Source: Halanaerobiales bacterium (GTDB taxonomy: Bacteria > Bacillota > Halanaerobiia > Halanaerobiales > M55B127). Taken from it: DNA of 50,489 bases. Location: the NCBI GenBank assembly GCA_018334565.1, contig JAGXLU010000013.1:1-50489 (forward strand). Reading direction: 5' to 3'. The notes beneath the pieces were generated by a model. It was not told where the DNA came from, did no database searches, and was given only the letters and a program-made list of their open reading frames with translations. Below are positions 1 to 50,489 of the stretch, one piece after another (within the stretch, counting starts at the first letter, position 1; every line of letters begins with the position of its first letter). The position numbers were made by a program, and so were the translations under genes.

Positions 1-2
1 AA

Positions 3-119
3 ATATTTAAAAGAAGTAAAACCAAAAGGCTATATCCTGAGGCCAAAGAAGTACTACCAGCATTAAAAAATGGTAAAGTTAGCGGAACATATCGGGCAAT
101 AAAAGCATATGCCTTTTAA
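3..119 (+). CDS. C-terminal fragment of an unidentified protein (possible recombinase), 5' partial
   Basis: One frame is open from the left edge to the TAA at 117-119, giving a 38-residue basic tail with the segment LYPEAKEVLPALKNGKVSG. That style (LYPEA.. then a short helix leading into a helix-turn-helix) recalls the end of serine recombinases and resolvases. The usual recognition helix that would follow is missing or out of frame, so this may be the end of a decayed mobile-element gene. Too little is visible to name it. It is separated from glycogen synthase by about 140 bp that carry promoter-like sequences. Confidence 0.35.
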   Translation: MFKRSKTKRLYPEAKEVLPALKNGKVSGTYRAIKAYAF

Positions 120-159
120 ATAAATCTGAAAGGGAGTTTATCTTAAATCCAAAAGTAAC

Positions 160-226
160 TTGACACTATCGTTGTCATAATATAGTTTGACACATATGTG
201 AAAGTTTATTAAACTTAAGATATAAT
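160..226 (+). promoter_or_regulatory. promoter region upstream of glgA
   Basis: There are two perfect -35 hexamers, TTGACA at 160-165 and 187-192. The second is 17 bp from TAAACT (210-215), a fair -10. A consensus TATAAT lies at 221-226 without a well-spaced -35. Transcription from here would give a short leader before the AGAGGGGG Shine-Dalgarno site of glgA. Which element is used cannot be decided by eye. Confidence 0.45.
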
Positions 227-259
227 AAGGTATGTAAAGACAAGAGGGGGCATCATAAC

Positions 260-1915
260 ATGAAAGATAAATTAAAGATTTTATTTGTTTCACCTGAAGT
301 ATCTCCTTTTATTAAAACAGGTGGTTTAGCTGATGTAGCAGGAGCTCTACCGCGGGCACTTAAAAAGAGAGGACATGACGTACGGGTTGTACTACCTGAA
401 TATAAAAAAATAGCATACCAATATGTGGAACAGTTTGAACATATAACTGATTTCAAAATGAAGATGGTTTGGAGAGATAAATATGTAGGTGTAAATAAAC
501 TTGTATATAAAAATGTTCCCACCTATTTTTTGGATAATAAGTTTTATTTCTTCAGGGAATCTTTATATGAAAATGGTGATAAAGATGAGCAGTATGCTTT
601 TTTTTCTAGAGCAGTCCTGGAAATGATCAATCAGATTGATTTTCAGCCCGATATTATACACTGTAATGATTGGCAGACGGGTCCCTTAAGTTTGATGTTG
701 AAAGATAATTATCAGATTTATGACTTTTATAGGAAGATAAGAACTGTATTTTCTATTCACAATTTGGCATATCAAGGGGAGTTTGATCCGCATGTAGTTG
801 GTGATGTTCTTGGTGTTTCTAATTATCATTTGACCTCTGGTAATATTAGACATGATGGTTTGGTCAATTACATGAAGGCAGGTATTATGTATTCAGACAT
901 TATAAATACGGTAAGCGAAACCTATGCCGAGGAGATCAAGTCCAGATATTATGGTGAAGGCCTGGATTATATTTTGCGGATGAGGGATAATGATTTATAC
1001 GGTATATTAAATGGTATTGATTATGATGAGTTCAATCCTGCTGAGGACAAAAGAATTTACTATAATTATGACAAAGATAATTTAGAAGATAAGTATAAAA
1101 ATAAGTTGGAATTGCAAAAAGAGCTGGGTTTAAAGCAAAATAAAGATAAACCCGTTTTTTCTATCATTTCAAGGCTGGTCGAACAGAAGGGTATAGATTT
1201 ATTCCCGGCTATTATTGATGAAATGATGAACGAAGATCTGCAGTTTATTGTTTTGGGAACCGGGGAAAACGAGTATGAAGATTTCTTTAGGTATATACAA
1301 TTAAGATATCCCGATAAAATAAGTGCTAATATAACCTATGATGCTGAGTTAGCTCAAAAAATATATGCGGGTAGTGATGTATTTATAATGCCCTCTCGTT
1401 TTGAACCCTGTGGTCTAGGACAGATGATAAGCATGCGCTATGGTACCGTACCAATTGTAAAAGAAACGGGTGGATTAAAGGATACTGTGGAGCCATATAA
1501 TGAATATGATGATAAAGGATATGGATTTAGTTTTAGTAATTATAACGCACATGATTTACTTTTTACAATTAAGAGGGCTATTTCATTTTATCAAGAAGAA
1601 AACACATGGCGTAAGATTATTCGTCGGGCAATGGAGCAGGATTGCAGTTGGGAAAAGTCTGCTGTTAAGTATGAAGAGCTTTATAATAAAATACTAGTTG
1701 ATAAACACCCAAATACAAAAGCTGAAAAGATTAATATCAACAAGGCTGATTTAGAAAATATAACTATTCTCTATGGGATAGGTAAAGCCTATGCTAAAAA
1801 GATAATTGAATACAGAGATAAAAAAGGAAAATTTACGAGCAAACAGGAGTTGATGAATATCAAGGGAATTGGAACAAGAAAGTATAAAAAGTTGAAAAAT
1901 AAGATAACAATATAA
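260..1915 (+). CDS. glgA: glycogen (starch) synthase GlgA with C-terminal helix-hairpin-helix domain
   Basis: Glycosyltransferase family 5 enzyme that extends alpha-1,4-glucan chains from ADP-glucose in the cytoplasm. The N-terminal Rossmann domain carries the family KTGGLADV motif (residues 19-26, ADP-glucose binding) and HCNDWQTG. The C-terminal GT-B domain carries FEPCGLGQM (about residues 381-389), with the conserved Glu and Cys. Normal GlgA ends near residue 480. This one has about 65 extra residues after residue 487, containing two helix-hairpin-helix units (LYGIGKAYAKKIIEYR and MNIKGIGTRKYKKL) that closely resemble the ComEA DNA-binding domain. The ATG is preceded by AGAGGGGG. No other glycogen genes are nearby; the next gene starts 14 bp downstream. 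The enzyme call is firm; the role of the tail is unknown. Confidence 0.95.
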   Translation: MKDKLKILFVSPEVSPFIKTGGLADVAGALPRALKKRGHDVRVVLPEYKKIAYQYVEQFEHITDFKMKMVWRDKYVGVNKLVYKNVPTYFLDNKFYFFRESLYENGDKDEQYAFFSRAVLEMINQIDFQPDIIHCNDWQTGPLSLMLKDNYQIYDFYRKIRTVFSIHNLAYQGEFDPHVVGDVLGVSNYHLTSGNIRHDGLVNYMKAGIMYSDIINTVSETYAEEIKSRYYGEGLDYILRMRDNDLYGILNGIDYDEFNPAEDKRIYYNYDKDNLEDKYKNKLELQKELGLKQNKDKPVFSIISRLVEQKGIDLFPAIIDEMMNEDLQFIVLGTGENEYEDFFRYIQLRYPDKISANITYDAELAQKIYAGSDVFIMPSRFEPCGLGQMISMRYGTVPIVKETGGLKDTVEPYNEYDDKGYGFSFSNYNAHDLLFTIKRAISFYQEENTWRKIIRRAMEQDCSWEKSAVKYEELYNKILVDKHPNTKAEKININKADLENITILYGIGKAYAKKIIEYRDKKGKFTSKQELMNIKGIGTRKYKKLKNKITI

Positions 1916-1929
1916 TGAGGTGAAAGCTT

Positions 1930-2778
1930 ATGCCGGATCTCTGGTCACATATAATTGCAGGAGATATGGTTGTTAATGAGCTTAAAGACAGGGCTTTATG
2001 TAGGGTTATTTTAGATAACAGAAAACATTTTAATATGGGCTCACAAGGCCCTGATTTTTTCTTTTATGCTGATTTTTGGCCCTGGATAAAAAAGAAAAAA
2101 GGACCATATATGGGTCGAGTTATACATGAAGAAAAACAGGCAGAATTTGTTATTTCCGCCTTTGATATACTAAGAGAAAAAGAAGGAACCTTACATTATC
2201 CGCAAGCCCTGGCATATTTTATCGGATTTGTAACTCATCTGGTTTTAGATAAAAAGGCGCATAAGATAATCAATGCTGTAACCAATGATGATAAAGAGCA
2301 TAAAAGATTTGAAATGGAACTTGACTGCCTGTTAGTAGAGAAATATTACAATACAAAGAGCTATAAATTGAACCCCACATCTTATATTAAAGCAGGAGAA
2401 AAACTTGACAGCTTAATAATAGATATATATTACTTAAATATCACAAAGCTTTATGATAAAAATATAGAGTTAAGTATTGTGAATAAGTCCTATCAGGATA
2501 TGCTTAAATCTTTAAGAATATTATATAGTCCTTTTAAAATAAAAGCTGCTTTATTAGGTTTAATCAATAATTTTTTTTCGCTAAATTTAAACCAGTATAT
2601 TTATGCTAATATTAATAGCTATAAAATTATAAGTCGAAAAGAAATAGAGCAAATTGAGGGGTTATTTCCCCGATATATTTCTGACAGTATGGAGCTTATT
2701 GATGGTTTAAGTCTTTACTTAAAACATGAAAAAGATAGAAATGAAGTAAAAAAGAAAATACAGAGTATAATTGTATGA
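1930..2778 (+). CDS. zinc-dependent phospholipase C-like protein
   Basis: This 282-residue protein matches the zinc-dependent phospholipase C/S1-P1-nuclease-like fold in its N-terminal half: LWSHIIAGD (His7), a GSQGPDFFFY stretch, a His in RVIHEEKQ, and YFIGFVTHLVLDKKAH, which together resemble the His/Asp set that holds the zinc ions. It has no signal peptide, unlike the secreted clostridial toxins, so it is probably a cytoplasmic member of the uncharacterised PF00882-type family common in Clostridia. The second half (after about residue 140) is mostly helical and not recognised. It follows glgA by 14 bp behind an AGGTG Shine-Dalgarno site and is probably co-transcribed with it. The substrate is unknown. 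Confidence 0.75.
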   Translation: MPDLWSHIIAGDMVVNELKDRALCRVILDNRKHFNMGSQGPDFFFYADFWPWIKKKKGPYMGRVIHEEKQAEFVISAFDILREKEGTLHYPQALAYFIGFVTHLVLDKKAHKIINAVTNDDKEHKRFEMELDCLLVEKYYNTKSYKLNPTSYIKAGEKLDSLIIDIYYLNITKLYDKNIELSIVNKSYQDMLKSLRILYSPFKIKAALLGLINNFFSLNLNQYIYANINSYKIISRKEIEQIEGLFPRYISDSMELIDGLSLYLKHEKDRNEVKKKIQSIIV

Positions 2779-2968
2779 ATCTTTGATAGAAATTTGATTA
2801 AAATTGAATCTATTTTGTTTAATGTTTGAAAATGTGCTTATTTAAAAAAGTATGGTAAATTATTTTTTTTAATCCTGATTCAAAGCGTACTTCAGGAGAT
2901 GTTTGTATATGTTATATAGAAAAAGATTTGAACTGATTTGTTAGTAAATTGAATGAAGGAGAATAAAA

Positions 2969-3556
2969 ATGTGCGGAAGGTATTTTTTACAAATTTCTTT
3001 AGAAAAGTTAGAAAATAATTACGGCGCATTAAATATTTTATGCGAGACAAAAAAATACAAAAGGGAGGTATTTCCTTCTAATTTAGCACCCGTTATCTAT
3101 AATAAAGAGAAACAAAGAAGCTTTTCTTTAATGAAATGGGGTTTTAAACCTTCTTTTTCAGATTCTTTAGTAATTAATGCAAGGAGTGAAACGGTCCATA
3201 AAAAGAAGTTGTTCAAAGAATCATTTCACACCAGGAGGTGTTTAATACCGGCTAATGGCTTTTATGAATGGAAAGACGAGGCTGGAAAAAGATTGAAACA
3301 TTATGTAAATCTTAAAAACAGAGATATTATTTCACTGGCAGGTATTTATGATCGATTTAAAATTGAAGGATCAGAGGAATATGCATTTTGTATTTTAACC
3401 AAAGATGCTCCACCAGAATTAAGAGAAATACATGATCGCATACCGGTGATAATTAAAGAAAAGTTTACAGATGAATGGCTGGAGAATAAATTCACACCAC
3501 GAATTTTTGAATACTTAAAATCAAAAGGTTTAGATTTCAAAATAAAAATATTATAA
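2969..3556 (+). CDS. SRAP-domain abasic-site protein (YedK/HMCES family)
   Basis: SOS response-associated peptidase family. Known members use the N-terminal Cys2, exposed after Met1 removal, to form a thiazolidine cross-link with abasic sites in single-stranded DNA. The landmarks are all present: MCGRY at the start (Cys2), NARSET (Asn70), the FYEW motif (Glu100) and HDRIPVI (His155). At 195 residues it is slightly shorter than the usual 220 or so. The ATG is preceded by GAAGGAG. It stands alone between a 190-bp gap and the amino acid transporter, so it is probably its own transcription unit. No LexA box was recognised. Confidence 0.93.
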   Translation: MCGRYFLQISLEKLENNYGALNILCETKKYKREVFPSNLAPVIYNKEKQRSFSLMKWGFKPSFSDSLVINARSETVHKKKLFKESFHTRRCLIPANGFYEWKDEAGKRLKHYVNLKNRDIISLAGIYDRFKIEGSEEYAFCILTKDAPPELREIHDRIPVIIKEKFTDEWLENKFTPRIFEYLKSKGLDFKIKIL

Positions 3557-3679
3557 AAACTCAACAGATTAAAAAAATAGATAATTAGCAGGAATTAATG
3601 TATATAACATTGAATATATACATACAAGAGTCAATTTATTATTTTCATAGGCAAGCAAAAATAAGGAGGAGAGATTAAA

Positions 3680-4414
3680 TTGAAAAAATTATTAACAATT
3701 CTTTTAACTTTAACATTAGTTATTGGTTTAAGTGCGGTTGGTTTAGCTGAAACTTATACAGTAGGTACTAGTGCCGGATTCCCACCTTTTGAATATGTAG
3801 AAGATGGTGAAATTGTTGGTTTTGATATGGACTTAATGAAGGCGATTGGAGAAGAAATGGGTTTTGAAGTTGAATTTAAGGACATTGCATTCGATTCACT
3901 AATTCCTGCTTTAAAAGCTGGTAATATTGATGTAGTGGCTGCAGGAATGACCATTACAGAACAAAGAGAAGAAAATGTTGACTTTACAAATTCATACTAT
4001 TCAGCTGACCAGAGTATCATAGTTAAAGAAGAGTCAGGTAAAGATATTAGTGTATTATATGGAGACAATGATGTTAGTGTACAAACAGGAACAACCGGGG
4101 ATTTATGGGTAACAGAAAAACTGGCAGATAAAGGTATATTAACTGGTGATATCAAAAGATATGACACCTTTGTGTTATGTGTTAGTGATTTAGTTAACGG
4201 CAATGTAGATGCAGTAGTATTGGATAGTCCTGTTGCTGAAAGATTTTCTGAAATCAGACCAGTTGAAATAGTTGGAATAATTGTCACCGGTGAAAATTAT
4301 GGTCTAGCAGTAGATGAAGGCAATACTGAATTATTAGATATGTTAAATGAAGGTTTGAGAAAAGTGAACGAATCAGACAAGATGGCTGAGATTATCGACA
4401 AGTATTTCAAATAA
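3680..4414 (+). CDS. polar amino acid ABC transporter, substrate-binding protein
   Basis: Extracytoplasmic solute-binding protein of the family 3 (GlnH/ArtJ/HisJ) type. A signal peptide occupies about residues 1-24, ending in a plain AxA-type site with no lipobox cysteine. That fits a free periplasmic protein in a cell with an outer membrane. The mature part begins TYTVGTSAGFPPFEY, a textbook family start, and contains FDMDLMKAIGEEMG and TEQREENVDFTNSYY, the region that grips the alpha-carboxylate. The start codon is TTG, chosen because of the AAGGAGGAG Shine-Dalgarno site just upstream. It is the first gene of an SBP-permease-ATPase-permease operon. The exact amino acid cannot be read from sequence; glutamine, arginine or cystine are all possible. 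Confidence 0.92.
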   Translation: MKKLLTILLTLTLVIGLSAVGLAETYTVGTSAGFPPFEYVEDGEIVGFDMDLMKAIGEEMGFEVEFKDIAFDSLIPALKAGNIDVVAAGMTITEQREENVDFTNSYYSADQSIIVKEESGKDISVLYGDNDVSVQTGTTGDLWVTEKLADKGILTGDIKRYDTFVLCVSDLVNGNVDAVVLDSPVAERFSEIRPVEIVGIIVTGENYGLAVDEGNTELLDMLNEGLRKVNESDKMAEIIDKYFK

Positions 4415-4490
4415 TATTTAACTAAAATATTATAGAGAGGATGTATGGCTTATCGGAAACTTAGAACTTATCTGGAGTTCCCTCCCTAAT

Positions 4491-5129
4491 TTGCTGGGGG
4501 GAGCTCTTGTTACAATAAGGTTGACATTTTTTAGTTTATTATTGGGTCTTGCTTTGGCTATACCCATAGCTTTTTTACAAATATATGGTCCAAAAGTTGT
4601 ACGTAGGTTTATAAGTGTATATGAACGAGTTGTAAGGAGCATTCCTTTATTGGTTATTTTATTTTTAATATTTTACGGTTTTCCGCGGGCAGGCATAAAT
4701 TTTCCGGCCTTTGCAGCTGCTGTATTAGGAATTGGGATTAGAAGTTCTGCTTATCAGTCCCAGATATTTAAAGGAGCTATACAATCAATTAGTGGCTCTC
4801 AGATGAAAGCAGCCCTGTCATTGGGTATGACCAGTTTGCAGAGTTTTAAAAATATTATCCTTCCTCAGTCGATAAGAATTGCTATTCCTCCTATGGCCAA
4901 TGAATCTGCAATAGTACTAAAAGATACATCTTTAGCTTATGCCCTTGGAGTAATAGAATTACTTAGGCAAGGCGGATATATTATTTCCACAACTTATCGA
5001 CCTTTACCAATATATTTAGCTGTAGCTGGTGTTTATCTGGTAATGACTTTAACAATAAATATAACGCTAAACAAATTTGAAAAGAGATTGAAGATTCCTG
5101 GTATAGGCATAGAGGAGAGGGTAAGATGA
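4491..5129 (+). CDS. polar amino acid ABC transporter permease (first)
   Basis: Inner-membrane permease of the HisM/GlnP type with about five membrane spans and the EAA-like loop SLGMTSLQSFKNIILPQS that contacts the ATPase. The only in-frame ATG/GTG/TTG near the front is TTG 4491, which starts the protein at LLGGALVTIRL and has a poor ribosome site. Family-like sequence (IGNLELIWSSLPN) continues upstream in the same frame to about 4452, so the true start may be ATC 4452 or may lie across a frameshift. A 14-codon ORF (ATG 4445 to TAA 4487-4489) behind GAGAGG ends right at the TTG and could couple translation. The TGA stop overlaps the next ATG. Confidence 0.85.
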   Translation: MLGGALVTIRLTFFSLLLGLALAIPIAFLQIYGPKVVRRFISVYERVVRSIPLLVILFLIFYGFPRAGINFPAFAAAVLGIGIRSSAYQSQIFKGAIQSISGSQMKAALSLGMTSLQSFKNIILPQSIRIAIPPMANESAIVLKDTSLAYALGVIELLRQGGYIISTTYRPLPIYLAVAGVYLVMTLTINITLNKFEKRLKIPGIGIEERVR

Positions 5130-5887
5130 GTGAAGAAAAAAAGACAATTCTTAAAATCGAAGATTTACATAAGAGCTTTGGCGATAATGAAGTTTTAAAA
5201 GGTGTTTCTCTGTCATTGAATAAGGGAGAAAACAAAGTCATCATAGGCCCCAGTGGTACAGGGAAAAGTACTTTATTAAATAATGTCAATAGATTGGTTC
5301 CGCCTGATAGGGGAAGGATATATTTAGATGGCGAAGAGATTACATCCCAAAATATTAATAAAATGAGACAGGAAATCGGTTTTGTATTTCAAGACTTTGG
5401 ACTTTTCAATCATTTAACAGCTCTTGGCAATGTAAAAGTTGGTTTAACAAAAGTAAAAAAAATGGACAAACAAGATGCACAAGATTTAGCAATGGAAGAA
5501 TTACGCAGAGTTGGTTTAGAGGAAAGTGCCGAGCAATATCCAGCCGAACTTTCTGGCGGTCAAAAACAGAGGGTTGGTATAGCACGTGCTTTGGCAATGC
5601 AGCCCAAATTAATTTTATTTGATGAACCCACTTCTGCTTTAGATCCTGAGCTTATTGGAGAAGTTTTAAATGTCATGAAGAACTTAGCAAAGGAAGGCAT
5701 GACAATGCTGGTTGTAACTCATGAAATGGGTTTTGCTAGGACTGTCTCGGATGAAATTATTTTTATGGAGAATGGATATATTGTAGAACAGGGACCACCT
5801 AAACAATTATTTAATAATCCTGATACCGAAAGGACCAGAGAATTCCTCTTTAAACTAACTGAATTATATGGTGAGGGTGATGAGTAG
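5126..5887 (+). CDS. polar amino acid ABC transporter ATP-binding protein
   Basis: Cytoplasmic ATPase of the GlnQ/HisP type that powers the importer encoded around it. Walker A is GPSGTGKST (residues 41-49), the Q-loop is FVFQDFGLFNHL, the signature is LSGGQKQR, Walker B is LILFDEPTSALDPE and the switch His is in VVTHEMGF. These are all intact, and the length is normal for the family (253 residues). Its ATG overlaps the stop of the first permease, and its TAG overlaps the GTG of the second permease, so the three are translationally coupled. Confidence 0.95.
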   Translation: MSEEKKTILKIEDLHKSFGDNEVLKGVSLSLNKGENKVIIGPSGTGKSTLLNNVNRLVPPDRGRIYLDGEEITSQNINKMRQEIGFVFQDFGLFNHLTALGNVKVGLTKVKKMDKQDAQDLAMEELRRVGLEESAEQYPAELSGGQKQRVGIARALAMQPKLILFDEPTSALDPELIGEVLNVMKNLAKEGMTMLVVTHEMGFARTVSDEIIFMENGYIVEQGPPKQLFNNPDTERTREFLFKLTELYGEGDE

Positions 5888-6555
5888 TGGAAATTTTTGA
5901 TCTTTTCATAGAAGCCTGGCCGTTATTGTTTAAAGGGGTTCAGTTAACATTGTTGTTAACTGTCATATCGATTATTGCTGGAACTACAATAGCTATCTTT
6001 TTAGCTCTTGGAAAGACATATGGTCCTAAATATGTTAAATGGCCGATTGTGGTCTTTATAGAGATAATTAGAGGGACTCCTCTTTTAGCTCAGTTGTTTA
6101 TTTTGTATTTTGGTTTACCACCTTATGGCTTAAATCTTTCGGGATTTACAGTGGCCTTTATTGGTTTTACAGTTAACTGTTCTGCCTACACTGCAGAATA
6201 TTTGAGGGGTTCAATTATGTCAATTGAATCCAATCAGCTGAGGGTTGCTCAGTCATTAGGCATGACTAAATGGCAGGGTATTTTCAATGTAATACTGCCT
6301 CAGGCTTTAAGGAGAGTAGTACCCTCCTGGACCAATGAATTTATTTATCTGTTGAAATACACCTCTTTAGCATATATGATTGGGACTCATGAACTAATGA
6401 CTCAGGCCAAGTTTTTTGCCAGCAGAAATTATGAGTTTTTCAAGGTGTATTTAATTGTGGCTCTATTTTATCTAGTATTAGTTGTGTTCTTTACTAATAT
6501 TTTTTCCTGGGTTGAAAGACAATTTAAGATACCCGGTTTTGAATTTGAGCATTAA
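5887..6555 (+). CDS. polar amino acid ABC transporter permease (second)
   Basis: Second HisQ/GlnP-type permease, 222 residues, with about five membrane spans and the ATPase-contact loop SLGMTKWQGIFNVILPQAL. It presumably forms a heterodimer with the permease at 4491-5129, as in HisQM and ArtQM. The start is GTG, overlapping the ATPase stop by one base, with GAGGGTGATGAG as its ribosome site. The characteristic EIIRGTPLLAQLF segment is present. It is the last gene of the operon; a rho-independent terminator follows within 40 bp. Confidence 0.93.
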   Translation: MEIFDLFIEAWPLLFKGVQLTLLLTVISIIAGTTIAIFLALGKTYGPKYVKWPIVVFIEIIRGTPLLAQLFILYFGLPPYGLNLSGFTVAFIGFTVNCSAYTAEYLRGSIMSIESNQLRVAQSLGMTKWQGIFNVILPQALRRVVPSWTNEFIYLLKYTSLAYMIGTHELMTQAKFFASRNYEFFKVYLIVALFYLVLVVFFTNIFSWVERQFKIPGFEFEH

Positions 6556-6588
6556 ACTTACATGCATTTAAAGTTTTTTGTAATTGAG

Positions 6589-6615
6589 CTCCCTTTTCTA
6601 AAAAGGGAGTTTAAT
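6589..6615 (+). terminator. rho-independent terminator of the amino acid ABC operon
   Basis: Nine-base stem CTCCCTTTT (6589-6597) / AAAAGGGAG (6601-6609) with a CTA loop, followed by a T-rich tract. Confidence 0.88.
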
Positions 6616-6720
6616 TTTTGTACTATGTTTTTGTTTACATATTGTTTTAAAAACTAATTTTACTTTATGATGATTGTAAGCAGTTTGGGTAATTTGAAAA
6701 GGGCAGCATTTCCATATTTA

Positions 6721-6749
6721 TTGCATCTTTATGTACTTTGTAATATAAT
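6721..6749 (+). promoter_or_regulatory. promoter of the sufCB operon
   Basis: TTGCAT (6721-6726), exactly 17 bp, then TATAAT (6744-6749). A transcript starting near 6756 excludes the upstream in-frame ATG at 6667 and supports ATG 6781 as the sufC start. No Rrf2/IscR-type palindrome was recognised beside it. Confidence 0.75.
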
Positions 6750-6780
6750 TGTTTTAGCAAATGGAGGAGGTGGGTTTAAA

Positions 6781-7539
6781 ATGCAGAAACTACTTGAAAT
6801 AAGAGATCTTGATTTAACTCTTGATAAAGAAAGAATATTACAGAATATAAATTTAGATGTCAACCACGGTGAAGTTCTAGCAGTTATAGGGCCTAATGGC
6901 TGTGGTAAATCTTCCTTGGCATATACGATAATGGGCTTAAAGGGATATGAACAAAATGGAGGAGGGATCTTTTTTAAGGGAAAAGAGATAAGTGAACTAT
7001 CAGTAACTGAAAGAGCTAAAAAAGGTATAACTTTAGCTTGGCAGGAACCCGCAAGATTTGAAGGTGTCTCAGTTAGAGAGTTTTTATCAATCGGTGCCAA
7101 AGCCAAGGGAAGAAATATTGATAATAAGGATTTAGATTGGGCTTTAAATGAGGTTGCTATTATACCAAATAAATATCTAGATAGAAATGTAGATGATACA
7201 TTAAGCGGTGGAGAAAGAAAAAGAATTGAATTGGCCTCTATTTTATTGATGAAACCTGACCTGGTTATATTGGATGAACCAGATTCAGGAGTAGATGTTG
7301 TGGCATTAAATAATATAGGGGATGTGATTAATGATTTTAAGAATGAACAGATGGGTGTTATATTAATCACCCACTCCGATGAAATGTTAGAAGTTGCTGA
7401 TAAAGCAGCTTTGATATGTGGAGGGGAAATATTTAATGTGGGTAATCCACAGGAGGTTAGTGATTATTTTAAATATCAATGTATCCCCTGTGAAGATGAG
7501 GACTTTGAAAAACATCAAGGGGTGTCTTCAAATGAATGA
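6781..7539 (+). CDS. sufC: Fe-S cluster assembly ATPase SufC
   Basis: ABC-type ATPase of the SUF scaffold, cytoplasmic, driving cluster assembly on the SufB/D partner encoded next. Walker A is GPNGCGKSS (about residues 37-45). The SufC-specific signature LSGGERKRIELAS and Walker B LVILDEPDSGVDV (the family DSG D-loop) are present, with switch His in LITHSDEM. The ATG at 6781 is chosen because of GGAGGAGGTGGG upstream and the promoter at 6721-6749; the reading frame is open further upstream but lacks a ribosome site. The 252-residue length is typical. Its 3' end overlaps sufB by 8 bp. Together the pair looks like the minimal two-gene SUF system. Confidence 0.95.
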   Translation: MQKLLEIRDLDLTLDKERILQNINLDVNHGEVLAVIGPNGCGKSSLAYTIMGLKGYEQNGGGIFFKGKEISELSVTERAKKGITLAWQEPARFEGVSVREFLSIGAKAKGRNIDNKDLDWALNEVAIIPNKYLDRNVDDTLSGGERKRIELASILLMKPDLVILDEPDSGVDVVALNNIGDVINDFKNEQMGVILITHSDEMLEVADKAALICGGEIFNVGNPQEVSDYFKYQCIPCEDEDFEKHQGVSSNE

Positions 7540-8470
7540 TTATGAGATGATGGTTGATGCTTATAAAAAGGCTGGTGGAGAAGATGTTTTTTCTAACAGT
7601 GATACCGCTCATATGGTTTTAGAACAGGATAAAATTTTAGGTAAACATGAAGTTGAAGGATTGGAAATTAATGCAGAAAAAATAAAAACAAACACAATAG
7701 ATGTTAAGCTAAGAATAAAAAAAGGATATCAGATTAAAAATCCTGTTCACATGTGTTTTGGAGTATTACCAAAAGAAGGCTTGCAAAAAATATTAATGGA
7801 TGTCAATATCGAAAAAGATGCTTATGCGAAGATAATGTCTGATTGTGTGTTCCCTAATGCAACTGAGGTTAAACATGTTATGAAAGCAAATATTCATTTA
7901 GGTTCTAACGCCCATTATGAATATGAAGAAAATCACTTTCATGGCAAAACAGGTGGAGTAGAAGTTGTGGCAAAATCTAATATTGAGATGGATGAAGGCA
8001 GCGAAATATTAACACTTTTTACCTTAAGAAAGGGTAGAGTTGGGAAAATTGATTTTGATTATGAAGCTGACCTTGCAGAAAATGCCAAAGTTGAGATGTT
8101 GACCAGAATAAGTGGATATGAAGATGATCAGGTAAAGATTAGAGAAGCAGCTCGCTTAAATGGCAGGAATGCCCGCGGTCTTTTGGATTCAAAGATTGCT
8201 ATGGCGGATAATGCTAAAGCAGAAGTATATAATGAGTTAACAGCAAACGCCCCTGATGCAAAGGGACATGTAGACTGTACTGAAATTATTAAAGACAATG
8301 CTATAGCAAGAGCTGTTCCCATTGTTGAAGTCAGCCATCCAGAAGCTAAAGTTACACACGAAGCAGCTATTGGGAGTGTAGACAGTGATCAACTGCAGAC
8401 CTTAATGGCCAGAGGTTTGGATGAGGAAGAGGCATCTGATCTTATAATACAAGGTCTTTTAAAAGGTTAA
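7532..8470 (+). CDS. sufB: SufB/SufD-family Fe-S assembly scaffold (minimal SmsB type)
   Basis: At 312 residues this is much shorter than SufB (about 480) or SufD (about 430). It contains essentially the beta-helix core and C-terminal helices that bind SufC. Aligning the tail with E. coli SufB by eye places Cys249 (GHVDCTEII) at the position of catalytic Cys405, Glu266 (VPIVEV) at Glu434, and His276 (VTHEAAIG) at the conserved His of the family, so it looks functional rather than degraded. The ATG is chosen from AAGGGGTG upstream and the 8-bp overlap with sufC. No sufS, sufU or sufD lies beside it. This matches the two-gene SMS/SufBC arrangement described from archaea and early-branching anaerobes. 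Confidence 0.9.
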   Translation: MNDYEMMVDAYKKAGGEDVFSNSDTAHMVLEQDKILGKHEVEGLEINAEKIKTNTIDVKLRIKKGYQIKNPVHMCFGVLPKEGLQKILMDVNIEKDAYAKIMSDCVFPNATEVKHVMKANIHLGSNAHYEYEENHFHGKTGGVEVVAKSNIEMDEGSEILTLFTLRKGRVGKIDFDYEADLAENAKVEMLTRISGYEDDQVKIREAARLNGRNARGLLDSKIAMADNAKAEVYNELTANAPDAKGHVDCTEIIKDNAIARAVPIVEVSHPEAKVTHEAAIGSVDSDQLQTLMARGLDEEEASDLIIQGLLKG

Positions 8471-8647
8471 ATATGTTGGATATAATTAATTATAGGGGTG
8501 TATAAAACGATCATTATAACGTCCAATTATATACAATCAGAATATTTATTTCATCAAATATGATTAAAAAGGTGGATTACTATTTATTTGGATAAATACC
8601 TACAAGCTAATTTCATTTAATAATTTCTACGTAAGGAGTGAGATCAA

Positions 8648-9613
8648 ATGGGAAAAATTAAATTATATAAATTTGTGATTATATTATCATGTCTGTTAAT
8701 TTCTTCATTATTTTTGGGTAATTTTGTTAATGCGGCTCCTCAAAAAATAGTCATACAGACACCTCCAGTTCCTGCAGCCCTGCCGTTGTTGAGAATGGAA
8801 AGTTTGGGTGAACTTGACAACTTTATTGATCTAGATGTAAAAGTTTCTTCTGATCATCAAAGGGCAATATCTTTGATATCTAAAAATGAAATTGACTTTA
8901 TGATTACAGGTGCCAATGTGGGTGCTAAAATTTATAATAAAGGAATTGATGTTAAATTAGTGAATGTAAATACCTGGGCGATTGATTATCTATTAACAAA
9001 TGGTTTTAAGGCAGAGCAGTGGTCAGATTTAGAAGGTAAAACCTTAAGCTTACCTTTGAAGGGTGGCCCTCTGGATTTCTTAGCCAGATATTTATTAAAG
9101 GCCAATCAAGTTGATCCCGAAGAGGTAAAATTAATATACAGACCTCTACCCAATGGAGCTAAATATTTTATGACAGGTGAGGTTGATTCCATTATATTAC
9201 CGGAACCTCTTGTTTCAAAAACCCTTACCCAAAATAGTAATTCTTATCTATCCTTTGATATTCAAAAAGAATGGGCTAAGTTAAATCAAGGAGATGAGCG
9301 AGTACCTTTTGTAGGATTATTTGTTGGTGAGAATTTTATGAAAGAGTATCCCGGGTTAACAGATATAATAGCTGGTAAGTTTATTGAAGGTGTAAATTAT
9401 TACAATAACAATCCAAAAGAGGCAGTTTCTGATGCTTCTAAATATTTCAACATACCAAAACCAATAATGGAGCAGGCCTGGAATAGGGTTAATTTAAATA
9501 TATATCCCGAGTCAGAAAGTAAAGAATTAATAAACAATTATTTTAATCACATATTGGATATATATCCTGAAATGATAGGTGGTAATTTACCAGATGAAGA
9601 GTTTTATTACTAA
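8648..9613 (+). CDS. NitT/TauT-family ABC transporter substrate-binding protein (candidate lipoate/octanoate binder)
   Basis: Exported binding protein with a signal peptide over about residues 1-30 (hydrophobic core IILSCLLISSLFLG, cleavage after NAA). The mature protein resembles SsuA/ThiY-type binders for small organic anions: a PALPLLRM front, DFMITGANVGAKIY, and a C-terminal ILPEPLVS plus VGENFM segment. The ATG is preceded by AAGGAGTG. It leads an operon with a permease and an ATPase, and two lipoate-metabolism genes follow within 100 bp. That context makes lipoate or a similar acyl acid the leading substrate, but this is inference. Sulfonate, thiamine-precursor or riboflavin-type ligands are known alternatives in this superfamily. 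Confidence 0.82.
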   Translation: MGKIKLYKFVIILSCLLISSLFLGNFVNAAPQKIVIQTPPVPAALPLLRMESLGELDNFIDLDVKVSSDHQRAISLISKNEIDFMITGANVGAKIYNKGIDVKLVNVNTWAIDYLLTNGFKAEQWSDLEGKTLSLPLKGGPLDFLARYLLKANQVDPEEVKLIYRPLPNGAKYFMTGEVDSIILPEPLVSKTLTQNSNSYLSFDIQKEWAKLNQGDERVPFVGLFVGENFMKEYPGLTDIIAGKFIEGVNYYNNNPKEAVSDASKYFNIPKPIMEQAWNRVNLNIYPESESKELINNYFNHILDIYPEMIGGNLPDEEFYY

Positions 9614-10367
9614 AAGGATAAAACGAATATTATTGGGCACAACCGGTTTTTTGGTTGTGCTTTTAATCTGGATTTATTATGCCAGACAGATCAATCCTTT
9701 GATTTTACCTTCTCCTGTAGAAACATTTAATGCTTTCATTAAAATATATAGGAGTGGGAATTTATATCATAACTTAATAATCACCATCCAACGTACTTTA
9801 ATTGGATATGGTTTAGCTTTATTTATTGGATCTATATTGGCTTTATTATTGAACAAATTTAATGTGCTGTATATTATGAGTAGACCTATCATTACTGTTA
9901 TCCAAACAACTCCACCGGTGATTTGGCTTGCCCTGGCGGTTATCTGGTTTGGGATTGCTGATAATCTTACACCAATATTCCTTATATTCGTAGTGACTTT
10001 GCCGATAATTTTTGTTAATTTATTTGAAGGAATCCAGGACATTGATACTAATTTAATTGAGATGGCGAAAGTATATAATGCAGATCAAAAAGAAATATTA
10101 TTAGATATCTTTATTCCTTCATTAGTTCCTTATATTTTTTCTTCTTTAAGTATTGGACTTGCTTTTGCCTGGAAATCAACTATTTTTGCTGAATTTTTAG
10201 GTTCCAATAGAGGGGTAGGATTTGCTTTAAGTATGGCAAATAGCAATCTTAATACAGATATATTATTTGCATGGGCTATCGTCTTAATAGTGATGATGTT
10301 AATAGTAGAATATTTAGTTATTAAACCCGTTCAAACAAGGGTAACCAGGTGGAAAAAAAATGCATAA
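9594..10367 (+). CDS. ABC transporter permease (SsuC/TauC type)
   Basis: Inner-membrane permease of the binding-protein-dependent family with about six spans and the loop MAKVYNADQKEILLDIFIPS that docks on the ATPase. ATG 9594 is chosen over an in-frame GTG at 9579 because AGGTGG (9577-9582) is suitably placed and the protein then starts with a basic leader (MKSFITKRIKRI). It overlaps the binding-protein gene by 20 bp and the ATPase gene by 8 bp. Length (257 residues) is normal for the family. Confidence 0.88.
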   Translation: MKSFITKRIKRILLGTTGFLVVLLIWIYYARQINPLILPSPVETFNAFIKIYRSGNLYHNLIITIQRTLIGYGLALFIGSILALLLNKFNVLYIMSRPIITVIQTTPPVIWLALAVIWFGIADNLTPIFLIFVVTLPIIFVNLFEGIQDIDTNLIEMAKVYNADQKEILLDIFIPSLVPYIFSSLSIGLAFAWKSTIFAEFLGSNRGVGFALSMANSNLNTDILFAWAIVLIVMMLIVEYLVIKPVQTRVTRWKKNA

Positions 10368-11118
10368 AATATTGGAATTCAAAAATATTTATAAAAAATT
10401 TGAGAACCTCAAGGTTTTAGAAGATGTATCTCTTCATGTCAATAAAGGTGAAATCGTTACTTTACTAGGACCTTCTGGAAGTGGTAAAACAACACTTTTT
10501 AACATTGCGGCTAAAATTATTCAACAGGATAGAGGACGGGTGTTATTTGATAGAGAATTAAGGACAGGATATGTGTTTCAGGAATCCAGGCTTCTGCCCT
10601 GGCGTACTATTAATGAAAACTTTTATTTTGTGCAAAAAAATTTTTTAAACTATGATAATGCAAAGAGCATTATGGATAGTCTATTGAATTTGACTAATCT
10701 AGATCATATCAAAGAAAGTTATCCGGCCGAATTAAGTGGAGGAATGAAACAGAGGATTGAAATTTTGAAATCAATTTCAATCAAACCCAATTTCTTAATT
10801 ATGGATGAACCGTTGAAATCTGTTGACACTCAAACCAAAGTTAATCTAAGGAATTTGTTATTAAGGTTACATATAGAAAGAAATATTGATATGTTTATAA
10901 TTACCCATGATCCGGAGGAAGCAGCCCTAATGTCGGATAGAATATATGTTTTATCAGACAAACCCGGTATTATAATAAAAGAATTTAAAATAAATGTTAA
11001 AAAAGAAGACAGAACTCTAAAGCATGATCAAATATACGGGATTATTAATGAAATTGTCAATATTTTTATAGACTTAGTAGATGATTACAACTGGAATAGT
11101 TCCCATGTAGATTCTTAA
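10360..11118 (+). CDS. ABC transporter ATP-binding protein (SsuB/TauB type)
   Basis: Cytoplasmic ATPase, 252 residues, partner of the permease upstream. Walker A is GPSGSGKTT (residues 37-45), the Q-loop is YVFQESRLLPWRTI (the LLPW form is typical of SsuB/TauB), the signature is LSGGMKQR, Walker B is LIMDEP and the switch His is in IITHDPEEA. The usual PFGALD after Walker B reads PLKSVD here, a mild departure that keeps the D-loop Asp. AGGTGG gives the ribosome site. The next gene (lpd) follows after 93 bp. Confidence 0.9.
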   Translation: MHKILEFKNIYKKFENLKVLEDVSLHVNKGEIVTLLGPSGSGKTTLFNIAAKIIQQDRGRVLFDRELRTGYVFQESRLLPWRTINENFYFVQKNFLNYDNAKSIMDSLLNLTNLDHIKESYPAELSGGMKQRIEILKSISIKPNFLIMDEPLKSVDTQTKVNLRNLLLRLHIERNIDMFIITHDPEEAALMSDRIYVLSDKPGIIIKEFKINVKKEDRTLKHDQIYGIINEIVNIFIDLVDDYNWNSSHVDS

Positions 11119-11211
11119 AAACCATGAAATTATGTTATAAATATTATTAAACAACTATTTAAAAAAACACTCAAAAAACAATAATATTTTAAAAGGGGGA
11201 TAATAACTTTA

Positions 11212-12612
11212 ATGTCTAAAACAAGTATTACAATCATTGGAGGAGGAACAGGAGGATATGTTGCTGCAATCAGAGCTGCCCAATTAGGAGCAGAGGTTAA
11301 TCTTATAGAGAAAGATAAGTTAGGAGGGACCTGCCTTAATTGGGGATGTATTCCCACTAAGGCCTTAGTTTATTCAGCTCAAAAATATTCTGAAATGAAA
11401 GAAGCAAAAAGATTTGGAATTGAAGCTAATAATATACAATTGAATATGAAACGTGTTATCAAAAACAAGGATACTGTTGTTAAACAATTAGTAAGCGGAG
11501 TTGATTTTCTTTTAAAAAAGAATAATGTCAATCTTATAAAAGGTGAAGCAAACCTGTCTGATAAAAACACTGTTTTAGTTAAAAATAATCAGGGAAATGA
11601 AGTTATTAATTCTGACTATATTATTTTGGCAACTGGTTCCAAAGTCAAAAAGGCTCCCATAAAAGGTATAGATATCCAGGGAGTTTTAACCAGTAAAGAA
11701 GTTCTTGATGTCGAGGTATTACCCGAATCGATAGCAGTGATTGGCGGGGGAGTTATTGGAATGGAATTTGCGTTTATTTTTTCTAATTTTGGAGTAGATG
11801 TCAATATTTTAGAATATTTAGATGATATACTTCCCGGTACTGATAGTGAAATTACTTCCGAAATAAGTTCTATAGCCAAGAGAAAAAGAATAGATATTAC
11901 AACCTCTGCTGAAGTTAAAGAAATATCAAAAGAAGATGATTATTACAAAGTTAAATACCTAAAAAATGGAGAAACTAAAGAGGTTAAGGCTGAGAAAATA
12001 TTAGCTGCAACAGGAAGAGAAGCTAATTTTGGAGGGTTGGACTTAGAAAAAATAGGGATAAAAAAGGAGAATAATGGTATTAAGGTAGATGAATATTTAA
12101 AAACTACTGTAGATAATATATACGCTGTGGGAGATGTTACTAACAAGATACTTTTAGCCCATGTTGCTTCCCACCAAGGGGTTATAGCGGTGGAAAACAT
12201 AATGGGTAAAGAAAGGAAAATAGATTATGATGTAGTACCTTCAGCAATTTTTACTGAACCTGAGATTGCACAAGTTGGACTGACAGAAAAAGAAGTAAAA
12301 AAACAGGATATCAACTATAAAATAGGTAAATTTCCTTTCAGAGCAAATGGAAAAGTCAAAACGATGAATAAAAGAAAGGGCTTTATCAAAATTATAATTA
12401 GTGAAAAAGACCATATAATACTAGGCTGTTCAATTATAGGAGTACATGCTACTGACTTAATCCACGAATTAACCCTGGCAATGAACAATAATATTAAAGT
12501 AGAAGAAATTATCAATACAATTCACGCTCATCCTACTACCTCAGAGGTTATTCATGAAGCAGCTTTAGATACGTTAGGGGAGGCTTTACATTATGTCCGA
12601 ATTAATAGATAG
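11212..12612 (+). CDS. lpdA: dihydrolipoyl dehydrogenase (E3)
   Basis: Flavoprotein disulfide reductase that reoxidises dihydrolipoyl groups with NAD+. FAD motif GGGTGGYVAAIRAAQLGA lies near the N terminus. The redox-active pair is Cys41/Cys46 in GGTCLNWGCIPTKAL, the NAD motif is VIGGGVIGMEFA, and the C-terminal HAHPTTSEVIHEA contains the catalytic His and Glu. No lipoyl domain is fused. AAAAGGGGGA precedes the ATG. No 2-oxoacid dehydrogenase E1/E2 or glycine cleavage gene is in the window, so its lipoyl protein partner must be encoded elsewhere. It overlaps the lipoate ligase gene by 20 bp, which ties the two functions together. Confidence 0.95.
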   Translation: MSKTSITIIGGGTGGYVAAIRAAQLGAEVNLIEKDKLGGTCLNWGCIPTKALVYSAQKYSEMKEAKRFGIEANNIQLNMKRVIKNKDTVVKQLVSGVDFLLKKNNVNLIKGEANLSDKNTVLVKNNQGNEVINSDYIILATGSKVKKAPIKGIDIQGVLTSKEVLDVEVLPESIAVIGGGVIGMEFAFIFSNFGVDVNILEYLDDILPGTDSEITSEISSIAKRKRIDITTSAEVKEISKEDDYYKVKYLKNGETKEVKAEKILAATGREANFGGLDLEKIGIKKENNGIKVDEYLKTTVDNIYAVGDVTNKILLAHVASHQGVIAVENIMGKERKIDYDVVPSAIFTEPEIAQVGLTEKEVKKQDINYKIGKFPFRANGKVKTMNKRKGFIKIIISEKDHIILGCSIIGVHATDLIHELTLAMNNNIKVEEIINTIHAHPTTSEVIHEAALDTLGEALHYVRINR

Positions 12613-13618
12613 GATCAGAAAAGGAATTAAACATTCTAAAATTATTCATTCTAATTCATACAATCCATGGTATAATTTGGCTTTAGAAGAATATTTATTG
12701 AATAATACAAAAAGAAATGAAGTAATTTTATACCTCTGGCAGAATGAAAATACTGTTGTTATAGGGCGCAACCAAAATGCCTGGAAAGAATGCGACTGTA
12801 AATTATTAGAAAAAGATGAAGGCAGATTAGCCCGCCGTCTTTCAGGTGGGGGAGCGGTATACCATGATTTAGGAAATTTAAATTTTACATTTATTATGGA
12901 TAAGAAGTTATATGATATTCATACCCAGCTTAAAGTAATACTAAATGCTGTGAGAGATAGCGATATTGAGGCAGAGTTTTCCGGCAGAAATGATCTAGTA
13001 GTCTCTAAAAAAAAGTTTTCTGGTAATGCCTTTTATTACAGTACCCAGGCTGCTTACCACCATGGGACCATCTTGATTGATACTGATTTTAAAAATATGG
13101 TTAAATATCTTCAGGTTTCCAAAGAAAAAATAAAATCGAAGGGGATTGAATCAGTAAAATCTAGGGTTATTAATCTCAAAGAACTTAACCCCGAGCTTTC
13201 TATTGAAAAGATGAAAAAAGAACTGGAAAAATATTTTGCAGATCTTTATCAGATAAATCCTGACAGGGAGATCATTGCTCCAGATCAAAATGAAAAAGTC
13301 AGCAAACTAAAGGATAAGTATTCTGCCTGGGAATGGAGATATGGAAAGGCTCCTGATTTTGATATTAAATACAAAAAAAGATTTGAATGGGGAGATATCA
13401 ACCTTGGACTAAGTTTACAAAAAGGGATAATTAAAGATGCCAAAATCTATTCAGATGCCATGAATGCCGATTTAATAGAAGACATAGCTGATAATTTAAG
13501 TGGAGAGCAGTTTAAGATTTGTTCCATTGAAAAATCAATAAGGCAAGTTAAACATGAAAAAAAAGATCTGATCATTATAGATGATTTAATAGACTGGTTG
13601 AAAAACAAAAGGATATAA
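12593..13618 (+). CDS. lplA: lipoate-protein ligase A
   Basis: Activates free lipoate with ATP and attaches it to lipoyl domains (H protein or E2). The family motifs are intact: RRLSGGGAVYHDLGNLNFTF for lipoate/ATP binding and the catalytic Lys region GRNDLVVSKKKFSGNA. At 341 residues it includes the C-terminal accessory domain (from about residue 255), so it should carry out both activation and transfer alone. The start is inside the end of lpdA (20-bp overlap), with GGGGAGG upstream. This places uptake (ABC system), attachment and reoxidation in one likely operon. The DNA after the stop is decayed. Confidence 0.93.
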   Translation: MSELIDRIRKGIKHSKIIHSNSYNPWYNLALEEYLLNNTKRNEVILYLWQNENTVVIGRNQNAWKECDCKLLEKDEGRLARRLSGGGAVYHDLGNLNFTFIMDKKLYDIHTQLKVILNAVRDSDIEAEFSGRNDLVVSKKKFSGNAFYYSTQAAYHHGTILIDTDFKNMVKYLQVSKEKIKSKGIESVKSRVINLKELNPELSIEKMKKELEKYFADLYQINPDREIIAPDQNEKVSKLKDKYSAWEWRYGKAPDFDIKYKKRFEWGDINLGLSLQKGIIKDAKIYSDAMNADLIEDIADNLSGEQFKICSIEKSIRQVKHEKKDLIIIDDLIDWLKNKRI

Positions 13619-13819
13619 GAAGATTTAAACCAAGTTTATCAAGAAGGTTTTTAAAACAGATAAATAATTATATTATAAAAGGCTGGACTGCTTTATATGC
13701 TTATAATTATTATATTAAATTTAATGAAGGCTGCTTGAAAGATATCAACTCGGAAATACAAAGAAAAAAATGGAAATAGTAATTTATACTATTAATAAAA
13801 TAGGATTAAGGAGAAAGTT

Positions 13820-14370
13820 ATGGAAATTATTGTAGATCGAATAAAAATGAAATTTACTTCAAAATAGCACGCATATTCTAAAGGCAAGCTTATCAGATTT
13901 TATGTGCTAAATTCTATAACATCTTAAATTTGTGAACTATTGGTATTTTCATGCAAAGAGTTGGTTTTTTCGGTGTTATTAATTAGCCTATTGAAGAGAT
14001 AGAAGCATGGTTTGTAAAGTTACAAGAAAATTAATTAGCAAAATATTATATTATATTACATAAAAAATTCAAACATAGAAGGCTCGGTTGGGATATTGAG
14101 ATTTTACCCTAATCATAAAGTAAAGGTCTGTCGACAGAAGCTCTATAGCTGCTTATAGATTATATTTTTGAAAAAGAAAAAGAAATTGATTCGGTTTGGT
14201 CTGAACCATCGAAAAATATACGTCTGCCAGAAGTTTGTACACTAGATGTGGATTAAAAGAAAGTAAAAGACTGGATAATATGAAATTAGCCGAATCTTAT
14301 TGGGAGTTAAGTAGAGGAAGATGCAATTCTAATAAATTATAGGTATGTCTATAAAAGTTATCAAAAATTT
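13820..14370 (+). pseudogene. decayed GNAT-family N-acetyltransferase
   Basis: A good start survives (AAGGAG then ATG 13820, MEIIVDRIKMKF), but the frame stops after 15 codons. From 13987 a single frame, broken by several stop codons, reads PIEEIEAWFVKLQEN, KYYIILHKKFKHRRL, GWDIEILP, SKGLSTEAL and LIDYIFEKEKEIDSVWSEPS. Another frame then gives ARSLYTRCGLKESKRLD, and a third gives EEDAILINYRYVYKSYQ. This order matches a RimJ/RimL-like GNAT enzyme (acetyl-CoA loop G-K-G-x-x-T-E-A-L, then the N-x-x-S/A-x-x-L-Y-x-x-x-G-F motif). At least two frameshifts and four stops rule out function. The intervening bases 13619-13819 hold no recognisable gene. Confidence 0.7.
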
Positions 14371-14477
14371 TTGTGCATATATATCACAGGGGATTTAATT
14401 TTTCAAGTTTTAATAAAATCGGAGAATAATAAATTATCTTAGAGGTTAATATAAGATCAAGAGGATATAAATGAATT

Positions 14478-14502
14478 AAACCCGACTTTTAAAGCCGGGT
14501 TT
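14478..14502 (-). terminator. terminator-like hairpin downstream of the zinc-ribbon gene
   Basis: Perfect 7-bp stem AAACCCG (14478-14484) / CGGGTTT (14496-14502) directly after the stop of the minus-strand gene. The T-rich tail on the minus strand is short (TTTAATT). Confidence 0.6.
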
Positions 14503-14511
14503 TGAACTTTA

Positions 14512-14724
14512 CTAAAGTATATTCATGTTAATATCACAAGAAGGACAGACTGCTTTTATATATCTATCTTTATCACCTTTTTTAACGCTTTCAGATATAA
14601 TTCGTTCCTTTTCGCTATAGTTGTGTGCGCAATTATGACAGTATATATCACCACATTCTTCACATTTATAAAATTTGCCTTTACGGTAAGGTGCTCCACA
14701 TGTTTTACATCTCTTATCAACCAC
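14512..14724 (-). CDS. small zinc-ribbon protein
   Basis: A 70-residue protein with four CxxC knuckles (CKTCG, CEECG, CHNCAH, CPSCD), enough for two structural zinc ions. It has no membrane segment or signal peptide. The start is GTG 14724, chosen from AAGGAGGG seven bases upstream. It is transcribed away from wecB, and the divergent gap contains a perfect 22-bp palindrome. Proteins like this may be rubredoxin-like adaptors, small nucleic-acid binders or unrecognised ribosome-associated factors. No specific function can be assigned. Confidence 0.75.
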   Translation of the reverse strand: MVDKRCKTCGAPYRKGKFYKCEECGDIYCHNCAHNYSEKERIISESVKKGDKDRYIKAVCPSCDINMNIL

Positions 14725-14762
14725 AATTAACCCTCCTTTTTGTTAACTACTTTATATTTATC

Positions 14763-14784
14763 ATTATAGGATATATCCTATAAT
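14763..14784. promoter_or_regulatory. perfect 22-bp palindrome in the divergent zinc-ribbon/wecB region, candidate operator
   Basis: The half-site ATTATAGGATA (14763-14773) is followed immediately by its exact reverse complement (14774-14784). Each outer arm reads TATAAT on one strand, so the palindrome carries a consensus -10 hexamer in each direction. A dimeric regulator bound here could block the minus-strand gene, which starts 39 bp away. Confidence 0.55.
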
Positions 14785-14839
14785 TAAAAATAGTAAGTGT
14801 TATACAATAACAATTATCAATTTAATTTAGCAGGATTTA

Positions 14840-14868
14840 TTAACCAAATAGGGAAATGTATATATAAT
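14840..14868 (+). promoter_or_regulatory. promoter of wecB
   Basis: TTAACC (14840-14845), 17-bp spacer, TATAAT (14863-14868). The expected transcript start is about 17 bp before the wecB ATG, giving a very short leader with only a weak AAAGGATGA ribosome site. Confidence 0.55.
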
Positions 14869-14891
14869 AAAATGAACTAAAGGATGATATA

Positions 14892-16046
14892 ATGGATAAA
14901 ATTAAGGTAATGACAGTTTTTGGTACCAGACCAGAAGCAATTAAGATGGCACCGCTTATCAAAGAATTAAAACTGAATAAAAATATTGAATGTGTAGTGA
15001 CAGTCACTGCCCAACACCGGGAGATGTTGGATCAAGTATTGAATCTCTTTGAGATTAGAACAGATTATGATTTAGATATAATGTCTAATCAGCAGACCCT
15101 GGTTGATATAACTGTTAATGTGTTAAAAAAGCTCGATTTGGTAATAAAAAAAGAAACACCGGATTTAATATTAGTACATGGGGATACGACCACTACTTTG
15201 ATAGGAGCCCTATCTTCTTATTATAATCAAATTGATATTGGGCATGTGGAGGCAGGTTTGCGAACAAATAACAAATATTCTCCCTTTCCTGAGGAGATGA
15301 ACAGACATTTAACAGGCGTTCTAGCTGATTTGAACTTTGCTCCTACCATTAATAATAAAAAAAATCTTTTAGAGGAAAATATATCAGAAGATAAAATATT
15401 TGTAACAGGCAATACAGTTATAGATGCTATAAAAGAAGTTGTTAAAGATAATTATCAATTTCAAAATGAAAATTTAAAAGAAATTAATTGGCAGGGAAAA
15501 AAAGTAATTTTAATGACCGCTCATCGAAGAGAAAATATCGGGAAAGGATTTAAAGAAATATTTAAAGCTGTCAACACTATAATTAAAAATAATCCAACAG
15601 CTGAATTTGTTTTTCCGCTTCATCTTAACCCTCTGGTCAGGAAAGCCGCCTATAAGTATTTAAAAGCAAATGACAAAGTTCACTTAATTGAACCACTTGT
15701 ATATGAAGAATTTGCAAATTTGATGAACCGTGCTTACTTTATTATGACGGATTCCGGTGGAATTCAGGAAGAAGCACCGGGATTGGGTAAACCGGTATTA
15801 GTTTTAAGAGATACTACAGAAAGACAGGAAGCAGTTGAAGCTGGTACTGTAAAAAAAGTGGGGGTAAAGGAAAAGAATATAGTTAGAGAGGCTGACAGGT
15901 TGTTTAAAAACAGGAAGGCATATCTACAAATGGCAGAGGCAATCAATCCTTATGGGGATGGAAAAGCTGTCCAAAGAATTGTTGATTTTATTTTGTTTCG
16001 ATATAAATTGAAGGGGGTTAAACCTGAATCTTTTCAGGGTGGTTAA
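14892..16046 (+). CDS. wecB: UDP-N-acetylglucosamine 2-epimerase (non-hydrolysing)
   Basis: Converts UDP-GlcNAc to UDP-ManNAc in the cytoplasm, a precursor step for cell-surface polysaccharide. The GT-B-like fold markers are intact: FGTRPEAIKMAPL at the N terminus, HGDTTTTLIGAL, GHVEAGLRT (the catalytic Glu region), MTAHRREN and TDSGGIQEEAPGLGKPVL. The length of 384 residues is normal. It is the first gene of a run with pcm, a sulfotransferase-like gene and a ferritin-like gene, none of them sugar genes, so its pathway partners are elsewhere. The pcm ATG follows its stop by one base. Confidence 0.95.
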   Translation: MDKIKVMTVFGTRPEAIKMAPLIKELKLNKNIECVVTVTAQHREMLDQVLNLFEIRTDYDLDIMSNQQTLVDITVNVLKKLDLVIKKETPDLILVHGDTTTTLIGALSSYYNQIDIGHVEAGLRTNNKYSPFPEEMNRHLTGVLADLNFAPTINNKKNLLEENISEDKIFVTGNTVIDAIKEVVKDNYQFQNENLKEINWQGKKVILMTAHRRENIGKGFKEIFKAVNTIIKNNPTAEFVFPLHLNPLVRKAAYKYLKANDKVHLIEPLVYEEFANLMNRAYFIMTDSGGIQEEAPGLGKPVLVLRDTTERQEAVEAGTVKKVGVKEKNIVREADRLFKNRKAYLQMAEAINPYGDGKAVQRIVDFILFRYKLKGVKPESFQGG

Positions 16047-16047
16047 A

Positions 16048-16704
16048 ATGTTTAAAGAAAAAAATAATTTCGCAAAAAAAAGAGAGAAAATGGTTAAAAA
16101 ACAGTTAAAACCAAGAGGTATAGATGATGAAAATGTTATTAGAGCATTTAAGGAAGTACCTAGAGAAAAATTTGTGCCTGACCACCTAAAGGAATATTCA
16201 TATCAGGATGGGCCACTACCTATTGGAGATAACCAGACAATTAGCCAACCCTATATAGTTGCGGAAATGGTTCAGGCCTTACAATTGACAAGAGAAGGTG
16301 TCGTTTTAGAAATAGGGACTGGTTCAGGTTATGAAGCGGCGATATTATCCAAAATTGCCGAACATGTTTATTCTGTTGAAAGAATTCAAAGTTTGGCTGA
16401 TAAAGCGAAAATGATATTAGATGAATTAAACTATCAAAATATAACAATCGAGATTGGAGATGGAAGTTTAGGATGGCCTGTTGGGGACAAGGTTTTTGAT
16501 GGTATTATTGTAAGTGCTAGTGCTCCTAAAATACCGGAAAGTTATAAAAATCAGCTTAAAATAGGTGGTAATCTTGTGATTCCAGTGGGTAGTAAGGCAT
16601 CACAAACTCTTTATAAAGTCAAGAAAAATTCAATAGAAAATTTAGAAAAGATTAACTTAGGTTATGTAAGGTTTGTACCTTTAATAGGAGAACAAGCCTG
16701 GTAA
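16048..16704 (+). CDS. pcm: protein-L-isoaspartate O-methyltransferase
   Basis: SAM-dependent repair enzyme that methylates isoaspartyl residues in aged proteins. The substrate loop GDNQTISQPYIVAEM and SAM motif I LEIGTGSGYEAA are clear, followed by the acidic VYSVERI strand end. ATG 16048 is preferred over GTG 16039 because CAGGGTGG lies at the right distance and the ATG follows the wecB stop by one base. The 218-residue length fits the family. Co-transcription with wecB is likely from the spacing. Confidence 0.93.
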   Translation: MFKEKNNFAKKREKMVKKQLKPRGIDDENVIRAFKEVPREKFVPDHLKEYSYQDGPLPIGDNQTISQPYIVAEMVQALQLTREGVVLEIGTGSGYEAAILSKIAEHVYSVERIQSLADKAKMILDELNYQNITIEIGDGSLGWPVGDKVFDGIIVSASAPKIPESYKNQLKIGGNLVIPVGSKASQTLYKVKKNSIENLEKINLGYVRFVPLIGEQAW

Positions 16705-16718
16705 AGGAGGTAATTTAT

Positions 16719-17396
16719 TTGTCAGAGGATATAAAGGCGAAAATCTTAAGAGATACTGTAATAGTAAGCGGTCATCCCAGGAGTGGAACTTCTATTACCT
16801 GTCAACTTGTGGAAAGTGCAGGTATAAAATTTCCTTCTGATTATGAAGGCGATGAATATAATGCATCCGGCTATTATGAATTAGAGGTCAGCAAAGATTT
16901 ATCAAAAAAATTAATCGAAAAAGCAATGACAATAAAGAACACAATTAAAATCAATCAGGTTATAGAAAAGTTGAATACCGAAAAAGGTGTTTCCGGCTTA
17001 AAATTAGTAAGGATTCCTGTAATATTTTTCTACCGACATTTAGCAGATAAAATCAGAGCAGTATTTATTTTTAGGAATCCAGCCGATGTCAAAGCCAGTT
17101 TATTAAGAAGAGGAATTTCAAGTTTTACACCTAGTTGGTTTGACAATAACAATGCATTGATTGCTGCTTATGAAAATATACCGAACAGCATTTTAATAAG
17201 TTATGAGAGCCTTCTATCTAAAAATGATGGCGTAAAAGAATTATTCAAAAAGATCGATTTAGATATTGATTTTTCCTTAATAAAAACGGGCCAAAGATCG
17301 CAAAAACACAGTAAAATAATATTAAAAGATAAGGAAATAAGGTTATATGAGAGATTAAAAGAATTGGAATCAGAAAATTTAAAGGAGAGTGAATAA
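16719..17396 (+). CDS. sulfotransferase-family protein
   Basis: P-loop protein of the sulfotransferase superfamily. GHPRSGTSI (about residues 18-26) matches the loop that binds the 5'-phosphosulfate of PAPS, and FIFRNPADVKASLLRRG matches the 3'-phosphate-binding strand-loop with its conserved Arg and Ser. The protein is 225 residues, at the short end for the family. The start is TTG behind a strong AAAGGAGG. No PAPS-synthesis genes are in the window, and bacterial relatives in this clade may transfer other groups, so the substrate is open. It overlaps the spacer of the ferritin-like gene and sits in the wecB-pcm run; modification of a surface sugar is possible but unproven. Confidence 0.72.
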   Translation: MSEDIKAKILRDTVIVSGHPRSGTSITCQLVESAGIKFPSDYEGDEYNASGYYELEVSKDLSKKLIEKAMTIKNTIKINQVIEKLNTEKGVSGLKLVRIPVIFFYRHLADKIRAVFIFRNPADVKASLLRRGISSFTPSWFDNNNALIAAYENIPNSILISYESLLSKNDGVKELFKKIDLDIDFSLIKTGQRSQKHSKIILKDKEIRLYERLKELESENLKESE

Positions 17397-17397
17397 A

Positions 17398-17883
17398 ATG
17401 GATATTTATCAATTTGCAATTAATTTTGAGAAAGAAAATAGAGAATATTACGAAAAATGTGCTGAAAAAACTGAGGACCAGTCCATAAAAAGTGTATTTT
17501 TGGAACTATCTGCTGAAGAGGCAAAACATGAACGTATTGTTAGAGAATTAAGAGATAATAATGAAATAGAAGATCTAGAATTTGACATTATTCCAAAAGT
17601 CAATGAGGTCTTTTCTCAAATTAAAGAAGGTATGCCCGATAAAGTAATGCCAACAGAACAGGCTGATATATATGATAAGGCTTTAAATATGGAAGAGAAA
17701 AGCAAAGATTTTTATTCAGAAAAAGCTAAAGAGGCTAAAGATGACAGAGTTAGCGAGGTTCTGGAAAGATTGGCAAAAGAAGAAAAAAAACATGAGGATA
17801 TAATAAGGAGTATAAAAGAGCTGGTTAATAGGCCAAATACATGGTTGGAAGATGCAGAGTGGTATCACTTGGAAGATTATTAA
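17398..17883 (+). CDS. ferritin-like/rubrerythrin-type diiron protein
   Basis: A 162-residue four-helix-bundle protein with the two ExxH repeats expected of a diiron site: AEEAKHERIV (about residues 43-52) and KEEKKHEDII (about residues 121-130). Partner glutamates are in FEKENREYYEKC and MEEKSKDFYSEKA. There is no C-terminal rubredoxin domain. Such proteins reduce peroxide or store iron in anaerobes. ATG 17398 is chosen because AAAGGAGAG sits upstream; an in-frame GTG at 17389 is too close to it. The stop of the sulfotransferase gene lies just before the start. Confidence 0.85.
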   Translation: MDIYQFAINFEKENREYYEKCAEKTEDQSIKSVFLELSAEEAKHERIVRELRDNNEIEDLEFDIIPKVNEVFSQIKEGMPDKVMPTEQADIYDKALNMEEKSKDFYSEKAKEAKDDRVSEVLERLAKEEKKHEDIIRSIKELVNRPNTWLEDAEWYHLEDY

Positions 17884-17905
17884 TAATAAAATAATAAGAA
17901 TGGGG

Positions 17906-17930
17906 GCAGCTGTTTTACAAGCAGTTGCTT
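17906..17930 (+). terminator. weak hairpin before the 2-oxoacid oxidoreductase operon
   Basis: GCAGCTG (17906-17912) pairs with CAGTTGC (17922-17928) with one G-T pair, followed by TTCTTG. It is a poor terminator by itself and may only attenuate. Confidence 0.3.
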
Positions 17931-17968
17931 CTTGAAATTAGAATAGTTAATGTTAGGAGGTCAAAAAT

Positions 17969-19660
17969 ATGGATTTTAATCTTTTAGTGGGTGGTCAGGC
18001 CGGGCAGGGTCTCAAAACTGTTAACAGTATTTTAGGCAAGGTCTTATTTAGAGAGGGTTTTAATATCTTTTCTTCCAGTGATTTTATGTCCAGGATAAGA
18101 GGTGGGCATAACTTTATGCAATTGAGGATTAGTGATCAAAAGCTATATGGACCTGATAATGAAATTGATTTGTTGATTGCCCTAGATAAAAAAACAGCCA
18201 AAATACACAAAGAACAACTGAAAGAAGATGGGATTGTACTAATAGATGGTAAAAGTGAAATAATAGACAGCAGAGCCATACTAGTACCCGCTTCAGTTAT
18301 TGCTAATGATATAAATCCTAAAGGAATTAATACGGTCTTTGTGGGAGCGACTTTAAAGATGATGGGACTTGATTTAGAAAATGCTGAAGAGATATTACCT
18401 GATTTCTTTGTAGATGAAATCTTGGAAGATAATATTAAATTATTAAGACGGGGATATAAAGCTGTAGAAAAGATATATGATAACTTGAAGAAAAATGTGA
18501 CGGGAAAAGAACCTGAGATATTTATTGATGGAAACTCTGCCTTAGGTTATGGAGCTTTAAGCGGGGGTTTAAGTTTTTATTCTGCCTATCCTATGTCACC
18601 TTCAACTGGTATTATGAACTTCTTAGCTCAGCAGCAAAAAGATTACGATTTGGTGGTTGAGCAGGCTGAAGATGAATTGGCAGCAGTTAATATGGCTATG
18701 GGAGGCTCATACACTGGTATTAGATCAATGTCGGGGACTTCTGGTGGTGGCCTGGCTTTAATGAATGAAGCTATAGGAATGGCCGGTATTTCTGAGATAC
18801 CATTAGTTGTTGCTGATGTGCAAAGACCTGGACCGGCTACTGGCCTGCCAACCAGAACGGAACAAGGCGATTTACTTTTTGCTGTTAATACAGCCCAGGG
18901 TGAATTCCCTTTAATGGTTATTGCACCTCGGGATCATAAAGATTTGTTTTATAGCAGTTTTAGAGCTTTAAATATTGCTGATGAATATCAGATTCCAGTA
19001 ATATTATTAAGTGATCAATTTAATGCTGATTCTAGCAAAAACATTCCTGAATTTGATTTTGAATCACTTGAAATAAAAAGAAACTTAATAAAAAAAGCAG
19101 ACTATGGAAAAAAAGAATATAAAAGGTATGAATTTACCGATGATGGGATATCACCGCGAGCTTATCCGGGCCAATTGGAAGATGGACTAGTTTTAATTGA
19201 TAGTGATGAGCATGATGAAAAAGGCCATATTGTTGAAGATGGAGAGATGAGGAAAAGGATGGTTGACAAAAGAGCTTGCAAACTAGAAAAATTAATAGAA
19301 AAAGATTTAAATGAACCAGAATATTTTGGAGAAGAAGATATTGAATATCTGCTTATAACCTGGGGCTCTTCCTATGGGCCTGCTAGAGAAGCTTTTCAAT
19401 TACTACAAGCTGATGGTATCAAGGTAGGCTTATTAAGTTTTAATGATGTATGGCCTCTGCCCAAAAACAAGTTAAAAAATCTGGCAGAGCGGGTAGAATT
19501 AGTCACAGTTGAAATGAATTCTACCGCCCAATTTAAATCTCTCATTGCGTCTGAAACTCTTCTTGATGTTGAACACGATATTTTAAAATATAGCGGGAGA
19601 CCTTTTACAGGTAAAGAAATCTATAATAGATTTTTAGATGAGGTGATTGATAATGGTTAA
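17969..19660 (+). CDS. 2-oxoacid:ferredoxin oxidoreductase, fused gamma-alpha subunit
   Basis: Catalyses CoA-dependent oxidative decarboxylation of 2-oxoacids with ferredoxin as electron acceptor, together with the beta subunit encoded next. Residues 1-180 form the gamma domain (GGQAGQGLKTVNSILG, FMSRIRGGHNFMQLRIS). From about residue 188 comes the alpha domain (GNSALGYGALSGGLSFYSAYPMSPSTG) and then the C-terminal domain binding CoA. The 563-residue fused layout is the two-subunit type known from archaea and several anaerobes. TTAGGAGGT precedes the ATG. Substrate (2-oxoglutarate, pyruvate or branched-chain) cannot be read from the motifs. A second, four-subunit enzyme lies at 34180-36888. 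Confidence 0.9.
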   Translation: MDFNLLVGGQAGQGLKTVNSILGKVLFREGFNIFSSSDFMSRIRGGHNFMQLRISDQKLYGPDNEIDLLIALDKKTAKIHKEQLKEDGIVLIDGKSEIIDSRAILVPASVIANDINPKGINTVFVGATLKMMGLDLENAEEILPDFFVDEILEDNIKLLRRGYKAVEKIYDNLKKNVTGKEPEIFIDGNSALGYGALSGGLSFYSAYPMSPSTGIMNFLAQQQKDYDLVVEQAEDELAAVNMAMGGSYTGIRSMSGTSGGGLALMNEAIGMAGISEIPLVVADVQRPGPATGLPTRTEQGDLLFAVNTAQGEFPLMVIAPRDHKDLFYSSFRALNIADEYQIPVILLSDQFNADSSKNIPEFDFESLEIKRNLIKKADYGKKEYKRYEFTDDGISPRAYPGQLEDGLVLIDSDEHDEKGHIVEDGEMRKRMVDKRACKLEKLIEKDLNEPEYFGEEDIEYLLITWGSSYGPAREAFQLLQADGIKVGLLSFNDVWPLPKNKLKNLAERVELVTVEMNSTAQFKSLIASETLLDVEHDILKYSGRPFTGKEIYNRFLDEVIDNG

Positions 19661-20507
19661 TGAACAAGAGTTTACAATAGCTGCTGAAACCGCCTGGTGC
19701 CCAGGCTGTGGCAACTTTCCTTTGAGGAAGGCCTTATCAGAGGCCTTACAGGAGATGGATTTAAAGCCGAGCCAGGTTGCAATATTTTCCGGGATAGGTC
19801 AGGCTGCCAAGGTGCCCCATTATATAAAAACCAATGGTTTTAATGGTTTGCATGGTAGATCTTTACCTCCTGCTATAGGGGCCCGTGTCGGTAACCATAA
19901 GTTAAAGGTAATTGTTGAATCAGGTGATGGATGTACTTATGGAGAAGGCGGTAATCACATTCTTCATAATATTCGAAGAAATCCTGATCTTGTTCATCTT
20001 GTACATGATAATCAGATTTATGGATTAACCAAAGGCCAGGCTTCTCCTACTTCAGAAGAGTCAATAAAGACTGGTATACAGGTTGAGGGCACAACGTCTG
20101 AACCCTTCAAACCGATACAATTTGCAGTTGGCATGGAAGCGAGTTTTGTGGCCAGAAGTTTTGTAGGTCGGCAAGACCATCTAAAAGAAATGATCCAGAG
20201 AGCTATGAAACACAGGGGTTATGCTTTAATTGATATTTTGCAGCCTTGTGTATCTTTTAATAAAATCAACACATATCAATGGTATGATAAGCGAGTGTAT
20301 AGATTATCTGAAGATTACGACCCCACCAATTTAGATGAAGCCTTTAAAAAATCGAGAGAATGGGGCGATAATATACCGATTGGAGTAATATATAAAAATG
20401 AAAAGAAGACCTTCAGGGATAGGTTATTATTAGAAGATGACCAACCACTGGTTGAAAAAGAATTTGAGTCTGGAGATGCAGATAAAATAATGGAAAAATT
20501 TAAATAA
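19653..20507 (+). CDS. 2-oxoacid:ferredoxin oxidoreductase, beta subunit
   Basis: Thiamine-diphosphate subunit paired with the preceding fused subunit (8-bp overlap). WCPGCGNFPLR supplies the first two cluster-ligand cysteines (Cys16, Cys19). GDGCTYGEGGNH is the TPP/Mg motif and LQPCVSF gives the late cysteine. At the usual third cysteine of the SGIGCS motif this protein has Gln50 (SGIGQAAK), so the [4Fe-4S] site may be three-ligand, use another residue, or belong to a distinct subfamily. ATG 19653 is chosen from GAGGTG seven bases upstream. 284 residues is normal. Confidence 0.9.
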   Translation: MVNEQEFTIAAETAWCPGCGNFPLRKALSEALQEMDLKPSQVAIFSGIGQAAKVPHYIKTNGFNGLHGRSLPPAIGARVGNHKLKVIVESGDGCTYGEGGNHILHNIRRNPDLVHLVHDNQIYGLTKGQASPTSEESIKTGIQVEGTTSEPFKPIQFAVGMEASFVARSFVGRQDHLKEMIQRAMKHRGYALIDILQPCVSFNKINTYQWYDKRVYRLSEDYDPTNLDEAFKKSREWGDNIPIGVIYKNEKKTFRDRLLLEDDQPLVEKEFESGDADKIMEKFK

Positions 20508-20516
20508 AAAAAGGTT

Positions 20517-20540
20517 AAGGGGGGGTTCCCCCCTTATTTA
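20517..20540 (+). terminator. rho-independent terminator after the 2-oxoacid oxidoreductase genes
   Basis: Stem AAGGGGGG (20517-20524) / CCCCCCTT (20528-20535) with a GTT loop, then ATTTA. Very G+C-rich for this genome, so stable. It separates the operon from the regulator gene 14 bp on. Confidence 0.8.
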
Positions 20541-20553
20541 AAAAGGTGATTTT

Positions 20554-21072
20554 ATGAAAGCAGATCAGAGAAGAAAAAAATTATTAGTTAGGTTAAAAGA
20601 TAATGCACAGCCACTTACCGGGGCAAAATTAGCTGATTACTTTGGTGTTACAAGACAGGTAATTGTTCAGGATATTGCCCTTTTGAGAGCAAAAGGGCAT
20701 GATATTTTGGCAACTTCTCAGGGCTATCTCTTAAAGGATAATCTTGGCATAAAAACATACAGCAGAAAAATAGCCTGTAAACATAATAAAGATAATGTAA
20801 AAGAGGAGTTAATGATTATAATAAAACATGGGGCTAAGATCAAAGATGTTAAAGTCGAACACCCAATTTATGGTGAAATATCAGGTATGTTAATGCTACA
20901 GAGTTCTGAAGATGTAGAAAAATTTTTGAGTAATACAAAAAAATATGATGCCTCTTTATTATCTTCTCTAACAGATGGCATCCATCTACATACAATAGAA
21001 GCCATAAATGCAGATGTTTTAGATGAAATTATAAAAGAACTAAAAAAGAAAGGATTTTTACTTGAAGAATAA
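20554..21072 (+). CDS. niaR: NiaR-type transcriptional repressor (HTH + 3H domain)
   Basis: A 172-residue regulator. Residues 1-65 are a winged helix-turn-helix (LTGAKLADYFGVTRQVIVQDIALLRAKGH, split here as LTGAKLADYFGVTR and QVIVQDIALL). The C-terminal 3H domain has the expected histidines in VEHPIYGEI and DGIHLHTIE. Known members (YrxA/NiaR) use niacin as co-repressor and a metal held by these histidines, and control NAD synthesis and niacin transport. Here the downstream genes are a Na+ symporter pair with an operator-like promoter, which suggests local control of vitamin uptake. AAAGGTGA precedes the ATG. No nadABC genes are in the window. Confidence 0.85.
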   Translation: MKADQRRKKLLVRLKDNAQPLTGAKLADYFGVTRQVIVQDIALLRAKGHDILATSQGYLLKDNLGIKTYSRKIACKHNKDNVKEELMIIIKHGAKIKDVKVEHPIYGEISGMLMLQSSEDVEKFLSNTKKYDASLLSSLTDGIHLHTIEAINADVLDEIIKELKKKGFLLEE

Positions 21073-21091
21073 TAATTTTTTTTACATCTAT

Positions 21092-21103
21092 GTGTATATA
21101 CAC
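21092..21103. promoter_or_regulatory. palindromic candidate operator, abutting the symporter promoter
   Basis: GTGTATATACAC is a perfect 12-bp palindrome ending one base before the -35 hexamer of the symporter promoter. Its position suits a repressor such as the neighbouring NiaR-type protein. The match to known NiaR sites has not been checked. Confidence 0.45.
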
Positions 21104-21132
21104 TTGACTAAACACTTAGACTAAACTATAAT
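21104..21132 (+). promoter_or_regulatory. promoter of the symporter pair, with direct repeats
   Basis: TTGACT (21104-21109), 17 bp, TATAAT (21127-21132). The octamer GACTAAAC occurs at 21106-21113 and again at 21119-21126, a 13-bp direct repeat filling the spacer, each copy preceded by ACTT. The repeat could be a second protein-binding site. Confidence 0.75.
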
Positions 21133-21152
21133 TTGTAAAAAGGAGTGGTTTT

Positions 21153-21350
21153 ATGGATAAAAAACAACTTAAGAAAAAGAGAATTTACTGGGTTTTATGG
21201 TTAGTGGCTTTAATTCTATCAGCCTATTTTGTCCCTTTTGTTTTATTAAGAAATGTAAATCAGATTGAAGCATCATTTTTATTCTGGACTATCTTTGCTA
21301 TTTTAGCAATAATTTCAACGATCAAAATCACCTCATACTGGAGTGAATAA
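21153..21350 (+). CDS. small membrane protein, YhdT/DUF997-like symporter partner
   Basis: A 65-residue protein with a basic N terminus (MDKKQLKKKR) and two hydrophobic helices (about residues 13-31 and 40-58). In E. coli the similar small protein YhdT is encoded directly before the pantothenate symporter PanF, and the same order is seen here. It probably associates with or regulates the symporter that starts 3 bp after its stop. AAAGGAGTGG precedes the ATG. No catalytic motif is visible. Confidence 0.78.
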   Translation: MDKKQLKKKRIYWVLWLVALILSAYFVPFVLLRNVNQIEASFLFWTIFAILAIISTIKITSYWSE

Positions 21351-21353
21351 TTA

Positions 21354-22829
21354 ATGAATAGTTTTTATGTATATTTAGCTGTAATTATTTATGTCTTATT
21401 GGGTTTTTACATAGCATATAAATCAAGACAGGGCATGAAGCAAGGAGTCATAGAATATTTTTTAGATAACCGCTCTACGGGAGGCTTGGTTTCAGCTCTT
21501 TCTTACAGTGCAACAACTTATAGTGCTTTTATGATGATAGGTTTAGCCGGTTTTACATATTCAGGAGGGGTAGGAGCCCTTGGTTTTGAATTGATCTATC
21601 TAGCTGGTCTTTCTCTAGTAGCTTTCTTTGGTCCAAGGTTCTGGTTGGTTGGTAAAAAATATGGTTATGTAACACCCTATGAAATGTTGGGAGATAGATT
21701 TGAAAATAAATGGGTGGCTATCTTTTCAGCCATCTCAGCCTGTATATTTTTGATCCCATATTTATCTGTTCAGCTGATGGGCATTGGTTATCTAATGAAT
21801 GGTTTATCGGGAGGAGAAATACCCTTTCTTGTTGGAGTATTAATAGCGGCTTTATTAGCTATTTCATGGGCAATTATTGCTGGTATGCGTTCTGTTACAT
21901 GGACGGATTCCTTACAGTCCCTTATTATGATAGTTGTTAGTGTGGTGATATTGTTCTATATTGTTTACAACCAGTTAGGAGGATTCCTTGCCTTTTTTAA
22001 AAGTCTCGAAACAGAACATGCAAACTTCTTGTCAGTACCCGGACCCGGATTTTTTAATTTTCAGGCCTTTTTGGGTTTAACATTACCCTGGTTTTTCTTT
22101 TCAATATCTAATCCACAGGTCAGTCAAAGACTGTTTATCCCCAATTCTTTAAAAGCTATGAAAACCATGATTAAGGGTTTTTTAATATTTGGATTGGTTT
22201 ATACATTAGTATCTGTACTCTGGGGATTTGGAGCAAAAATACTCATACCTGGTTTAGAACAAGCTGATTTAGCTACTCCAGCTCTGTTAGGTTCTGTTCA
22301 TGTTCCAGTTATTCTTGGTTTAATAGCGATGATTGGGATTACAGCTGCCGCAATTTCCACAGTAGATTCTATTATGTTAACTTTATCTTCACTAATTGTC
22401 AGAGACTTAATGCAGTCCCGTGAAGAATATTCTGATAAAAAACAACTTAAAATTGGTAAAATAGTAATATTTATTATTGCAGTTATTGGGATTATTTTTG
22501 CCTCCCAGCAGTTAGACTTAATTGCGACTTTGTCGGTGGCTTCTTCAGTTGGTTTAATGGTGGTGGTACCTACAATATTTGGAGCTTTTTTTTGGAAAAG
22601 GGCTACAGCCGTAGGATCACTAACAAGTGTTATTTTGGGCTCTTTTACCGCCTTATATCTTCAATTTTCTAACATTAAGCCCCTGGGATTTTGGCCGGGA
22701 GTATGGACCTTAATTATTAGTTTGATATCTTTTATTGTGATCAGCTTATTTACTGAGCCTCCCAGAAAAAAAGCAGAGGAATTTATGGGCTATTTAAATA
22801 AAGAATTGGAAGATAAAAATATACTCTAA
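21354..22829 (+). CDS. sodium:solute symporter (PanF-like)
   Basis: A 491-residue inner-membrane carrier of the SSS family (PanF/PutP fold, about 13 spans). Typical landmarks are YFLDNRSTGGLVSALSYSATTYSAFMMIG near the front (cited here as YFLDNRSTGG and SYSATTYSAF), GGMRSVTWTDSLQ-like AGMRSVTWTDSLQSL, and ISTVDSIMLTLSSLIVRDL, where the Ser/Thr residues of the second Na+ site lie. Pairing with a YhdT-like protein favours pantothenate; the NiaR-type regulator favours niacin or a related vitamin. Either way Na+ coupling suits a salt-loving anaerobe. Its ATG follows the small gene by 3 bp. Confidence 0.88.
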   Translation: MNSFYVYLAVIIYVLLGFYIAYKSRQGMKQGVIEYFLDNRSTGGLVSALSYSATTYSAFMMIGLAGFTYSGGVGALGFELIYLAGLSLVAFFGPRFWLVGKKYGYVTPYEMLGDRFENKWVAIFSAISACIFLIPYLSVQLMGIGYLMNGLSGGEIPFLVGVLIAALLAISWAIIAGMRSVTWTDSLQSLIMIVVSVVILFYIVYNQLGGFLAFFKSLETEHANFLSVPGPGFFNFQAFLGLTLPWFFFSISNPQVSQRLFIPNSLKAMKTMIKGFLIFGLVYTLVSVLWGFGAKILIPGLEQADLATPALLGSVHVPVILGLIAMIGITAAAISTVDSIMLTLSSLIVRDLMQSREEYSDKKQLKIGKIVIFIIAVIGIIFASQQLDLIATLSVASSVGLMVVVPTIFGAFFWKRATAVGSLTSVILGSFTALYLQFSNIKPLGFWPGVWTLIISLISFIVISLFTEPPRKKAEEFMGYLNKELEDKNIL

Positions 22830-22904
22830 AAAAGGGTTATTTATGATCTATATTTAAATAAGTATATATAGATATAATTTTTAATATTGGGAGGAAGAGA
22901 GAAA

Positions 22905-23777
22905 ATGAGTATGGAAAAAACTTTTTTAAATTCATATTTGTATATATTTGTAATTATATTTTTTATTGTTGTTTTTTCCAGTAATAGTGCATTAGCTGAT
23001 CAGATTAATACAGCTGTTACAATAGTACCACAAAAACAATTTGTTCAGGCTGTTAGTGGTCCAAATAGTCAGGTTGTAGTGATGATTCCTCCTGGATACA
23101 GCCCGGGGAATTATGCGCCTAAACCTTCTGAGTTAACCAGGTTATCAGATTCAAATATATATTTCTCGATTGGTGTACCGGCTGATCTACAAAATATTTT
23201 ACCTAAAATTAAACAGTTCAATCCTAATATAGAGATAACCAGATTGGCAGAATTGGTTGGTGAGAAATATGAACCCAGGACATTTTCTAATGGAGGAACA
23301 GATCCTCATATTTGGTTATCATTAAAGAGGGTTTCTTATATTATAGAAATAATTAGAGATGAATTTATAAAATTGAATCCGAACAGGGAAGAGTTTTATA
23401 GGGATAATACTGAAGATTATCTTGAAAAGATCAAAAAAAATGATCAAAAAATTAGGGAGATTATAGATAAAAAAGAAAATAAATATATGTTGGTTTATCA
23501 TCCTTCTTTCGGTTATTTTGCTGAGGAATATGGTTTAGAAATGATTTCTATAGAAGAAAACGGCAAAAAAGCCACCGCAAAACATTTGCAGGAAATAATT
23601 GATTTTGCACGGCAAAATAACATTAATAGGATATTTTATCAAGCAGAAATTGACAGTCGGCAAACAGAAGCTGTAGCTGAAGAAATAGGTGCAAAACTAG
23701 TAAAATTAGATCCTCTTGCCGGAGATTATTTAAATAATCTAGTCGAAATGGCGGAAAAAATATCTGGAGGGGAGTAA
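22905..23777 (+). CDS. TroA/ZnuA-family metal ABC transporter substrate-binding protein
   Basis: Exported metal-binding protein, 291 residues, with a signal peptide over about residues 1-34 ending at SALA. Cluster A-I binders use three His and one Asp. GGTDPHIWLSLK and VYHPSFGYFAEEYGLEM supply two of the histidines, and KLDPL near the end supplies the Asp. The first His, normally in PPGxDPHxYEP, is absent: the sequence reads PPGYSPGNYAP. There is no His-rich loop. Zinc remains likely but manganese, iron or another ligand is possible. ATG 22905 is chosen because GGGAGGAAGAGAG lies directly upstream. It is the first gene of a three-gene importer operon. Confidence 0.85.
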   Translation: MSMEKTFLNSYLYIFVIIFFIVVFSSNSALADQINTAVTIVPQKQFVQAVSGPNSQVVVMIPPGYSPGNYAPKPSELTRLSDSNIYFSIGVPADLQNILPKIKQFNPNIEITRLAELVGEKYEPRTFSNGGTDPHIWLSLKRVSYIIEIIRDEFIKLNPNREEFYRDNTEDYLEKIKKNDQKIREIIDKKENKYMLVYHPSFGYFAEEYGLEMISIEENGKKATAKHLQEIIDFARQNNINRIFYQAEIDSRQTEAVAEEIGAKLVKLDPLAGDYLNNLVEMAEKISGGE

Positions 23778-23781
23778 AAAT

Positions 23782-24558
23782 ATGGAAGAAAGTGTAATAG
23801 AGATTAAAAATCTCAATGTTTTTTTAAATGAGGTTCCCATACTTAAAGACATCGAACTTAAAGTAAATAGAAAACAATTTTTAGCTATTATTGGCCCCAA
23901 TGGTGGCGGCAAAACCACTCTCTTAAAAGTGATATTAGGTTTAATTGAACCGGACAGTGGTCAGGTTAAAATAAAAGGACTTGATATAAAAGAAGGGAGA
24001 AAATTAATTGGCTACGTCCCACAGATCTCAGACTTTGATAAACAATTTCCTATTAATGTTAAAGACGTTATTTTAATGGGCAGAATATCAGATAAACAGG
24101 GTTTTTTTCATAGTTATAGTCAAGAAGATATTAATTTCGTAGAAGGTATCATGAAAGACTTAGATATACTTGATTTTAAAGCCCGGCAAATTGGCCGATT
24201 ATCAGGTGGCCAATTACAAAGAGTTTTGATCGGCCGGGCTTTGGCCGCTGAACCAGAAATTTTGTTATTAGATGAACCTACTGCAAGTTTAGATGCGGAG
24301 TCTCGTAGTAATATTTATAAAATATTGAAAGATATTAATGATGAAATTACAATAATTGTAGCAACCCATGATTTGTCGGCTATTTCCTCTTATTTTGATA
24401 GTGTAGCCTGTTTAAATAAGAATCTGCATTACCATGGAGATAAAAATATTTCTCAAGATGATGTTGATCAGGTATATGGATGCCCTATTGAACTTATAGC
24501 ACATGGAGTATCACACAGAGTTTTGGGTGATCATTCAGGAGATGAGCAGCATGATTGA
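23782..24558 (+). CDS. metal ABC transporter ATP-binding protein (ZnuC-like)
   Basis: A 258-residue cytoplasmic ATPase. Walker A is GPNGGGKTT (residues 38-46), the Q-loop is YVPQISDFDKQFPI (the FPI form is typical of ZnuC/MntB relatives), the signature is LSGGQLQRVLIGRAL, Walker B is ILLLDEPTASLD and the switch His is in VATHDLSA. The gene starts 4 bp after the binding-protein stop and overlaps the permease start by 8 bp. The tail after residue 220 contains HGVSHRVLGDHSGDEQHD, a His/Asp-rich end that might sense metal, but this is a guess. Confidence 0.93.
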   Translation: MEESVIEIKNLNVFLNEVPILKDIELKVNRKQFLAIIGPNGGGKTTLLKVILGLIEPDSGQVKIKGLDIKEGRKLIGYVPQISDFDKQFPINVKDVILMGRISDKQGFFHSYSQEDINFVEGIMKDLDILDFKARQIGRLSGGQLQRVLIGRALAAEPEILLLDEPTASLDAESRSNIYKILKDINDEITIIVATHDLSAISSYFDSVACLNKNLHYHGDKNISQDDVDQVYGCPIELIAHGVSHRVLGDHSGDEQHD

Positions 24559-25366
24559 AGCCATCTTAGAATATAATTTTTTACAAAATGCACTTTATAG
24601 TGCCCTAATGGCCAGTGTTGTATGTGGGATTATTGGAACTATTATTATTGAAAAAAATCTTGTGATGATGAGTGGAGGGATTGCACATACTTCTTTTGGG
24701 GGGGTTGGTCTTGGATATTATTTAAATATTGAGCCTATATTTGGTGCCTTATTTTTTGCCTTATTTTCTTCTATAATTATTGTAACTATAAGAAGAAAAA
24801 CAGAAGTACATTCAGATACTTTAATTGGTATAATGTGGGCAATGGGAATGGCAGTTGGTATATTGTTTATATCTTTTATGCAGGGATATCCTCCCGACAT
24901 GTCTTCATATCTTTTTGGTGATATTCTAACGGTGACAAATATGGATATCAACATTATGTTAATATTGGTAGTTATTGTTGTTTTTGCTATTACATCTTTA
25001 TTTAATCAATGGAAATCTTATTTGTTTGATGAAGAATTTTCTTATGTAAGGGGTCTAAATACCAACTTTTATGAGTATTTCTTATTTATTTTAATTGCTT
25101 TGACTGTAATTGTATTAATTAGAGTTACGGGGATTATCTTAATCATCGCTCTCTTAACTGCACCACCGGCCATAGCAAGACTATTTACCTATGATTTTAA
25201 GAAAACGATATTTCTTGCTATTATTTTTGGCGCGTTTTTTTCTCTCTCGGGTTTATGGCTTTCTTATCTTTTCAATATTCCTTCCGGATCCACCATAATA
25301 TTATTGATAGGTATAACTTATTTTATTTTGGCATTTCTAACTGGGAAGATAAAATGTAGTCAATAA
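24551..25366 (+). CDS. metal ABC transporter permease (ZnuB-like)
   Basis: Inner-membrane permease with about eight hydrophobic helices. MMSGGIAHTSFGGVGLGYYL is the conserved family loop (usually MGDALSHAVLPG in other branches), and IALLTAPPAIARLFT (written from LLTAPPAIARL) is the ATPase-contact segment. ATG 24551 is chosen because TCAGGAG lies nine bases upstream and it gives a hydrophobic start (MIEAILEYNFLQNAL); upstream ATGs at 24503 and 24542 are in frame but lack suitable spacing. It is convergent with the antiporter gene. Confidence 0.9.
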   Translation: MIEAILEYNFLQNALYSALMASVVCGIIGTIIIEKNLVMMSGGIAHTSFGGVGLGYYLNIEPIFGALFFALFSSIIIVTIRRKTEVHSDTLIGIMWAMGMAVGILFISFMQGYPPDMSSYLFGDILTVTNMDINIMLILVVIVVFAITSLFNQWKSYLFDEEFSYVRGLNTNFYEYFLFILIALTVIVLIRVTGIILIIALLTAPPAIARLFTYDFKKTIFLAIIFGAFFSLSGLWLSYLFNIPSGSTIILLIGITYFILAFLTGKIKCSQ

Positions 25367-25380
25367 CTTAAATTTAAGTT
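25365..25380. repeat. 16-bp perfect palindrome between convergent genes
   Basis: AACTTAAATTTAAGTT is its own reverse complement and lies in the 21-bp gap between the permease and antiporter stops. It may act as a weak two-way terminator, but it has no G+C-rich stem. Confidence 0.4.
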
Positions 25381-25387
25381 TTAAAGT

Positions 25388-26677
25388 CTAGGCAGTGTCA
25401 GATTTGTTTAATTCATTTGATTTATTTAGGGCATATTTGGTAGCAAAAGAACCTAATATTTCAGTAAAAGCAGCAGTAAATAATAGGATATTGAAAACTA
25501 AAAGGCCTATTTTAGGATCCTGAGTGAATTCTTTCTGTATGGTGTAGGCCAAAGCAATTGCTACACCACTTTGGGGCAGTAATCCTAGCCCCACATATTT
25601 TTTAATATTTTCAGAAGTATGAGCCAATACTCCTCCTAAAAAAGCTCCACCAATTTTCCCCGAGAGTCTCATCAATGTATAGACTGAAGCCAGTATTAAA
25701 AAACTTGTATTTACAGAGGAAAATCTAATTTCTGTTCCGGCTAAAATAAAGAACATTGCATATAGAGGTATTGTTAAGGTATCTAAATAATCTGCTATAT
25801 CTAAGTTTTTGCGGGCAAAATTACGATAGGCAAAGCCTACACTCATATTAGTAATTAAAGGTGATAATCCAAGCGAGATAGCAATTGCTAAACCACCTGC
25901 TATTGTAGAAATTAAAGTAAGAACCTTTTTAGTCTTATCTTCCAAACCCTCCATTAATTTAACGGTAATATAACCTATAAAAAGTCCTATGATAATGGAT
26001 CCAATAACTTCTATTAAAGGAGCCAAAACCATCTGATAAAAATCTAAACTCTTTTGACCGGTAAACTGATTATAGGCTACCGGTTTTATAAGGCTAAAGA
26101 TTATTAAAGCGAGGGCATCATCTAATCCGACTACAGCCATTATCATTGAAGTAACTGGACCCTTAGCATTAAATTCTCGAATCACCATAACGGTTGCAGC
26201 AGGTGCAGTGGCGGAGGCTATTGAGCCCAGTATTAGGGCCAGATACATTTCATAACCAATTAACAAAACCCCTATAAAGACCATAAAAAAGGCCCCCAGG
26301 CCCTGTATTAATACAATATAGGTAATACTTTTTCCTAACTTTTTAAATAATTTAACTGATAGTTCACTGCCTATAGTAAAAGCTATAAAAGCTAGAGCTA
26401 TTTGGGTTAGATATTCAAAACTATTTATGATATAAGCATACCAGGCTTTATATGTTAGTTTTAAAAAAGGAAGAGCATCGATTACCTCTACACTTAACAA
26501 TATTCCCAAAAACACATATCCAACTACAATTGGCACTTTATATTTTTTTGAAATCAACACTATTATTAAAGCGACTACAATAAAAAAGCCAATCAGGTAA
26601 ATCTGTTTATCACTTACCTGATGTTCTATAAACCATTCTTTGTATTGTTGAATTTTCATCAACATCTCTGTATCCAT
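25388..26677 (-). CDS. cation:proton antiporter (CPA family, NapA/GerN-like)
   Basis: A 429-residue inner-membrane protein with about 12-13 spans. The core motif ASATAPAATVMVIREF is followed by VVGLDDALALIIFS, where the paired aspartates correspond to the ion-binding site of electrogenic Na+/H+ exchangers. SLGLSPLITNMSVGFAYRN is the second discontinuous-helix region. There is no C-terminal TrkA domain, so it is not KefB-like. AAAAGAGGTAATT precedes the ATG. It is the last gene of a minus-strand operon with a CBS-domain protein and a PfkB kinase; a CBS protein next to an antiporter suggests nucleotide-sensitive control of the transporter. Confidence 0.9.
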   Translation of the reverse strand: MDTEMLMKIQQYKEWFIEHQVSDKQIYLIGFFIVVALIIVLISKKYKVPIVVGYVFLGILLSVEVIDALPFLKLTYKAWYAYIINSFEYLTQIALAFIAFTIGSELSVKLFKKLGKSITYIVLIQGLGAFFMVFIGVLLIGYEMYLALILGSIASATAPAATVMVIREFNAKGPVTSMIMAVVGLDDALALIIFSLIKPVAYNQFTGQKSLDFYQMVLAPLIEVIGSIIIGLFIGYITVKLMEGLEDKTKKVLTLISTIAGGLAIAISLGLSPLITNMSVGFAYRNFARKNLDIADYLDTLTIPLYAMFFILAGTEIRFSSVNTSFLILASVYTLMRLSGKIGGAFLGGVLAHTSENIKKYVGLGLLPQSGVAIALAYTIQKEFTQDPKIGLLVFNILLFTAAFTEILGSFATKYALNKSNELNKSDTA

Positions 26678-26723
26678 AATAATTACCTCTTTTTAAGATA
26701 TTTTTAAGCATCTGGTTATTACA

Positions 26724-27176
26724 CTACTCATCAGAATTATTGAGCAGGTAATACAATAAATCACCGCGGGACATATAACCTCTAAGATGGCCTTCTTGAT
26801 TTGTGACAAAAATATATGATTCTTTGTTATTGAGCATAATCTCTGCGATTTTATCCATATCATCATTTTCAGCGATAGATTTAGTCTTTGTTAACATATA
26901 TTCTTCAACTTTTTTAGATTTAATCTCTGAAAGATTTTCGGACGCCTGGTTTCTATCATATAAGATTCTTTGACTATTAATAAACCCATATTGTTCCGGG
27001 ATAATATTTTTTAAGATATTTTTACTATAAATTGTACCGACAAAAGTATTTTCTTCATCTACGACCGGTAATATGGGCATTTCTGTTTTATGCATATAAA
27101 TAATTGTATCTTCTATACTATCAGTATGACAAACCGAATTCAAAGACCTCATCATATAATCTTTTACTCTAGCCAT
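26724..27176 (-). CDS. CBS-domain pair protein
   Basis: A 150-residue cytoplasmic protein formed of two CBS motifs: residues about 5-60 (VKDYMMRSLNSV..TIIYMHKTEMPILPVVDEENTFVGTI read in pieces) and about 88-145 (VEEYMLTKTKSIAENDD, ILPVV-like YIFVTNQEGHLRGYMSRGDLL). Such pairs bind adenine nucleotides and act as sensors. It lies 3 bp after the PfkB gene and 46 bp before the antiporter gene, so it may gate the antiporter or respond to the energy state set by the kinase. No other domain is attached. Confidence 0.88.
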   Translation of the reverse strand: MARVKDYMMRSLNSVCHTDSIEDTIIYMHKTEMPILPVVDEENTFVGTIYSKNILKNIIPEQYGFINSQRILYDRNQASENLSEIKSKKVEEYMLTKTKSIAENDDMDKIAEIMLNNKESYIFVTNQEGHLRGYMSRGDLLYYLLNNSDE

Positions 27177-27179
27177 AAT

Positions 27180-28130
27180 TTAGACCTCCAGTTTTTCTAT
27201 GATTATGTTTCCTATGTTTTTTTCTATTTGTTGTCTGCTTTCTAAAAAAACCAACTCATTTTCAGCGATTGAAAGGGCAGCAGCAGCAGCATATCTATTT
27301 GCTTTTATGAAGTCAAATCCGTTTTGAAAAATATAATCAAAAAAGCTTGCATCATAAGCATCACCAGCACCTAACAGGTTTTTAATACAGTAATCTTTGG
27401 GTGACAGCATATAAATAGAACCATCTTTATCAAATAATAGCCTATTAGTATGAAAGGGCATTATTACGTACTCGGCTCCTTTTTTTTGCAGTTTTTTACC
27501 CACCGTGATGTAATCATCCTTTTTTTCGACCTTGAAATCTAAGATTTTATGGGTGTGTTTAAAATATGGAGCAACAAATTTGGGCTTAACTTTTAAAGCA
27601 AGATTTAAAGCTTCCCCGCTGGCTTTTAAATAGACATCTTTATTTAGCTTATTACAAATATTAATCAGTTCTTGATAAATATTGAAATCAACTTCAGCCG
27701 GAATTGAACCAGCTATCAAGATATAATCACTTTTTCTTATACTGCGTTTAAATCTTTTTTTAAGTTCTCTTACACTTCTTTTACTTACCGAATAAGTATA
27801 GTCATTATACATAGTATTACTGGGAGGATTTTTTGCAATAATTTTTATATTATTTCTCATTTCATCAGACGTATAAACATAATTAGTTGTAATATTATGG
27901 TCCTGCACCATTTTTTCAAAGAACAAGCCTTGTTTTCCACCTATAAATCCAATATTTTGCACGTCAGAGTAGCCTAAATTTTTAATATTAATTGCAGCTA
28001 TCAAACCTTTGCCACCTGGACTAATCTGCAAATTTTCTGAATCATAGATATAATGATCTTTCATTGGTTTGTGCTCATTGATAAAGTATTCTCTATCAAT
28101 TGAAGGATTTAAAGTTACAGTAGTAATCAA
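27180..28130 (-). CDS. PfkB-family sugar kinase (1-phosphofructokinase-like)
   Basis: Ribokinase-fold kinase. TVTLNPSIDREYFI at the N terminus is the signature of the 1-phosphofructokinase/tagatose-6-phosphate kinase branch, SPGGKGLIAAINIKNLG is PfkB signature 1, and LLGAGDAYDASF contains the catalytic Asp and anion hole. TTG 28130 is chosen over GTG 28139 because the AGAGGTG ribosome site is then six bases away and the protein starts MITTVTLNPSID, as its relatives do. No fructose PTS gene is nearby, so the substrate (fructose-1-P, tagatose-6-P or another phosphosugar) is uncertain. First gene of the antiporter operon. Confidence 0.85.
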   Translation of the reverse strand: MITTVTLNPSIDREYFINEHKPMKDHYIYDSENLQISPGGKGLIAAINIKNLGYSDVQNIGFIGGKQGLFFEKMVQDHNITTNYVYTSDEMRNNIKIIAKNPPSNTMYNDYTYSVSKRSVRELKKRFKRSIRKSDYILIAGSIPAEVDFNIYQELINICNKLNKDVYLKASGEALNLALKVKPKFVAPYFKHTHKILDFKVEKKDDYITVGKKLQKKGAEYVIMPFHTNRLLFDKDGSIYMLSPKDYCIKNLLGAGDAYDASFFDYIFQNGFDFIKANRYAAAAALSIAENELVFLESRQQIEKNIGNIIIEKLEV

Positions 28131-28402
28131 AAATATCACCTCTGTTTTATTTTCATTATTACTTAATTTCGGGGAAAATACCTTGTTTCCCTTTATTTTA
28201 AAAAAAACAATTTATGTAAAGGACTTACTAGATCATTAAAGAATTTATATTTATAAGAGAATAAGCTTTTAAAGGCTATATAAATAATATAAAAATATAA
28301 GTTTAAATAGGTTTCAATATATTTAACTTTTTGTATGGGTAATTTATTTTCTCTTATTTTTAAATATAGTAAGGAGTATTGGGTATTGAGTATGGAATAT
28401 AG

Positions 28403-29053
28403 TTTGCCAAACAGATTCCTATATCACAATTTATTGGTGTCACCTGGGGTGCTATGAGTTTAATAGGAGCAGTTTTTGTAGGTATATCGGGTATTATTGC
28501 TGTACCTGAAGCTTTGACTAATACTGAGACAGTCTTTTTATTTTTACTGCAGAAGTTATTTTATCTCTGGTTAGCAGCTATAATGAGTACGATAGATTCA
28601 CAGCTTTTAGTGTCGTCTAGTGTTTTAGCTGAAGATTTTTATAAATTTTTATTAAGGCCTGAAGCGGACAAAAAGAACTACTTTGGGTAAAAGCAGGATA
28701 GCTGTAATATTGATTGCCTTTATAGCCGTATCTTTTGCTCTGTCAGGGGGCATTATATTAGACATTGTATCATCTGCCTGGCAGGATTAGGATCTTCTTT
28801 TGGTCCTGCCATATTGTTAAGTCTTTTTTGGAAAAAGACGACTAGAAACGGAGTGTTAGGAAGTATTATTACTGGTAGTCCAGTTGTTATAATATGGAAA
28901 AACATGTTCGTCTATACAGGCTTATATGAGATTATACCAGGCTTTTTCCTCTCAGCCTTTGTGATCTTTATTATCAGCTACTTTGGTCAGGATCCCTTGC
29001 CTGAAGTTGTAAAGGAATTTGAAAGAGCCATGAAACCGCTTAATAATGAATAA
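28403..29053 (+). pseudogene. putP: truncated, frameshifted sodium/proline symporter (putP remnant)
   Basis: The sequence matches the C-terminal half of E. coli PutP across three frames. The first (from about 28406) reads AKQIPISQFIGVTWGAMSL and LLVSSSVLAEDFYKFLLRP. A second (about 28686-28785) reads GKSRIAVILIAFIAVSFALS and ends IVSSAWQ. A third (about 28787-29053) reads AGLGSSFGPAILLSLFWKKT, TRNGVLGSIITG and GLYEIIPGFF. About 240 N-terminal residues are missing and two frameshifts are present, so it cannot make a working carrier. The bases 28140-28402 upstream hold no gene. It stands directly before an intact proline-catabolism operon, as an intact putP would. Confidence 0.88.
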
Positions 29054-29072
29054 TTAATTTGGGGGGGATTAG

Positions 29073-29381
29073 ATGAGGATAAATAAACATCCGATACTCG
29101 ATTTTAATAGAGGCAAAAAGATTACTTTTCAGTACAAGGGTCAAGAGATTAAAGCTTATCAAGGTGAGACAATTGCTGCAGCTCTTTATGCAGCTGGTAT
29201 AAAAGTATTAAAAAAGAGCAATAAATATCAAAGGCCAAGAGGTCTATTTTGTGCTATAGGGAATTGTGCTTCCTGTTATATGGCTGTAAATGGAATTCCT
29301 CATGTCAAGACTTGTATCACTAAAGTAAAACAAGATATGGTTGTAGAAGAAGAGACTGGAAAAGGTGATATTATTGATTAA
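29073..29381 (+). CDS. [2Fe-2S] subunit of FAD-linked proline dehydrogenase-type complex
   Basis: A 102-residue ferredoxin-fold protein like the N-terminal domain of sarcosine oxidase alpha and HcnA. Cysteines in GLFCAIGNCASCYMAVNG and VKTCITKV match the plant-type [2Fe-2S] set (C-x4-C-x2-C..C). It opens a five-gene set with two flavoproteins, a two-cluster ferredoxin and a BFD-like protein, which is the layout of multi-subunit proline/hydroxyproline dehydrogenases (described in Thermococcales and some bacteria). GGGGGG precedes the ATG. Its end overlaps the next gene by 8 bp. Confidence 0.85.
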   Translation: MRINKHPILDFNRGKKITFQYKGQEIKAYQGETIAAALYAAGIKVLKKSNKYQRPRGLFCAIGNCASCYMAVNGIPHVKTCITKVKQDMVVEEETGKGDIID

Positions 29382-30489
29382 CACAGATCTATTGGTGATT
29401 GGAGGCGGTCCGGCCGGCATGACAGCAGCCTTAAAAGCTGCAAAGAAGGGAGCAGAAGTAATCATTGTGGAAAGATATCACGAACTGGGTGGTCAATTAA
29501 TTAAACAAACTCACCGATTTTTTGGTTCTAAAAACGAACAAGCAGGAACTAGAGGTATTGACATTGCTCAAGGATTAACTAAAGAAATTCAAAACATGAG
29601 TGAGATTAAAGTGCTGACTGAAGCGACCGCCCAGGGATATTATGAAGATAAAATTGTGACTGTGTCTTACCAGAATAAATTTAGAAAAATAAGGGCAAAA
29701 AGAATAATAATAGCCACCGGTGCTTCTGAAAAGATGATGCTTTTTTTAAATAATGATCTGCCTGGTGTATATGGAGCAGGAGCTATTCAGACTTTAATGA
29801 ACCTTTATGGTATATTACCCGGCAAAAAAGTAATAATGGTTGGGTCTGGGAATATAGGGTTGATCGTTAGTTATCAGCTATTACAAGCTGGAGTTGAAGT
29901 TAAAGCAGTTATTGAAGCAGACTCTGAAATTGGTGGTTATTTAGTTCATGCTTCAAAAATTAGAAGAATAGGAGTTCCCATATATACCGGCTACTCTGTG
30001 AAATCCGCAATTGGGGAAAGTTTTGTAAAAGGAGCAGAAATTATAAAATTAGATAGGAACTGGCAGATGATAGCAGGAACAGAAAGATTTATTAAAGCGG
30101 ACACAATTTGTCTAGCAGTTGGTTTAAGACCTTTAGTTAGTCTGTTAATCCAGGCTGACTGCGCGATGGCCTATGTGCCAGAACTGGGAGGAGATGTACC
30201 AATCAGGGATGAGAATTTAAAAACCACCAATGATCAAATCTTTGTTGCAGGTGATGCTGCTGGGATAGAGGAAGCAACTGCAGCTATGTTAGAAGGAGAA
30301 ATAGCTGGTTTAAAGGCAGCAACAGAGATTGGCTATTTAAGTAAAGATGCAATTACAGAAAGCAGAAGATTAAAAAAAGAGCTAAGAAAACTAAGAAATG
30401 GACCAATTAGTAGAAATATTAGAAAAGGTCTCAGTAAAGTTAGAGGTGACGACAATGTTAAGAAAAACAGGTATTCCCACCTCAGATGA
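29374..30489 (+). CDS. FAD/NAD(P)-binding oxidoreductase, alpha-like subunit of proline dehydrogenase complex
   Basis: A 371-residue flavoprotein. VIGGGPAGMTAALKAAKKGA is the FAD motif, followed by the family-typical LGGQLIKQTHRFFGS; VGSGNIGLIVSYQLLQAG is the second dinucleotide motif and FVAGDAAGIEEATAAMLEGE the closing FAD motif. Its relatives are HcnB, opine oxidase alpha and the alpha subunit of archaeal proline dehydrogenase. TTG 29374 is preferred over GTG 29365 because AAAGGTG then sits at the right distance and the protein begins MINTDLLVIGGG. It probably carries electrons from the substrate flavin towards NAD or ferredoxin. Confidence 0.85.
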   Translation: MINTDLLVIGGGPAGMTAALKAAKKGAEVIIVERYHELGGQLIKQTHRFFGSKNEQAGTRGIDIAQGLTKEIQNMSEIKVLTEATAQGYYEDKIVTVSYQNKFRKIRAKRIIIATGASEKMMLFLNNDLPGVYGAGAIQTLMNLYGILPGKKVIMVGSGNIGLIVSYQLLQAGVEVKAVIEADSEIGGYLVHASKIRRIGVPIYTGYSVKSAIGESFVKGAEIIKLDRNWQMIAGTERFIKADTICLAVGLRPLVSLLIQADCAMAYVPELGGDVPIRDENLKTTNDQIFVAGDAAGIEEATAAMLEGEIAGLKAATEIGYLSKDAITESRRLKKELRKLRNGPISRNIRKGLSKVRGDDNVKKNRYSHLR

Positions 30490-30940
30490 TTTGCAATCTG
30501 TGACTCCGGACAAAGAAAGATTATTAGAAGGGCCAGTAGCCATTATTGAATGTTTTAATGAAATTCCCTGTGACCCCTGTTTTTACAGTTGCCCTTTTAA
30601 AGCTATAAAAAAATTTAGTGATATTAATGATAAGCCTGAACTGGACTATAGTAAATGTACAGGCTGTGGTAATTGTATCGCAAGTTGTCCTGGATTAGCT
30701 ATTTTTGTGGTTGATTACACTAAAAATAGACTAAGCTTACCTTATGAGTTTTTGCCATTACCATCCGTAGGTGATAAGGTATGGGGGCTTAACAGAGCTG
30801 GCAAATCTATATGTCAGGTTGAAGTTATAAAGGTTAGAGATCCTGACAAAAATGATAAGACTGCAGTTATTTCTATTAAATTACCCAAAAAATATTTAAT
30901 GGAAGTAAGGCACATAAAAGTTGGTGATCCTAATGAATGA
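30455..30940 (+). CDS. 4Fe-4S dicluster ferredoxin subunit
   Basis: A 161-residue iron-sulfur protein with two cluster motifs, the first split and unusual (CFNEIPCDPCFYSCP) and the second classical (CTGCGNCIASCP). This pattern is like the gamma/delta iron-sulfur subunits of proline and hydroxyproline dehydrogenase complexes. ATG 30455 is chosen from AGAGGTGA just upstream; the frame is open further 5' but inside the flavoprotein gene. The gene overlaps the flavoprotein by 35 bp and the next by 8 bp. The C-terminal 70 residues form a beta-rich extension with no known motif. Confidence 0.82.
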   Translation: MLRKTGIPTSDDLQSVTPDKERLLEGPVAIIECFNEIPCDPCFYSCPFKAIKKFSDINDKPELDYSKCTGCGNCIASCPGLAIFVVDYTKNRLSLPYEFLPLPSVGDKVWGLNRAGKSICQVEVIKVRDPDKNDKTAVISIKLPKKYLMEVRHIKVGDPNE

Positions 30941-31211
30941 GGATAAGATTGTCTGTAGATGTGAGGACATAACGTTAAAAGAATTAAGAGATATGATAGC
31001 TGATGGTTATACTAGACTGGATGAAATAAAGAGGGCTTTGCGTTTAGGAATGGGACCCTGCCAGGGTGATATTTGTCTGGAAATAGCTGCTAGGGAGATA
31101 TGTAGAATGACAGACAAAAAAATGGAAGACATTAAGATGCCTAGCAAAAGACCACCTGTAGCAGGTATTAAGATGAGTGAGTTAGTAGGGGATAATCAAA
31201 ATGAAAAATAA
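30933..31211 (+). CDS. BFD-like [2Fe-2S]-binding protein
   Basis: A 92-residue protein whose cysteines are arranged as in bacterioferritin-associated ferredoxin domains: CRCED near residue 9 and GPCQGDIC near residue 46 (C-x-C..C-x4-C). In related enzymes this domain is fused to the alpha flavoprotein; here it stands alone. ATG 30933 is chosen from GGTG six bases upstream. It overlaps both neighbours by 8 and 11 bp, so the five subunits are probably made in fixed proportion. Confidence 0.85.
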   Translation: MNEDKIVCRCEDITLKELRDMIADGYTRLDEIKRALRLGMGPCQGDICLEIAAREICRMTDKKMEDIKMPSKRPPVAGIKMSELVGDNQNEK

Positions 31212-32346
31212 GGCAGAAATAGTTATCATAGGTGGGGGAGTGATTGGTGCTTCTATTGCGTATAGTTTAGCAGATAAGGGGATGAAAGACATAGTTGTTT
31301 TGGAAAAAAACTATATAGCAAGTGGTTCTACGGGAAGTTGTGGTGCAGGCATAAGACAACAGTGGGGAACAAAGATGAACTGCATATTGTCTAAAAAAAG
31401 TATGGAAATATTTGAAAACTTGAACGAGATCCTAAAGGTCAAAAGGGATATTGAATTAAAACAGGGCGGTTATTTATTATTGGCATATTCTGAAAAGGAA
31501 TTTAAGCAGTTTAAAGAAAATATCAAATTACAGAATAGTATAGGTATACCTTCCCAGCTCTTGACTGTTAAAGAAGCCAAAGAAATTGTACCTCAACTAA
31601 ATGGTGAGGGTATAAAGGGAGCCACATATTGCCCTACAGATGGGCATATCAATCCTTTTCGTGTAAATCAAGCTTATGTAGAAGCTGCTAGACGCAAAAG
31701 CGTGCAATTTTATACTTACACAAGTGCGCAAGATATTATAACACAAAATAATGAAATCAAAAGTGTTGTTACCGATCGAGGTGTAATTGAAACTAATAAA
31801 GTTGTAAATGCTGCAGGCGGTTTTTCTAAAGAGGTTAGTTTGATGGCAGGAATTGATATACCTACTAAGTCAGAAAGACATCAGATATTGGTGACAGAAC
31901 AAGTTAATCCTATCTTAAAACCAATGGTGATGTCTTTTTCATATAATATTTACTGTCAACAGATTCCGGATGGAAGTTTTGTTATGGGTTATGGTGATCC
32001 TGATGAGCAGTATAGTCATAATATAAAATCAAGCTGGCAGTTTTTAGAAGAAATGGCAAAGAAAGCAACCTATCTTTTACCTTTTTTAAAGGATATAAGG
32101 GTAATAAGGCAGTGGGCAGGTTTATATAATATAACACCTGATGCTCAACCAATTTTGGATGCGTCTGATGAGTTGAAGGGATTTTTTATGGCAGTCGGGT
32201 TTAGTGGTCATGGATTTATGATAGCACCTTTCACTGGTGTTTTGATGGCTGAGATGATTTTAGGCGAAAAGTTGAGCATGAATATAAAACTTGATTTAAA
32301 GAGGTTTGAGCATGATAGACTAATTTTGGAACCTTCAGTAGTTTAA
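31201..32346 (+). CDS. FAD-dependent amine oxidoreductase, beta subunit (proline dehydrogenase-like)
   Basis: A 381-residue flavoenzyme of the DAO/sarcosine oxidase beta family, the substrate-oxidising subunit of the complex. VIIGGGVIGASIAYSLADKG is the FAD motif; SGSTGSCGAGIRQQWGT, KSERHQILVTEQ and GFSGHGFMIAPFTGVLMAE are the landmark segments. Known relatives oxidise L-proline, D-hydroxyproline, sarcosine or glycine betaine derivatives. L-proline is the best guess because the product-processing enzyme PruA follows 20 bp later and a putP remnant precedes the operon. It overlaps the upstream gene by 11 bp. Confidence 0.87.
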   Translation: MKNKAEIVIIGGGVIGASIAYSLADKGMKDIVVLEKNYIASGSTGSCGAGIRQQWGTKMNCILSKKSMEIFENLNEILKVKRDIELKQGGYLLLAYSEKEFKQFKENIKLQNSIGIPSQLLTVKEAKEIVPQLNGEGIKGATYCPTDGHINPFRVNQAYVEAARRKSVQFYTYTSAQDIITQNNEIKSVVTDRGVIETNKVVNAAGGFSKEVSLMAGIDIPTKSERHQILVTEQVNPILKPMVMSFSYNIYCQQIPDGSFVMGYGDPDEQYSHNIKSSWQFLEEMAKKATYLLPFLKDIRVIRQWAGLYNITPDAQPILDASDELKGFFMAVGFSGHGFMIAPFTGVLMAEMILGEKLSMNIKLDLKRFEHDRLILEPSVV

Positions 32347-32366
32347 TAAAAAAGGGAGGATTTATA

Positions 32367-34001
32367 ATGAGTGCAAATGATATTTTTAGTTTAAAACGTC
32401 CGGAGAATGAACAAATCTATGGTTATGAAGCGGGCAGTCAAGAAAGAAAAAGAATCAAAGCAGGATTGAATGCATTAAAAGAAAATCCAGTTGAAATTCC
32501 CCTTATCATTGATGGCAAAGAGGTAAAAACCGATAATATAAGGGAAATAAGGGCTCCCCATGATCATAATTTAATATTGGGTAAATATCATCAGGCAGGC
32601 AAAGAAGAAATAAATCGAGCTATTGATACTTCACTCAAAGCGAAAGAAGTATGGGAGAATACCTCCTGGGAAAAAAGAGCCTCAATATTTTTAAAAGCGG
32701 CTACATTATTGGCAGGACCGAAAAGAACAGAAATAAATGCAGCTACAATGTTATCCCAGAGCAAGAACGTCTTTCAGGCTGAAATAGATGCGGCCTGTGA
32801 ACTTATTGATTTTCTTCGTTTCAATGCATATTTTATGTCTGAGATTTATCAAATACAACCGAGCTCCACACCGAAGATTTTAAATAGAATAGAATATCGA
32901 CCACTGGAAGGATTTATATTTGCTGTTTCACCTTTTAATTTTACTTCTATTGGTGGAAATCTTCCTACAGCACCAGCTTTGATGGGTAATACTGTAATAT
33001 GGAAACCTGCGTCAGCAGCAGTATATTCTAATTACTTTTTCATGAAGATATTAATGAGGGCTGGTCTGCCGGATGGGGTTATCAACTTTATTCCGGGCCA
33101 GGGTTCTAAATTAGGCCCCATGATTTTAAAAAGGCCTGAATTAGCAGGTGTTCACTTTACAGGTTCTGTAGATACACTTAATCAGATGTTTAAAGAAGTG
33201 GGTGCAAATATAGATAGGTATAATACTTATCCCCGTATAGTAGGTGAAACTGGTGGTAAAGACTTTGTCTTTGCTCACAAATCAGCTGATAGGGATGAAT
33301 TAATTACTGCTCTGCTCAGAGGAGCTTTTGAATATCAAGGTCAAAAATGTTCAGCAGTTTCTAGATCATATATTTCAAAATTAGTTTGGGAGGATATTAG
33401 AGAGGAGCTTGTTAAAAAAACAGAAAATCTTAAAATGGGTCCTGTTGATGACTTCACAAATTTTATTAATGCAGTTATAGATGAAAATGCTTTTGAGAAA
33501 ATCAAAAAATATATTGAATATGCAAAAAGATCCGATTCTGCCCAAGTAATCGCCGGAGGAGAATGTAATAAAGCAGAAGGATATTATATTACTCCCACAA
33601 TAATTTTAACAAACAATCCCAGGTTTAGAACCATGACAGAAGAAATATTCGGACCGGTTTTGACTATTTATATATATGATGATAAAAAATATGAAGAAGC
33701 TTTAAGTTTATGTGATCAAACATCACCTTATGGTTTAACCGGTAGTATTTTTGCCAAAGACCGGAAAGCTGTAGCATTTGCAGAAAAGACCTTGAAACAT
33801 GCTGCTGGGAACTTCTATATAAATGACAAACCAACAGGTGCGGTAGTAGGTCAACAGCCTTTTGGAGGTTCGAGAAAATCTGGTACAAATGATAAGGCAG
33901 GCAGCCAGTGGAACTTAATGAGATGGGTATCACCGCGGTCAATTAAAGAAAACTTAAACCCACCTGTTAAATATATGTATCCATTTATGAAAGAGAAATA
34001 A
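32367..34001 (+). CDS. pruA: L-glutamate gamma-semialdehyde dehydrogenase (1-pyrroline-5-carboxylate dehydrogenase)
   Basis: Oxidises glutamate-gamma-semialdehyde (from P5C) to glutamate with NAD+. It is a 544-residue member of the aldehyde dehydrogenase superfamily, of the PruA length class. VGETGGKDFVFAH holds the general-base Glu and EYQGQKCSAVSR the catalytic Cys. The cofactor strand is VSPFNFTSIGGNLPTAPALMGNTV (read as VSPFNFTSIG), and EEIFGPVLTIYIY plus GQQPFGGSRKSGT close the active site. AAAGGGAGG precedes the ATG. As the second step of proline oxidation it fixes the meaning of the upstream operon. A strong terminator follows. Confidence 0.94.
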   Translation: MSANDIFSLKRPENEQIYGYEAGSQERKRIKAGLNALKENPVEIPLIIDGKEVKTDNIREIRAPHDHNLILGKYHQAGKEEINRAIDTSLKAKEVWENTSWEKRASIFLKAATLLAGPKRTEINAATMLSQSKNVFQAEIDAACELIDFLRFNAYFMSEIYQIQPSSTPKILNRIEYRPLEGFIFAVSPFNFTSIGGNLPTAPALMGNTVIWKPASAAVYSNYFFMKILMRAGLPDGVINFIPGQGSKLGPMILKRPELAGVHFTGSVDTLNQMFKEVGANIDRYNTYPRIVGETGGKDFVFAHKSADRDELITALLRGAFEYQGQKCSAVSRSYISKLVWEDIREELVKKTENLKMGPVDDFTNFINAVIDENAFEKIKKYIEYAKRSDSAQVIAGGECNKAEGYYITPTIILTNNPRFRTMTEEIFGPVLTIYIYDDKKYEEALSLCDQTSPYGLTGSIFAKDRKAVAFAEKTLKHAAGNFYINDKPTGAVVGQQPFGGSRKSGTNDKAGSQWNLMRWVSPRSIKENLNPPVKYMYPFMKEK

Positions 34002-34013
34002 AGGTGAATCCTT

Positions 34014-34057
34014 AAATATTCAGGGGCTATGAAAACTTTCCACTGAATATTTTTTTG
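34014..34057 (+). terminator. rho-independent terminator of the proline operon
   Basis: Ten-base stem AAATATTCAG (34014-34023) / CTGAATATTT (34043-34052) with a 19-base loop, followed by a run of seven T. Confidence 0.8.
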
Positions 34058-34179
34058 TTTAATTAAAAGTATTTATAATTTCTTATTGAAATTATAATTT
34101 GGTTGTTGTATTATGCAGTTATAAGTTTGTATAAAAGGCAAAAAATATCTCAATATCAATCATTTAAGGAGCTGATTTA

Positions 34180-34386
34180 ATGTCGAAGAAAGGTAAGGTT
34201 AAAATTACTCATCCAGAACGATGTAAGGGTTGTGAAATTTGTGTAATGTACTGCCCTACAGATGTACTGGTAGTAAAAAAAGGTCAAATAACCATTACCG
34301 ATATTGATAATTGTGTTGGCTGTTATAATTGTGAATTAAGTTGCCCGGATTTTGTATTAGAGGTGGTGGAAAATAATGAGAGATAG
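34180..34386 (+). CDS. korD: 2-oxoglutarate:ferredoxin oxidoreductase, delta (ferredoxin) subunit
   Basis: A 68-residue bacterial-type ferredoxin with two [4Fe-4S] motifs: CKGCEICVMYCP and CVGCYNCELSCP. It is the electron-exit subunit of the four-gene KorDABC complex and the first gene of its operon. AAGGAGC precedes the ATG; the stop overlaps korA by 11 bp. The preceding 120 bp (34060-34179) are A+T-rich and should hold the promoter, but no consensus pair is clear. Confidence 0.92.
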   Translation: MSKKGKVKITHPERCKGCEICVMYCPTDVLVVKKGQITITDIDNCVGCYNCELSCPDFVLEVVENNER

Positions 34387-35509
34387 AATAAAATTACTGC
34401 AGGGTGATGAAGCAGTTGTGGAAGGAGCTATTGCAGCAGGAGCTAAATTCTTTGCAGGATATCCGATAACACCTGCCTCTGAAATAGCAGAAGGTTTAGC
34501 AGAAAGACTTCCTATTTATGGAGGAAAATTTATTCAGATGGAAGATGAATTGGCCAGTATGGCCTGTGTTATTGGTGCTTCGTTAAGTGGTTTGAAGTCA
34601 ATAACCGCAACCAGTGGGCCAGGATTTTCATTAAAACAGGAAAATCTTGGTTTGGGTATGATGATTGAAATCCCCTGTGTTGTAGTTAATGTTCAGCGAG
34701 TTGGACCATCAACAGGTTTACCTACTTCTCCTTCTCAGGGAGACGTTATGCAGGCCAAATGGGGAACTCACGGAGACCATCCCGTGATTGCTTTAGCGCC
34801 ATCTTCGGTCAAAGAAACTTTTGAATTGACGATTACGGCATTTAATTTTGCAGAACGGTTTAGGACACCTGTTATTTTACTTTTAGATGAGATTGTGGGA
34901 CATATGAGAGAAAAAGTTGTTTTACCAAATGAAGAAGATATAGAAATTTGGAATCGCAAAAAACCTGAAGTTGGGCCGGAAGATTTTAACCCTTATCAAG
35001 AAACCGATGGTTTAGTTCCTCCCATGCCCAATTATGGTGAGGGATATAGATACCATACTACAGGACTTTTCCATGATAAAACTGGTTTTCCCCGGGGTAC
35101 AAACGAGGATGCCAAAAATTTAATGGATAGGTTAATGGCAAAAATAGAGAGTAATATGGATATAATAAGTCTTTATGAAGAAGATATTAGAGATGATGAT
35201 GAAATTATTGTATTAGCTTATGGATCAACAATGCGTTCTGCAATAAATGCTATAAGCCAAGCCAGAAAAGCTGGAATCAAAGCAGGTTGGATTAAGTTAA
35301 AGACAATTTGGCCTTTCCCGGCAGATTATATAAAAGAAGTGGGGAAAAGAGCCAAGGCAATAATAATACCAGAATTAAATAGAGGACAAATTATTAAAGA
35401 AGTTAGAGAAAATATATTTGGAAATGCAGAGGTTCATGGCATTAATAAATATGATGGAACTTTGATTAAACCAGAAGAAATCCTTAATATGATTCAGGAG
35501 GTTAAATAG
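34376..35509 (+). CDS. korA: 2-oxoglutarate:ferredoxin oxidoreductase, alpha subunit
   Basis: A 377-residue subunit, not fused to gamma, unlike the enzyme at 17969. GDEAVVEGAIAAGAKFFAGY and PITPASEIAEGLAERLP form the typical N-terminal domain, ATSGPGFSLKQENLG the TPP-interacting region and VQRVGPSTGLPTSPSQGD the conserved substrate loop. The KorDABC order is usual for 2-oxoglutarate oxidoreductase, and the downstream methylmalonyl-CoA mutase genes, which consume or make succinyl-CoA, support that substrate. It may also work in the CO2-fixing direction. The ribosome site GGTGG lies inside korD. Confidence 0.92.
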   Translation: MRDRIKLLQGDEAVVEGAIAAGAKFFAGYPITPASEIAEGLAERLPIYGGKFIQMEDELASMACVIGASLSGLKSITATSGPGFSLKQENLGLGMMIEIPCVVVNVQRVGPSTGLPTSPSQGDVMQAKWGTHGDHPVIALAPSSVKETFELTITAFNFAERFRTPVILLLDEIVGHMREKVVLPNEEDIEIWNRKKPEVGPEDFNPYQETDGLVPPMPNYGEGYRYHTTGLFHDKTGFPRGTNEDAKNLMDRLMAKIESNMDIISLYEEDIRDDDEIIVLAYGSTMRSAINAISQARKAGIKAGWIKLKTIWPFPADYIKEVGKRAKAIIIPELNRGQIIKEVRENIFGNAEVHGINKYDGTLIKPEEILNMIQEVK

Positions 35510-36331
35510 ATGGGCTATAAAATTGATGAATATTTAAGGCAGGATAAATTGCCTCATATTTGGTGCCCCGGCTGTGGACATGGTACAATCATGGGTAATT
35601 TAATTAGAGGGATTGATAAAGCTAATTTAGACCCCGACAAGACGGTTGTAGTATCCGGCATTGGTTGTTCAGGTCGTGCGAGCGGTTATATGAATTTTGA
35701 TACTTTACATACTACACATGGTAGAGCTATTGCTTTTGCCACTGGAATTAAGTTAGCTAATCCCAAACTTAATGTTATTGTTATAACAGGTGATGGAGAT
35801 GGGGCTGCCATAGGTGGAAACCACTTAATACATGGGGCCAGAAGGAATATAGACTTGACTGTTGTATTAATGAATAACCATATCTATGGGATGACTAGTG
35901 GGCAATTTTCTCCGATGACTCCCACCGGTGATAATGCAACTACAACCCCTTATGGTAATATAGATCAAAACTTTGATCTGGCAGGTTTAACAAAGGCTTC
36001 AGGGGCCTCTTTTATTGCCCGAGGCACAGCCTATAACACACGTCAGCTGATAGAAATTTTTGCAGAAGGATTACTGCACACTGGTTTTTCTTTTATAGAG
36101 GCTATCAGCCAGTGTCCGGTTAATTATGGCCGCAGGAATGGACTAAGCTCAGCAGTTGACATGCTTAAATGTCAAAGAGACTCCTCTGTTAATATCAGAA
36201 AATGGGATAGTTTATCTGAAGAAGAGAAAAAAGGTAAATTTCCAACAGGTGTGCTATATAAAGAGGATAAAAGAGAGTATACTGAGATGTATCAAGAAAT
36301 AATTGATTCTGTTCAGGAGGAGGCCAAGTAA
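35510..36331 (+). CDS. korB: 2-oxoglutarate:ferredoxin oxidoreductase, beta subunit
   Basis: A 273-residue TPP subunit. IWCPGCGHGTIMGN gives two cluster cysteines, VSGIGCSGRASGY the third and ISQCPVNYGRRNG the fourth, a complete set, unlike the beta subunit at 19653-20507. GDGDGAAIGGNHLIH is the TPP/Mg motif. It starts directly after korA behind CAGGAGGTT, and its last base is shared with the korC start. Confidence 0.93.
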   Translation: MGYKIDEYLRQDKLPHIWCPGCGHGTIMGNLIRGIDKANLDPDKTVVVSGIGCSGRASGYMNFDTLHTTHGRAIAFATGIKLANPKLNVIVITGDGDGAAIGGNHLIHGARRNIDLTVVLMNNHIYGMTSGQFSPMTPTGDNATTTPYGNIDQNFDLAGLTKASGASFIARGTAYNTRQLIEIFAEGLLHTGFSFIEAISQCPVNYGRRNGLSSAVDMLKCQRDSSVNIRKWDSLSEEEKKGKFPTGVLYKEDKREYTEMYQEIIDSVQEEAK

Positions 36332-36888
36332 TGGATAGATTTGAAATAAGATTAAGTGGCGCTGGCGGACAGGGAATGATATTGGCGGGTATTATAATCG
36401 CAGAGGCCTGCTTATATGAAGAGGGTTTGAATGTAACTCAGACTCAATCATATGGACCAGAATCAAGAGGCGGAGCCAGCCGTGCCGAAGTTGTTTTGAG
36501 TAAAGAGGTTATTGATTTCCCTAAGGTCATAAAACCAGATATATTGGTTGCTCTAACTCAAAAGGCTTATGATAAATATTATGATGATGTGAAAAATGAA
36601 GGCATAATTATAGTCGATAATAGTATCGAACTTTCAGATATAAAAGTAAAAACCTATCAAATGCCGATATTTGAAAAGGCAATTGAAGAAGTAGAGATGA
36701 AATTATCTGCGAACATACTTGTTTTAGGAATAATAGATAGTTGGATCAAACAGGTAAAATCATCTTCTTTAAAAAAGGCAATTAAAAAAAGAGTACCAGA
36801 GAAGACTATAGCAGTTAACATGAAGGCCTTTGCAGTTGGTAAAAAACTGGCAGAAGGAGGTAAAATCGATGAGCAAGGAGAATATTGA
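36331..36888 (+). CDS. korC: 2-oxoglutarate:ferredoxin oxidoreductase, gamma subunit
   Basis: A 185-residue subunit with [19 protein letters not shown] at the N terminus and the conserved [20 protein letters not shown] loop that contacts CoA. It completes KorDABC. GAGGAGG precedes the ATG, which overlaps the korB stop. Its 3' end overlaps the mutase gene by 20 bp, joining succinyl-CoA production and rearrangement in one transcript. Confidence 0.93.
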
Positions 36889-38536
36889 TAAATCATATAA
36901 AGAATGGAAAAATGATAAATTTGATAAAACAGCTCAAAGATTTGGTGAAAGAAAAAAAGAGTTTAAATCAGATTCGAATCGAACTGTAAAACCACTGTAT
37001 ACACCTCTTGATATTAAAGATCTGGACTACATAAATAAAATTAGCTTTCCTGGCGATTATCCCTTTACTCGGGGGGTATATCCGACCATGTATCGCAGTA
37101 AGCTCTGGACTATGAGGCAATATGCAGGTTTTGGAAGTGCAAAAGAGACCAATCGGCGATTTAGATACTTATTAGGACAAGGACAAACTGGTTTAAGTGT
37201 TGCTTTTGATTTGCCCACACAGATCGGATATGATTCTGATCATCCTTTAGCCAGAGGTGAAGTTGGCAAGGTTGGTGTGGCTATAGATACTCTGGCAGAT
37301 ATGGAGCTTTTATTTGATCAAATTCCTTTAAATAAAGTAAGTACTTCTATGACAATTAATTCACCAGCTTCAATCCTATTAGCTATGTATAAGGTAGTTG
37401 CAGAAAAACAAGGGGTGAGTTCTGAAAAACTTGCAGGTACAATTCAAAATGATATCTTAAAAGAATATATTGCTCGTGGTACTTATATATTTCCACCAGA
37501 ACCATCACTTAGAATTATTACTGACATTTTTGATTATTGTTCTAAAGAAATGCCGCGGTTTAATACTATTAGCATCAGTGGTTACCATATTAGAGAAGCA
37601 GGCTCAGATGCTGTACAGGAGCTTGCCTTTACTATTGCAGATGGCATAGAGTATGTAAAGGCTGCTGTAGATATTGGAATGGATGTTGATGAATTTGCTC
37701 CAAGGTTATCATTTTTCTTCAATGCTCAAATGGATTTATTTGAAGAAATAGCTAAATTTAGAGCAGCCAGGCGGTTATGGGCGGAGATTATGGAAGAAAG
37801 ATTTAAGGCTCAAAAAGCTAAATCGAAGATGCTAAGATTCCATACTCAAACTGCAGGTTCAGCTTTAACTGCTCAACAGCCCATGAATAATATCATGCGT
37901 GTTACCTTACAGGCTTTATCAGCTGTTTTAGGAGGAACTCAATCACTGCATACAAATTCCTATGATGAAGCTATGGGTCTACCGACTGAAGATTCTGTTA
38001 AGATAGCACTGAGAACCCAGCAGTTAATTGCTCATGAAACAGGTGCAGCTGATACCATAGATCCCCTGGCAGGGTCTTACTATATAGAATCAATGACTGA
38101 TCATTTAGTGAAAGAAGCCAGGCAATATATAGAAAAAATTGATGAATTGGGTGGTATGGCTCAGGCAATTGAAACAGGCTATATTCAAAGAGAGATTCAG
38201 GAAAATGCTTATCGCTTACAGAAAGAGGTAGAAAAAGAGGACAGAGTTGTAGTAGGTGTTAATCAATTTATAGAGGAAGATGAAGAAAAAAATAATAACT
38301 TATTGAAGGTTGATCCAGCTGTTGAAAATGAACAAATTGAAGAATTAAAAAATATAAAAGAAAAAAGGGATGATCAGGAAGTTAAAGATGCGTTAACTCA
38401 GATTAAAAAAGCGGCAGTTAATGACAACAATCTTATGTATCCCATAATAAAAGCGGTTAAAGCATATGCTACAATAGGAGAAATTAGCGATGTTTTAAGG
38501 GAGGAATTTGGTGAATATGAAGCTCAATATATTTAA
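36869..38536 (+). CDS. methylmalonyl-CoA mutase large (catalytic) subunit
   Basis: A 555-residue TIM-barrel subunit of the B12 enzyme that interconverts succinyl-CoA and methylmalonyl-CoA. [19 protein letters not shown] followed by [20 protein letters not shown] is the substrate pocket; the TMY Tyr is the methylmalonyl-type residue rather than the isobutyryl-type variant. [16 protein letters not shown] and [13 protein letters not shown] are further family motifs. The B12-binding domain is not fused but encoded next, an arrangement common in archaea and some anaerobes. ATG 36869 is chosen from AAGGAGG; an in-frame TTG further upstream is inside korC. Confidence 0.95.
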
Positions 38537-38554
38537 GAGGGGAGGCCTGTTATA

Positions 38555-38950
38555 GTGGATAATTTTATAAAAGTACTAATTGCCAAACCGGGATTAGATG
38601 GACATGATAGAGGTGCAAAGGTTATAGCCCGGGGATTAAAAGAAGCGGGGATGGAAGTAGTGTATACTGGTTTAAGGCAGACGCCTGAACAGATTGTAAG
38701 AAGTGCTATTCAGGAAGATGTAGATGTTATTGGACTGAGCATTCTTTCTGGTGCTCATAGCTATTTGTTTCCTGAAATAATGAACAGACTAAAAAAAGCA
38801 GATCACAGTGATGTGGCAGTAATAGCAGGAGGAATTATACCCGAAGATGATCACAAAAAATTAAAAGAACTTGGGATAAAAGCCATTTTTCAACCAGGTA
38901 CTCCCATTTCGAAGATTGTTGATTTTATTGAAAATGAGGTACAAAAATAA
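38555..38950 (+). CDS. methylmalonyl-CoA mutase small (B12-binding) subunit
   Basis: A 131-residue cobalamin-binding domain. The base-off motif DGHDRGAKV (D-x-H-x-x-G, His about residue 17) is near the front, GLSILSGAHSYLFPEIM follows, and AGGIIPEDD with FQPGTPISKI closes the nucleotide-tail pocket. It forms the active mutase with the preceding subunit. The start is GTG behind AGGGGAGG. Its last base is the first of the meaB start codon. Confidence 0.95.
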   Translation: MDNFIKVLIAKPGLDGHDRGAKVIARGLKEAGMEVVYTGLRQTPEQIVRSAIQEDVDVIGLSILSGAHSYLFPEIMNRLKKADHSDVAVIAGGIIPEDDHKKLKELGIKAIFQPGTPISKIVDFIENEVQK

Positions 38951-39894
38951 TGGAAGATAATATTGATCAACTGTATGCAGATATTCAAAGAGGCAACGAA
39001 AATACTATAGCAAAAGCTATATCCATGGTAGAAGACGGAACAAAAGACGCTGTAAAATTAATGAAAAAAGTCTATAGAAATATCGAACCTGCATACTTGG
39101 TAGGAATATCGGGGCCTCCTGGGTCTGGCAAAAGCACAATAACCCAGAGCATAGTTCAATTATGGAGGAAAGAAAATATTAAAGTTGCTATTATAGCAAT
39201 TGATCCAACAAGCCATTTCAGCGGTGGAGCTCTCCTGGGTGACAGGATAAGGATGGATAAAATTTCTACAGACCGAGGTGTTTTTATCAGAAGCATGGCT
39301 ACTAGAGGTTCTCTAGGTGGTCTTAATTCTTCTATTTATGATACTGTGTTGATTTTTTCTCTGGCTGGATATGAGTATATTATTATAGAAACTGTTGGTG
39401 TAGGGCAAAATGAAATAGATATAGTTAAATTGGCGGATACTACTATCTTTGTCACGGTTCCAGAAGCAGGCGATGAAATTCAAGCATATAAGGCAGGGCT
39501 TATGGAAGCAGGCGATATATTTGTTGTTAATAAAGCAGATCGTCCAAAATCAGAACAGATGGTATTAACTATAGAACAATTGGTTTCCTTTAGGGGAGAT
39601 AAAGAGATCTGGAAGCCGCCAGTTTTAGCCACAAATGCCTTGCAAGATGAAGGAATTACTGATATAAAAAAAAGTATTAATGATCACCATATATACTTAG
39701 AAGAGAAAGACCTATTGCAGAAGAACCGTAGAGAAGTAATTAGAGCTCAGATGATAAATTTAATGGAAAAGAAATTGAACGAAAAATTCATAAGTCCTAT
39801 ATTAAAAGACCAAAAGTTTTTCAAACATATTGAGCTAATATGCAAAAAAAAGGAAGACCCTTACAGCGTAGTAAATGAATTGTTATCATTATAA
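38950..39894 (+). CDS. meaB: methylmalonyl-CoA mutase-associated GTPase MeaB
   Basis: G3E-type GTPase that loads and protects the mutase's adenosylcobalamin. Walker A is GPPGSGKST (residues 55-63), followed by DPTSHFSGGALLGDRIRM, FIRSMATRGSLGGL (switch region), ETVGVGQNEIDI and NKADRP for guanine. The length, 314 residues, is normal. It starts at the last base of the small-subunit gene, so the three are coupled. No cobalamin riboswitch was recognised upstream of this operon. Confidence 0.95.
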   Translation: MEDNIDQLYADIQRGNENTIAKAISMVEDGTKDAVKLMKKVYRNIEPAYLVGISGPPGSGKSTITQSIVQLWRKENIKVAIIAIDPTSHFSGGALLGDRIRMDKISTDRGVFIRSMATRGSLGGLNSSIYDTVLIFSLAGYEYIIIETVGVGQNEIDIVKLADTTIFVTVPEAGDEIQAYKAGLMEAGDIFVVNKADRPKSEQMVLTIEQLVSFRGDKEIWKPPVLATNALQDEGITDIKKSINDHHIYLEEKDLLQKNRREVIRAQMINLMEKKLNEKFISPILKDQKFFKHIELICKKKEDPYSVVNELLSL

Positions 39895-39912
39895 TGAGGG
39901 GGGAATCAAATA

Positions 39913-40305
39913 ATGAAAATTGATCATATTGGAATAGCTGTTAAAGATATTCAAAACTCGCTCAAATTTTATAGGGATGTATTAGGCTTAGAGTTTAATG
40001 GAATCGAAAAGTTAAATGATAGAGGTTTACAGGTTGCATTTTTACAGATAGGTGAAAGTGAGATTGAACTACTGGAGCCTATCTCAGAAGATAGTACTAT
40101 TTTTAAATTTATAGAAAAAAAGGGTGAGGGGATTCATCACATAGCTCTAGAGGTAGATAATGTAGATAATAAGATAGATGAGATAAATAAATTGGGGGCT
40201 AAGATTATTGGCAAGCCAAGCTCAGGGGCAGGAGGCAAAAAAATAGTCTTCATACATCCAAAATCAACAAGTGGTGTTTTAATGGAATTGTGTCAACACC
40301 AATAA
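39913..40305 (+). CDS. mce: methylmalonyl-CoA epimerase
   Basis: A 130-residue VOC-superfamily enzyme that interconverts the 2R and 2S forms of methylmalonyl-CoA. Metal ligands are placed as in the family: His4-5 region KIDHIGIAV, SEIELLEP, GIHHIALEVDN and GVLMELCQH. GAGGGGGG precedes the ATG, 18 bp after meaB. It is the last gene of the operon running from korD. An epimerase is required if methylmalonyl-CoA is passed to a 2S-specific decarboxylase or carboxyltransferase, which supports a propionate-forming or propionate-using route. Confidence 0.93.
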   Translation: MKIDHIGIAVKDIQNSLKFYRDVLGLEFNGIEKLNDRGLQVAFLQIGESEIELLEPISEDSTIFKFIEKKGEGIHHIALEVDNVDNKIDEINKLGAKIIGKPSSGAGGKKIVFIHPKSTSGVLMELCQHQ

Positions 40306-40577
40306 AGCTAATAGATATAACTGCTTTAATGTTATTATAGTAATTATAAATTTCATAATTTTCGATAAATTTGTATTAAGGAAATCATCATCTAAGATAT
40401 TCAACTATTATTTTATCAGGCCAAAAAGAGAATGTTTAAGCTTATAATAAAAAAAATATTAGAAGAGGGGGTTGTATTTTTTTTATAATTTATTTTGCTT
40501 CACCCAAGATTAATGATTAATTATTACAGTAATATAGGTTTAAATATAAAAATTTCAACAATTGGGAGTGATGTAAA
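40306..40577. other. 272-bp intergenic region before the dehydrogenase pair
   Basis: A+T-rich DNA with no recognisable gene, RNA or strong terminator. A tract of eight T follows GGGGGTTG near 40470. A promoter for the first dehydrogenase probably lies here, but no well-spaced hexamer pair was found. Confidence 0.4.
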
Positions 40578-41843
40578 ATGTCAAATGAGGTATATAATCC
40601 ATACCAAGAATTACTAAAAACTATAAACGAAGCTGGTCAACAACTAGGACTTACAAGAGATGATTATAAAATATTGGAGAAACCAGATAGAGAATTAAAG
40701 GTTTCGATTCCAATTGAAAAAGATGATGGAAGTATTGAAGTATTTGATGGCTATAGAGTACAGCACTGTAATTCCAGAGGGCCTTATAAAGGTGGTGTGC
40801 GTTATCATCCCAAAGTAGATATTGATGAGATAAGGGCTTTAGCAGGCTGGATGACATTAAAATGTTCACTGGTTGATATTCCCTATGGTGGCGCCAAGGG
40901 TGGGATTCAATGCGATCCCAGTCAATTATCCAAATCAGAGCTTAAAAAGATAACAAGAAGATATACAACTATGATTGAGCCTATTATAGGTATTGATAAA
41001 GACATACCAGCACCAGATGTTAATACTAATGCACAGATTATGAGCTGGATTTATGATACATATAGTATGATTAAGGGGCATAACATTCCTGGTATTGTAA
41101 CTGGTAAACCGAGGATAATTGAGGGGTGTTTGGCAAGAGAAGGTGCAACTGGACGAGGGGTTATGATTACTGTAGAAAATCTATTTCAAAAGTTAAGTAA
41201 AAATCTAGAAGATATTAAAATTGCTGTGCAAGGCTTTGGTAATGTAGGACAGGTAGCAGCTAAATTGTTACAAGAAAAAGGATGTAGGATAGTAGCTGTT
41301 AGTGATGTTTCTTGCGGATTATATAATGAAGATGGTTTAGATATAAATAAATTAATAGAATTTGTAGGTTCTGAGAGAAATTACTTAACAGAATTTGTGA
41401 ATAATAACGGTACAAAAAAAATAACTAATGGAGAATTATTGAGATCAGATATAGATGTATTAATACCAGCTGCCTTAGAAAATCAGATTACAGCAGAGGT
41501 GGCTTTAGATATAAAAGCAGATTTCATAGTAGAAGCAGCCAATGGTCCAACAACAAGAGAAGCAGATTCAATTTTAGCAGAAAGAGATATAACAATTATG
41601 CCTGATATCTTAGCGAATGCAGGTGGAGTTATAGTATCATATTTTGAGTGGGTACAAAACAAAGAGGCTTCAAGATGGGAAGATGAAGAAACAAATAAAA
41701 AATTAAGAAATTTGTTAACTAAAGCGTTTAAACAGGTTTGGGAGACCTATGAAGAACAACAGGTTTCACTAAGAATGGCTGCATATATGGTTGCTTTAAA
41801 CAGGATAATAGAAACCAAAAAAATCAGGGGTATTTTCCCATAA
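40578..41843 (+). CDS. Glu/Leu/Phe/Val-family dehydrogenase, copy 1 (probable glutamate dehydrogenase)
   Basis: A 421-residue cytoplasmic enzyme for reversible oxidative deamination of an amino acid, most likely glutamate to 2-oxoglutarate. GPYKGGVRYHP and LKCSLVDIPYGGAKGG hold the substrate and catalytic lysines, PAPDVNTNAQIMSW the catalytic Asp, and VQGFGNVGQVAAKLL the dinucleotide fold. Both lysines usually seen in glutamate dehydrogenases are present. GGGAGTG precedes the ATG. In context it supplies 2-oxoglutarate to KorDABC. Its tandem neighbour is a diverged paralogue. Confidence 0.92.
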   Translation: MSNEVYNPYQELLKTINEAGQQLGLTRDDYKILEKPDRELKVSIPIEKDDGSIEVFDGYRVQHCNSRGPYKGGVRYHPKVDIDEIRALAGWMTLKCSLVDIPYGGAKGGIQCDPSQLSKSELKKITRRYTTMIEPIIGIDKDIPAPDVNTNAQIMSWIYDTYSMIKGHNIPGIVTGKPRIIEGCLAREGATGRGVMITVENLFQKLSKNLEDIKIAVQGFGNVGQVAAKLLQEKGCRIVAVSDVSCGLYNEDGLDINKLIEFVGSERNYLTEFVNNNGTKKITNGELLRSDIDVLIPAALENQITAEVALDIKADFIVEAANGPTTREADSILAERDITIMPDILANAGGVIVSYFEWVQNKEASRWEDEETNKKLRNLLTKAFKQVWETYEEQQVSLRMAAYMVALNRIIETKKIRGIFP

Positions 41844-41908
41844 AGAGACATTAAGTATATTTATTAAATAAAATTACTCTTAACTAATAAACAGGGGGAA
41901 TTTGTCAA

Positions 41909-43171
41909 ATGGGTAAATCTACTATATATGAAAATGTGTTAACACAGATTAGTAATGCTGCAGATATTCTCGATTTGGATGATCAGGTTAGAGAATTATT
42001 GCATGAACCTATGAGAACGCTGACAGTGTCAATCCCGGTCAAAATGGATGATGAAAGTATCCATGTATTTAAAGGATTTCGTTGTCAGCATAATGATGTA
42101 TTGGGTCCTACCAAGGGTGGAATAAGGTTTCATCCGCAGGTTTGTGAGGATGAAGTGAAAGCTTTAGCAGCTTGGATGACTTTTAAATGTTCTTTAGTTG
42201 GAATACCATATGGCGGAGCCAAAGGTGGTGTATTGGTCAATCCTAAAGAACTATCCAGAAATGAATTAGAAAGATTAAGTAGAGGTTTTATTCAAGCTAT
42301 ATCCCCTATTATTGGTCCTGACAAAGATATTCCCGCTCCTGATGTTTATACAGATGCCCAGGTAATGAGTTGGTTCATGGATGAGTTTTCCAAATTGAAA
42401 GGTGTAAACACCCCAGGTTTGGTTACCGGTAAACCTGTGGTATTAGGTGGTTCTTTTGGGCGCCATTCAGCCACAGCTCGTGGTGTTATGTATATAACCA
42501 TAGAAGCAGCTAAGGCAATAGATCTTGATCTTAATGGGGCAACAGTAGCTGTGCAGGGTTTTGGTAATGCTGGTAGTTTTTCAGCTAAATTTTTGCATGA
42601 ACAGGGCTGTAAAATTGTTGCCGCTAATGATTCAAAAGGAGGCATATATTGTCAAGATGGTTTCAATCCAGTAGATGCAGCCAAACACAAAGAAGAGTCA
42701 GGTGGTTTAAAAGGATTTCAAGGTTGTGATTATATTAGTAATAAGGACCTTTTAACGATGGATGTAGATATTCTAATTCCAGCTGCCTTAGAAAATCAAA
42801 TTACAGAGGATAATGCTGCAAATATAAAAGCAAGAATGATCATAGAAGCTGCTAATGGCCCAACAACTCCTGAAGCAGATGAGATATTATTTAAAAAAGA
42901 AATAATGATTGTACCGGATATTTTAGCAAATGCAGGTGGAGTAACTGTTTCTTACTTTGAATGGGTTCAGAATCTAGCTAATTATTATTGGTCTAAAGAT
43001 GAGGTAGACAGAAAATTAGAAGAGATAATGGTTGAGGCCTTTGAGAAAGTATATAATACTCACATAGATATGGATGTTAATATGAGGGTAGCGGCTTTTA
43101 TAGTTGCAATCAAAAGGTTAACAGAAGCTATGAAGGCCAGAGGTTGGGTATACAATGACCATAAATGTTAA
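41909..43171 (+). CDS. Glu/Leu/Phe/Val-family dehydrogenase, copy 2 (probable glutamate dehydrogenase)
   Basis: A 420-residue paralogue of the preceding gene, 65 bp downstream, with the same motifs: GPTKGGIRFHP, FKCSLVGIPYGGAKGG, PAPDVYTDAQVMSW and VQGFGNAGSFSAKFL. The copies differ widely in the region after the dinucleotide fold (this one has an insertion around GFNPVDAAKHKEESGGLKG, given in part) and in the substrate-adjacent GGSFGRHSATARG versus EGCLAREGATGRG. This second form is closer to standard catabolic glutamate dehydrogenases such as RocG/GudB. CAGGGGGAA precedes the ATG. Confidence 0.92.
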   Translation: MGKSTIYENVLTQISNAADILDLDDQVRELLHEPMRTLTVSIPVKMDDESIHVFKGFRCQHNDVLGPTKGGIRFHPQVCEDEVKALAAWMTFKCSLVGIPYGGAKGGVLVNPKELSRNELERLSRGFIQAISPIIGPDKDIPAPDVYTDAQVMSWFMDEFSKLKGVNTPGLVTGKPVVLGGSFGRHSATARGVMYITIEAAKAIDLDLNGATVAVQGFGNAGSFSAKFLHEQGCKIVAANDSKGGIYCQDGFNPVDAAKHKEESGGLKGFQGCDYISNKDLLTMDVDILIPAALENQITEDNAANIKARMIIEAANGPTTPEADEILFKKEIMIVPDILANAGGVTVSYFEWVQNLANYYWSKDEVDRKLEEIMVEAFEKVYNTHIDMDVNMRVAAFIVAIKRLTEAMKARGWVYNDHKC

Positions 43172-43504
43172 ATTTTTAATATTCTGATGAAAAGAAACGC
43201 AAAGTTCCTCTATTTTAAAATACTTAATCTTTTTTAATAGCTCTTATAAAGACTTTAATTTAAAATTAAGTCAACTAATTTATCAAAAATATTTTTGATT
43301 AAATTATATATTGTTATATAAAAATATCAAGTTTTAAAAAGGTCTGAGCTTTGTTATTGTTAAATAATAAAGTAGAAGATTAAATAATTTATATACCTTT
43401 ATTATTTTATACGAGAGTTTATAAAAAATATCTGATAAATAGACTAAACTCAAATTAATGTTGTATAAAAAATTTAAAACAATATATAAAGGGGGTTAAG
43501 ATAT
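43172..43504. other. 332-bp intergenic region before PEP carboxykinase
   Basis: No coding or RNA gene is visible. It contains a 12-bp palindrome TATTTTAAAATA at 43211-43222 and an imperfect inverted repeat at 43251-43272 with arms GACTT/AAGTC, neither a good terminator. The promoter of the downstream gene should lie here, but no clear consensus pair with suitable spacing was found. Confidence 0.45.
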
Positions 43505-45355
43505 TTGCAATTAAACAAATCTAATCAAAAAAAGTTAGACAGATTAAAGAATCAAAAGGTAGTCGAACTGCTTGAATTTGCAGTTGATCTATGTAAACCA
43601 AAAAACATCTCAATTATTGATGATAGTAAAGGAGATATTCAATATGTTCGACAACTAGCTCTCAAAACTGGTGAGGAAAAAGAGCTTGATATAGAAGGTC
43701 ATACCTATCACTTTGATGGTTATAATGATCAGGCACGTGATAAAAAAAATACAAGGTACCTGGTGGAAGAAGAATTAGATTTGGGTTTAGATATTAATAC
43801 TATTAATAGAAAGGAAGGTTTAGACGAAGTCTTTTCTTATCTTGATGGCAGTATGAAAAACAAGGAAATGCTAGTAAGGTTTTTCTCCTTAGGACCGAAT
43901 CAATCTAATTTTAGTATTCCGGCCATGCAAATTACAGATTCAAGTTATGTTGCCCATAGTGAAGATATATTATATCGACAAGGGTTTGAAGATTTCGAAA
44001 AACTTAAAGGGAAAGAGGATTTCTTTTTTTTCTTACATTCAGCTGGGAAATTAGAACAGGGTGTAAGTGCTGAAACTGATAAAAGAAGAATATATATTGA
44101 CTTAAAAACAAATAGGGTTTATTCTGTCAATAACCAGTATGCTGGTAATAGTCTTGGATTAAAGAAATTGGCGTTTAGATTGGCGATTAGAAAAGCCGCA
44201 AAAGAAGGTTGGATGGCTGAACACATGTTTATATCGGGAGTTAAGGGTCCTAATAACAGAAAGACATATTTTACAGGTGCTTTCCCCAGTGGATGTGGGA
44301 AAACAAGTACGGCTATGATTCCCGGGCATACTATAGTGGGTGATGATATTGCTTACTTAAAGTTAAAAGGACCGGATGTAAAAGCGGTCAATGTTGAAAG
44401 TGGGGCATTTGGTATAATAAGAGATGTAAATTCAGAAGATGATCCAGTGATATACAAAACACTTACCACTCCCCGAGAACTTATTTTTTCAAACATTCTT
44501 GTTAAAGATGGTAAACCTTATTGGCTGGGTATGGGTAAAGACATTCCCAATAAAGGAGTTAATTTTTCCGGCAAATGGAATAAAGGCAAGACTGATGATC
44601 AGGGTAATGAAATACCTCCTGCTCATAAAAATGCTAGATATACAATCAAAATCAGTGATTTGGATAACTGTGACAAATATTATGATAAAAAAAAGGGTGT
44701 CAGTGTAAAAGGTATGATATTTGGAGGTAGAGATTCTGACACATCTGTACCGGTAGCTGAAACACTTAGTTGGGCTCATGGTGTTTTTATGGCTTCTTCT
44801 TTAGAATCGGAAACTACATCAGCAACTTTAGATAAACAGGGTCAAAGAAAGCATAATCCCATGGCTATTCTTGATTTTTTGTCAGTACCTATTAGTGATT
44901 ACATTGATAACTATTTAAAGTTCGGGAATAAAGCAAAAAATAAACCGGGTATATTTACAGTGAATTACTTTCTTAAAGATTCTAAAACCGGAGAATATCT
45001 TAACGGCATGCTTGATAAAAAGATATGGATGTTGTGGATGGAAAAAAGAATGCATGACGAACTTAAAGCAATTAGATCACCAGTCGGGTTTTTACCCTAT
45101 TATGAGGATTTACGTCAGTTATTTACTCGTTATTTAGGTTGTGATTATACAGAATTAGAGTATGTTGAACAGTTTTCCATTAGAATTGAAAATTATCTTG
45201 CAAAATATAAAAGAATTGAAAATATATTCGAAAATATTCCGGATTTACCAAAAACCTTTAAAAAAGAATTGAATAACCAGATACTTAGACTCAAAGAAGC
45301 GAGAAAAAAATATAGTGATAGCAATATATCACCATTTAAACTAAAAAATTATTAA
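43505..45355 (+). CDS. pckG: phosphoenolpyruvate carboxykinase, GTP-type
   Basis: Interconverts oxaloacetate and phosphoenolpyruvate. The length (616 residues) and motifs match the GTP-dependent family: FPSGCGKTSTAMIPG is the kinase-1a P-loop with the reactive Cys, VGDDIAYL the metal-binding kinase-2 motif, KGMIFGGRDSDTSVPVAE followed by SWAHGVFMASSLESETTSA is the family core, and FTVNYFLKD lies near the guanine pocket. The start is TTG behind GGGGGTTAAG. It lies 12 bp before an aminotransferase gene, suggesting a path from aspartate via oxaloacetate to PEP. Confidence 0.9.
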   Translation: MQLNKSNQKKLDRLKNQKVVELLEFAVDLCKPKNISIIDDSKGDIQYVRQLALKTGEEKELDIEGHTYHFDGYNDQARDKKNTRYLVEEELDLGLDINTINRKEGLDEVFSYLDGSMKNKEMLVRFFSLGPNQSNFSIPAMQITDSSYVAHSEDILYRQGFEDFEKLKGKEDFFFFLHSAGKLEQGVSAETDKRRIYIDLKTNRVYSVNNQYAGNSLGLKKLAFRLAIRKAAKEGWMAEHMFISGVKGPNNRKTYFTGAFPSGCGKTSTAMIPGHTIVGDDIAYLKLKGPDVKAVNVESGAFGIIRDVNSEDDPVIYKTLTTPRELIFSNILVKDGKPYWLGMGKDIPNKGVNFSGKWNKGKTDDQGNEIPPAHKNARYTIKISDLDNCDKYYDKKKGVSVKGMIFGGRDSDTSVPVAETLSWAHGVFMASSLESETTSATLDKQGQRKHNPMAILDFLSVPISDYIDNYLKFGNKAKNKPGIFTVNYFLKDSKTGEYLNGMLDKKIWMLWMEKRMHDELKAIRSPVGFLPYYEDLRQLFTRYLGCDYTELEYVEQFSIRIENYLAKYKRIENIFENIPDLPKTFKKELNNQILRLKEARKKYSDSNISPFKLKNY

Positions 45356-45367
45356 GGGGGGGATACC

Positions 45368-46549
45368 TTGAAATTATCCAAAAGAGCTCAAAAAGTTAGT
45401 GCTTCCTTAACACTGGCAATTAGTGCTAAAGCAAAAAAGCTAAAAGAAGCTGGAGAACATGTGATAAGCTTTGGGGCAGGTGAGCCAGATTTTGATACTC
45501 CCCAGTATATTTGTGATGCGGCTCGAGAGGCTCTCGAGATAGGTTTTACCAGATACACACCGGTTTCCGGTTATGAAGATATCAAAGAAGCTATAATTTA
45601 TAAATTCAAAAATGATAATGATTTACTTTATAAAAATGATCAAATTATAGTTTCCAATGGAGCAAAGCATTCTCTTTTTAATACCTTTCAGGCCATTTTA
45701 AATCCAGGTGATGAGGTCATAATACCTGTTCCCTACTGGGTAACTTATCCAGAAACTGTGAAAATGAGCGGAGGTAAACCGGTATTTTTAGAAACTAATG
45801 AAAAAGATAACTTTAAAATAAGTATTGATAAATTTAAAAATATTATTAATACAAAGACAAAAGCATTGATATTGAACACTCCCAGTAATCCTACTGGAAG
45901 CATTTATACAAAAAAGGAATTAGAAAAGATAGCTGATATTGCTGTAAAAAATGAAATTGTTGTTGTTTCAGATGAAATTTATGAAAAATTAATTTATGAT
46001 GAAAAAGAACATGTAAGTATAGCAGCCATTAATGATGACATAAAAGATTTAACAATTGTAATTAATGGTGTTTCTAAGGCTTATGCTATGACCGGTTGGA
46101 GAATTGGTTATGCAGCGGGTCCAAAAGATATTATCAAAATAATGACTAATATACAAAGCCATTCAACTTCAAATCCCAATTCCATAGCTCAGTATGCGAG
46201 TAATGCTGCTTTAAGAGGAGACCATAGTTTTATGAATGAAAGAAGGGATAAATTTATTGAGCGAAGAGACTATATGTATAAAAAAATCAATTTAATACAA
46301 GGGATTTCCTGTTTGAAACCAGAAGGAGCTTTCTATATTTTAATGAACATAAAAGAGATAATAGATGGTGGCGAAATAGATGGTTCGTTTAGTTTTGCTG
46401 AAAAATTATTGGATAAAAAAAGAGTTGCTGTTGTACCTGGGATTGCATTTGGTGTTGATAATTTCATTAGACTTTCTTATGCTAATTCTTTGAATAATAT
46501 CAAAGAAGGTCTTAATAGAATAGAAAAGTTTGTAAATGAAATTCAATAA
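45368..46549 (+). CDS. class I pyridoxal-phosphate aminotransferase (aspartate aminotransferase-like)
   Basis: A 393-residue fold-type I aminotransferase of the AspB/AspC Ib group. SFGAGEPDFDTPQYI binds near the substrate, NTPSNPTGSIYTKKEL contains the PLP-contacting Asn, VSDEIYEKLIY the Asp/Tyr pair, and GVSKAYAMTGWRIGYAAG the Schiff-base Lys, with the substrate Arg in FIRLSYANS. The start is TTG behind AAGGGGGGG, just after the pckG stop. It likely moves amino groups between aspartate and glutamate, linking glutamate oxidation to oxaloacetate. Confidence 0.92.
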   Translation: MKLSKRAQKVSASLTLAISAKAKKLKEAGEHVISFGAGEPDFDTPQYICDAAREALEIGFTRYTPVSGYEDIKEAIIYKFKNDNDLLYKNDQIIVSNGAKHSLFNTFQAILNPGDEVIIPVPYWVTYPETVKMSGGKPVFLETNEKDNFKISIDKFKNIINTKTKALILNTPSNPTGSIYTKKELEKIADIAVKNEIVVVSDEIYEKLIYDEKEHVSIAAINDDIKDLTIVINGVSKAYAMTGWRIGYAAGPKDIIKIMTNIQSHSTSNPNSIAQYASNAALRGDHSFMNERRDKFIERRDYMYKKINLIQGISCLKPEGAFYILMNIKEIIDGGEIDGSFSFAEKLLDKKRVAVVPGIAFGVDNFIRLSYANSLNNIKEGLNRIEKFVNEIQ

Positions 46550-46659
46550 ACATCTTTTTATCTAAATGTCTCAAGAAAACATCATCCCAATCTAGTTTTT
46601 GATTAGGGTTGAGTAGTTGCCATATAGTATAAGCTATGGAAACAATAATTCAAATTAAG

Positions 46660-46716
46660 AGCCTTAAATTTACTCCATCTGATATTGCTGGAGAAAATTT
46701 GAGGCTTATTATTTTC
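46660..46716. terminator. large hairpin between convergent genes
   Basis: Outer stem AGCCTTAAATTT (46660-46671) with AAATTTGAGGCT (46695-46706) including a G-T pair, inner stem CTCCA (46673-46677) / TGGAG (46689-46693), then TTATTATTTTC. It probably ends transcription of the aminotransferase gene and possibly, on the other strand, the large exported-protein gene. Confidence 0.7.
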
Positions 46717-46731
46717 TGCTAATTTTTTTGT

Positions 46732-49443
46732 TTAAAGCTTTCCTGTGTCTATCAAGTTAAACTTTCTTTCAAGGGGTAATATTTTGATTTCGAAGACTTT
46801 ATGTTGTCCAGGAGCGACATCAAATATATATTTTGTTTTCTTTAGAGTATGATTTTCAGGAATAGTTTCTCTATTTTTTATGATTAATTCCCATATACCC
46901 GGCCTTAGATTTTTAAAATGAAATTTTCCAAAAGTATCGGTATGTCTAATAATATATTTATCATTTTCTTTATTTTTCAAAATAATCTGCAGGTTTTTTA
47001 AAAAATGATCTGAATATAATTTTTTGCTTTTAATAATTTTAGAATAATTATAAACTACAGCTTGACCAGAAACTGAACATCCTTGTACAGTTTTCAAAAT
47101 AATTTTTTTATTTTCATTTGCTTTGATGGTAAATTTAATAGGAAGATTTTTTTTAAATATTTGATTTTGTTTCATACTACTTAAGTCTATATTTAAATAA
47201 TGAATTCCCGGTTTCAGTTGATTAAATATAAAATAACCATCTTCATTGGTAACAGCAGTATGTTCGGATATTTTTACAATTACGTCTTTGATACCACTCT
47301 GCTTTTCTTTATTGGAAGTATATATACGGCCCCTAATTTTGCCTGTTTGTTTTCTAATTGTAGGCAAAGCAAAAGAAAAATTTTGAATATATTCTACCTT
47401 AAAAATACATTCGCTATCCTCTTTTTGGGATTTAATATAAGTCCCCTTTAATTTGAATTGACTATTAAAATCTTTAAGCGAATTATGTAGTTCAAAAGAG
47501 ATAATATTTTTACTGTTTTGTTGATTTAATTTATTATCTACTTTGGACTTATAAGCATAATTTAAAATGATATTATTAGTTTTGTTAATAGCAAGATCAG
47601 CACTAACATTTAATAAAATATATCTATTTTTGTTTTCGAATTTGTTTTCATAATAAATACTATAAAATTGTTTGTCATATATTTCATAGGTTCCTTTTAG
47701 GCTAATTAAGCTTTGTGAAATTATTTTTTTAATAAGATGGTTATTAGTTTTAGTATTTGAATATACTACTTTAAGTTCACCATTATCAAAATGATGTTTA
47801 TATTTTATTTTCCAATTTGTTCTTTGCTCAAAAAAGTCTGGATTAAATCTAAGATCTTTAGTCCATAGGTTATTATAAATTAAATCCAGATTTGAATTTT
47901 TATCATGATATTGAGTAAAAATTTTAGTACCACTTTCTTTTTTTAATGGTTGGTTTAAATTTAAATTCAAATTATTATTAAACTTTTTAAATATGCCGTT
48001 TATAGATAAATTATTTAACGGAGAATAACTAAAATTAAATAGAAGGCGTTTACAGTCAGATATTCTACCAAGAAATTTAGGGTCAGAATAAAGATATTTT
48101 AACTGATAATTTAAATTACCATTATTTCCAGTAAGTTTTCCGTAGTAAGCATGATTTGTTCCATGTGTTAAATCTTTAGCATACTCTAATTCAAAAATAT
48201 TGTTGAGCATTTCAATTTTACTGTTCAAACTTAATATATTAATTTGCACATCATTTATTATTTTATGGAAAAAACTGCTTTTAAAATTAATATTATTCAG
48301 ATATTGGTAGTCACAGATAGCTGCCCAACTCATATCGTCATCATCTTTACTTTTTTGGTAATATGTTTTTAAAAAAATATTATTTTTTTCAATTTTTACT
48401 AAAAACCCCTTTCCTTTTTTTTGTTTTTCAGTTAAGTCAGTGGCTGTAAAATAGTTATTACCTATTTCTAAAGCCGTATTATTATTCCAGTATTTTAATT
48501 GGTAATTACCTTTGAAGTTAGAATACTTATTAGATTTTTTCAATAAATCTTCTGTTTTTAATTGCATAGATAGCCAATGTTTTTTGTCTACATCAATTGG
48601 ATTTAAAGTACTGAGATCAAAATTAATATCTAACTGTTTATCATAAGAAAAAATGACATCCAAATCAAATGGTAAATTTATATAAGCTTCATCTTTACCG
48701 GAAACACGGTTCAGGACTTTTACAGAAGTATGAATAGTTTTTGATATGACTTTTTTATTGTTATATGAACATTCAATGTTCAAATTTATTTTATGAGTTT
48801 TTGAAGTATTGATATGGGGATTCGTTTTTACTTTAACATTAAAAAAACTTATCTCATTAGGAGACAATTCAATATATTTTTGACTGAGTTTATTTATATA
48901 AGAGGGTTGATCATGACATTTTATATTTATATTCAGAGCAGCATTACTTCTATTGTTGATTGAACAACCTATTATATAATTATCACCTGCTATAACTCGG
49001 TCTGGAGATTTAATAATAAAAGCTTCTAGATCAAAATTTAATTTGATTTTAAGCTGTAATTTTTTTTCTGCTATTATATTATTATCTTGATCTATCAAAA
49101 TATATTTGATAGTGTATGTTCCTTTTTTTATATTATGTGGTATATGTAGGTTTAATAGTTCAACCTTACTTTGTTTGGGTTCTAGATTGAAACTAGACTC
49201 AAATGTAAGAGTTTTAAATCCTGCTGGAAGAATAACTTTTGTTTCTAAATGTATAGCTTTTTTGTTTTGGTTATTGATTAAAAAACTTAGTGTCAAATTA
49301 TTTCCGGGTAATGTTTCCAGCAGATCTGGCTCAACAAGTTCAATTTTGACTTGATTATTATCGGCTTTTATGTAAAGAGAAAAAGCCAATAAAAATAGTG
49401 TTATTAAAATAACTGTTAAAAAGAGCAGATGATTTTTTTTCAT
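46732..49443 (-). CDS. large exported Ig/beta-barrel protein with two C-terminal carboxypeptidase-regulatory-like domains, outer-membrane candidate
   Basis: A 903-residue protein with a signal peptide (about residues 1-28, core LLFLTVILITLFLLAFSLY). Residues about 30-240 look like two NEW3-type Ig domains (GNNLTLSFLINNQNK, GDNYIIGCSINNRSN). Residues about 245-690 are rich in alternating polar/aromatic strands as in a beta-barrel, with GNNYFTATDLTE followed by KGKGF near residue 326, a motif I recall from usher-like outer-membrane proteins (unverified). Residues about 699-780 (TNEDGYFIFNQLKPGIHYL) and about 788-890 (TDTFGKFHFKNLRPGIWEL) are carboxypeptidase-regulatory-like beta-sandwiches. GGAATTTT precedes the ATG. 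Together with the gene upstream it may form a surface or export pair. No specific function is known. Confidence 0.72.
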   Translation of the reverse strand: MKKNHLLFLTVILITLFLLAFSLYIKADNNQVKIELVEPDLLETLPGNNLTLSFLINNQNKKAIHLETKVILPAGFKTLTFESSFNLEPKQSKVELLNLHIPHNIKKGTYTIKYILIDQDNNIIAEKKLQLKIKLNFDLEAFIIKSPDRVIAGDNYIIGCSINNRSNAALNINIKCHDQPSYINKLSQKYIELSPNEISFFNVKVKTNPHINTSKTHKINLNIECSYNNKKVISKTIHTSVKVLNRVSGKDEAYINLPFDLDVIFSYDKQLDINFDLSTLNPIDVDKKHWLSMQLKTEDLLKKSNKYSNFKGNYQLKYWNNNTALEIGNNYFTATDLTEKQKKGKGFLVKIEKNNIFLKTYYQKSKDDDDMSWAAICDYQYLNNINFKSSFFHKIINDVQINILSLNSKIEMLNNIFELEYAKDLTHGTNHAYYGKLTGNNGNLNYQLKYLYSDPKFLGRISDCKRLLFNFSYSPLNNLSINGIFKKFNNNLNLNLNQPLKKESGTKIFTQYHDKNSNLDLIYNNLWTKDLRFNPDFFEQRTNWKIKYKHHFDNGELKVVYSNTKTNNHLIKKIISQSLISLKGTYEIYDKQFYSIYYENKFENKNRYILLNVSADLAINKTNNIILNYAYKSKVDNKLNQQNSKNIISFELHNSLKDFNSQFKLKGTYIKSQKEDSECIFKVEYIQNFSFALPTIRKQTGKIRGRIYTSNKEKQSGIKDVIVKISEHTAVTNEDGYFIFNQLKPGIHYLNIDLSSMKQNQIFKKNLPIKFTIKANENKKIILKTVQGCSVSGQAVVYNYSKIIKSKKLYSDHFLKNLQIILKNKENDKYIIRHTDTFGKFHFKNLRPGIWELIIKNRETIPENHTLKKTKYIFDVAPGQHKVFEIKILPLERKFNLIDTGKL

Positions 49444-49591
49444 AAAAATTCCTTTCTTTACTACAAAGCATATTAATGAAACTTAGGTAAATTATTAAAC
49501 AAAATTAAAAAGTATAGATATAATTATTAATTATTTCTATATTTACCACTTTAAAATTATACTTATCAACTAATTCATTGATAGAGTCTAA

Positions 49592-49643
49592 AATAGCCAA
49601 TTCCACCCTACCCTTATTTAAGGGGAGGGTTTTCTTGGCTATT
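49592..49643 (-). terminator. compound hairpin terminator between the two exported-protein genes
   Basis: Outer stem AATAGCCAA (49592-49600) / TTGGCTATT (49635-49643) and inner stems ACCCT-CCCTT / AAGGG-AGGGT (49605-49630). Read on the minus strand the hairpin ends GGCTATTTTAG. It lies 24 bp after the stop of the upstream gene. Confidence 0.8.
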
Positions 49644-49667
49644 ATTTGATAAATGTAAAATATATTT

Positions 49668-50489
49668 TTAAAGTCTCATAGTATACTGGGCCCCCCATAG
49701 TTGATCACATCCTCCATCGAGTATAAGAAGACTCTGGTAAGTGCCCGATTGTATTTCTTTTAATGGTATTGTTATTTTGGATATTGTTCCGGGATAAAGA
49801 CCGCTTAAAGGACCTTTAAATACCGCACATCTACTACCACTATCATCAAATAGTTCTAGAGTAGATTTGAGTTTGATCCAAAGATTGCCGGTGTTTTTGA
49901 GATGAACTTCAAGCATTTCCCCCTCGTCTTTTTTAATTAAACGACGTTTTATTATTTTGAGGCTTCTTTCCCCCGTGTTTTTAATATGTGTCCTAAATTG
50001 GACAGCGTAACGAATAATATGTTGTAGTCCAATGGCTATCTCATCTTCTTTCTCTCCCACAGATATTTTCTGCTTGGGGTGAAGTGGTTCAATCATCAGC
50101 AGGCTCCAGTATGTACCCTTTAGATAAGCATTAGGAACAGTAATGGTATATGAGATATTATATTCACTTTTCGCCGGTATGATTATATTATTGTCAGGAT
50201 TAAATTTTATCCAGGTAGAATTAGAACGTTCCAGATGGCCTGGATTCAAGTATTTTGCTCCATCAATAGTTGGATAATAATCATTTTGATAAATACGGAC
50301 TTGAGCTGGTTGTTCACCTTTGTTTTTAAGGACAATTGTACCTTCTATTAATCCCCCCCTATTTACTATATATTCTCTGGTTAACGAACCTTTTAAAGTT
50401 ACCCCTGCAGCAAACAGGTTTACTGAATAAAGAACACTAATTATTATAACAAAATAAAGTAATCTAGAAATTTTTAAATTATTAAAACA
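49668..50489 (-). CDS. exported Ig-like surface protein, 5' end beyond the window
   Basis: The frame is open from the right edge to the stop at 49668, at least 273 residues. Near the edge it reads a signal peptide (core LLYFVIIISVLYSVNLF, cleavage about FAA), then GVTLKGSLTREYIVNRGG. Two beta-sandwich domains follow, the first with WIKFNPDNNIIIPAKSEY and VPNAYLKGTYWSLLMIEP (the W..P..I.PxxS..VP..Y.KGTY pattern of DUF916/chaperone-like Ig domains), the second with EVHLKNTGNLWIKLKSTLEL. The start codon is just outside the window; an internal TTG at 50249 would remove the signal and is not the start. It may bind or escort partners of the 903-residue protein, which is encoded 225 bp downstream. 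Confidence 0.75.
   Translation of the reverse strand, partial: CFNNLKISRLLYFVIIISVLYSVNLFAAGVTLKGSLTREYIVNRGGLIEGTIVLKNKGEQPAQVRIYQNDYYPTIDGAKYLNPGHLERSNSTWIKFNPDNNIIIPAKSEYNISYTITVPNAYLKGTYWSLLMIEPLHPKQKISVGEKEDEIAIGLQHIIRYAVQFRTHIKNTGERSLKIIKRRLIKKDEGEMLEVHLKNTGNLWIKLKSTLELFDDSGSRCAVFKGPLSGLYPGTISKITIPLKEIQSGTYQSLLILDGGCDQLWGAQYTMRL

Follow-up and report, generated by a model that had tools for sequence, protein, structure and literature searches.

The block of genes at 28403-46549 of the window, which is the whole 50,489-nucleotide stretch of DNA from a Halanaerobiales bacterium analysed in this study, raises the question of whether it encodes a fermentation of proline and glutamate to propionate and, if so, how methylmalonyl-CoA would lose its carboxyl group. 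ORF and profile searches confirmed every gene that a sequence-only reading had named in this block, in order and on the + strand. In our assessment, the block is probably a catabolic operon for the conversion of proline and glutamate to propionate, with exit by an MmdA carboxyltransferase, a hydrogenase and Rnf, and its genes may be read as a single transcript.

Gene content and the predicted oxidation of proline

At its upstream end, the block holds the C-terminal part of PutP, a decayed sodium/proline symporter (28403..29053). This remnant consists of two ORFs (28454-28690 and 28814-29053), and one TAA lies inside its match to the SSF profile (237-406). The start of the block as first drawn, 28403, falls within it. 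In the sister genome G037, an intact PutP of 500 aa was found at the same place (TIGR02121, 645.5 vs 515.5). The only other SSF symporter found in the present genome was PanF-like and below the cut-off. Because the local symporter is decayed and the other is PanF-like, proline may enter by another way, or glutamate or peptides may be the real substrate.

The remnant is followed by the genes of a proline dehydrogenase-type complex as follows: a 2Fe-2S subunit resembling the N-terminus of SoxA (29073..29381; TIGR01372, 45.6 bits, far below cut-off); an FAD/NAD-binding subunit (29365..30489; TIGR01372, 173.5 bits, below cut-off); a 4Fe-4S ferredoxin-type subunit (30398..30940; profile search); a putative small cysteine-containing subunit, an ORF judged by eye to be BFD-like 2Fe-2S (30921..31211); and a catalytic FAD subunit of the predicted L-proline dehydrogenase beta type (31201..32346). 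The ferredoxin-type and small subunits are kept at the same place in relatives. PruA, the glutamate-gamma-semialdehyde dehydrogenase, comes next (32367..34001; TIGR01236, 786 vs a cut-off of 613.6 bits).

The complex at 29073-32346 might instead act on sarcosine, dimethylglycine or another amine and adjoin pruA by chance. Its subunits match TIGR01372 and TIGR01373, the profiles for sarcosine oxidase alpha and beta, all below cut-off, the FAD subunit scored slightly higher with the sarcosine oxidase alpha subunit 2gag_A (86.0 bits) than with 1y56_A (84.6 bits), and glycine betaine breakdown would be plausible for a halophile. However, the best PDB match of the catalytic subunit was 1y56_B (281.8 bits), and the next match, a sarcosine oxidase, scored about two times lower (140.2 bits). 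The PDB label of 1y56 reads sarcosine oxidase, and we take this entry to be the L-proline dehydrogenase of Pyrococcus horikoshii. Moreover, PruA lay within about 2.5 kb of the complex and on the same strand in all 10 loci examined, and PutP-like sequence was close to the complex in the window and in L001, G037 and G001. An amine dehydrogenase is thus quite improbable, and both the similarity to the 1y56 beta subunit and the linkage to pruA and putP point to an L-proline dehydrogenase. Against the operon reading, three genomes have the beta subunit but no mutase: G001 and G024, each with a completeness of at least 95%, and G029, with 76%.

The Kor-mutase core and its conservation

Downstream of pruA lie a putative KorD, a ferredoxin-type delta subunit named from its ORF and its position in the cluster (34180..34386), KorA, the alpha subunit of a predicted 2-oxoglutarate:ferredoxin oxidoreductase (34376..35509), KorB (35510..36331) and KorC (36331..36888). 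KorA passed a 2-oxoacid model (PRK08659, 567 vs a cut-off of 411), and KorB (PRK09628, 355.7 vs 364) and KorC (PRK08537, 193.8 vs 235) fell short of theirs. Among PDB entries, 1yd7 ranked first and 8ys5, a 2-oxoglutarate synthase, second; 2-oxoglutarate is the predicted substrate.

The large (catalytic) subunit of methylmalonyl-CoA mutase follows (36830..38536; TIGR00641, 843.6 vs 303.8), its true start probably being an internal ATG seen by eye near 36869. It is succeeded by the small, B12-binding subunit (38555..38950; TIGR00640, above cut-off), the mutase-associated GTPase MeaB (38950..39894; TIGR00750, 296.6 vs 240.75) and methylmalonyl-CoA epimerase (39913..40305; TIGR03081, 157.7 vs 114.95), the last two passing curated cut-offs. 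In the PDB search, a 2-hydroxyisobutyryl-CoA mutase scored highest (583 bits) and the best methylmalonyl-CoA mutase reached 547 bits. Nevertheless, the former identity was ruled out by the specificity residues: at the positions corresponding to Tyr89 and Arg207 of 1req, the present protein likewise has Tyr and Arg, whereas 2-hydroxyisobutyryl-CoA mutase has Ile and Gln. These two residues (Propionibacterium numbering) presumably set methylmalonyl-CoA mutase apart from isobutyryl- and 2-hydroxyisobutyryl-CoA mutases. Taken together, the family profile and both substrate residues predict a methylmalonyl-CoA mutase.

The block ends with two glutamate dehydrogenases (40578..41843, NF041398, 490.8 vs 620; 41909..43171, NF040817, 566.7 vs 750), a GTP-type PEP carboxykinase (43505..45355; PRK04210, above cut-off) and an aspartate-type aminotransferase (45368..46549; NF041091, 437.6 vs 550). 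Although KorB, KorC, both glutamate dehydrogenases, the aminotransferase and the sarcosine-oxidase-like subunits are below their cut-offs, their family membership is plain as judged from sequence. No Rfam match at gathering scores was found in the window or in the loci L003, L076, L078 and L083.

The block is no chance grouping, because 16 of the 17 Halanaerobiales genomes with a mutase have KorA/B beside it, the contig of the 17th (G033) ending inside the mutase, and none of 34 mutase loci outside the order does, several of these being truncated by contig ends. The proline genes are joined to the Kor-mutase genes in seven genomes of two families (G000, G034, G025-G028 and G030), and in G037 the two sets are split between separate contigs, with the break between PruA and KorD. 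The tree does not settle whether the joined loci of f1 and of f5, the two families concerned, had a single origin. Furthermore, G037 carries a 5S/OadA-type gene between the second glutamate dehydrogenase and PEP carboxykinase, and no remnant of it was detected there in the window (tblastn, E 1e-5).

The decarboxylase step and the direction of the pathway

The decarboxylase step is missing from the window, as the sequence-only reading had noted; however, a candidate set of genes for it exists elsewhere in the genome, and in about half of the relatives such genes lie within the cluster. That reading had proposed searching the rest of the genome and comparing gene order among relatives. At the level of genes, the search found MmdA-OadG-biotin carrier-OadB (set C31), [FeFe]-hydrogenase-type genes, RnfC and acetate kinase, together with a separate oxaloacetate decarboxylase set. 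The comparison placed an MmdA-type gene inside 8 of the 17 mutase-positive clusters and in L003, from a Halothermothrix MAG; in the other nine, including the present one, it lies elsewhere in the genome. At L039, the carboxyltransferase, carrier, OadG and OadB occur together, which suggests a sodium-pumping biotin decarboxylase (TIGR01109, 482.7 vs 190.6; TIGR01195, 44.7 vs 36.05; the biotin carrier is below the cut-offs of its models). A suspected internal stop in the only OadA of the genome was dismissed, the ORF being intact at 442 aa.

The C31 carboxyltransferase is the only MmdA of this genus. Its neighbours are purine/oxamate-type genes, and its clade was found beside such genes or fab genes where examined. 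In the PDB it matched 1vrg best, an entry labelled as propionyl-CoA carboxylase beta (739 bits), and the 12S subunit 1on3 gave 659 bits. It scored 884.9 bits with TIGR01117, short of the cut-off of 998.8, and is hence named MmdA-like. Its clade, this low score and the presence of MmdA in mutase-less genomes (11 of 28) count against it as the exit enzyme of the operon. This model does not part the two MmdA clades, because the cluster-borne MmdA of L003 (874.2) and G023:C5 (868.7) fall short as well. One alignment position, Asp in 6ybp but Ile in 6ybq, is taken here to be a substrate position. One clade had Ile there in each of its 15 rows, and the 16 rows of the other had Ile, Val or Leu; among outside rows, two had Asp, six Val and one Ala. 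The position was rejected as a marker of the cluster type, the two clades overlapping in residues there. Complete separation of the clades was seen in just five columns, one being the first residue, and none has a known meaning.

In the proposed pathway, proline would be oxidised by the five-gene flavin/iron-sulfur dehydrogenase and converted by PruA to glutamate, which glutamate dehydrogenase or transamination would turn into 2-oxoglutarate. Kor would then yield succinyl-CoA and reduced ferredoxin, and the MeaB-guarded B12 mutase and the epimerase would produce (S)-methylmalonyl-CoA. MmdA and the biotin carrier would strip the carboxyl group to leave propionyl-CoA, which acetate kinase would cash in, and the hydrogenase and Rnf would carry off the electrons. 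The carboxyl group may be released by the OadB sodium pump, handed to pyruvate, or both; the oxaloacetate so formed would be consumed by the PEP carboxykinase and aminotransferase of the operon.

The same enzymes might also run in reverse, with propionyl-CoA carboxylated to methylmalonyl-CoA, rearrangement of this to succinyl-CoA, reductive carboxylation by Kor, and amination to glutamate or proline for assimilation or osmolyte supply. In principle, the reactions of the mutase, epimerase, Kor and glutamate dehydrogenase can go either way, and the operon includes PEP carboxykinase and the aminotransferase. However, ATP-driven assimilation of propionate is unlikely because biotin carboxylase (PF02785), the subunit expected of a propionyl-CoA carboxylase, was found in none of five genomes of the genus; this argument is void for G007 and G033, both of which have AccC-length biotin carboxylases. 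Moreover, the proline dehydrogenase complex and PruA are oxidative and lie in the same cluster, and related clusters hold a decarboxylase of the sodium-pump type. Reverse operation is accordingly very unlikely, and the genus without biotin carboxylase but with exit genes supports the catabolic order first proposed, from proline through glutamate, 2-oxoglutarate and succinyl-CoA to methylmalonyl-CoA. Proline is an osmolyte, and this concrete route, conserved across the order, could allow hypersaline anaerobes to derive propionate, hydrogen and a sodium gradient from this amino acid and from glutamate.

Possible carboxyl transfer to lipids and comparison with known systems

The search for the missing step met with a further pattern: acetyl-CoA carboxylase genes are absent across the order wherever an MmdA-type protein is the sole carboxyltransferase of its family. 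Within the order, the 26 genomes that lack these genes each gave an MmdA-type match, in two cases as fragments only, compared with 2 of the 12 that carry them. The Fisher value of 1.4e-7 assumes independence among genomes, an assumption that does not hold, and the argument rests on the pattern across families. MmdA may thus be a stand-in for acetyl-CoA carboxylase. Fatty acid synthetase of Halanaerobium praevalens was reported active, according to a passage citing Oren and Gurevich 1993 (PMC3156398).

It is conceivable, though rather unlikely, that in this genus methylmalonyl-CoA serves mainly as a carboxyl donor, MmdA transferring the group to pyruvate, to give oxaloacetate and then PEP, and to acetyl-CoA, to give malonyl-CoA for lipids, for want of biotin carboxylase. 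The genus gave no accA/accD-type match, yet FabD is present; the 5S/OadA-type gene of G037 adjoins PEP carboxykinase; and G023 has the run fabH-fabD-fabF-mmdA-carrier. By contrast, C31 retains OadB and OadG, as a pump would, and the sets of G024 and G035, two genomes in which the mutase gave no match, do likewise. Because MmdA also occurs in mutase-less genomes (11 of 28), methylmalonyl-CoA is excluded as the general donor. A broader reading, itself less likely than not, is that families f1 and f4 and the greater part of f5 lost acetyl-CoA carboxylase and make malonyl-CoA with an MmdA-type transcarboxylase, from oxaloacetate or the operon's methylmalonyl-CoA. In the window's genus, the fermentation would then feed carboxyl groups to gluconeogenesis and fatty acid synthesis without ATP-driven fixation of CO2 on biotin. 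If true, a nearly universal essential enzyme has been replaced, which would be more important than the operon itself.

The preferred reading, a propionate-forming catabolic operon, has several known counterparts. The archaeal multi-subunit L-proline dehydrogenase (1y56) is alike in the catalytic beta subunit and, weakly, in the FAD alpha subunit, whereas the present system has separate 2Fe-2S and FAD genes, an extra ferredoxin subunit and a locus joined to pruA-kor-mutase. The 12S, 5S and 1.3S kinds of transcarboxylase genes all occur in the genome: the C31 MmdA matches the Propionibacterium 12S subunit, and OadA/5S-like and biotin-carrier genes are present. The candidate subunit genes, however, lie in two separate clusters, OadB pump genes are present, and the best PDB match of the C31 protein is 1vrg. 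As far as the available text describes it, the Veillonella/Propionigenium pathway combines a mutase and an epimerase with a sodium-pumping decarboxylase that depends on biotin, as do the clusters of several Halanaerobiales relatives; in Propionigenium, however, succinate feeds in via a CoA-transferase, whereas here 2-oxoglutarate would enter via Kor (PMC8473912).

The claim that no fermentation organised in this way had been described for such bacteria stands in part: the accessible portion of the open-licence literature yielded no report of this pathway or arrangement in Halanaerobiales, but its chemistry is known. In the available text on the Petrimonas mucosa genome, glutamate is converted to propionate via 2-oxoglutarate, succinyl-CoA and methylmalonyl-CoA with glutamate dehydrogenase, Kor, mutase, epimerase, a CoA carboxyltransferase and Pta/Ack, with proline mentioned as a potential input; the exit enzyme there carries the annotation propionyl-CoA carboxylase, and that text reports no proline dehydrogenase complex, pruA or PEP carboxykinase in the cluster (PMC7768429). 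Because the route from glutamate to propionate has been described in Petrimonas, what is new in the block is its arrangement and not its chemistry.

Gene content and conservation of the cluster

The operon at 28403-46549 lies on contig C73 of a 2.16-Mb genome (G000; 94 contigs, 97% complete), and every gene named in the sequence-only reading was present there on the plus strand. A remnant of the sodium/proline symporter PutP is followed by a five-gene complex of the proline-dehydrogenase type, pruA, korDABC (2-oxoglutarate:ferredoxin oxidoreductase, Kor), the large and small mutase subunits, meaB and the epimerase gene; the 3' part then encodes two glutamate dehydrogenases, a GTP-type PEP carboxykinase and an aspartate-type aminotransferase. 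The nearest named relatives were Halanaerobiales MAGs, with mutase identities of 96% (L001, genome G034), 83% (L002, sister genome G037) and 69% (L003, Halothermothrix sp.). Right downstream of the operon, a 903-aa protein (46732-49443, minus strand) had no NCBIfam match (E 0.001). The window also carries a second 2-oxoacid:ferredoxin oxidoreductase at 17969-20507, with a fused gamma-alpha subunit (TIGR03710 above cut-off) and a beta subunit.

The top PDB score of the window mutase was to 2-hydroxyisobutyryl-CoA mutase. Despite this score, the enzyme is assigned as a methylmalonyl-CoA mutase, because its Tyr and Arg residues aligned to Tyr89 and Arg207 of 1req, the positions that we take to set the substrate. 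The catalytic subunit of the dehydrogenase was closest to chain B of 1y56, presumably the L-proline dehydrogenase of Pyrococcus horikoshii, with a score twice that of sarcosine oxidase beta; the FAD subunit was undiscriminating (sarcosine oxidase alpha, 86.0 bits; 1y56_A, 84.6 bits). Moreover, pruA was located within about 2.5 kb on the same strand at all ten examined loci carrying the catalytic gene (the window, L001, L076, L078, L080-L082 and L092-L094), and the five-gene complex was complete at each of the nine loci free of a contig-end cut. An intact proline symporter lies upstream of the proline-dehydrogenase genes in G037, and the symporter is decayed at the corresponding place in the window. 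By eye, NSS-type and TRAP-like transporters adjoin the cluster in relatives (L078, 1813-3291; L083, 18732-19874), as if in the place of PutP.

Comparison of gene order showed that the kor-mutase linkage recurs across the order, and the proline/glutamate catabolic cluster is real and conserved. The mutase was found in 17 of the 38 order genomes searched, and kor genes adjoined it at all 16 loci examined. In the 17th genome (G033), a 4,515-base contig breaks off within the mutase and keeps its C-terminal part, so that the region where kor would precede it is beyond the contig; the small subunit, meaB, epimerase, mmdA, oadG and biotin carrier genes follow. Proline genes were contiguous with kor in seven genomes of two families (G000, G034, G025, G026, G027, G028 and G030), G026 being counted as joined although the contig end cuts its proline gene; in G037, one contig stops about 120 bases past pruA and another starts inside korD. 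Only the window's genus was found to have the PEP carboxykinase, aminotransferase and second glutamate dehydrogenase within the cluster (3/3 mutase-bearing genomes), the contigs of G017, G026 and G030 stopping short of the possible positions. Outside the order, KorA/KorB were detected at none of 34 mutase loci within the available stretches, several of which are short. In G022 (family f4; L090, contig C37), the Kor-mutase proteins branched with Halothermothrix L003, apart from the other f4 proteins (100/100; both branches long), which possibly reflects horizontal transfer.

The exit step and the direction of flux

The sequence-only reading had noted the decarboxylase step as missing from the window. 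A candidate was found elsewhere in the genome, on contig C31, and an MmdA-type gene (biotin-dependent methylmalonyl-CoA decarboxylase carboxyltransferase) lies inside the cluster in 8 of the 17 mutase-positive genomes (G007, G010, G012, G015, G017, G021, G023 and, on a short contig, G033) as well as at L003. In five of these eight (G010, G015, G017, G021 and G023), oadG, the biotin carrier and oadB, encoding the Na+ pump subunit, were all detected with it. In the other nine (G000, G034, G037, G022, G025-G028 and G030), MmdA was located outside the cluster, which in G030 is cut within the epimerase and could be assessed up to there. The exit step of the cluster is probably served by an MmdA-like enzyme.

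The MmdA tree contained two kinds, a cluster kind of 16 rows (support 100/98), which also includes copies from mutase-free genomes, and a second kind of 15 rows (100/100). G000 has only the second kind, encoded on C31 together with OadG, carrier and OadB, and this was the sole family match in the genome. The protein scored under the MmdA subfamily cut-off, as did the cluster-borne L003 protein, and its best PDB match was 1vrg, labelled propionyl-CoA carboxylase beta. Second-kind neighbourhoods were read for all 15 rows except G024:C14, G026, G028 and G029. In all five genomes of the window's genus, and likewise in G022, the neighbours were PucR, AllH and an NCS2 permease (uracil-type) and, contig permitting, AllF (FdrA), AllG, a cyclase and mostly a carbamate-kinase-like (amino-acid-kinase-type) gene. 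The G025 gene lies within a xanthine dehydrogenase/adenine deaminase cluster, G024:C2 appeared similar by eye, and an XdhFAD-like gene is near MmdA in G027 and G030. MmdA, OadG, carrier and OadB are embedded among PucR/All-type genes, suggestive of purine or oxamate breakdown, at L039 (G000:C31) and L130-L134. The neighbours of the C31 candidate thus indicate another or an additional role.

In addition, hydrogenase-type genes, RnfC and acetate kinase were found in G000. An oxaloacetate decarboxylase set is encoded on its contig C64 (L075, 6058-9218) in the order OadG-like ORF (by eye), carrier, OadB and OadA; dnaA- and gyrase-like genes (by eye) share this contig.

The catabolic direction is favoured in the window's genus, by two features of gene content. 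Biotin carboxylase (PF02785) was detected in none of its five genomes (62 to 97% complete), which makes a propionyl-CoA carboxylase unlikely there, and oxidative proline genes belong to the same cluster. In the mutase-bearing f4 and f5 genomes, biotin carboxylase was absent (G021 and G022) or lay within ORFs of 801 to 1187 aa, whose length suggests the pyruvate-carboxylase kind; AccC-length biotin carboxylases occur in G007 and G033. Against the catabolic reading stand the decayed local PutP, the presence of MmdA without the mutase in 11 of 28 MmdA-bearing genomes, and the occurrence of the proline dehydrogenase gene in mutase-free G001 and G024, so that the proline genes do not depend on the mutase. 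If the carboxyl group of methylmalonyl-CoA were transferred to pyruvate, the oxaloacetate formed could feed PEP and aspartate. Such a transfer could explain the PEP carboxykinase and aminotransferase in the genus cluster, the lack of a detected pyruvate carboxylase in the genus and the 5S/OadA-type gene just ahead of PEP carboxykinase in G037.

MmdA and acetyl-CoA carboxylase genes across the order

The distribution of the MmdA-like enzyme suggests a second, more surprising role. AccA/AccD-type matches were found in 12 of 38 genomes (G001-G009, G031, G032 and G033), and AccC-length biotin carboxylases in the identical 12. As raw counts over related genomes, with kinship ignored, an MmdA-type match was present in all 26 genomes without such genes (all f1, all f4, and f5 except G031) and in 2 of the 12 with them (G007 and G033, both mutase-bearing). 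The 26 include G016 and G018, whose matches are fragments only; these extend to the C-terminus of the profile, a region that the AccA/AccD matches do not reach, and were therefore taken as MmdA. FabD was found in 37 of 38 genomes, all but G001, a genome with acetyl-CoA carboxylase genes. Both kinds of MmdA occur in G023, where the second kind lies at contig C5 (L137, 2296-7881) in the order fabH-fabD-fabF-mmdA-biotin carrier, followed by carbamate kinase, with no OadB/OadG detected beside mmdA. Furthermore, MmdA and fabD share a contig in 5/5 genomes of the window's genus, with a distance of about 6 kb between them; the f5 genomes have the two genes on separate contigs. G014, taken as Halanaerobium praevalens, consists of one 2,309,262-base contig with one MmdA, no mutase, no AccA/AccD match and biotin carboxylase only inside a 1160-aa ORF; yet cellular fatty acids are reported for this species, together with a citation for the activity of its fatty acid synthetase (PMC3156398). 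The gene pattern is strong, and MmdA may replace acetyl-CoA carboxylase. No report of missing acetyl-CoA carboxylase in Halanaerobiales, or of MmdA as its substitute, was found in the open-licence literature searched. Thermotogales likewise are described, in the text available, as missing acetyl-CoA carboxylase genes and possessing an acyl-CoA carboxyltransferase (PMC3199775).

Comparison with described routes

Propionate has been reported for H. praevalens on glucose (PMC3156398) and, with propylene glycol, for H. polyolivorans (PMC10536098), an amino-acid origin not being stated in the available text of either; that of a further Halanaerobium source mentions propionate and putP, and not methylmalonyl-CoA (PMC13340142). 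The open-licence literature searched yielded no report of a methylmalonyl pathway in Halanaerobium and, for proline dehydrogenase in Halanaerobiales, only work on haloarchaeal genomes. Thermanaerovibrio acidaminovorans and Gelria glutamica convert glutamate to propionate through 2-oxoglutarate, succinyl-CoA and methylmalonyl-CoA. The chemistry itself is not undescribed, since this route is also in print for Petrimonas mucosa, in the portion of the source available (PMC7768429). The cluster is a new arrangement of known chemistry.

Follow-up and report, generated by a model that had tools for sequence, protein, structure and literature searches.

A candidate chaperone-usher-like module of two-membrane bacteria with a WxLIP-like chaperone fold

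Results

A chaperone-like gene and a barrel gene at the end of a Halanaerobiales contig

We describe a gene module that probably encodes a chaperone-usher-like system assembling surface fibres on two-membrane bacteria, a reading to which we assign a probability of roughly 0.68. On the best reading, the module is distinct from the known chaperone-usher clades and shares a fold with WxLIP. It was recognised in the window (the whole stretch of DNA analysed, 50,489 bp, which is an entire contig from a genome of 2.16 Mb), where a chaperone-like gene lies upstream of a barrel gene on the same strand at the right end and the remainder consists of ordinary metabolic and transport genes. The features are:

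46732..49443, minus strand: usher-like outer-membrane protein, 903 aa, complete (ORF, Pfam, AlphaFold2, Foldseek)
46771..47343, minus strand: two C-terminal transthyretin/carboxypeptidase-regulatory-like domains, residues about 701-891 (Pfam, AlphaFold2)
47353..48708, minus strand: predicted barrel region, residues 246-697 (AlphaFold2; 26 predicted strands, no plug)
49444..49667, minus strand: intergenic gap of 224 bp between the chaperone-like and barrel genes
49668..50489, minus strand: chaperone-like protein, 273 aa seen, start codon past the contig end (ORF, AlphaFold2, Foldseek)

The 273-aa ORF is open at its 5' end because the contig stops at 50,489. Both proteins start with a signal-peptide-like helix in their AlphaFold2 models, and an earlier reading of the DNA from its letters alone (the sequence-only reading), which had called them two adjacent exported proteins, holds both for these same-strand ORFs and for homologous loci, where the two genes are neighbours in 76 of 78 cases. 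The gap at 49444-49667 exceeds that of most homologous loci, occurs as a single copy in the window's genome and contains a C-rich/G-rich inverted repeat.

The 903-aa protein is predicted to form an usher-like barrel

The order of parts in the 903-aa protein is a signal peptide, two Ig/NEW3-like domains, a barrel and two transthyretin-like domains. Pfam finds two CarboxypepD_reg/SpaA-type domains at the C terminus and weak Ig-type matches at the N terminus, and an AlphaFold2 model built on an alignment of 47 homologues (mean pLDDT 88.7, pTM 0.61) places the Ig domains at about residues 32-133 and 139-244, an all-beta middle of ~26 strands at residues 257-691 (strand pLDDT mostly >90) and two closing beta domains at residues 701-800 and 809-890, so that the domain reading proposed from the sequence (Ig 32-244, all-beta 257-691, CarboxypepD_reg/SpaA-type 701-890) stands. 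Most barrel strands alternate in hydrophobicity, as in membrane barrels, and the middle part (residues 245-690), which had been called usher-like, is predicted with high confidence to be a transmembrane barrel. The plug that had been expected inside it did not materialise: the longest inter-strand loop measures only 16 residues, and the barrel therefore has no plug domain, which leaves pore gating without an explanation and weighs against the chaperone-usher-like reading.

A Foldseek comparison of the model with 350,542 PDB chains returned FimD/PapC ushers as its eight top matches (E 7e-15 to 1e-11); the best-placed outer-membrane barrel of another kind is a Vibrio porin (E 8e-7), with LptD at 1.4e-6. 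TM-scores against ushers are low to modest (0.27-0.31 by query length; 0.46 by target for the FimD barrel), and the match is accordingly a resemblance of fold and no proof of common descent. A direct search of the PDB with the 903-aa sequence gave no match, a PDB profile search gave generic Ig/NOMO and weak porin matches only, and porin-type Pfam models match the barrel of some homologues.

Among the Pfam matches listed, at least six of the 47 homologues carry a SPOR domain and one carries LysM, in those checked at the extreme C terminus; from these fusions we take the C terminus of the barrel protein to be periplasmic, probably beside peptidoglycan. In one barrel homologue (L123:1080-4283) the C terminus is apparently a single membrane helix, not SPOR/LysM. 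The family also has a hairpin motif in the barrel, GDxxYxLSPLTExxxYGRG, which is degenerate in the window protein; it had looked usher-like by eye, a regular-expression check against the E. coli K-12 ushers failed to support this, and the motif is therefore not counted as evidence.

The 273-aa protein combines a predicted two-Ig fold with features of pilus chaperones

The AlphaFold2 model of the 273-aa protein, for which 58 homologues served as input, has a pLDDT of 92.0 and a pTM of 0.82 and consists of two Ig domains, with a flexible stretch (residues 137-160) preceding the last strand of domain 1, which agrees with the chaperone-like partner suggested by the sequence-only reading. Column statistics for the family show conserved hydrophobic residues at positions 151, 153 and 155 of this stretch with polar residues between them, and beyond these R160 and Q164 are invariant. 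Pilus chaperones lend the subunit their G1 strand, which carries alternating hydrophobic donor residues (PMC4654587).

Foldseek placed the WxLIP of Enterococcus faecium, in one case bound to WxL, at ranks 1-3 (best E 1e-13, TM 0.52-0.57), followed by the pilus chaperones CfaA (ranks 4-6 and 8) and CsuC (rank 9) and then by YadV, FimC and Caf1M; TM-scores against the pilus chaperones are 0.35-0.50 by query and 0.48-0.64 by target. The DUF916 domain (WxLIP_PGBD) that had been proposed for this protein is marginal in the window copy itself (E=0.094); it gains support from matches in 16 of the 58 homologues (best 3e-7) and from the WxLIP fold match, and WxLIP_HBD is matched weakly in the homologues. 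In the AlphaFold2 model, the protein ends in a domain-2 strand and has no C-terminal helix or membrane anchor.

A conserved set of chaperone, barrel and subunit-like genes

Scanning genome contigs with the chaperone alignment gave 80 loci (128 confirmed) that span about 20 phyla, of which 17 named phyla are represented in the chaperone tree, so the module is not special to diderm Bacillota, the setting in which the sequence-only reading had placed it. A barrel homologue adjoins the chaperone gene in 76 of 78 testable loci, on its downstream side and often with a 4-bp overlap, a pairing beyond chance. Of 73 loci, 72 have an ORF for a small, secreted, subunit-like protein no more than 600 bp upstream, and genes resembling the anticipated upstream subunits are present in the homologous loci; subunit profile searches of the window's own genome assembly found none. 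Several phyla form single groups in the chaperone tree and others are scattered, a mixture in which vertical descent and transfer are inseparable. The three-gene set is also present on plasmid 2 of Deinococcus deserti (L178:5438-9286), where the name given to the chaperone in the annotation, 'FimB/Mfa2 family fimbrial subunit', is probably wrong.

The subunit-like ORFs number one to seven per locus and encode proteins of about 160-190 aa that fall into two types, whose profiles match each other. The subunit profile matches only three of 101 relatives, all three at module loci; these loci contributed members to the profile, and the informative part is the silence in the other relatives. None of 38 subunits matched a known pilin family in Pfam or NCBIfam, and hhalign comparison with the E. 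coli K-12 pilins aligned signal peptides only. The subunit-like proteins show no clear peak of hydrophobic alternation marking an N-terminal donor strand and no conserved disulfide.

The chaperone family tracks the outer membrane in Bacillota

We scored 299 Bacillota genomes for the chaperone family (E<=1e-6) and for Omp85 as an outer-membrane marker. The chaperone family occurs in 45 genomes, which stand for the family in a wide sense since this cut-off admits larger, weaker relatives, and Omp85 occurs in 76. Forty of the 45 chaperone-bearing genomes are Omp85-positive, compared to 36 of the 254 other Bacillota genomes (Fisher p 4e-23, an upper estimate of the strength of association since related genomes are not independent), as are all eight genomes with the strongest chaperone matches. 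Strong matches to a barrel-only profile in Bacillota were found only beside strong chaperone matches, adjacent on the same contigs.

Discussion

Relation to chaperone-usher pili

The module follows the same gene logic as the chaperone-usher pili (Fim, Pap; archaic Csu; alternate CFA/I, ECP), with which it has in common a secreted subunit, a two-Ig chaperone, a barrel whose N- and C-terminal domains lie in the periplasm, a distribution among outer-membrane bacteria, and ushers and chaperones among the best PDB fold matches. The predicted barrel of about 26 strands resembles that of ushers, which has about 24 and is flanked by periplasmic domains at both termini, and the 273-aa protein has the two Ig domains, flexible F1-G1 loop and alternating hydrophobics of PapD-like chaperones. 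The differences are that ushers have a plug inserted in the barrel whereas the window barrel has none, that two Ig/NEW3 domains occupy the position of the N-terminal domain in ushers, that some homologues of the barrel carry SPOR/LysM tails and that the subunit-like proteins lack a conserved disulfide.

By sequence, neither window protein is a member of the PapD or the usher family, in line with the earlier impression that no known fimbrial family is obvious: no usher, PapD or pilin model matched. PF00577 was absent from the best 25 of 32 families found in the 47 barrel homologues at E<=0.01 and from 101 relatives, while matching the E. coli control, and PapD_N/PapD_C (PF00345/PF02753) had no match in the 58 chaperone homologues at E<=0.1. 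The profile comparison with ushers that had been suggested was equivocal: PF00577 stayed unmatched, and hhalign of the barrel against the E. coli K-12 ushers scored 32-37, above the 11-19 obtained with shuffled columns, at a probability of about 9% that is far from significant. A 69% hhalign probability for the chaperone against the K-12 chaperones was dropped because the signal peptide drove the score; the mature parts gave 2%, likewise better than shuffled controls and well short of significance. Archaic chaperone-usher systems have been reported from Proteobacteria, Cyanobacteria and Deinococcus-Thermus (PMC4654587).

A model for the module and its rivals

In the model that we favour, small secreted beta-rich subunits would reach the periplasm via Sec, where the two-Ig protein would bind each of them and lend it a beta strand drawn from the loop and the last strand of domain 1. 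The barrel protein would take up the chaperone-subunit complexes with its periplasmic domains at the N and C termini, and the subunits, linked by donor-strand exchange, would pass through the ~26-strand pore to form a fibre at the surface.

The main rival is a diderm form of a WxL-like envelope complex, in which the two-Ig protein would be a WxLIP-type linker holding small surface proteins and the barrel with its SPOR/LysM tails an outer-membrane anchor, with neither polymerisation nor ordered secretion. The classical WxLIP carries a C-terminal membrane anchor, which the window chaperone lacks. This rival draws on the WxLIP of E. faecium, also in its WxL-bound form, as the top fold match and nearest solved fold, on WxLIP_PGBD in 16 of 58 homologues and on the peptidoglycan binding of SPOR/LysM tails in known proteins. 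The WxL system consists of WxLIP (DUF916 + DUF3324) with WxL proteins (PMC10599100). WxL proteins have a pair of WxL motifs, yet two such motifs occur in just three of 218 subunit-like ORFs and Pfam gave no PF13731 match among the subunits, for which we rejected WxL membership; moreover, a barrel gene adjoins the module chaperone in nearly all loci, the module hosts have an outer membrane, and it is ushers that the barrel matches best in fold. We therefore consider the WxL-like complex unlikely.

Still less probable, in our estimate, is that the barrel is a large outer-membrane porin or a tether between outer membrane and wall, with the small proteins structural and periplasmic: the porin-type Pfam matches of some members, the SPOR/LysM tails and the missing plug would fit, but this reading would account neither for the constant chaperone neighbour nor for the subunit-like ORFs, of which each locus has one to seven, and ushers outrank porins and LptD in Foldseek. 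Export of the small proteins as monomers through a secretion pore that is no fibre platform would draw on the gene set and fold matches that also speak for the fibre reading, and would suit subunits that show no clear sign of a conserved N-terminal donor strand; we nevertheless judge it very improbable, as ushers are dedicated fibre-assembly pores and several subunit paralogues per locus suit a fibre better.

On the chaperone-usher-like reading, the module gives about 20 diderm phyla, in which PF00577 almost never has a match (no usher in 30 of 31 module-bearing genomes), a concrete candidate for their surface fibres. The reading also casts a WxLIP-like fold as a pilus chaperone, so that a link between WxL and chaperone-usher systems becomes directly testable. 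More tentatively, and with the odds against it, the module could be a deep new chaperone-usher class over these phyla with a chaperone related by descent to WxLIP, the WxL system of monoderm Bacillota being a chaperone-usher relic left after loss of the outer membrane. Full-text searches of an open-access library, on usher-like systems of diderm Bacillota or other phyla and on WxL together with chaperone-usher systems, turned up no description of the module, and the gene set is apparently both widespread and undescribed.

Related arrangements

A second barrel family in Halanaerobiales relatives (about 1015-1062 aa; L015:7255-11138, L016:8221-11256, L019:7126-11008, L023:8517-12381, L063:514-4365 and L065:5700-9700) has a Cu_amine_oxidN1-like N-terminal domain, unlike the window barrel, to which it is homologous in the second half of the barrel and the C-terminal domains (hhalign probability 99.4, E 1e-21). 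It usually also has a two-domain chaperone-like gene and secreted proteins upstream, the subunit-like partners differing from those of the window-type module, and the homology points to a wider set of systems of this kind. In a third arrangement, a relative of the chaperone N-domain of ~240-560 aa occurs with small secreted proteins and a secretin-like gene ('ALNDLSIQTGVNI'), at L023:14614-18680, L059:8139-14418, L060:6738-10320, L064:6857-10592 and L066:8191-11078. Another Halanaerobiales locus, L019:1813-4975, holds genes that by eye look curli-like, with CsgA/B-like repeats and a CsgF-like protein.
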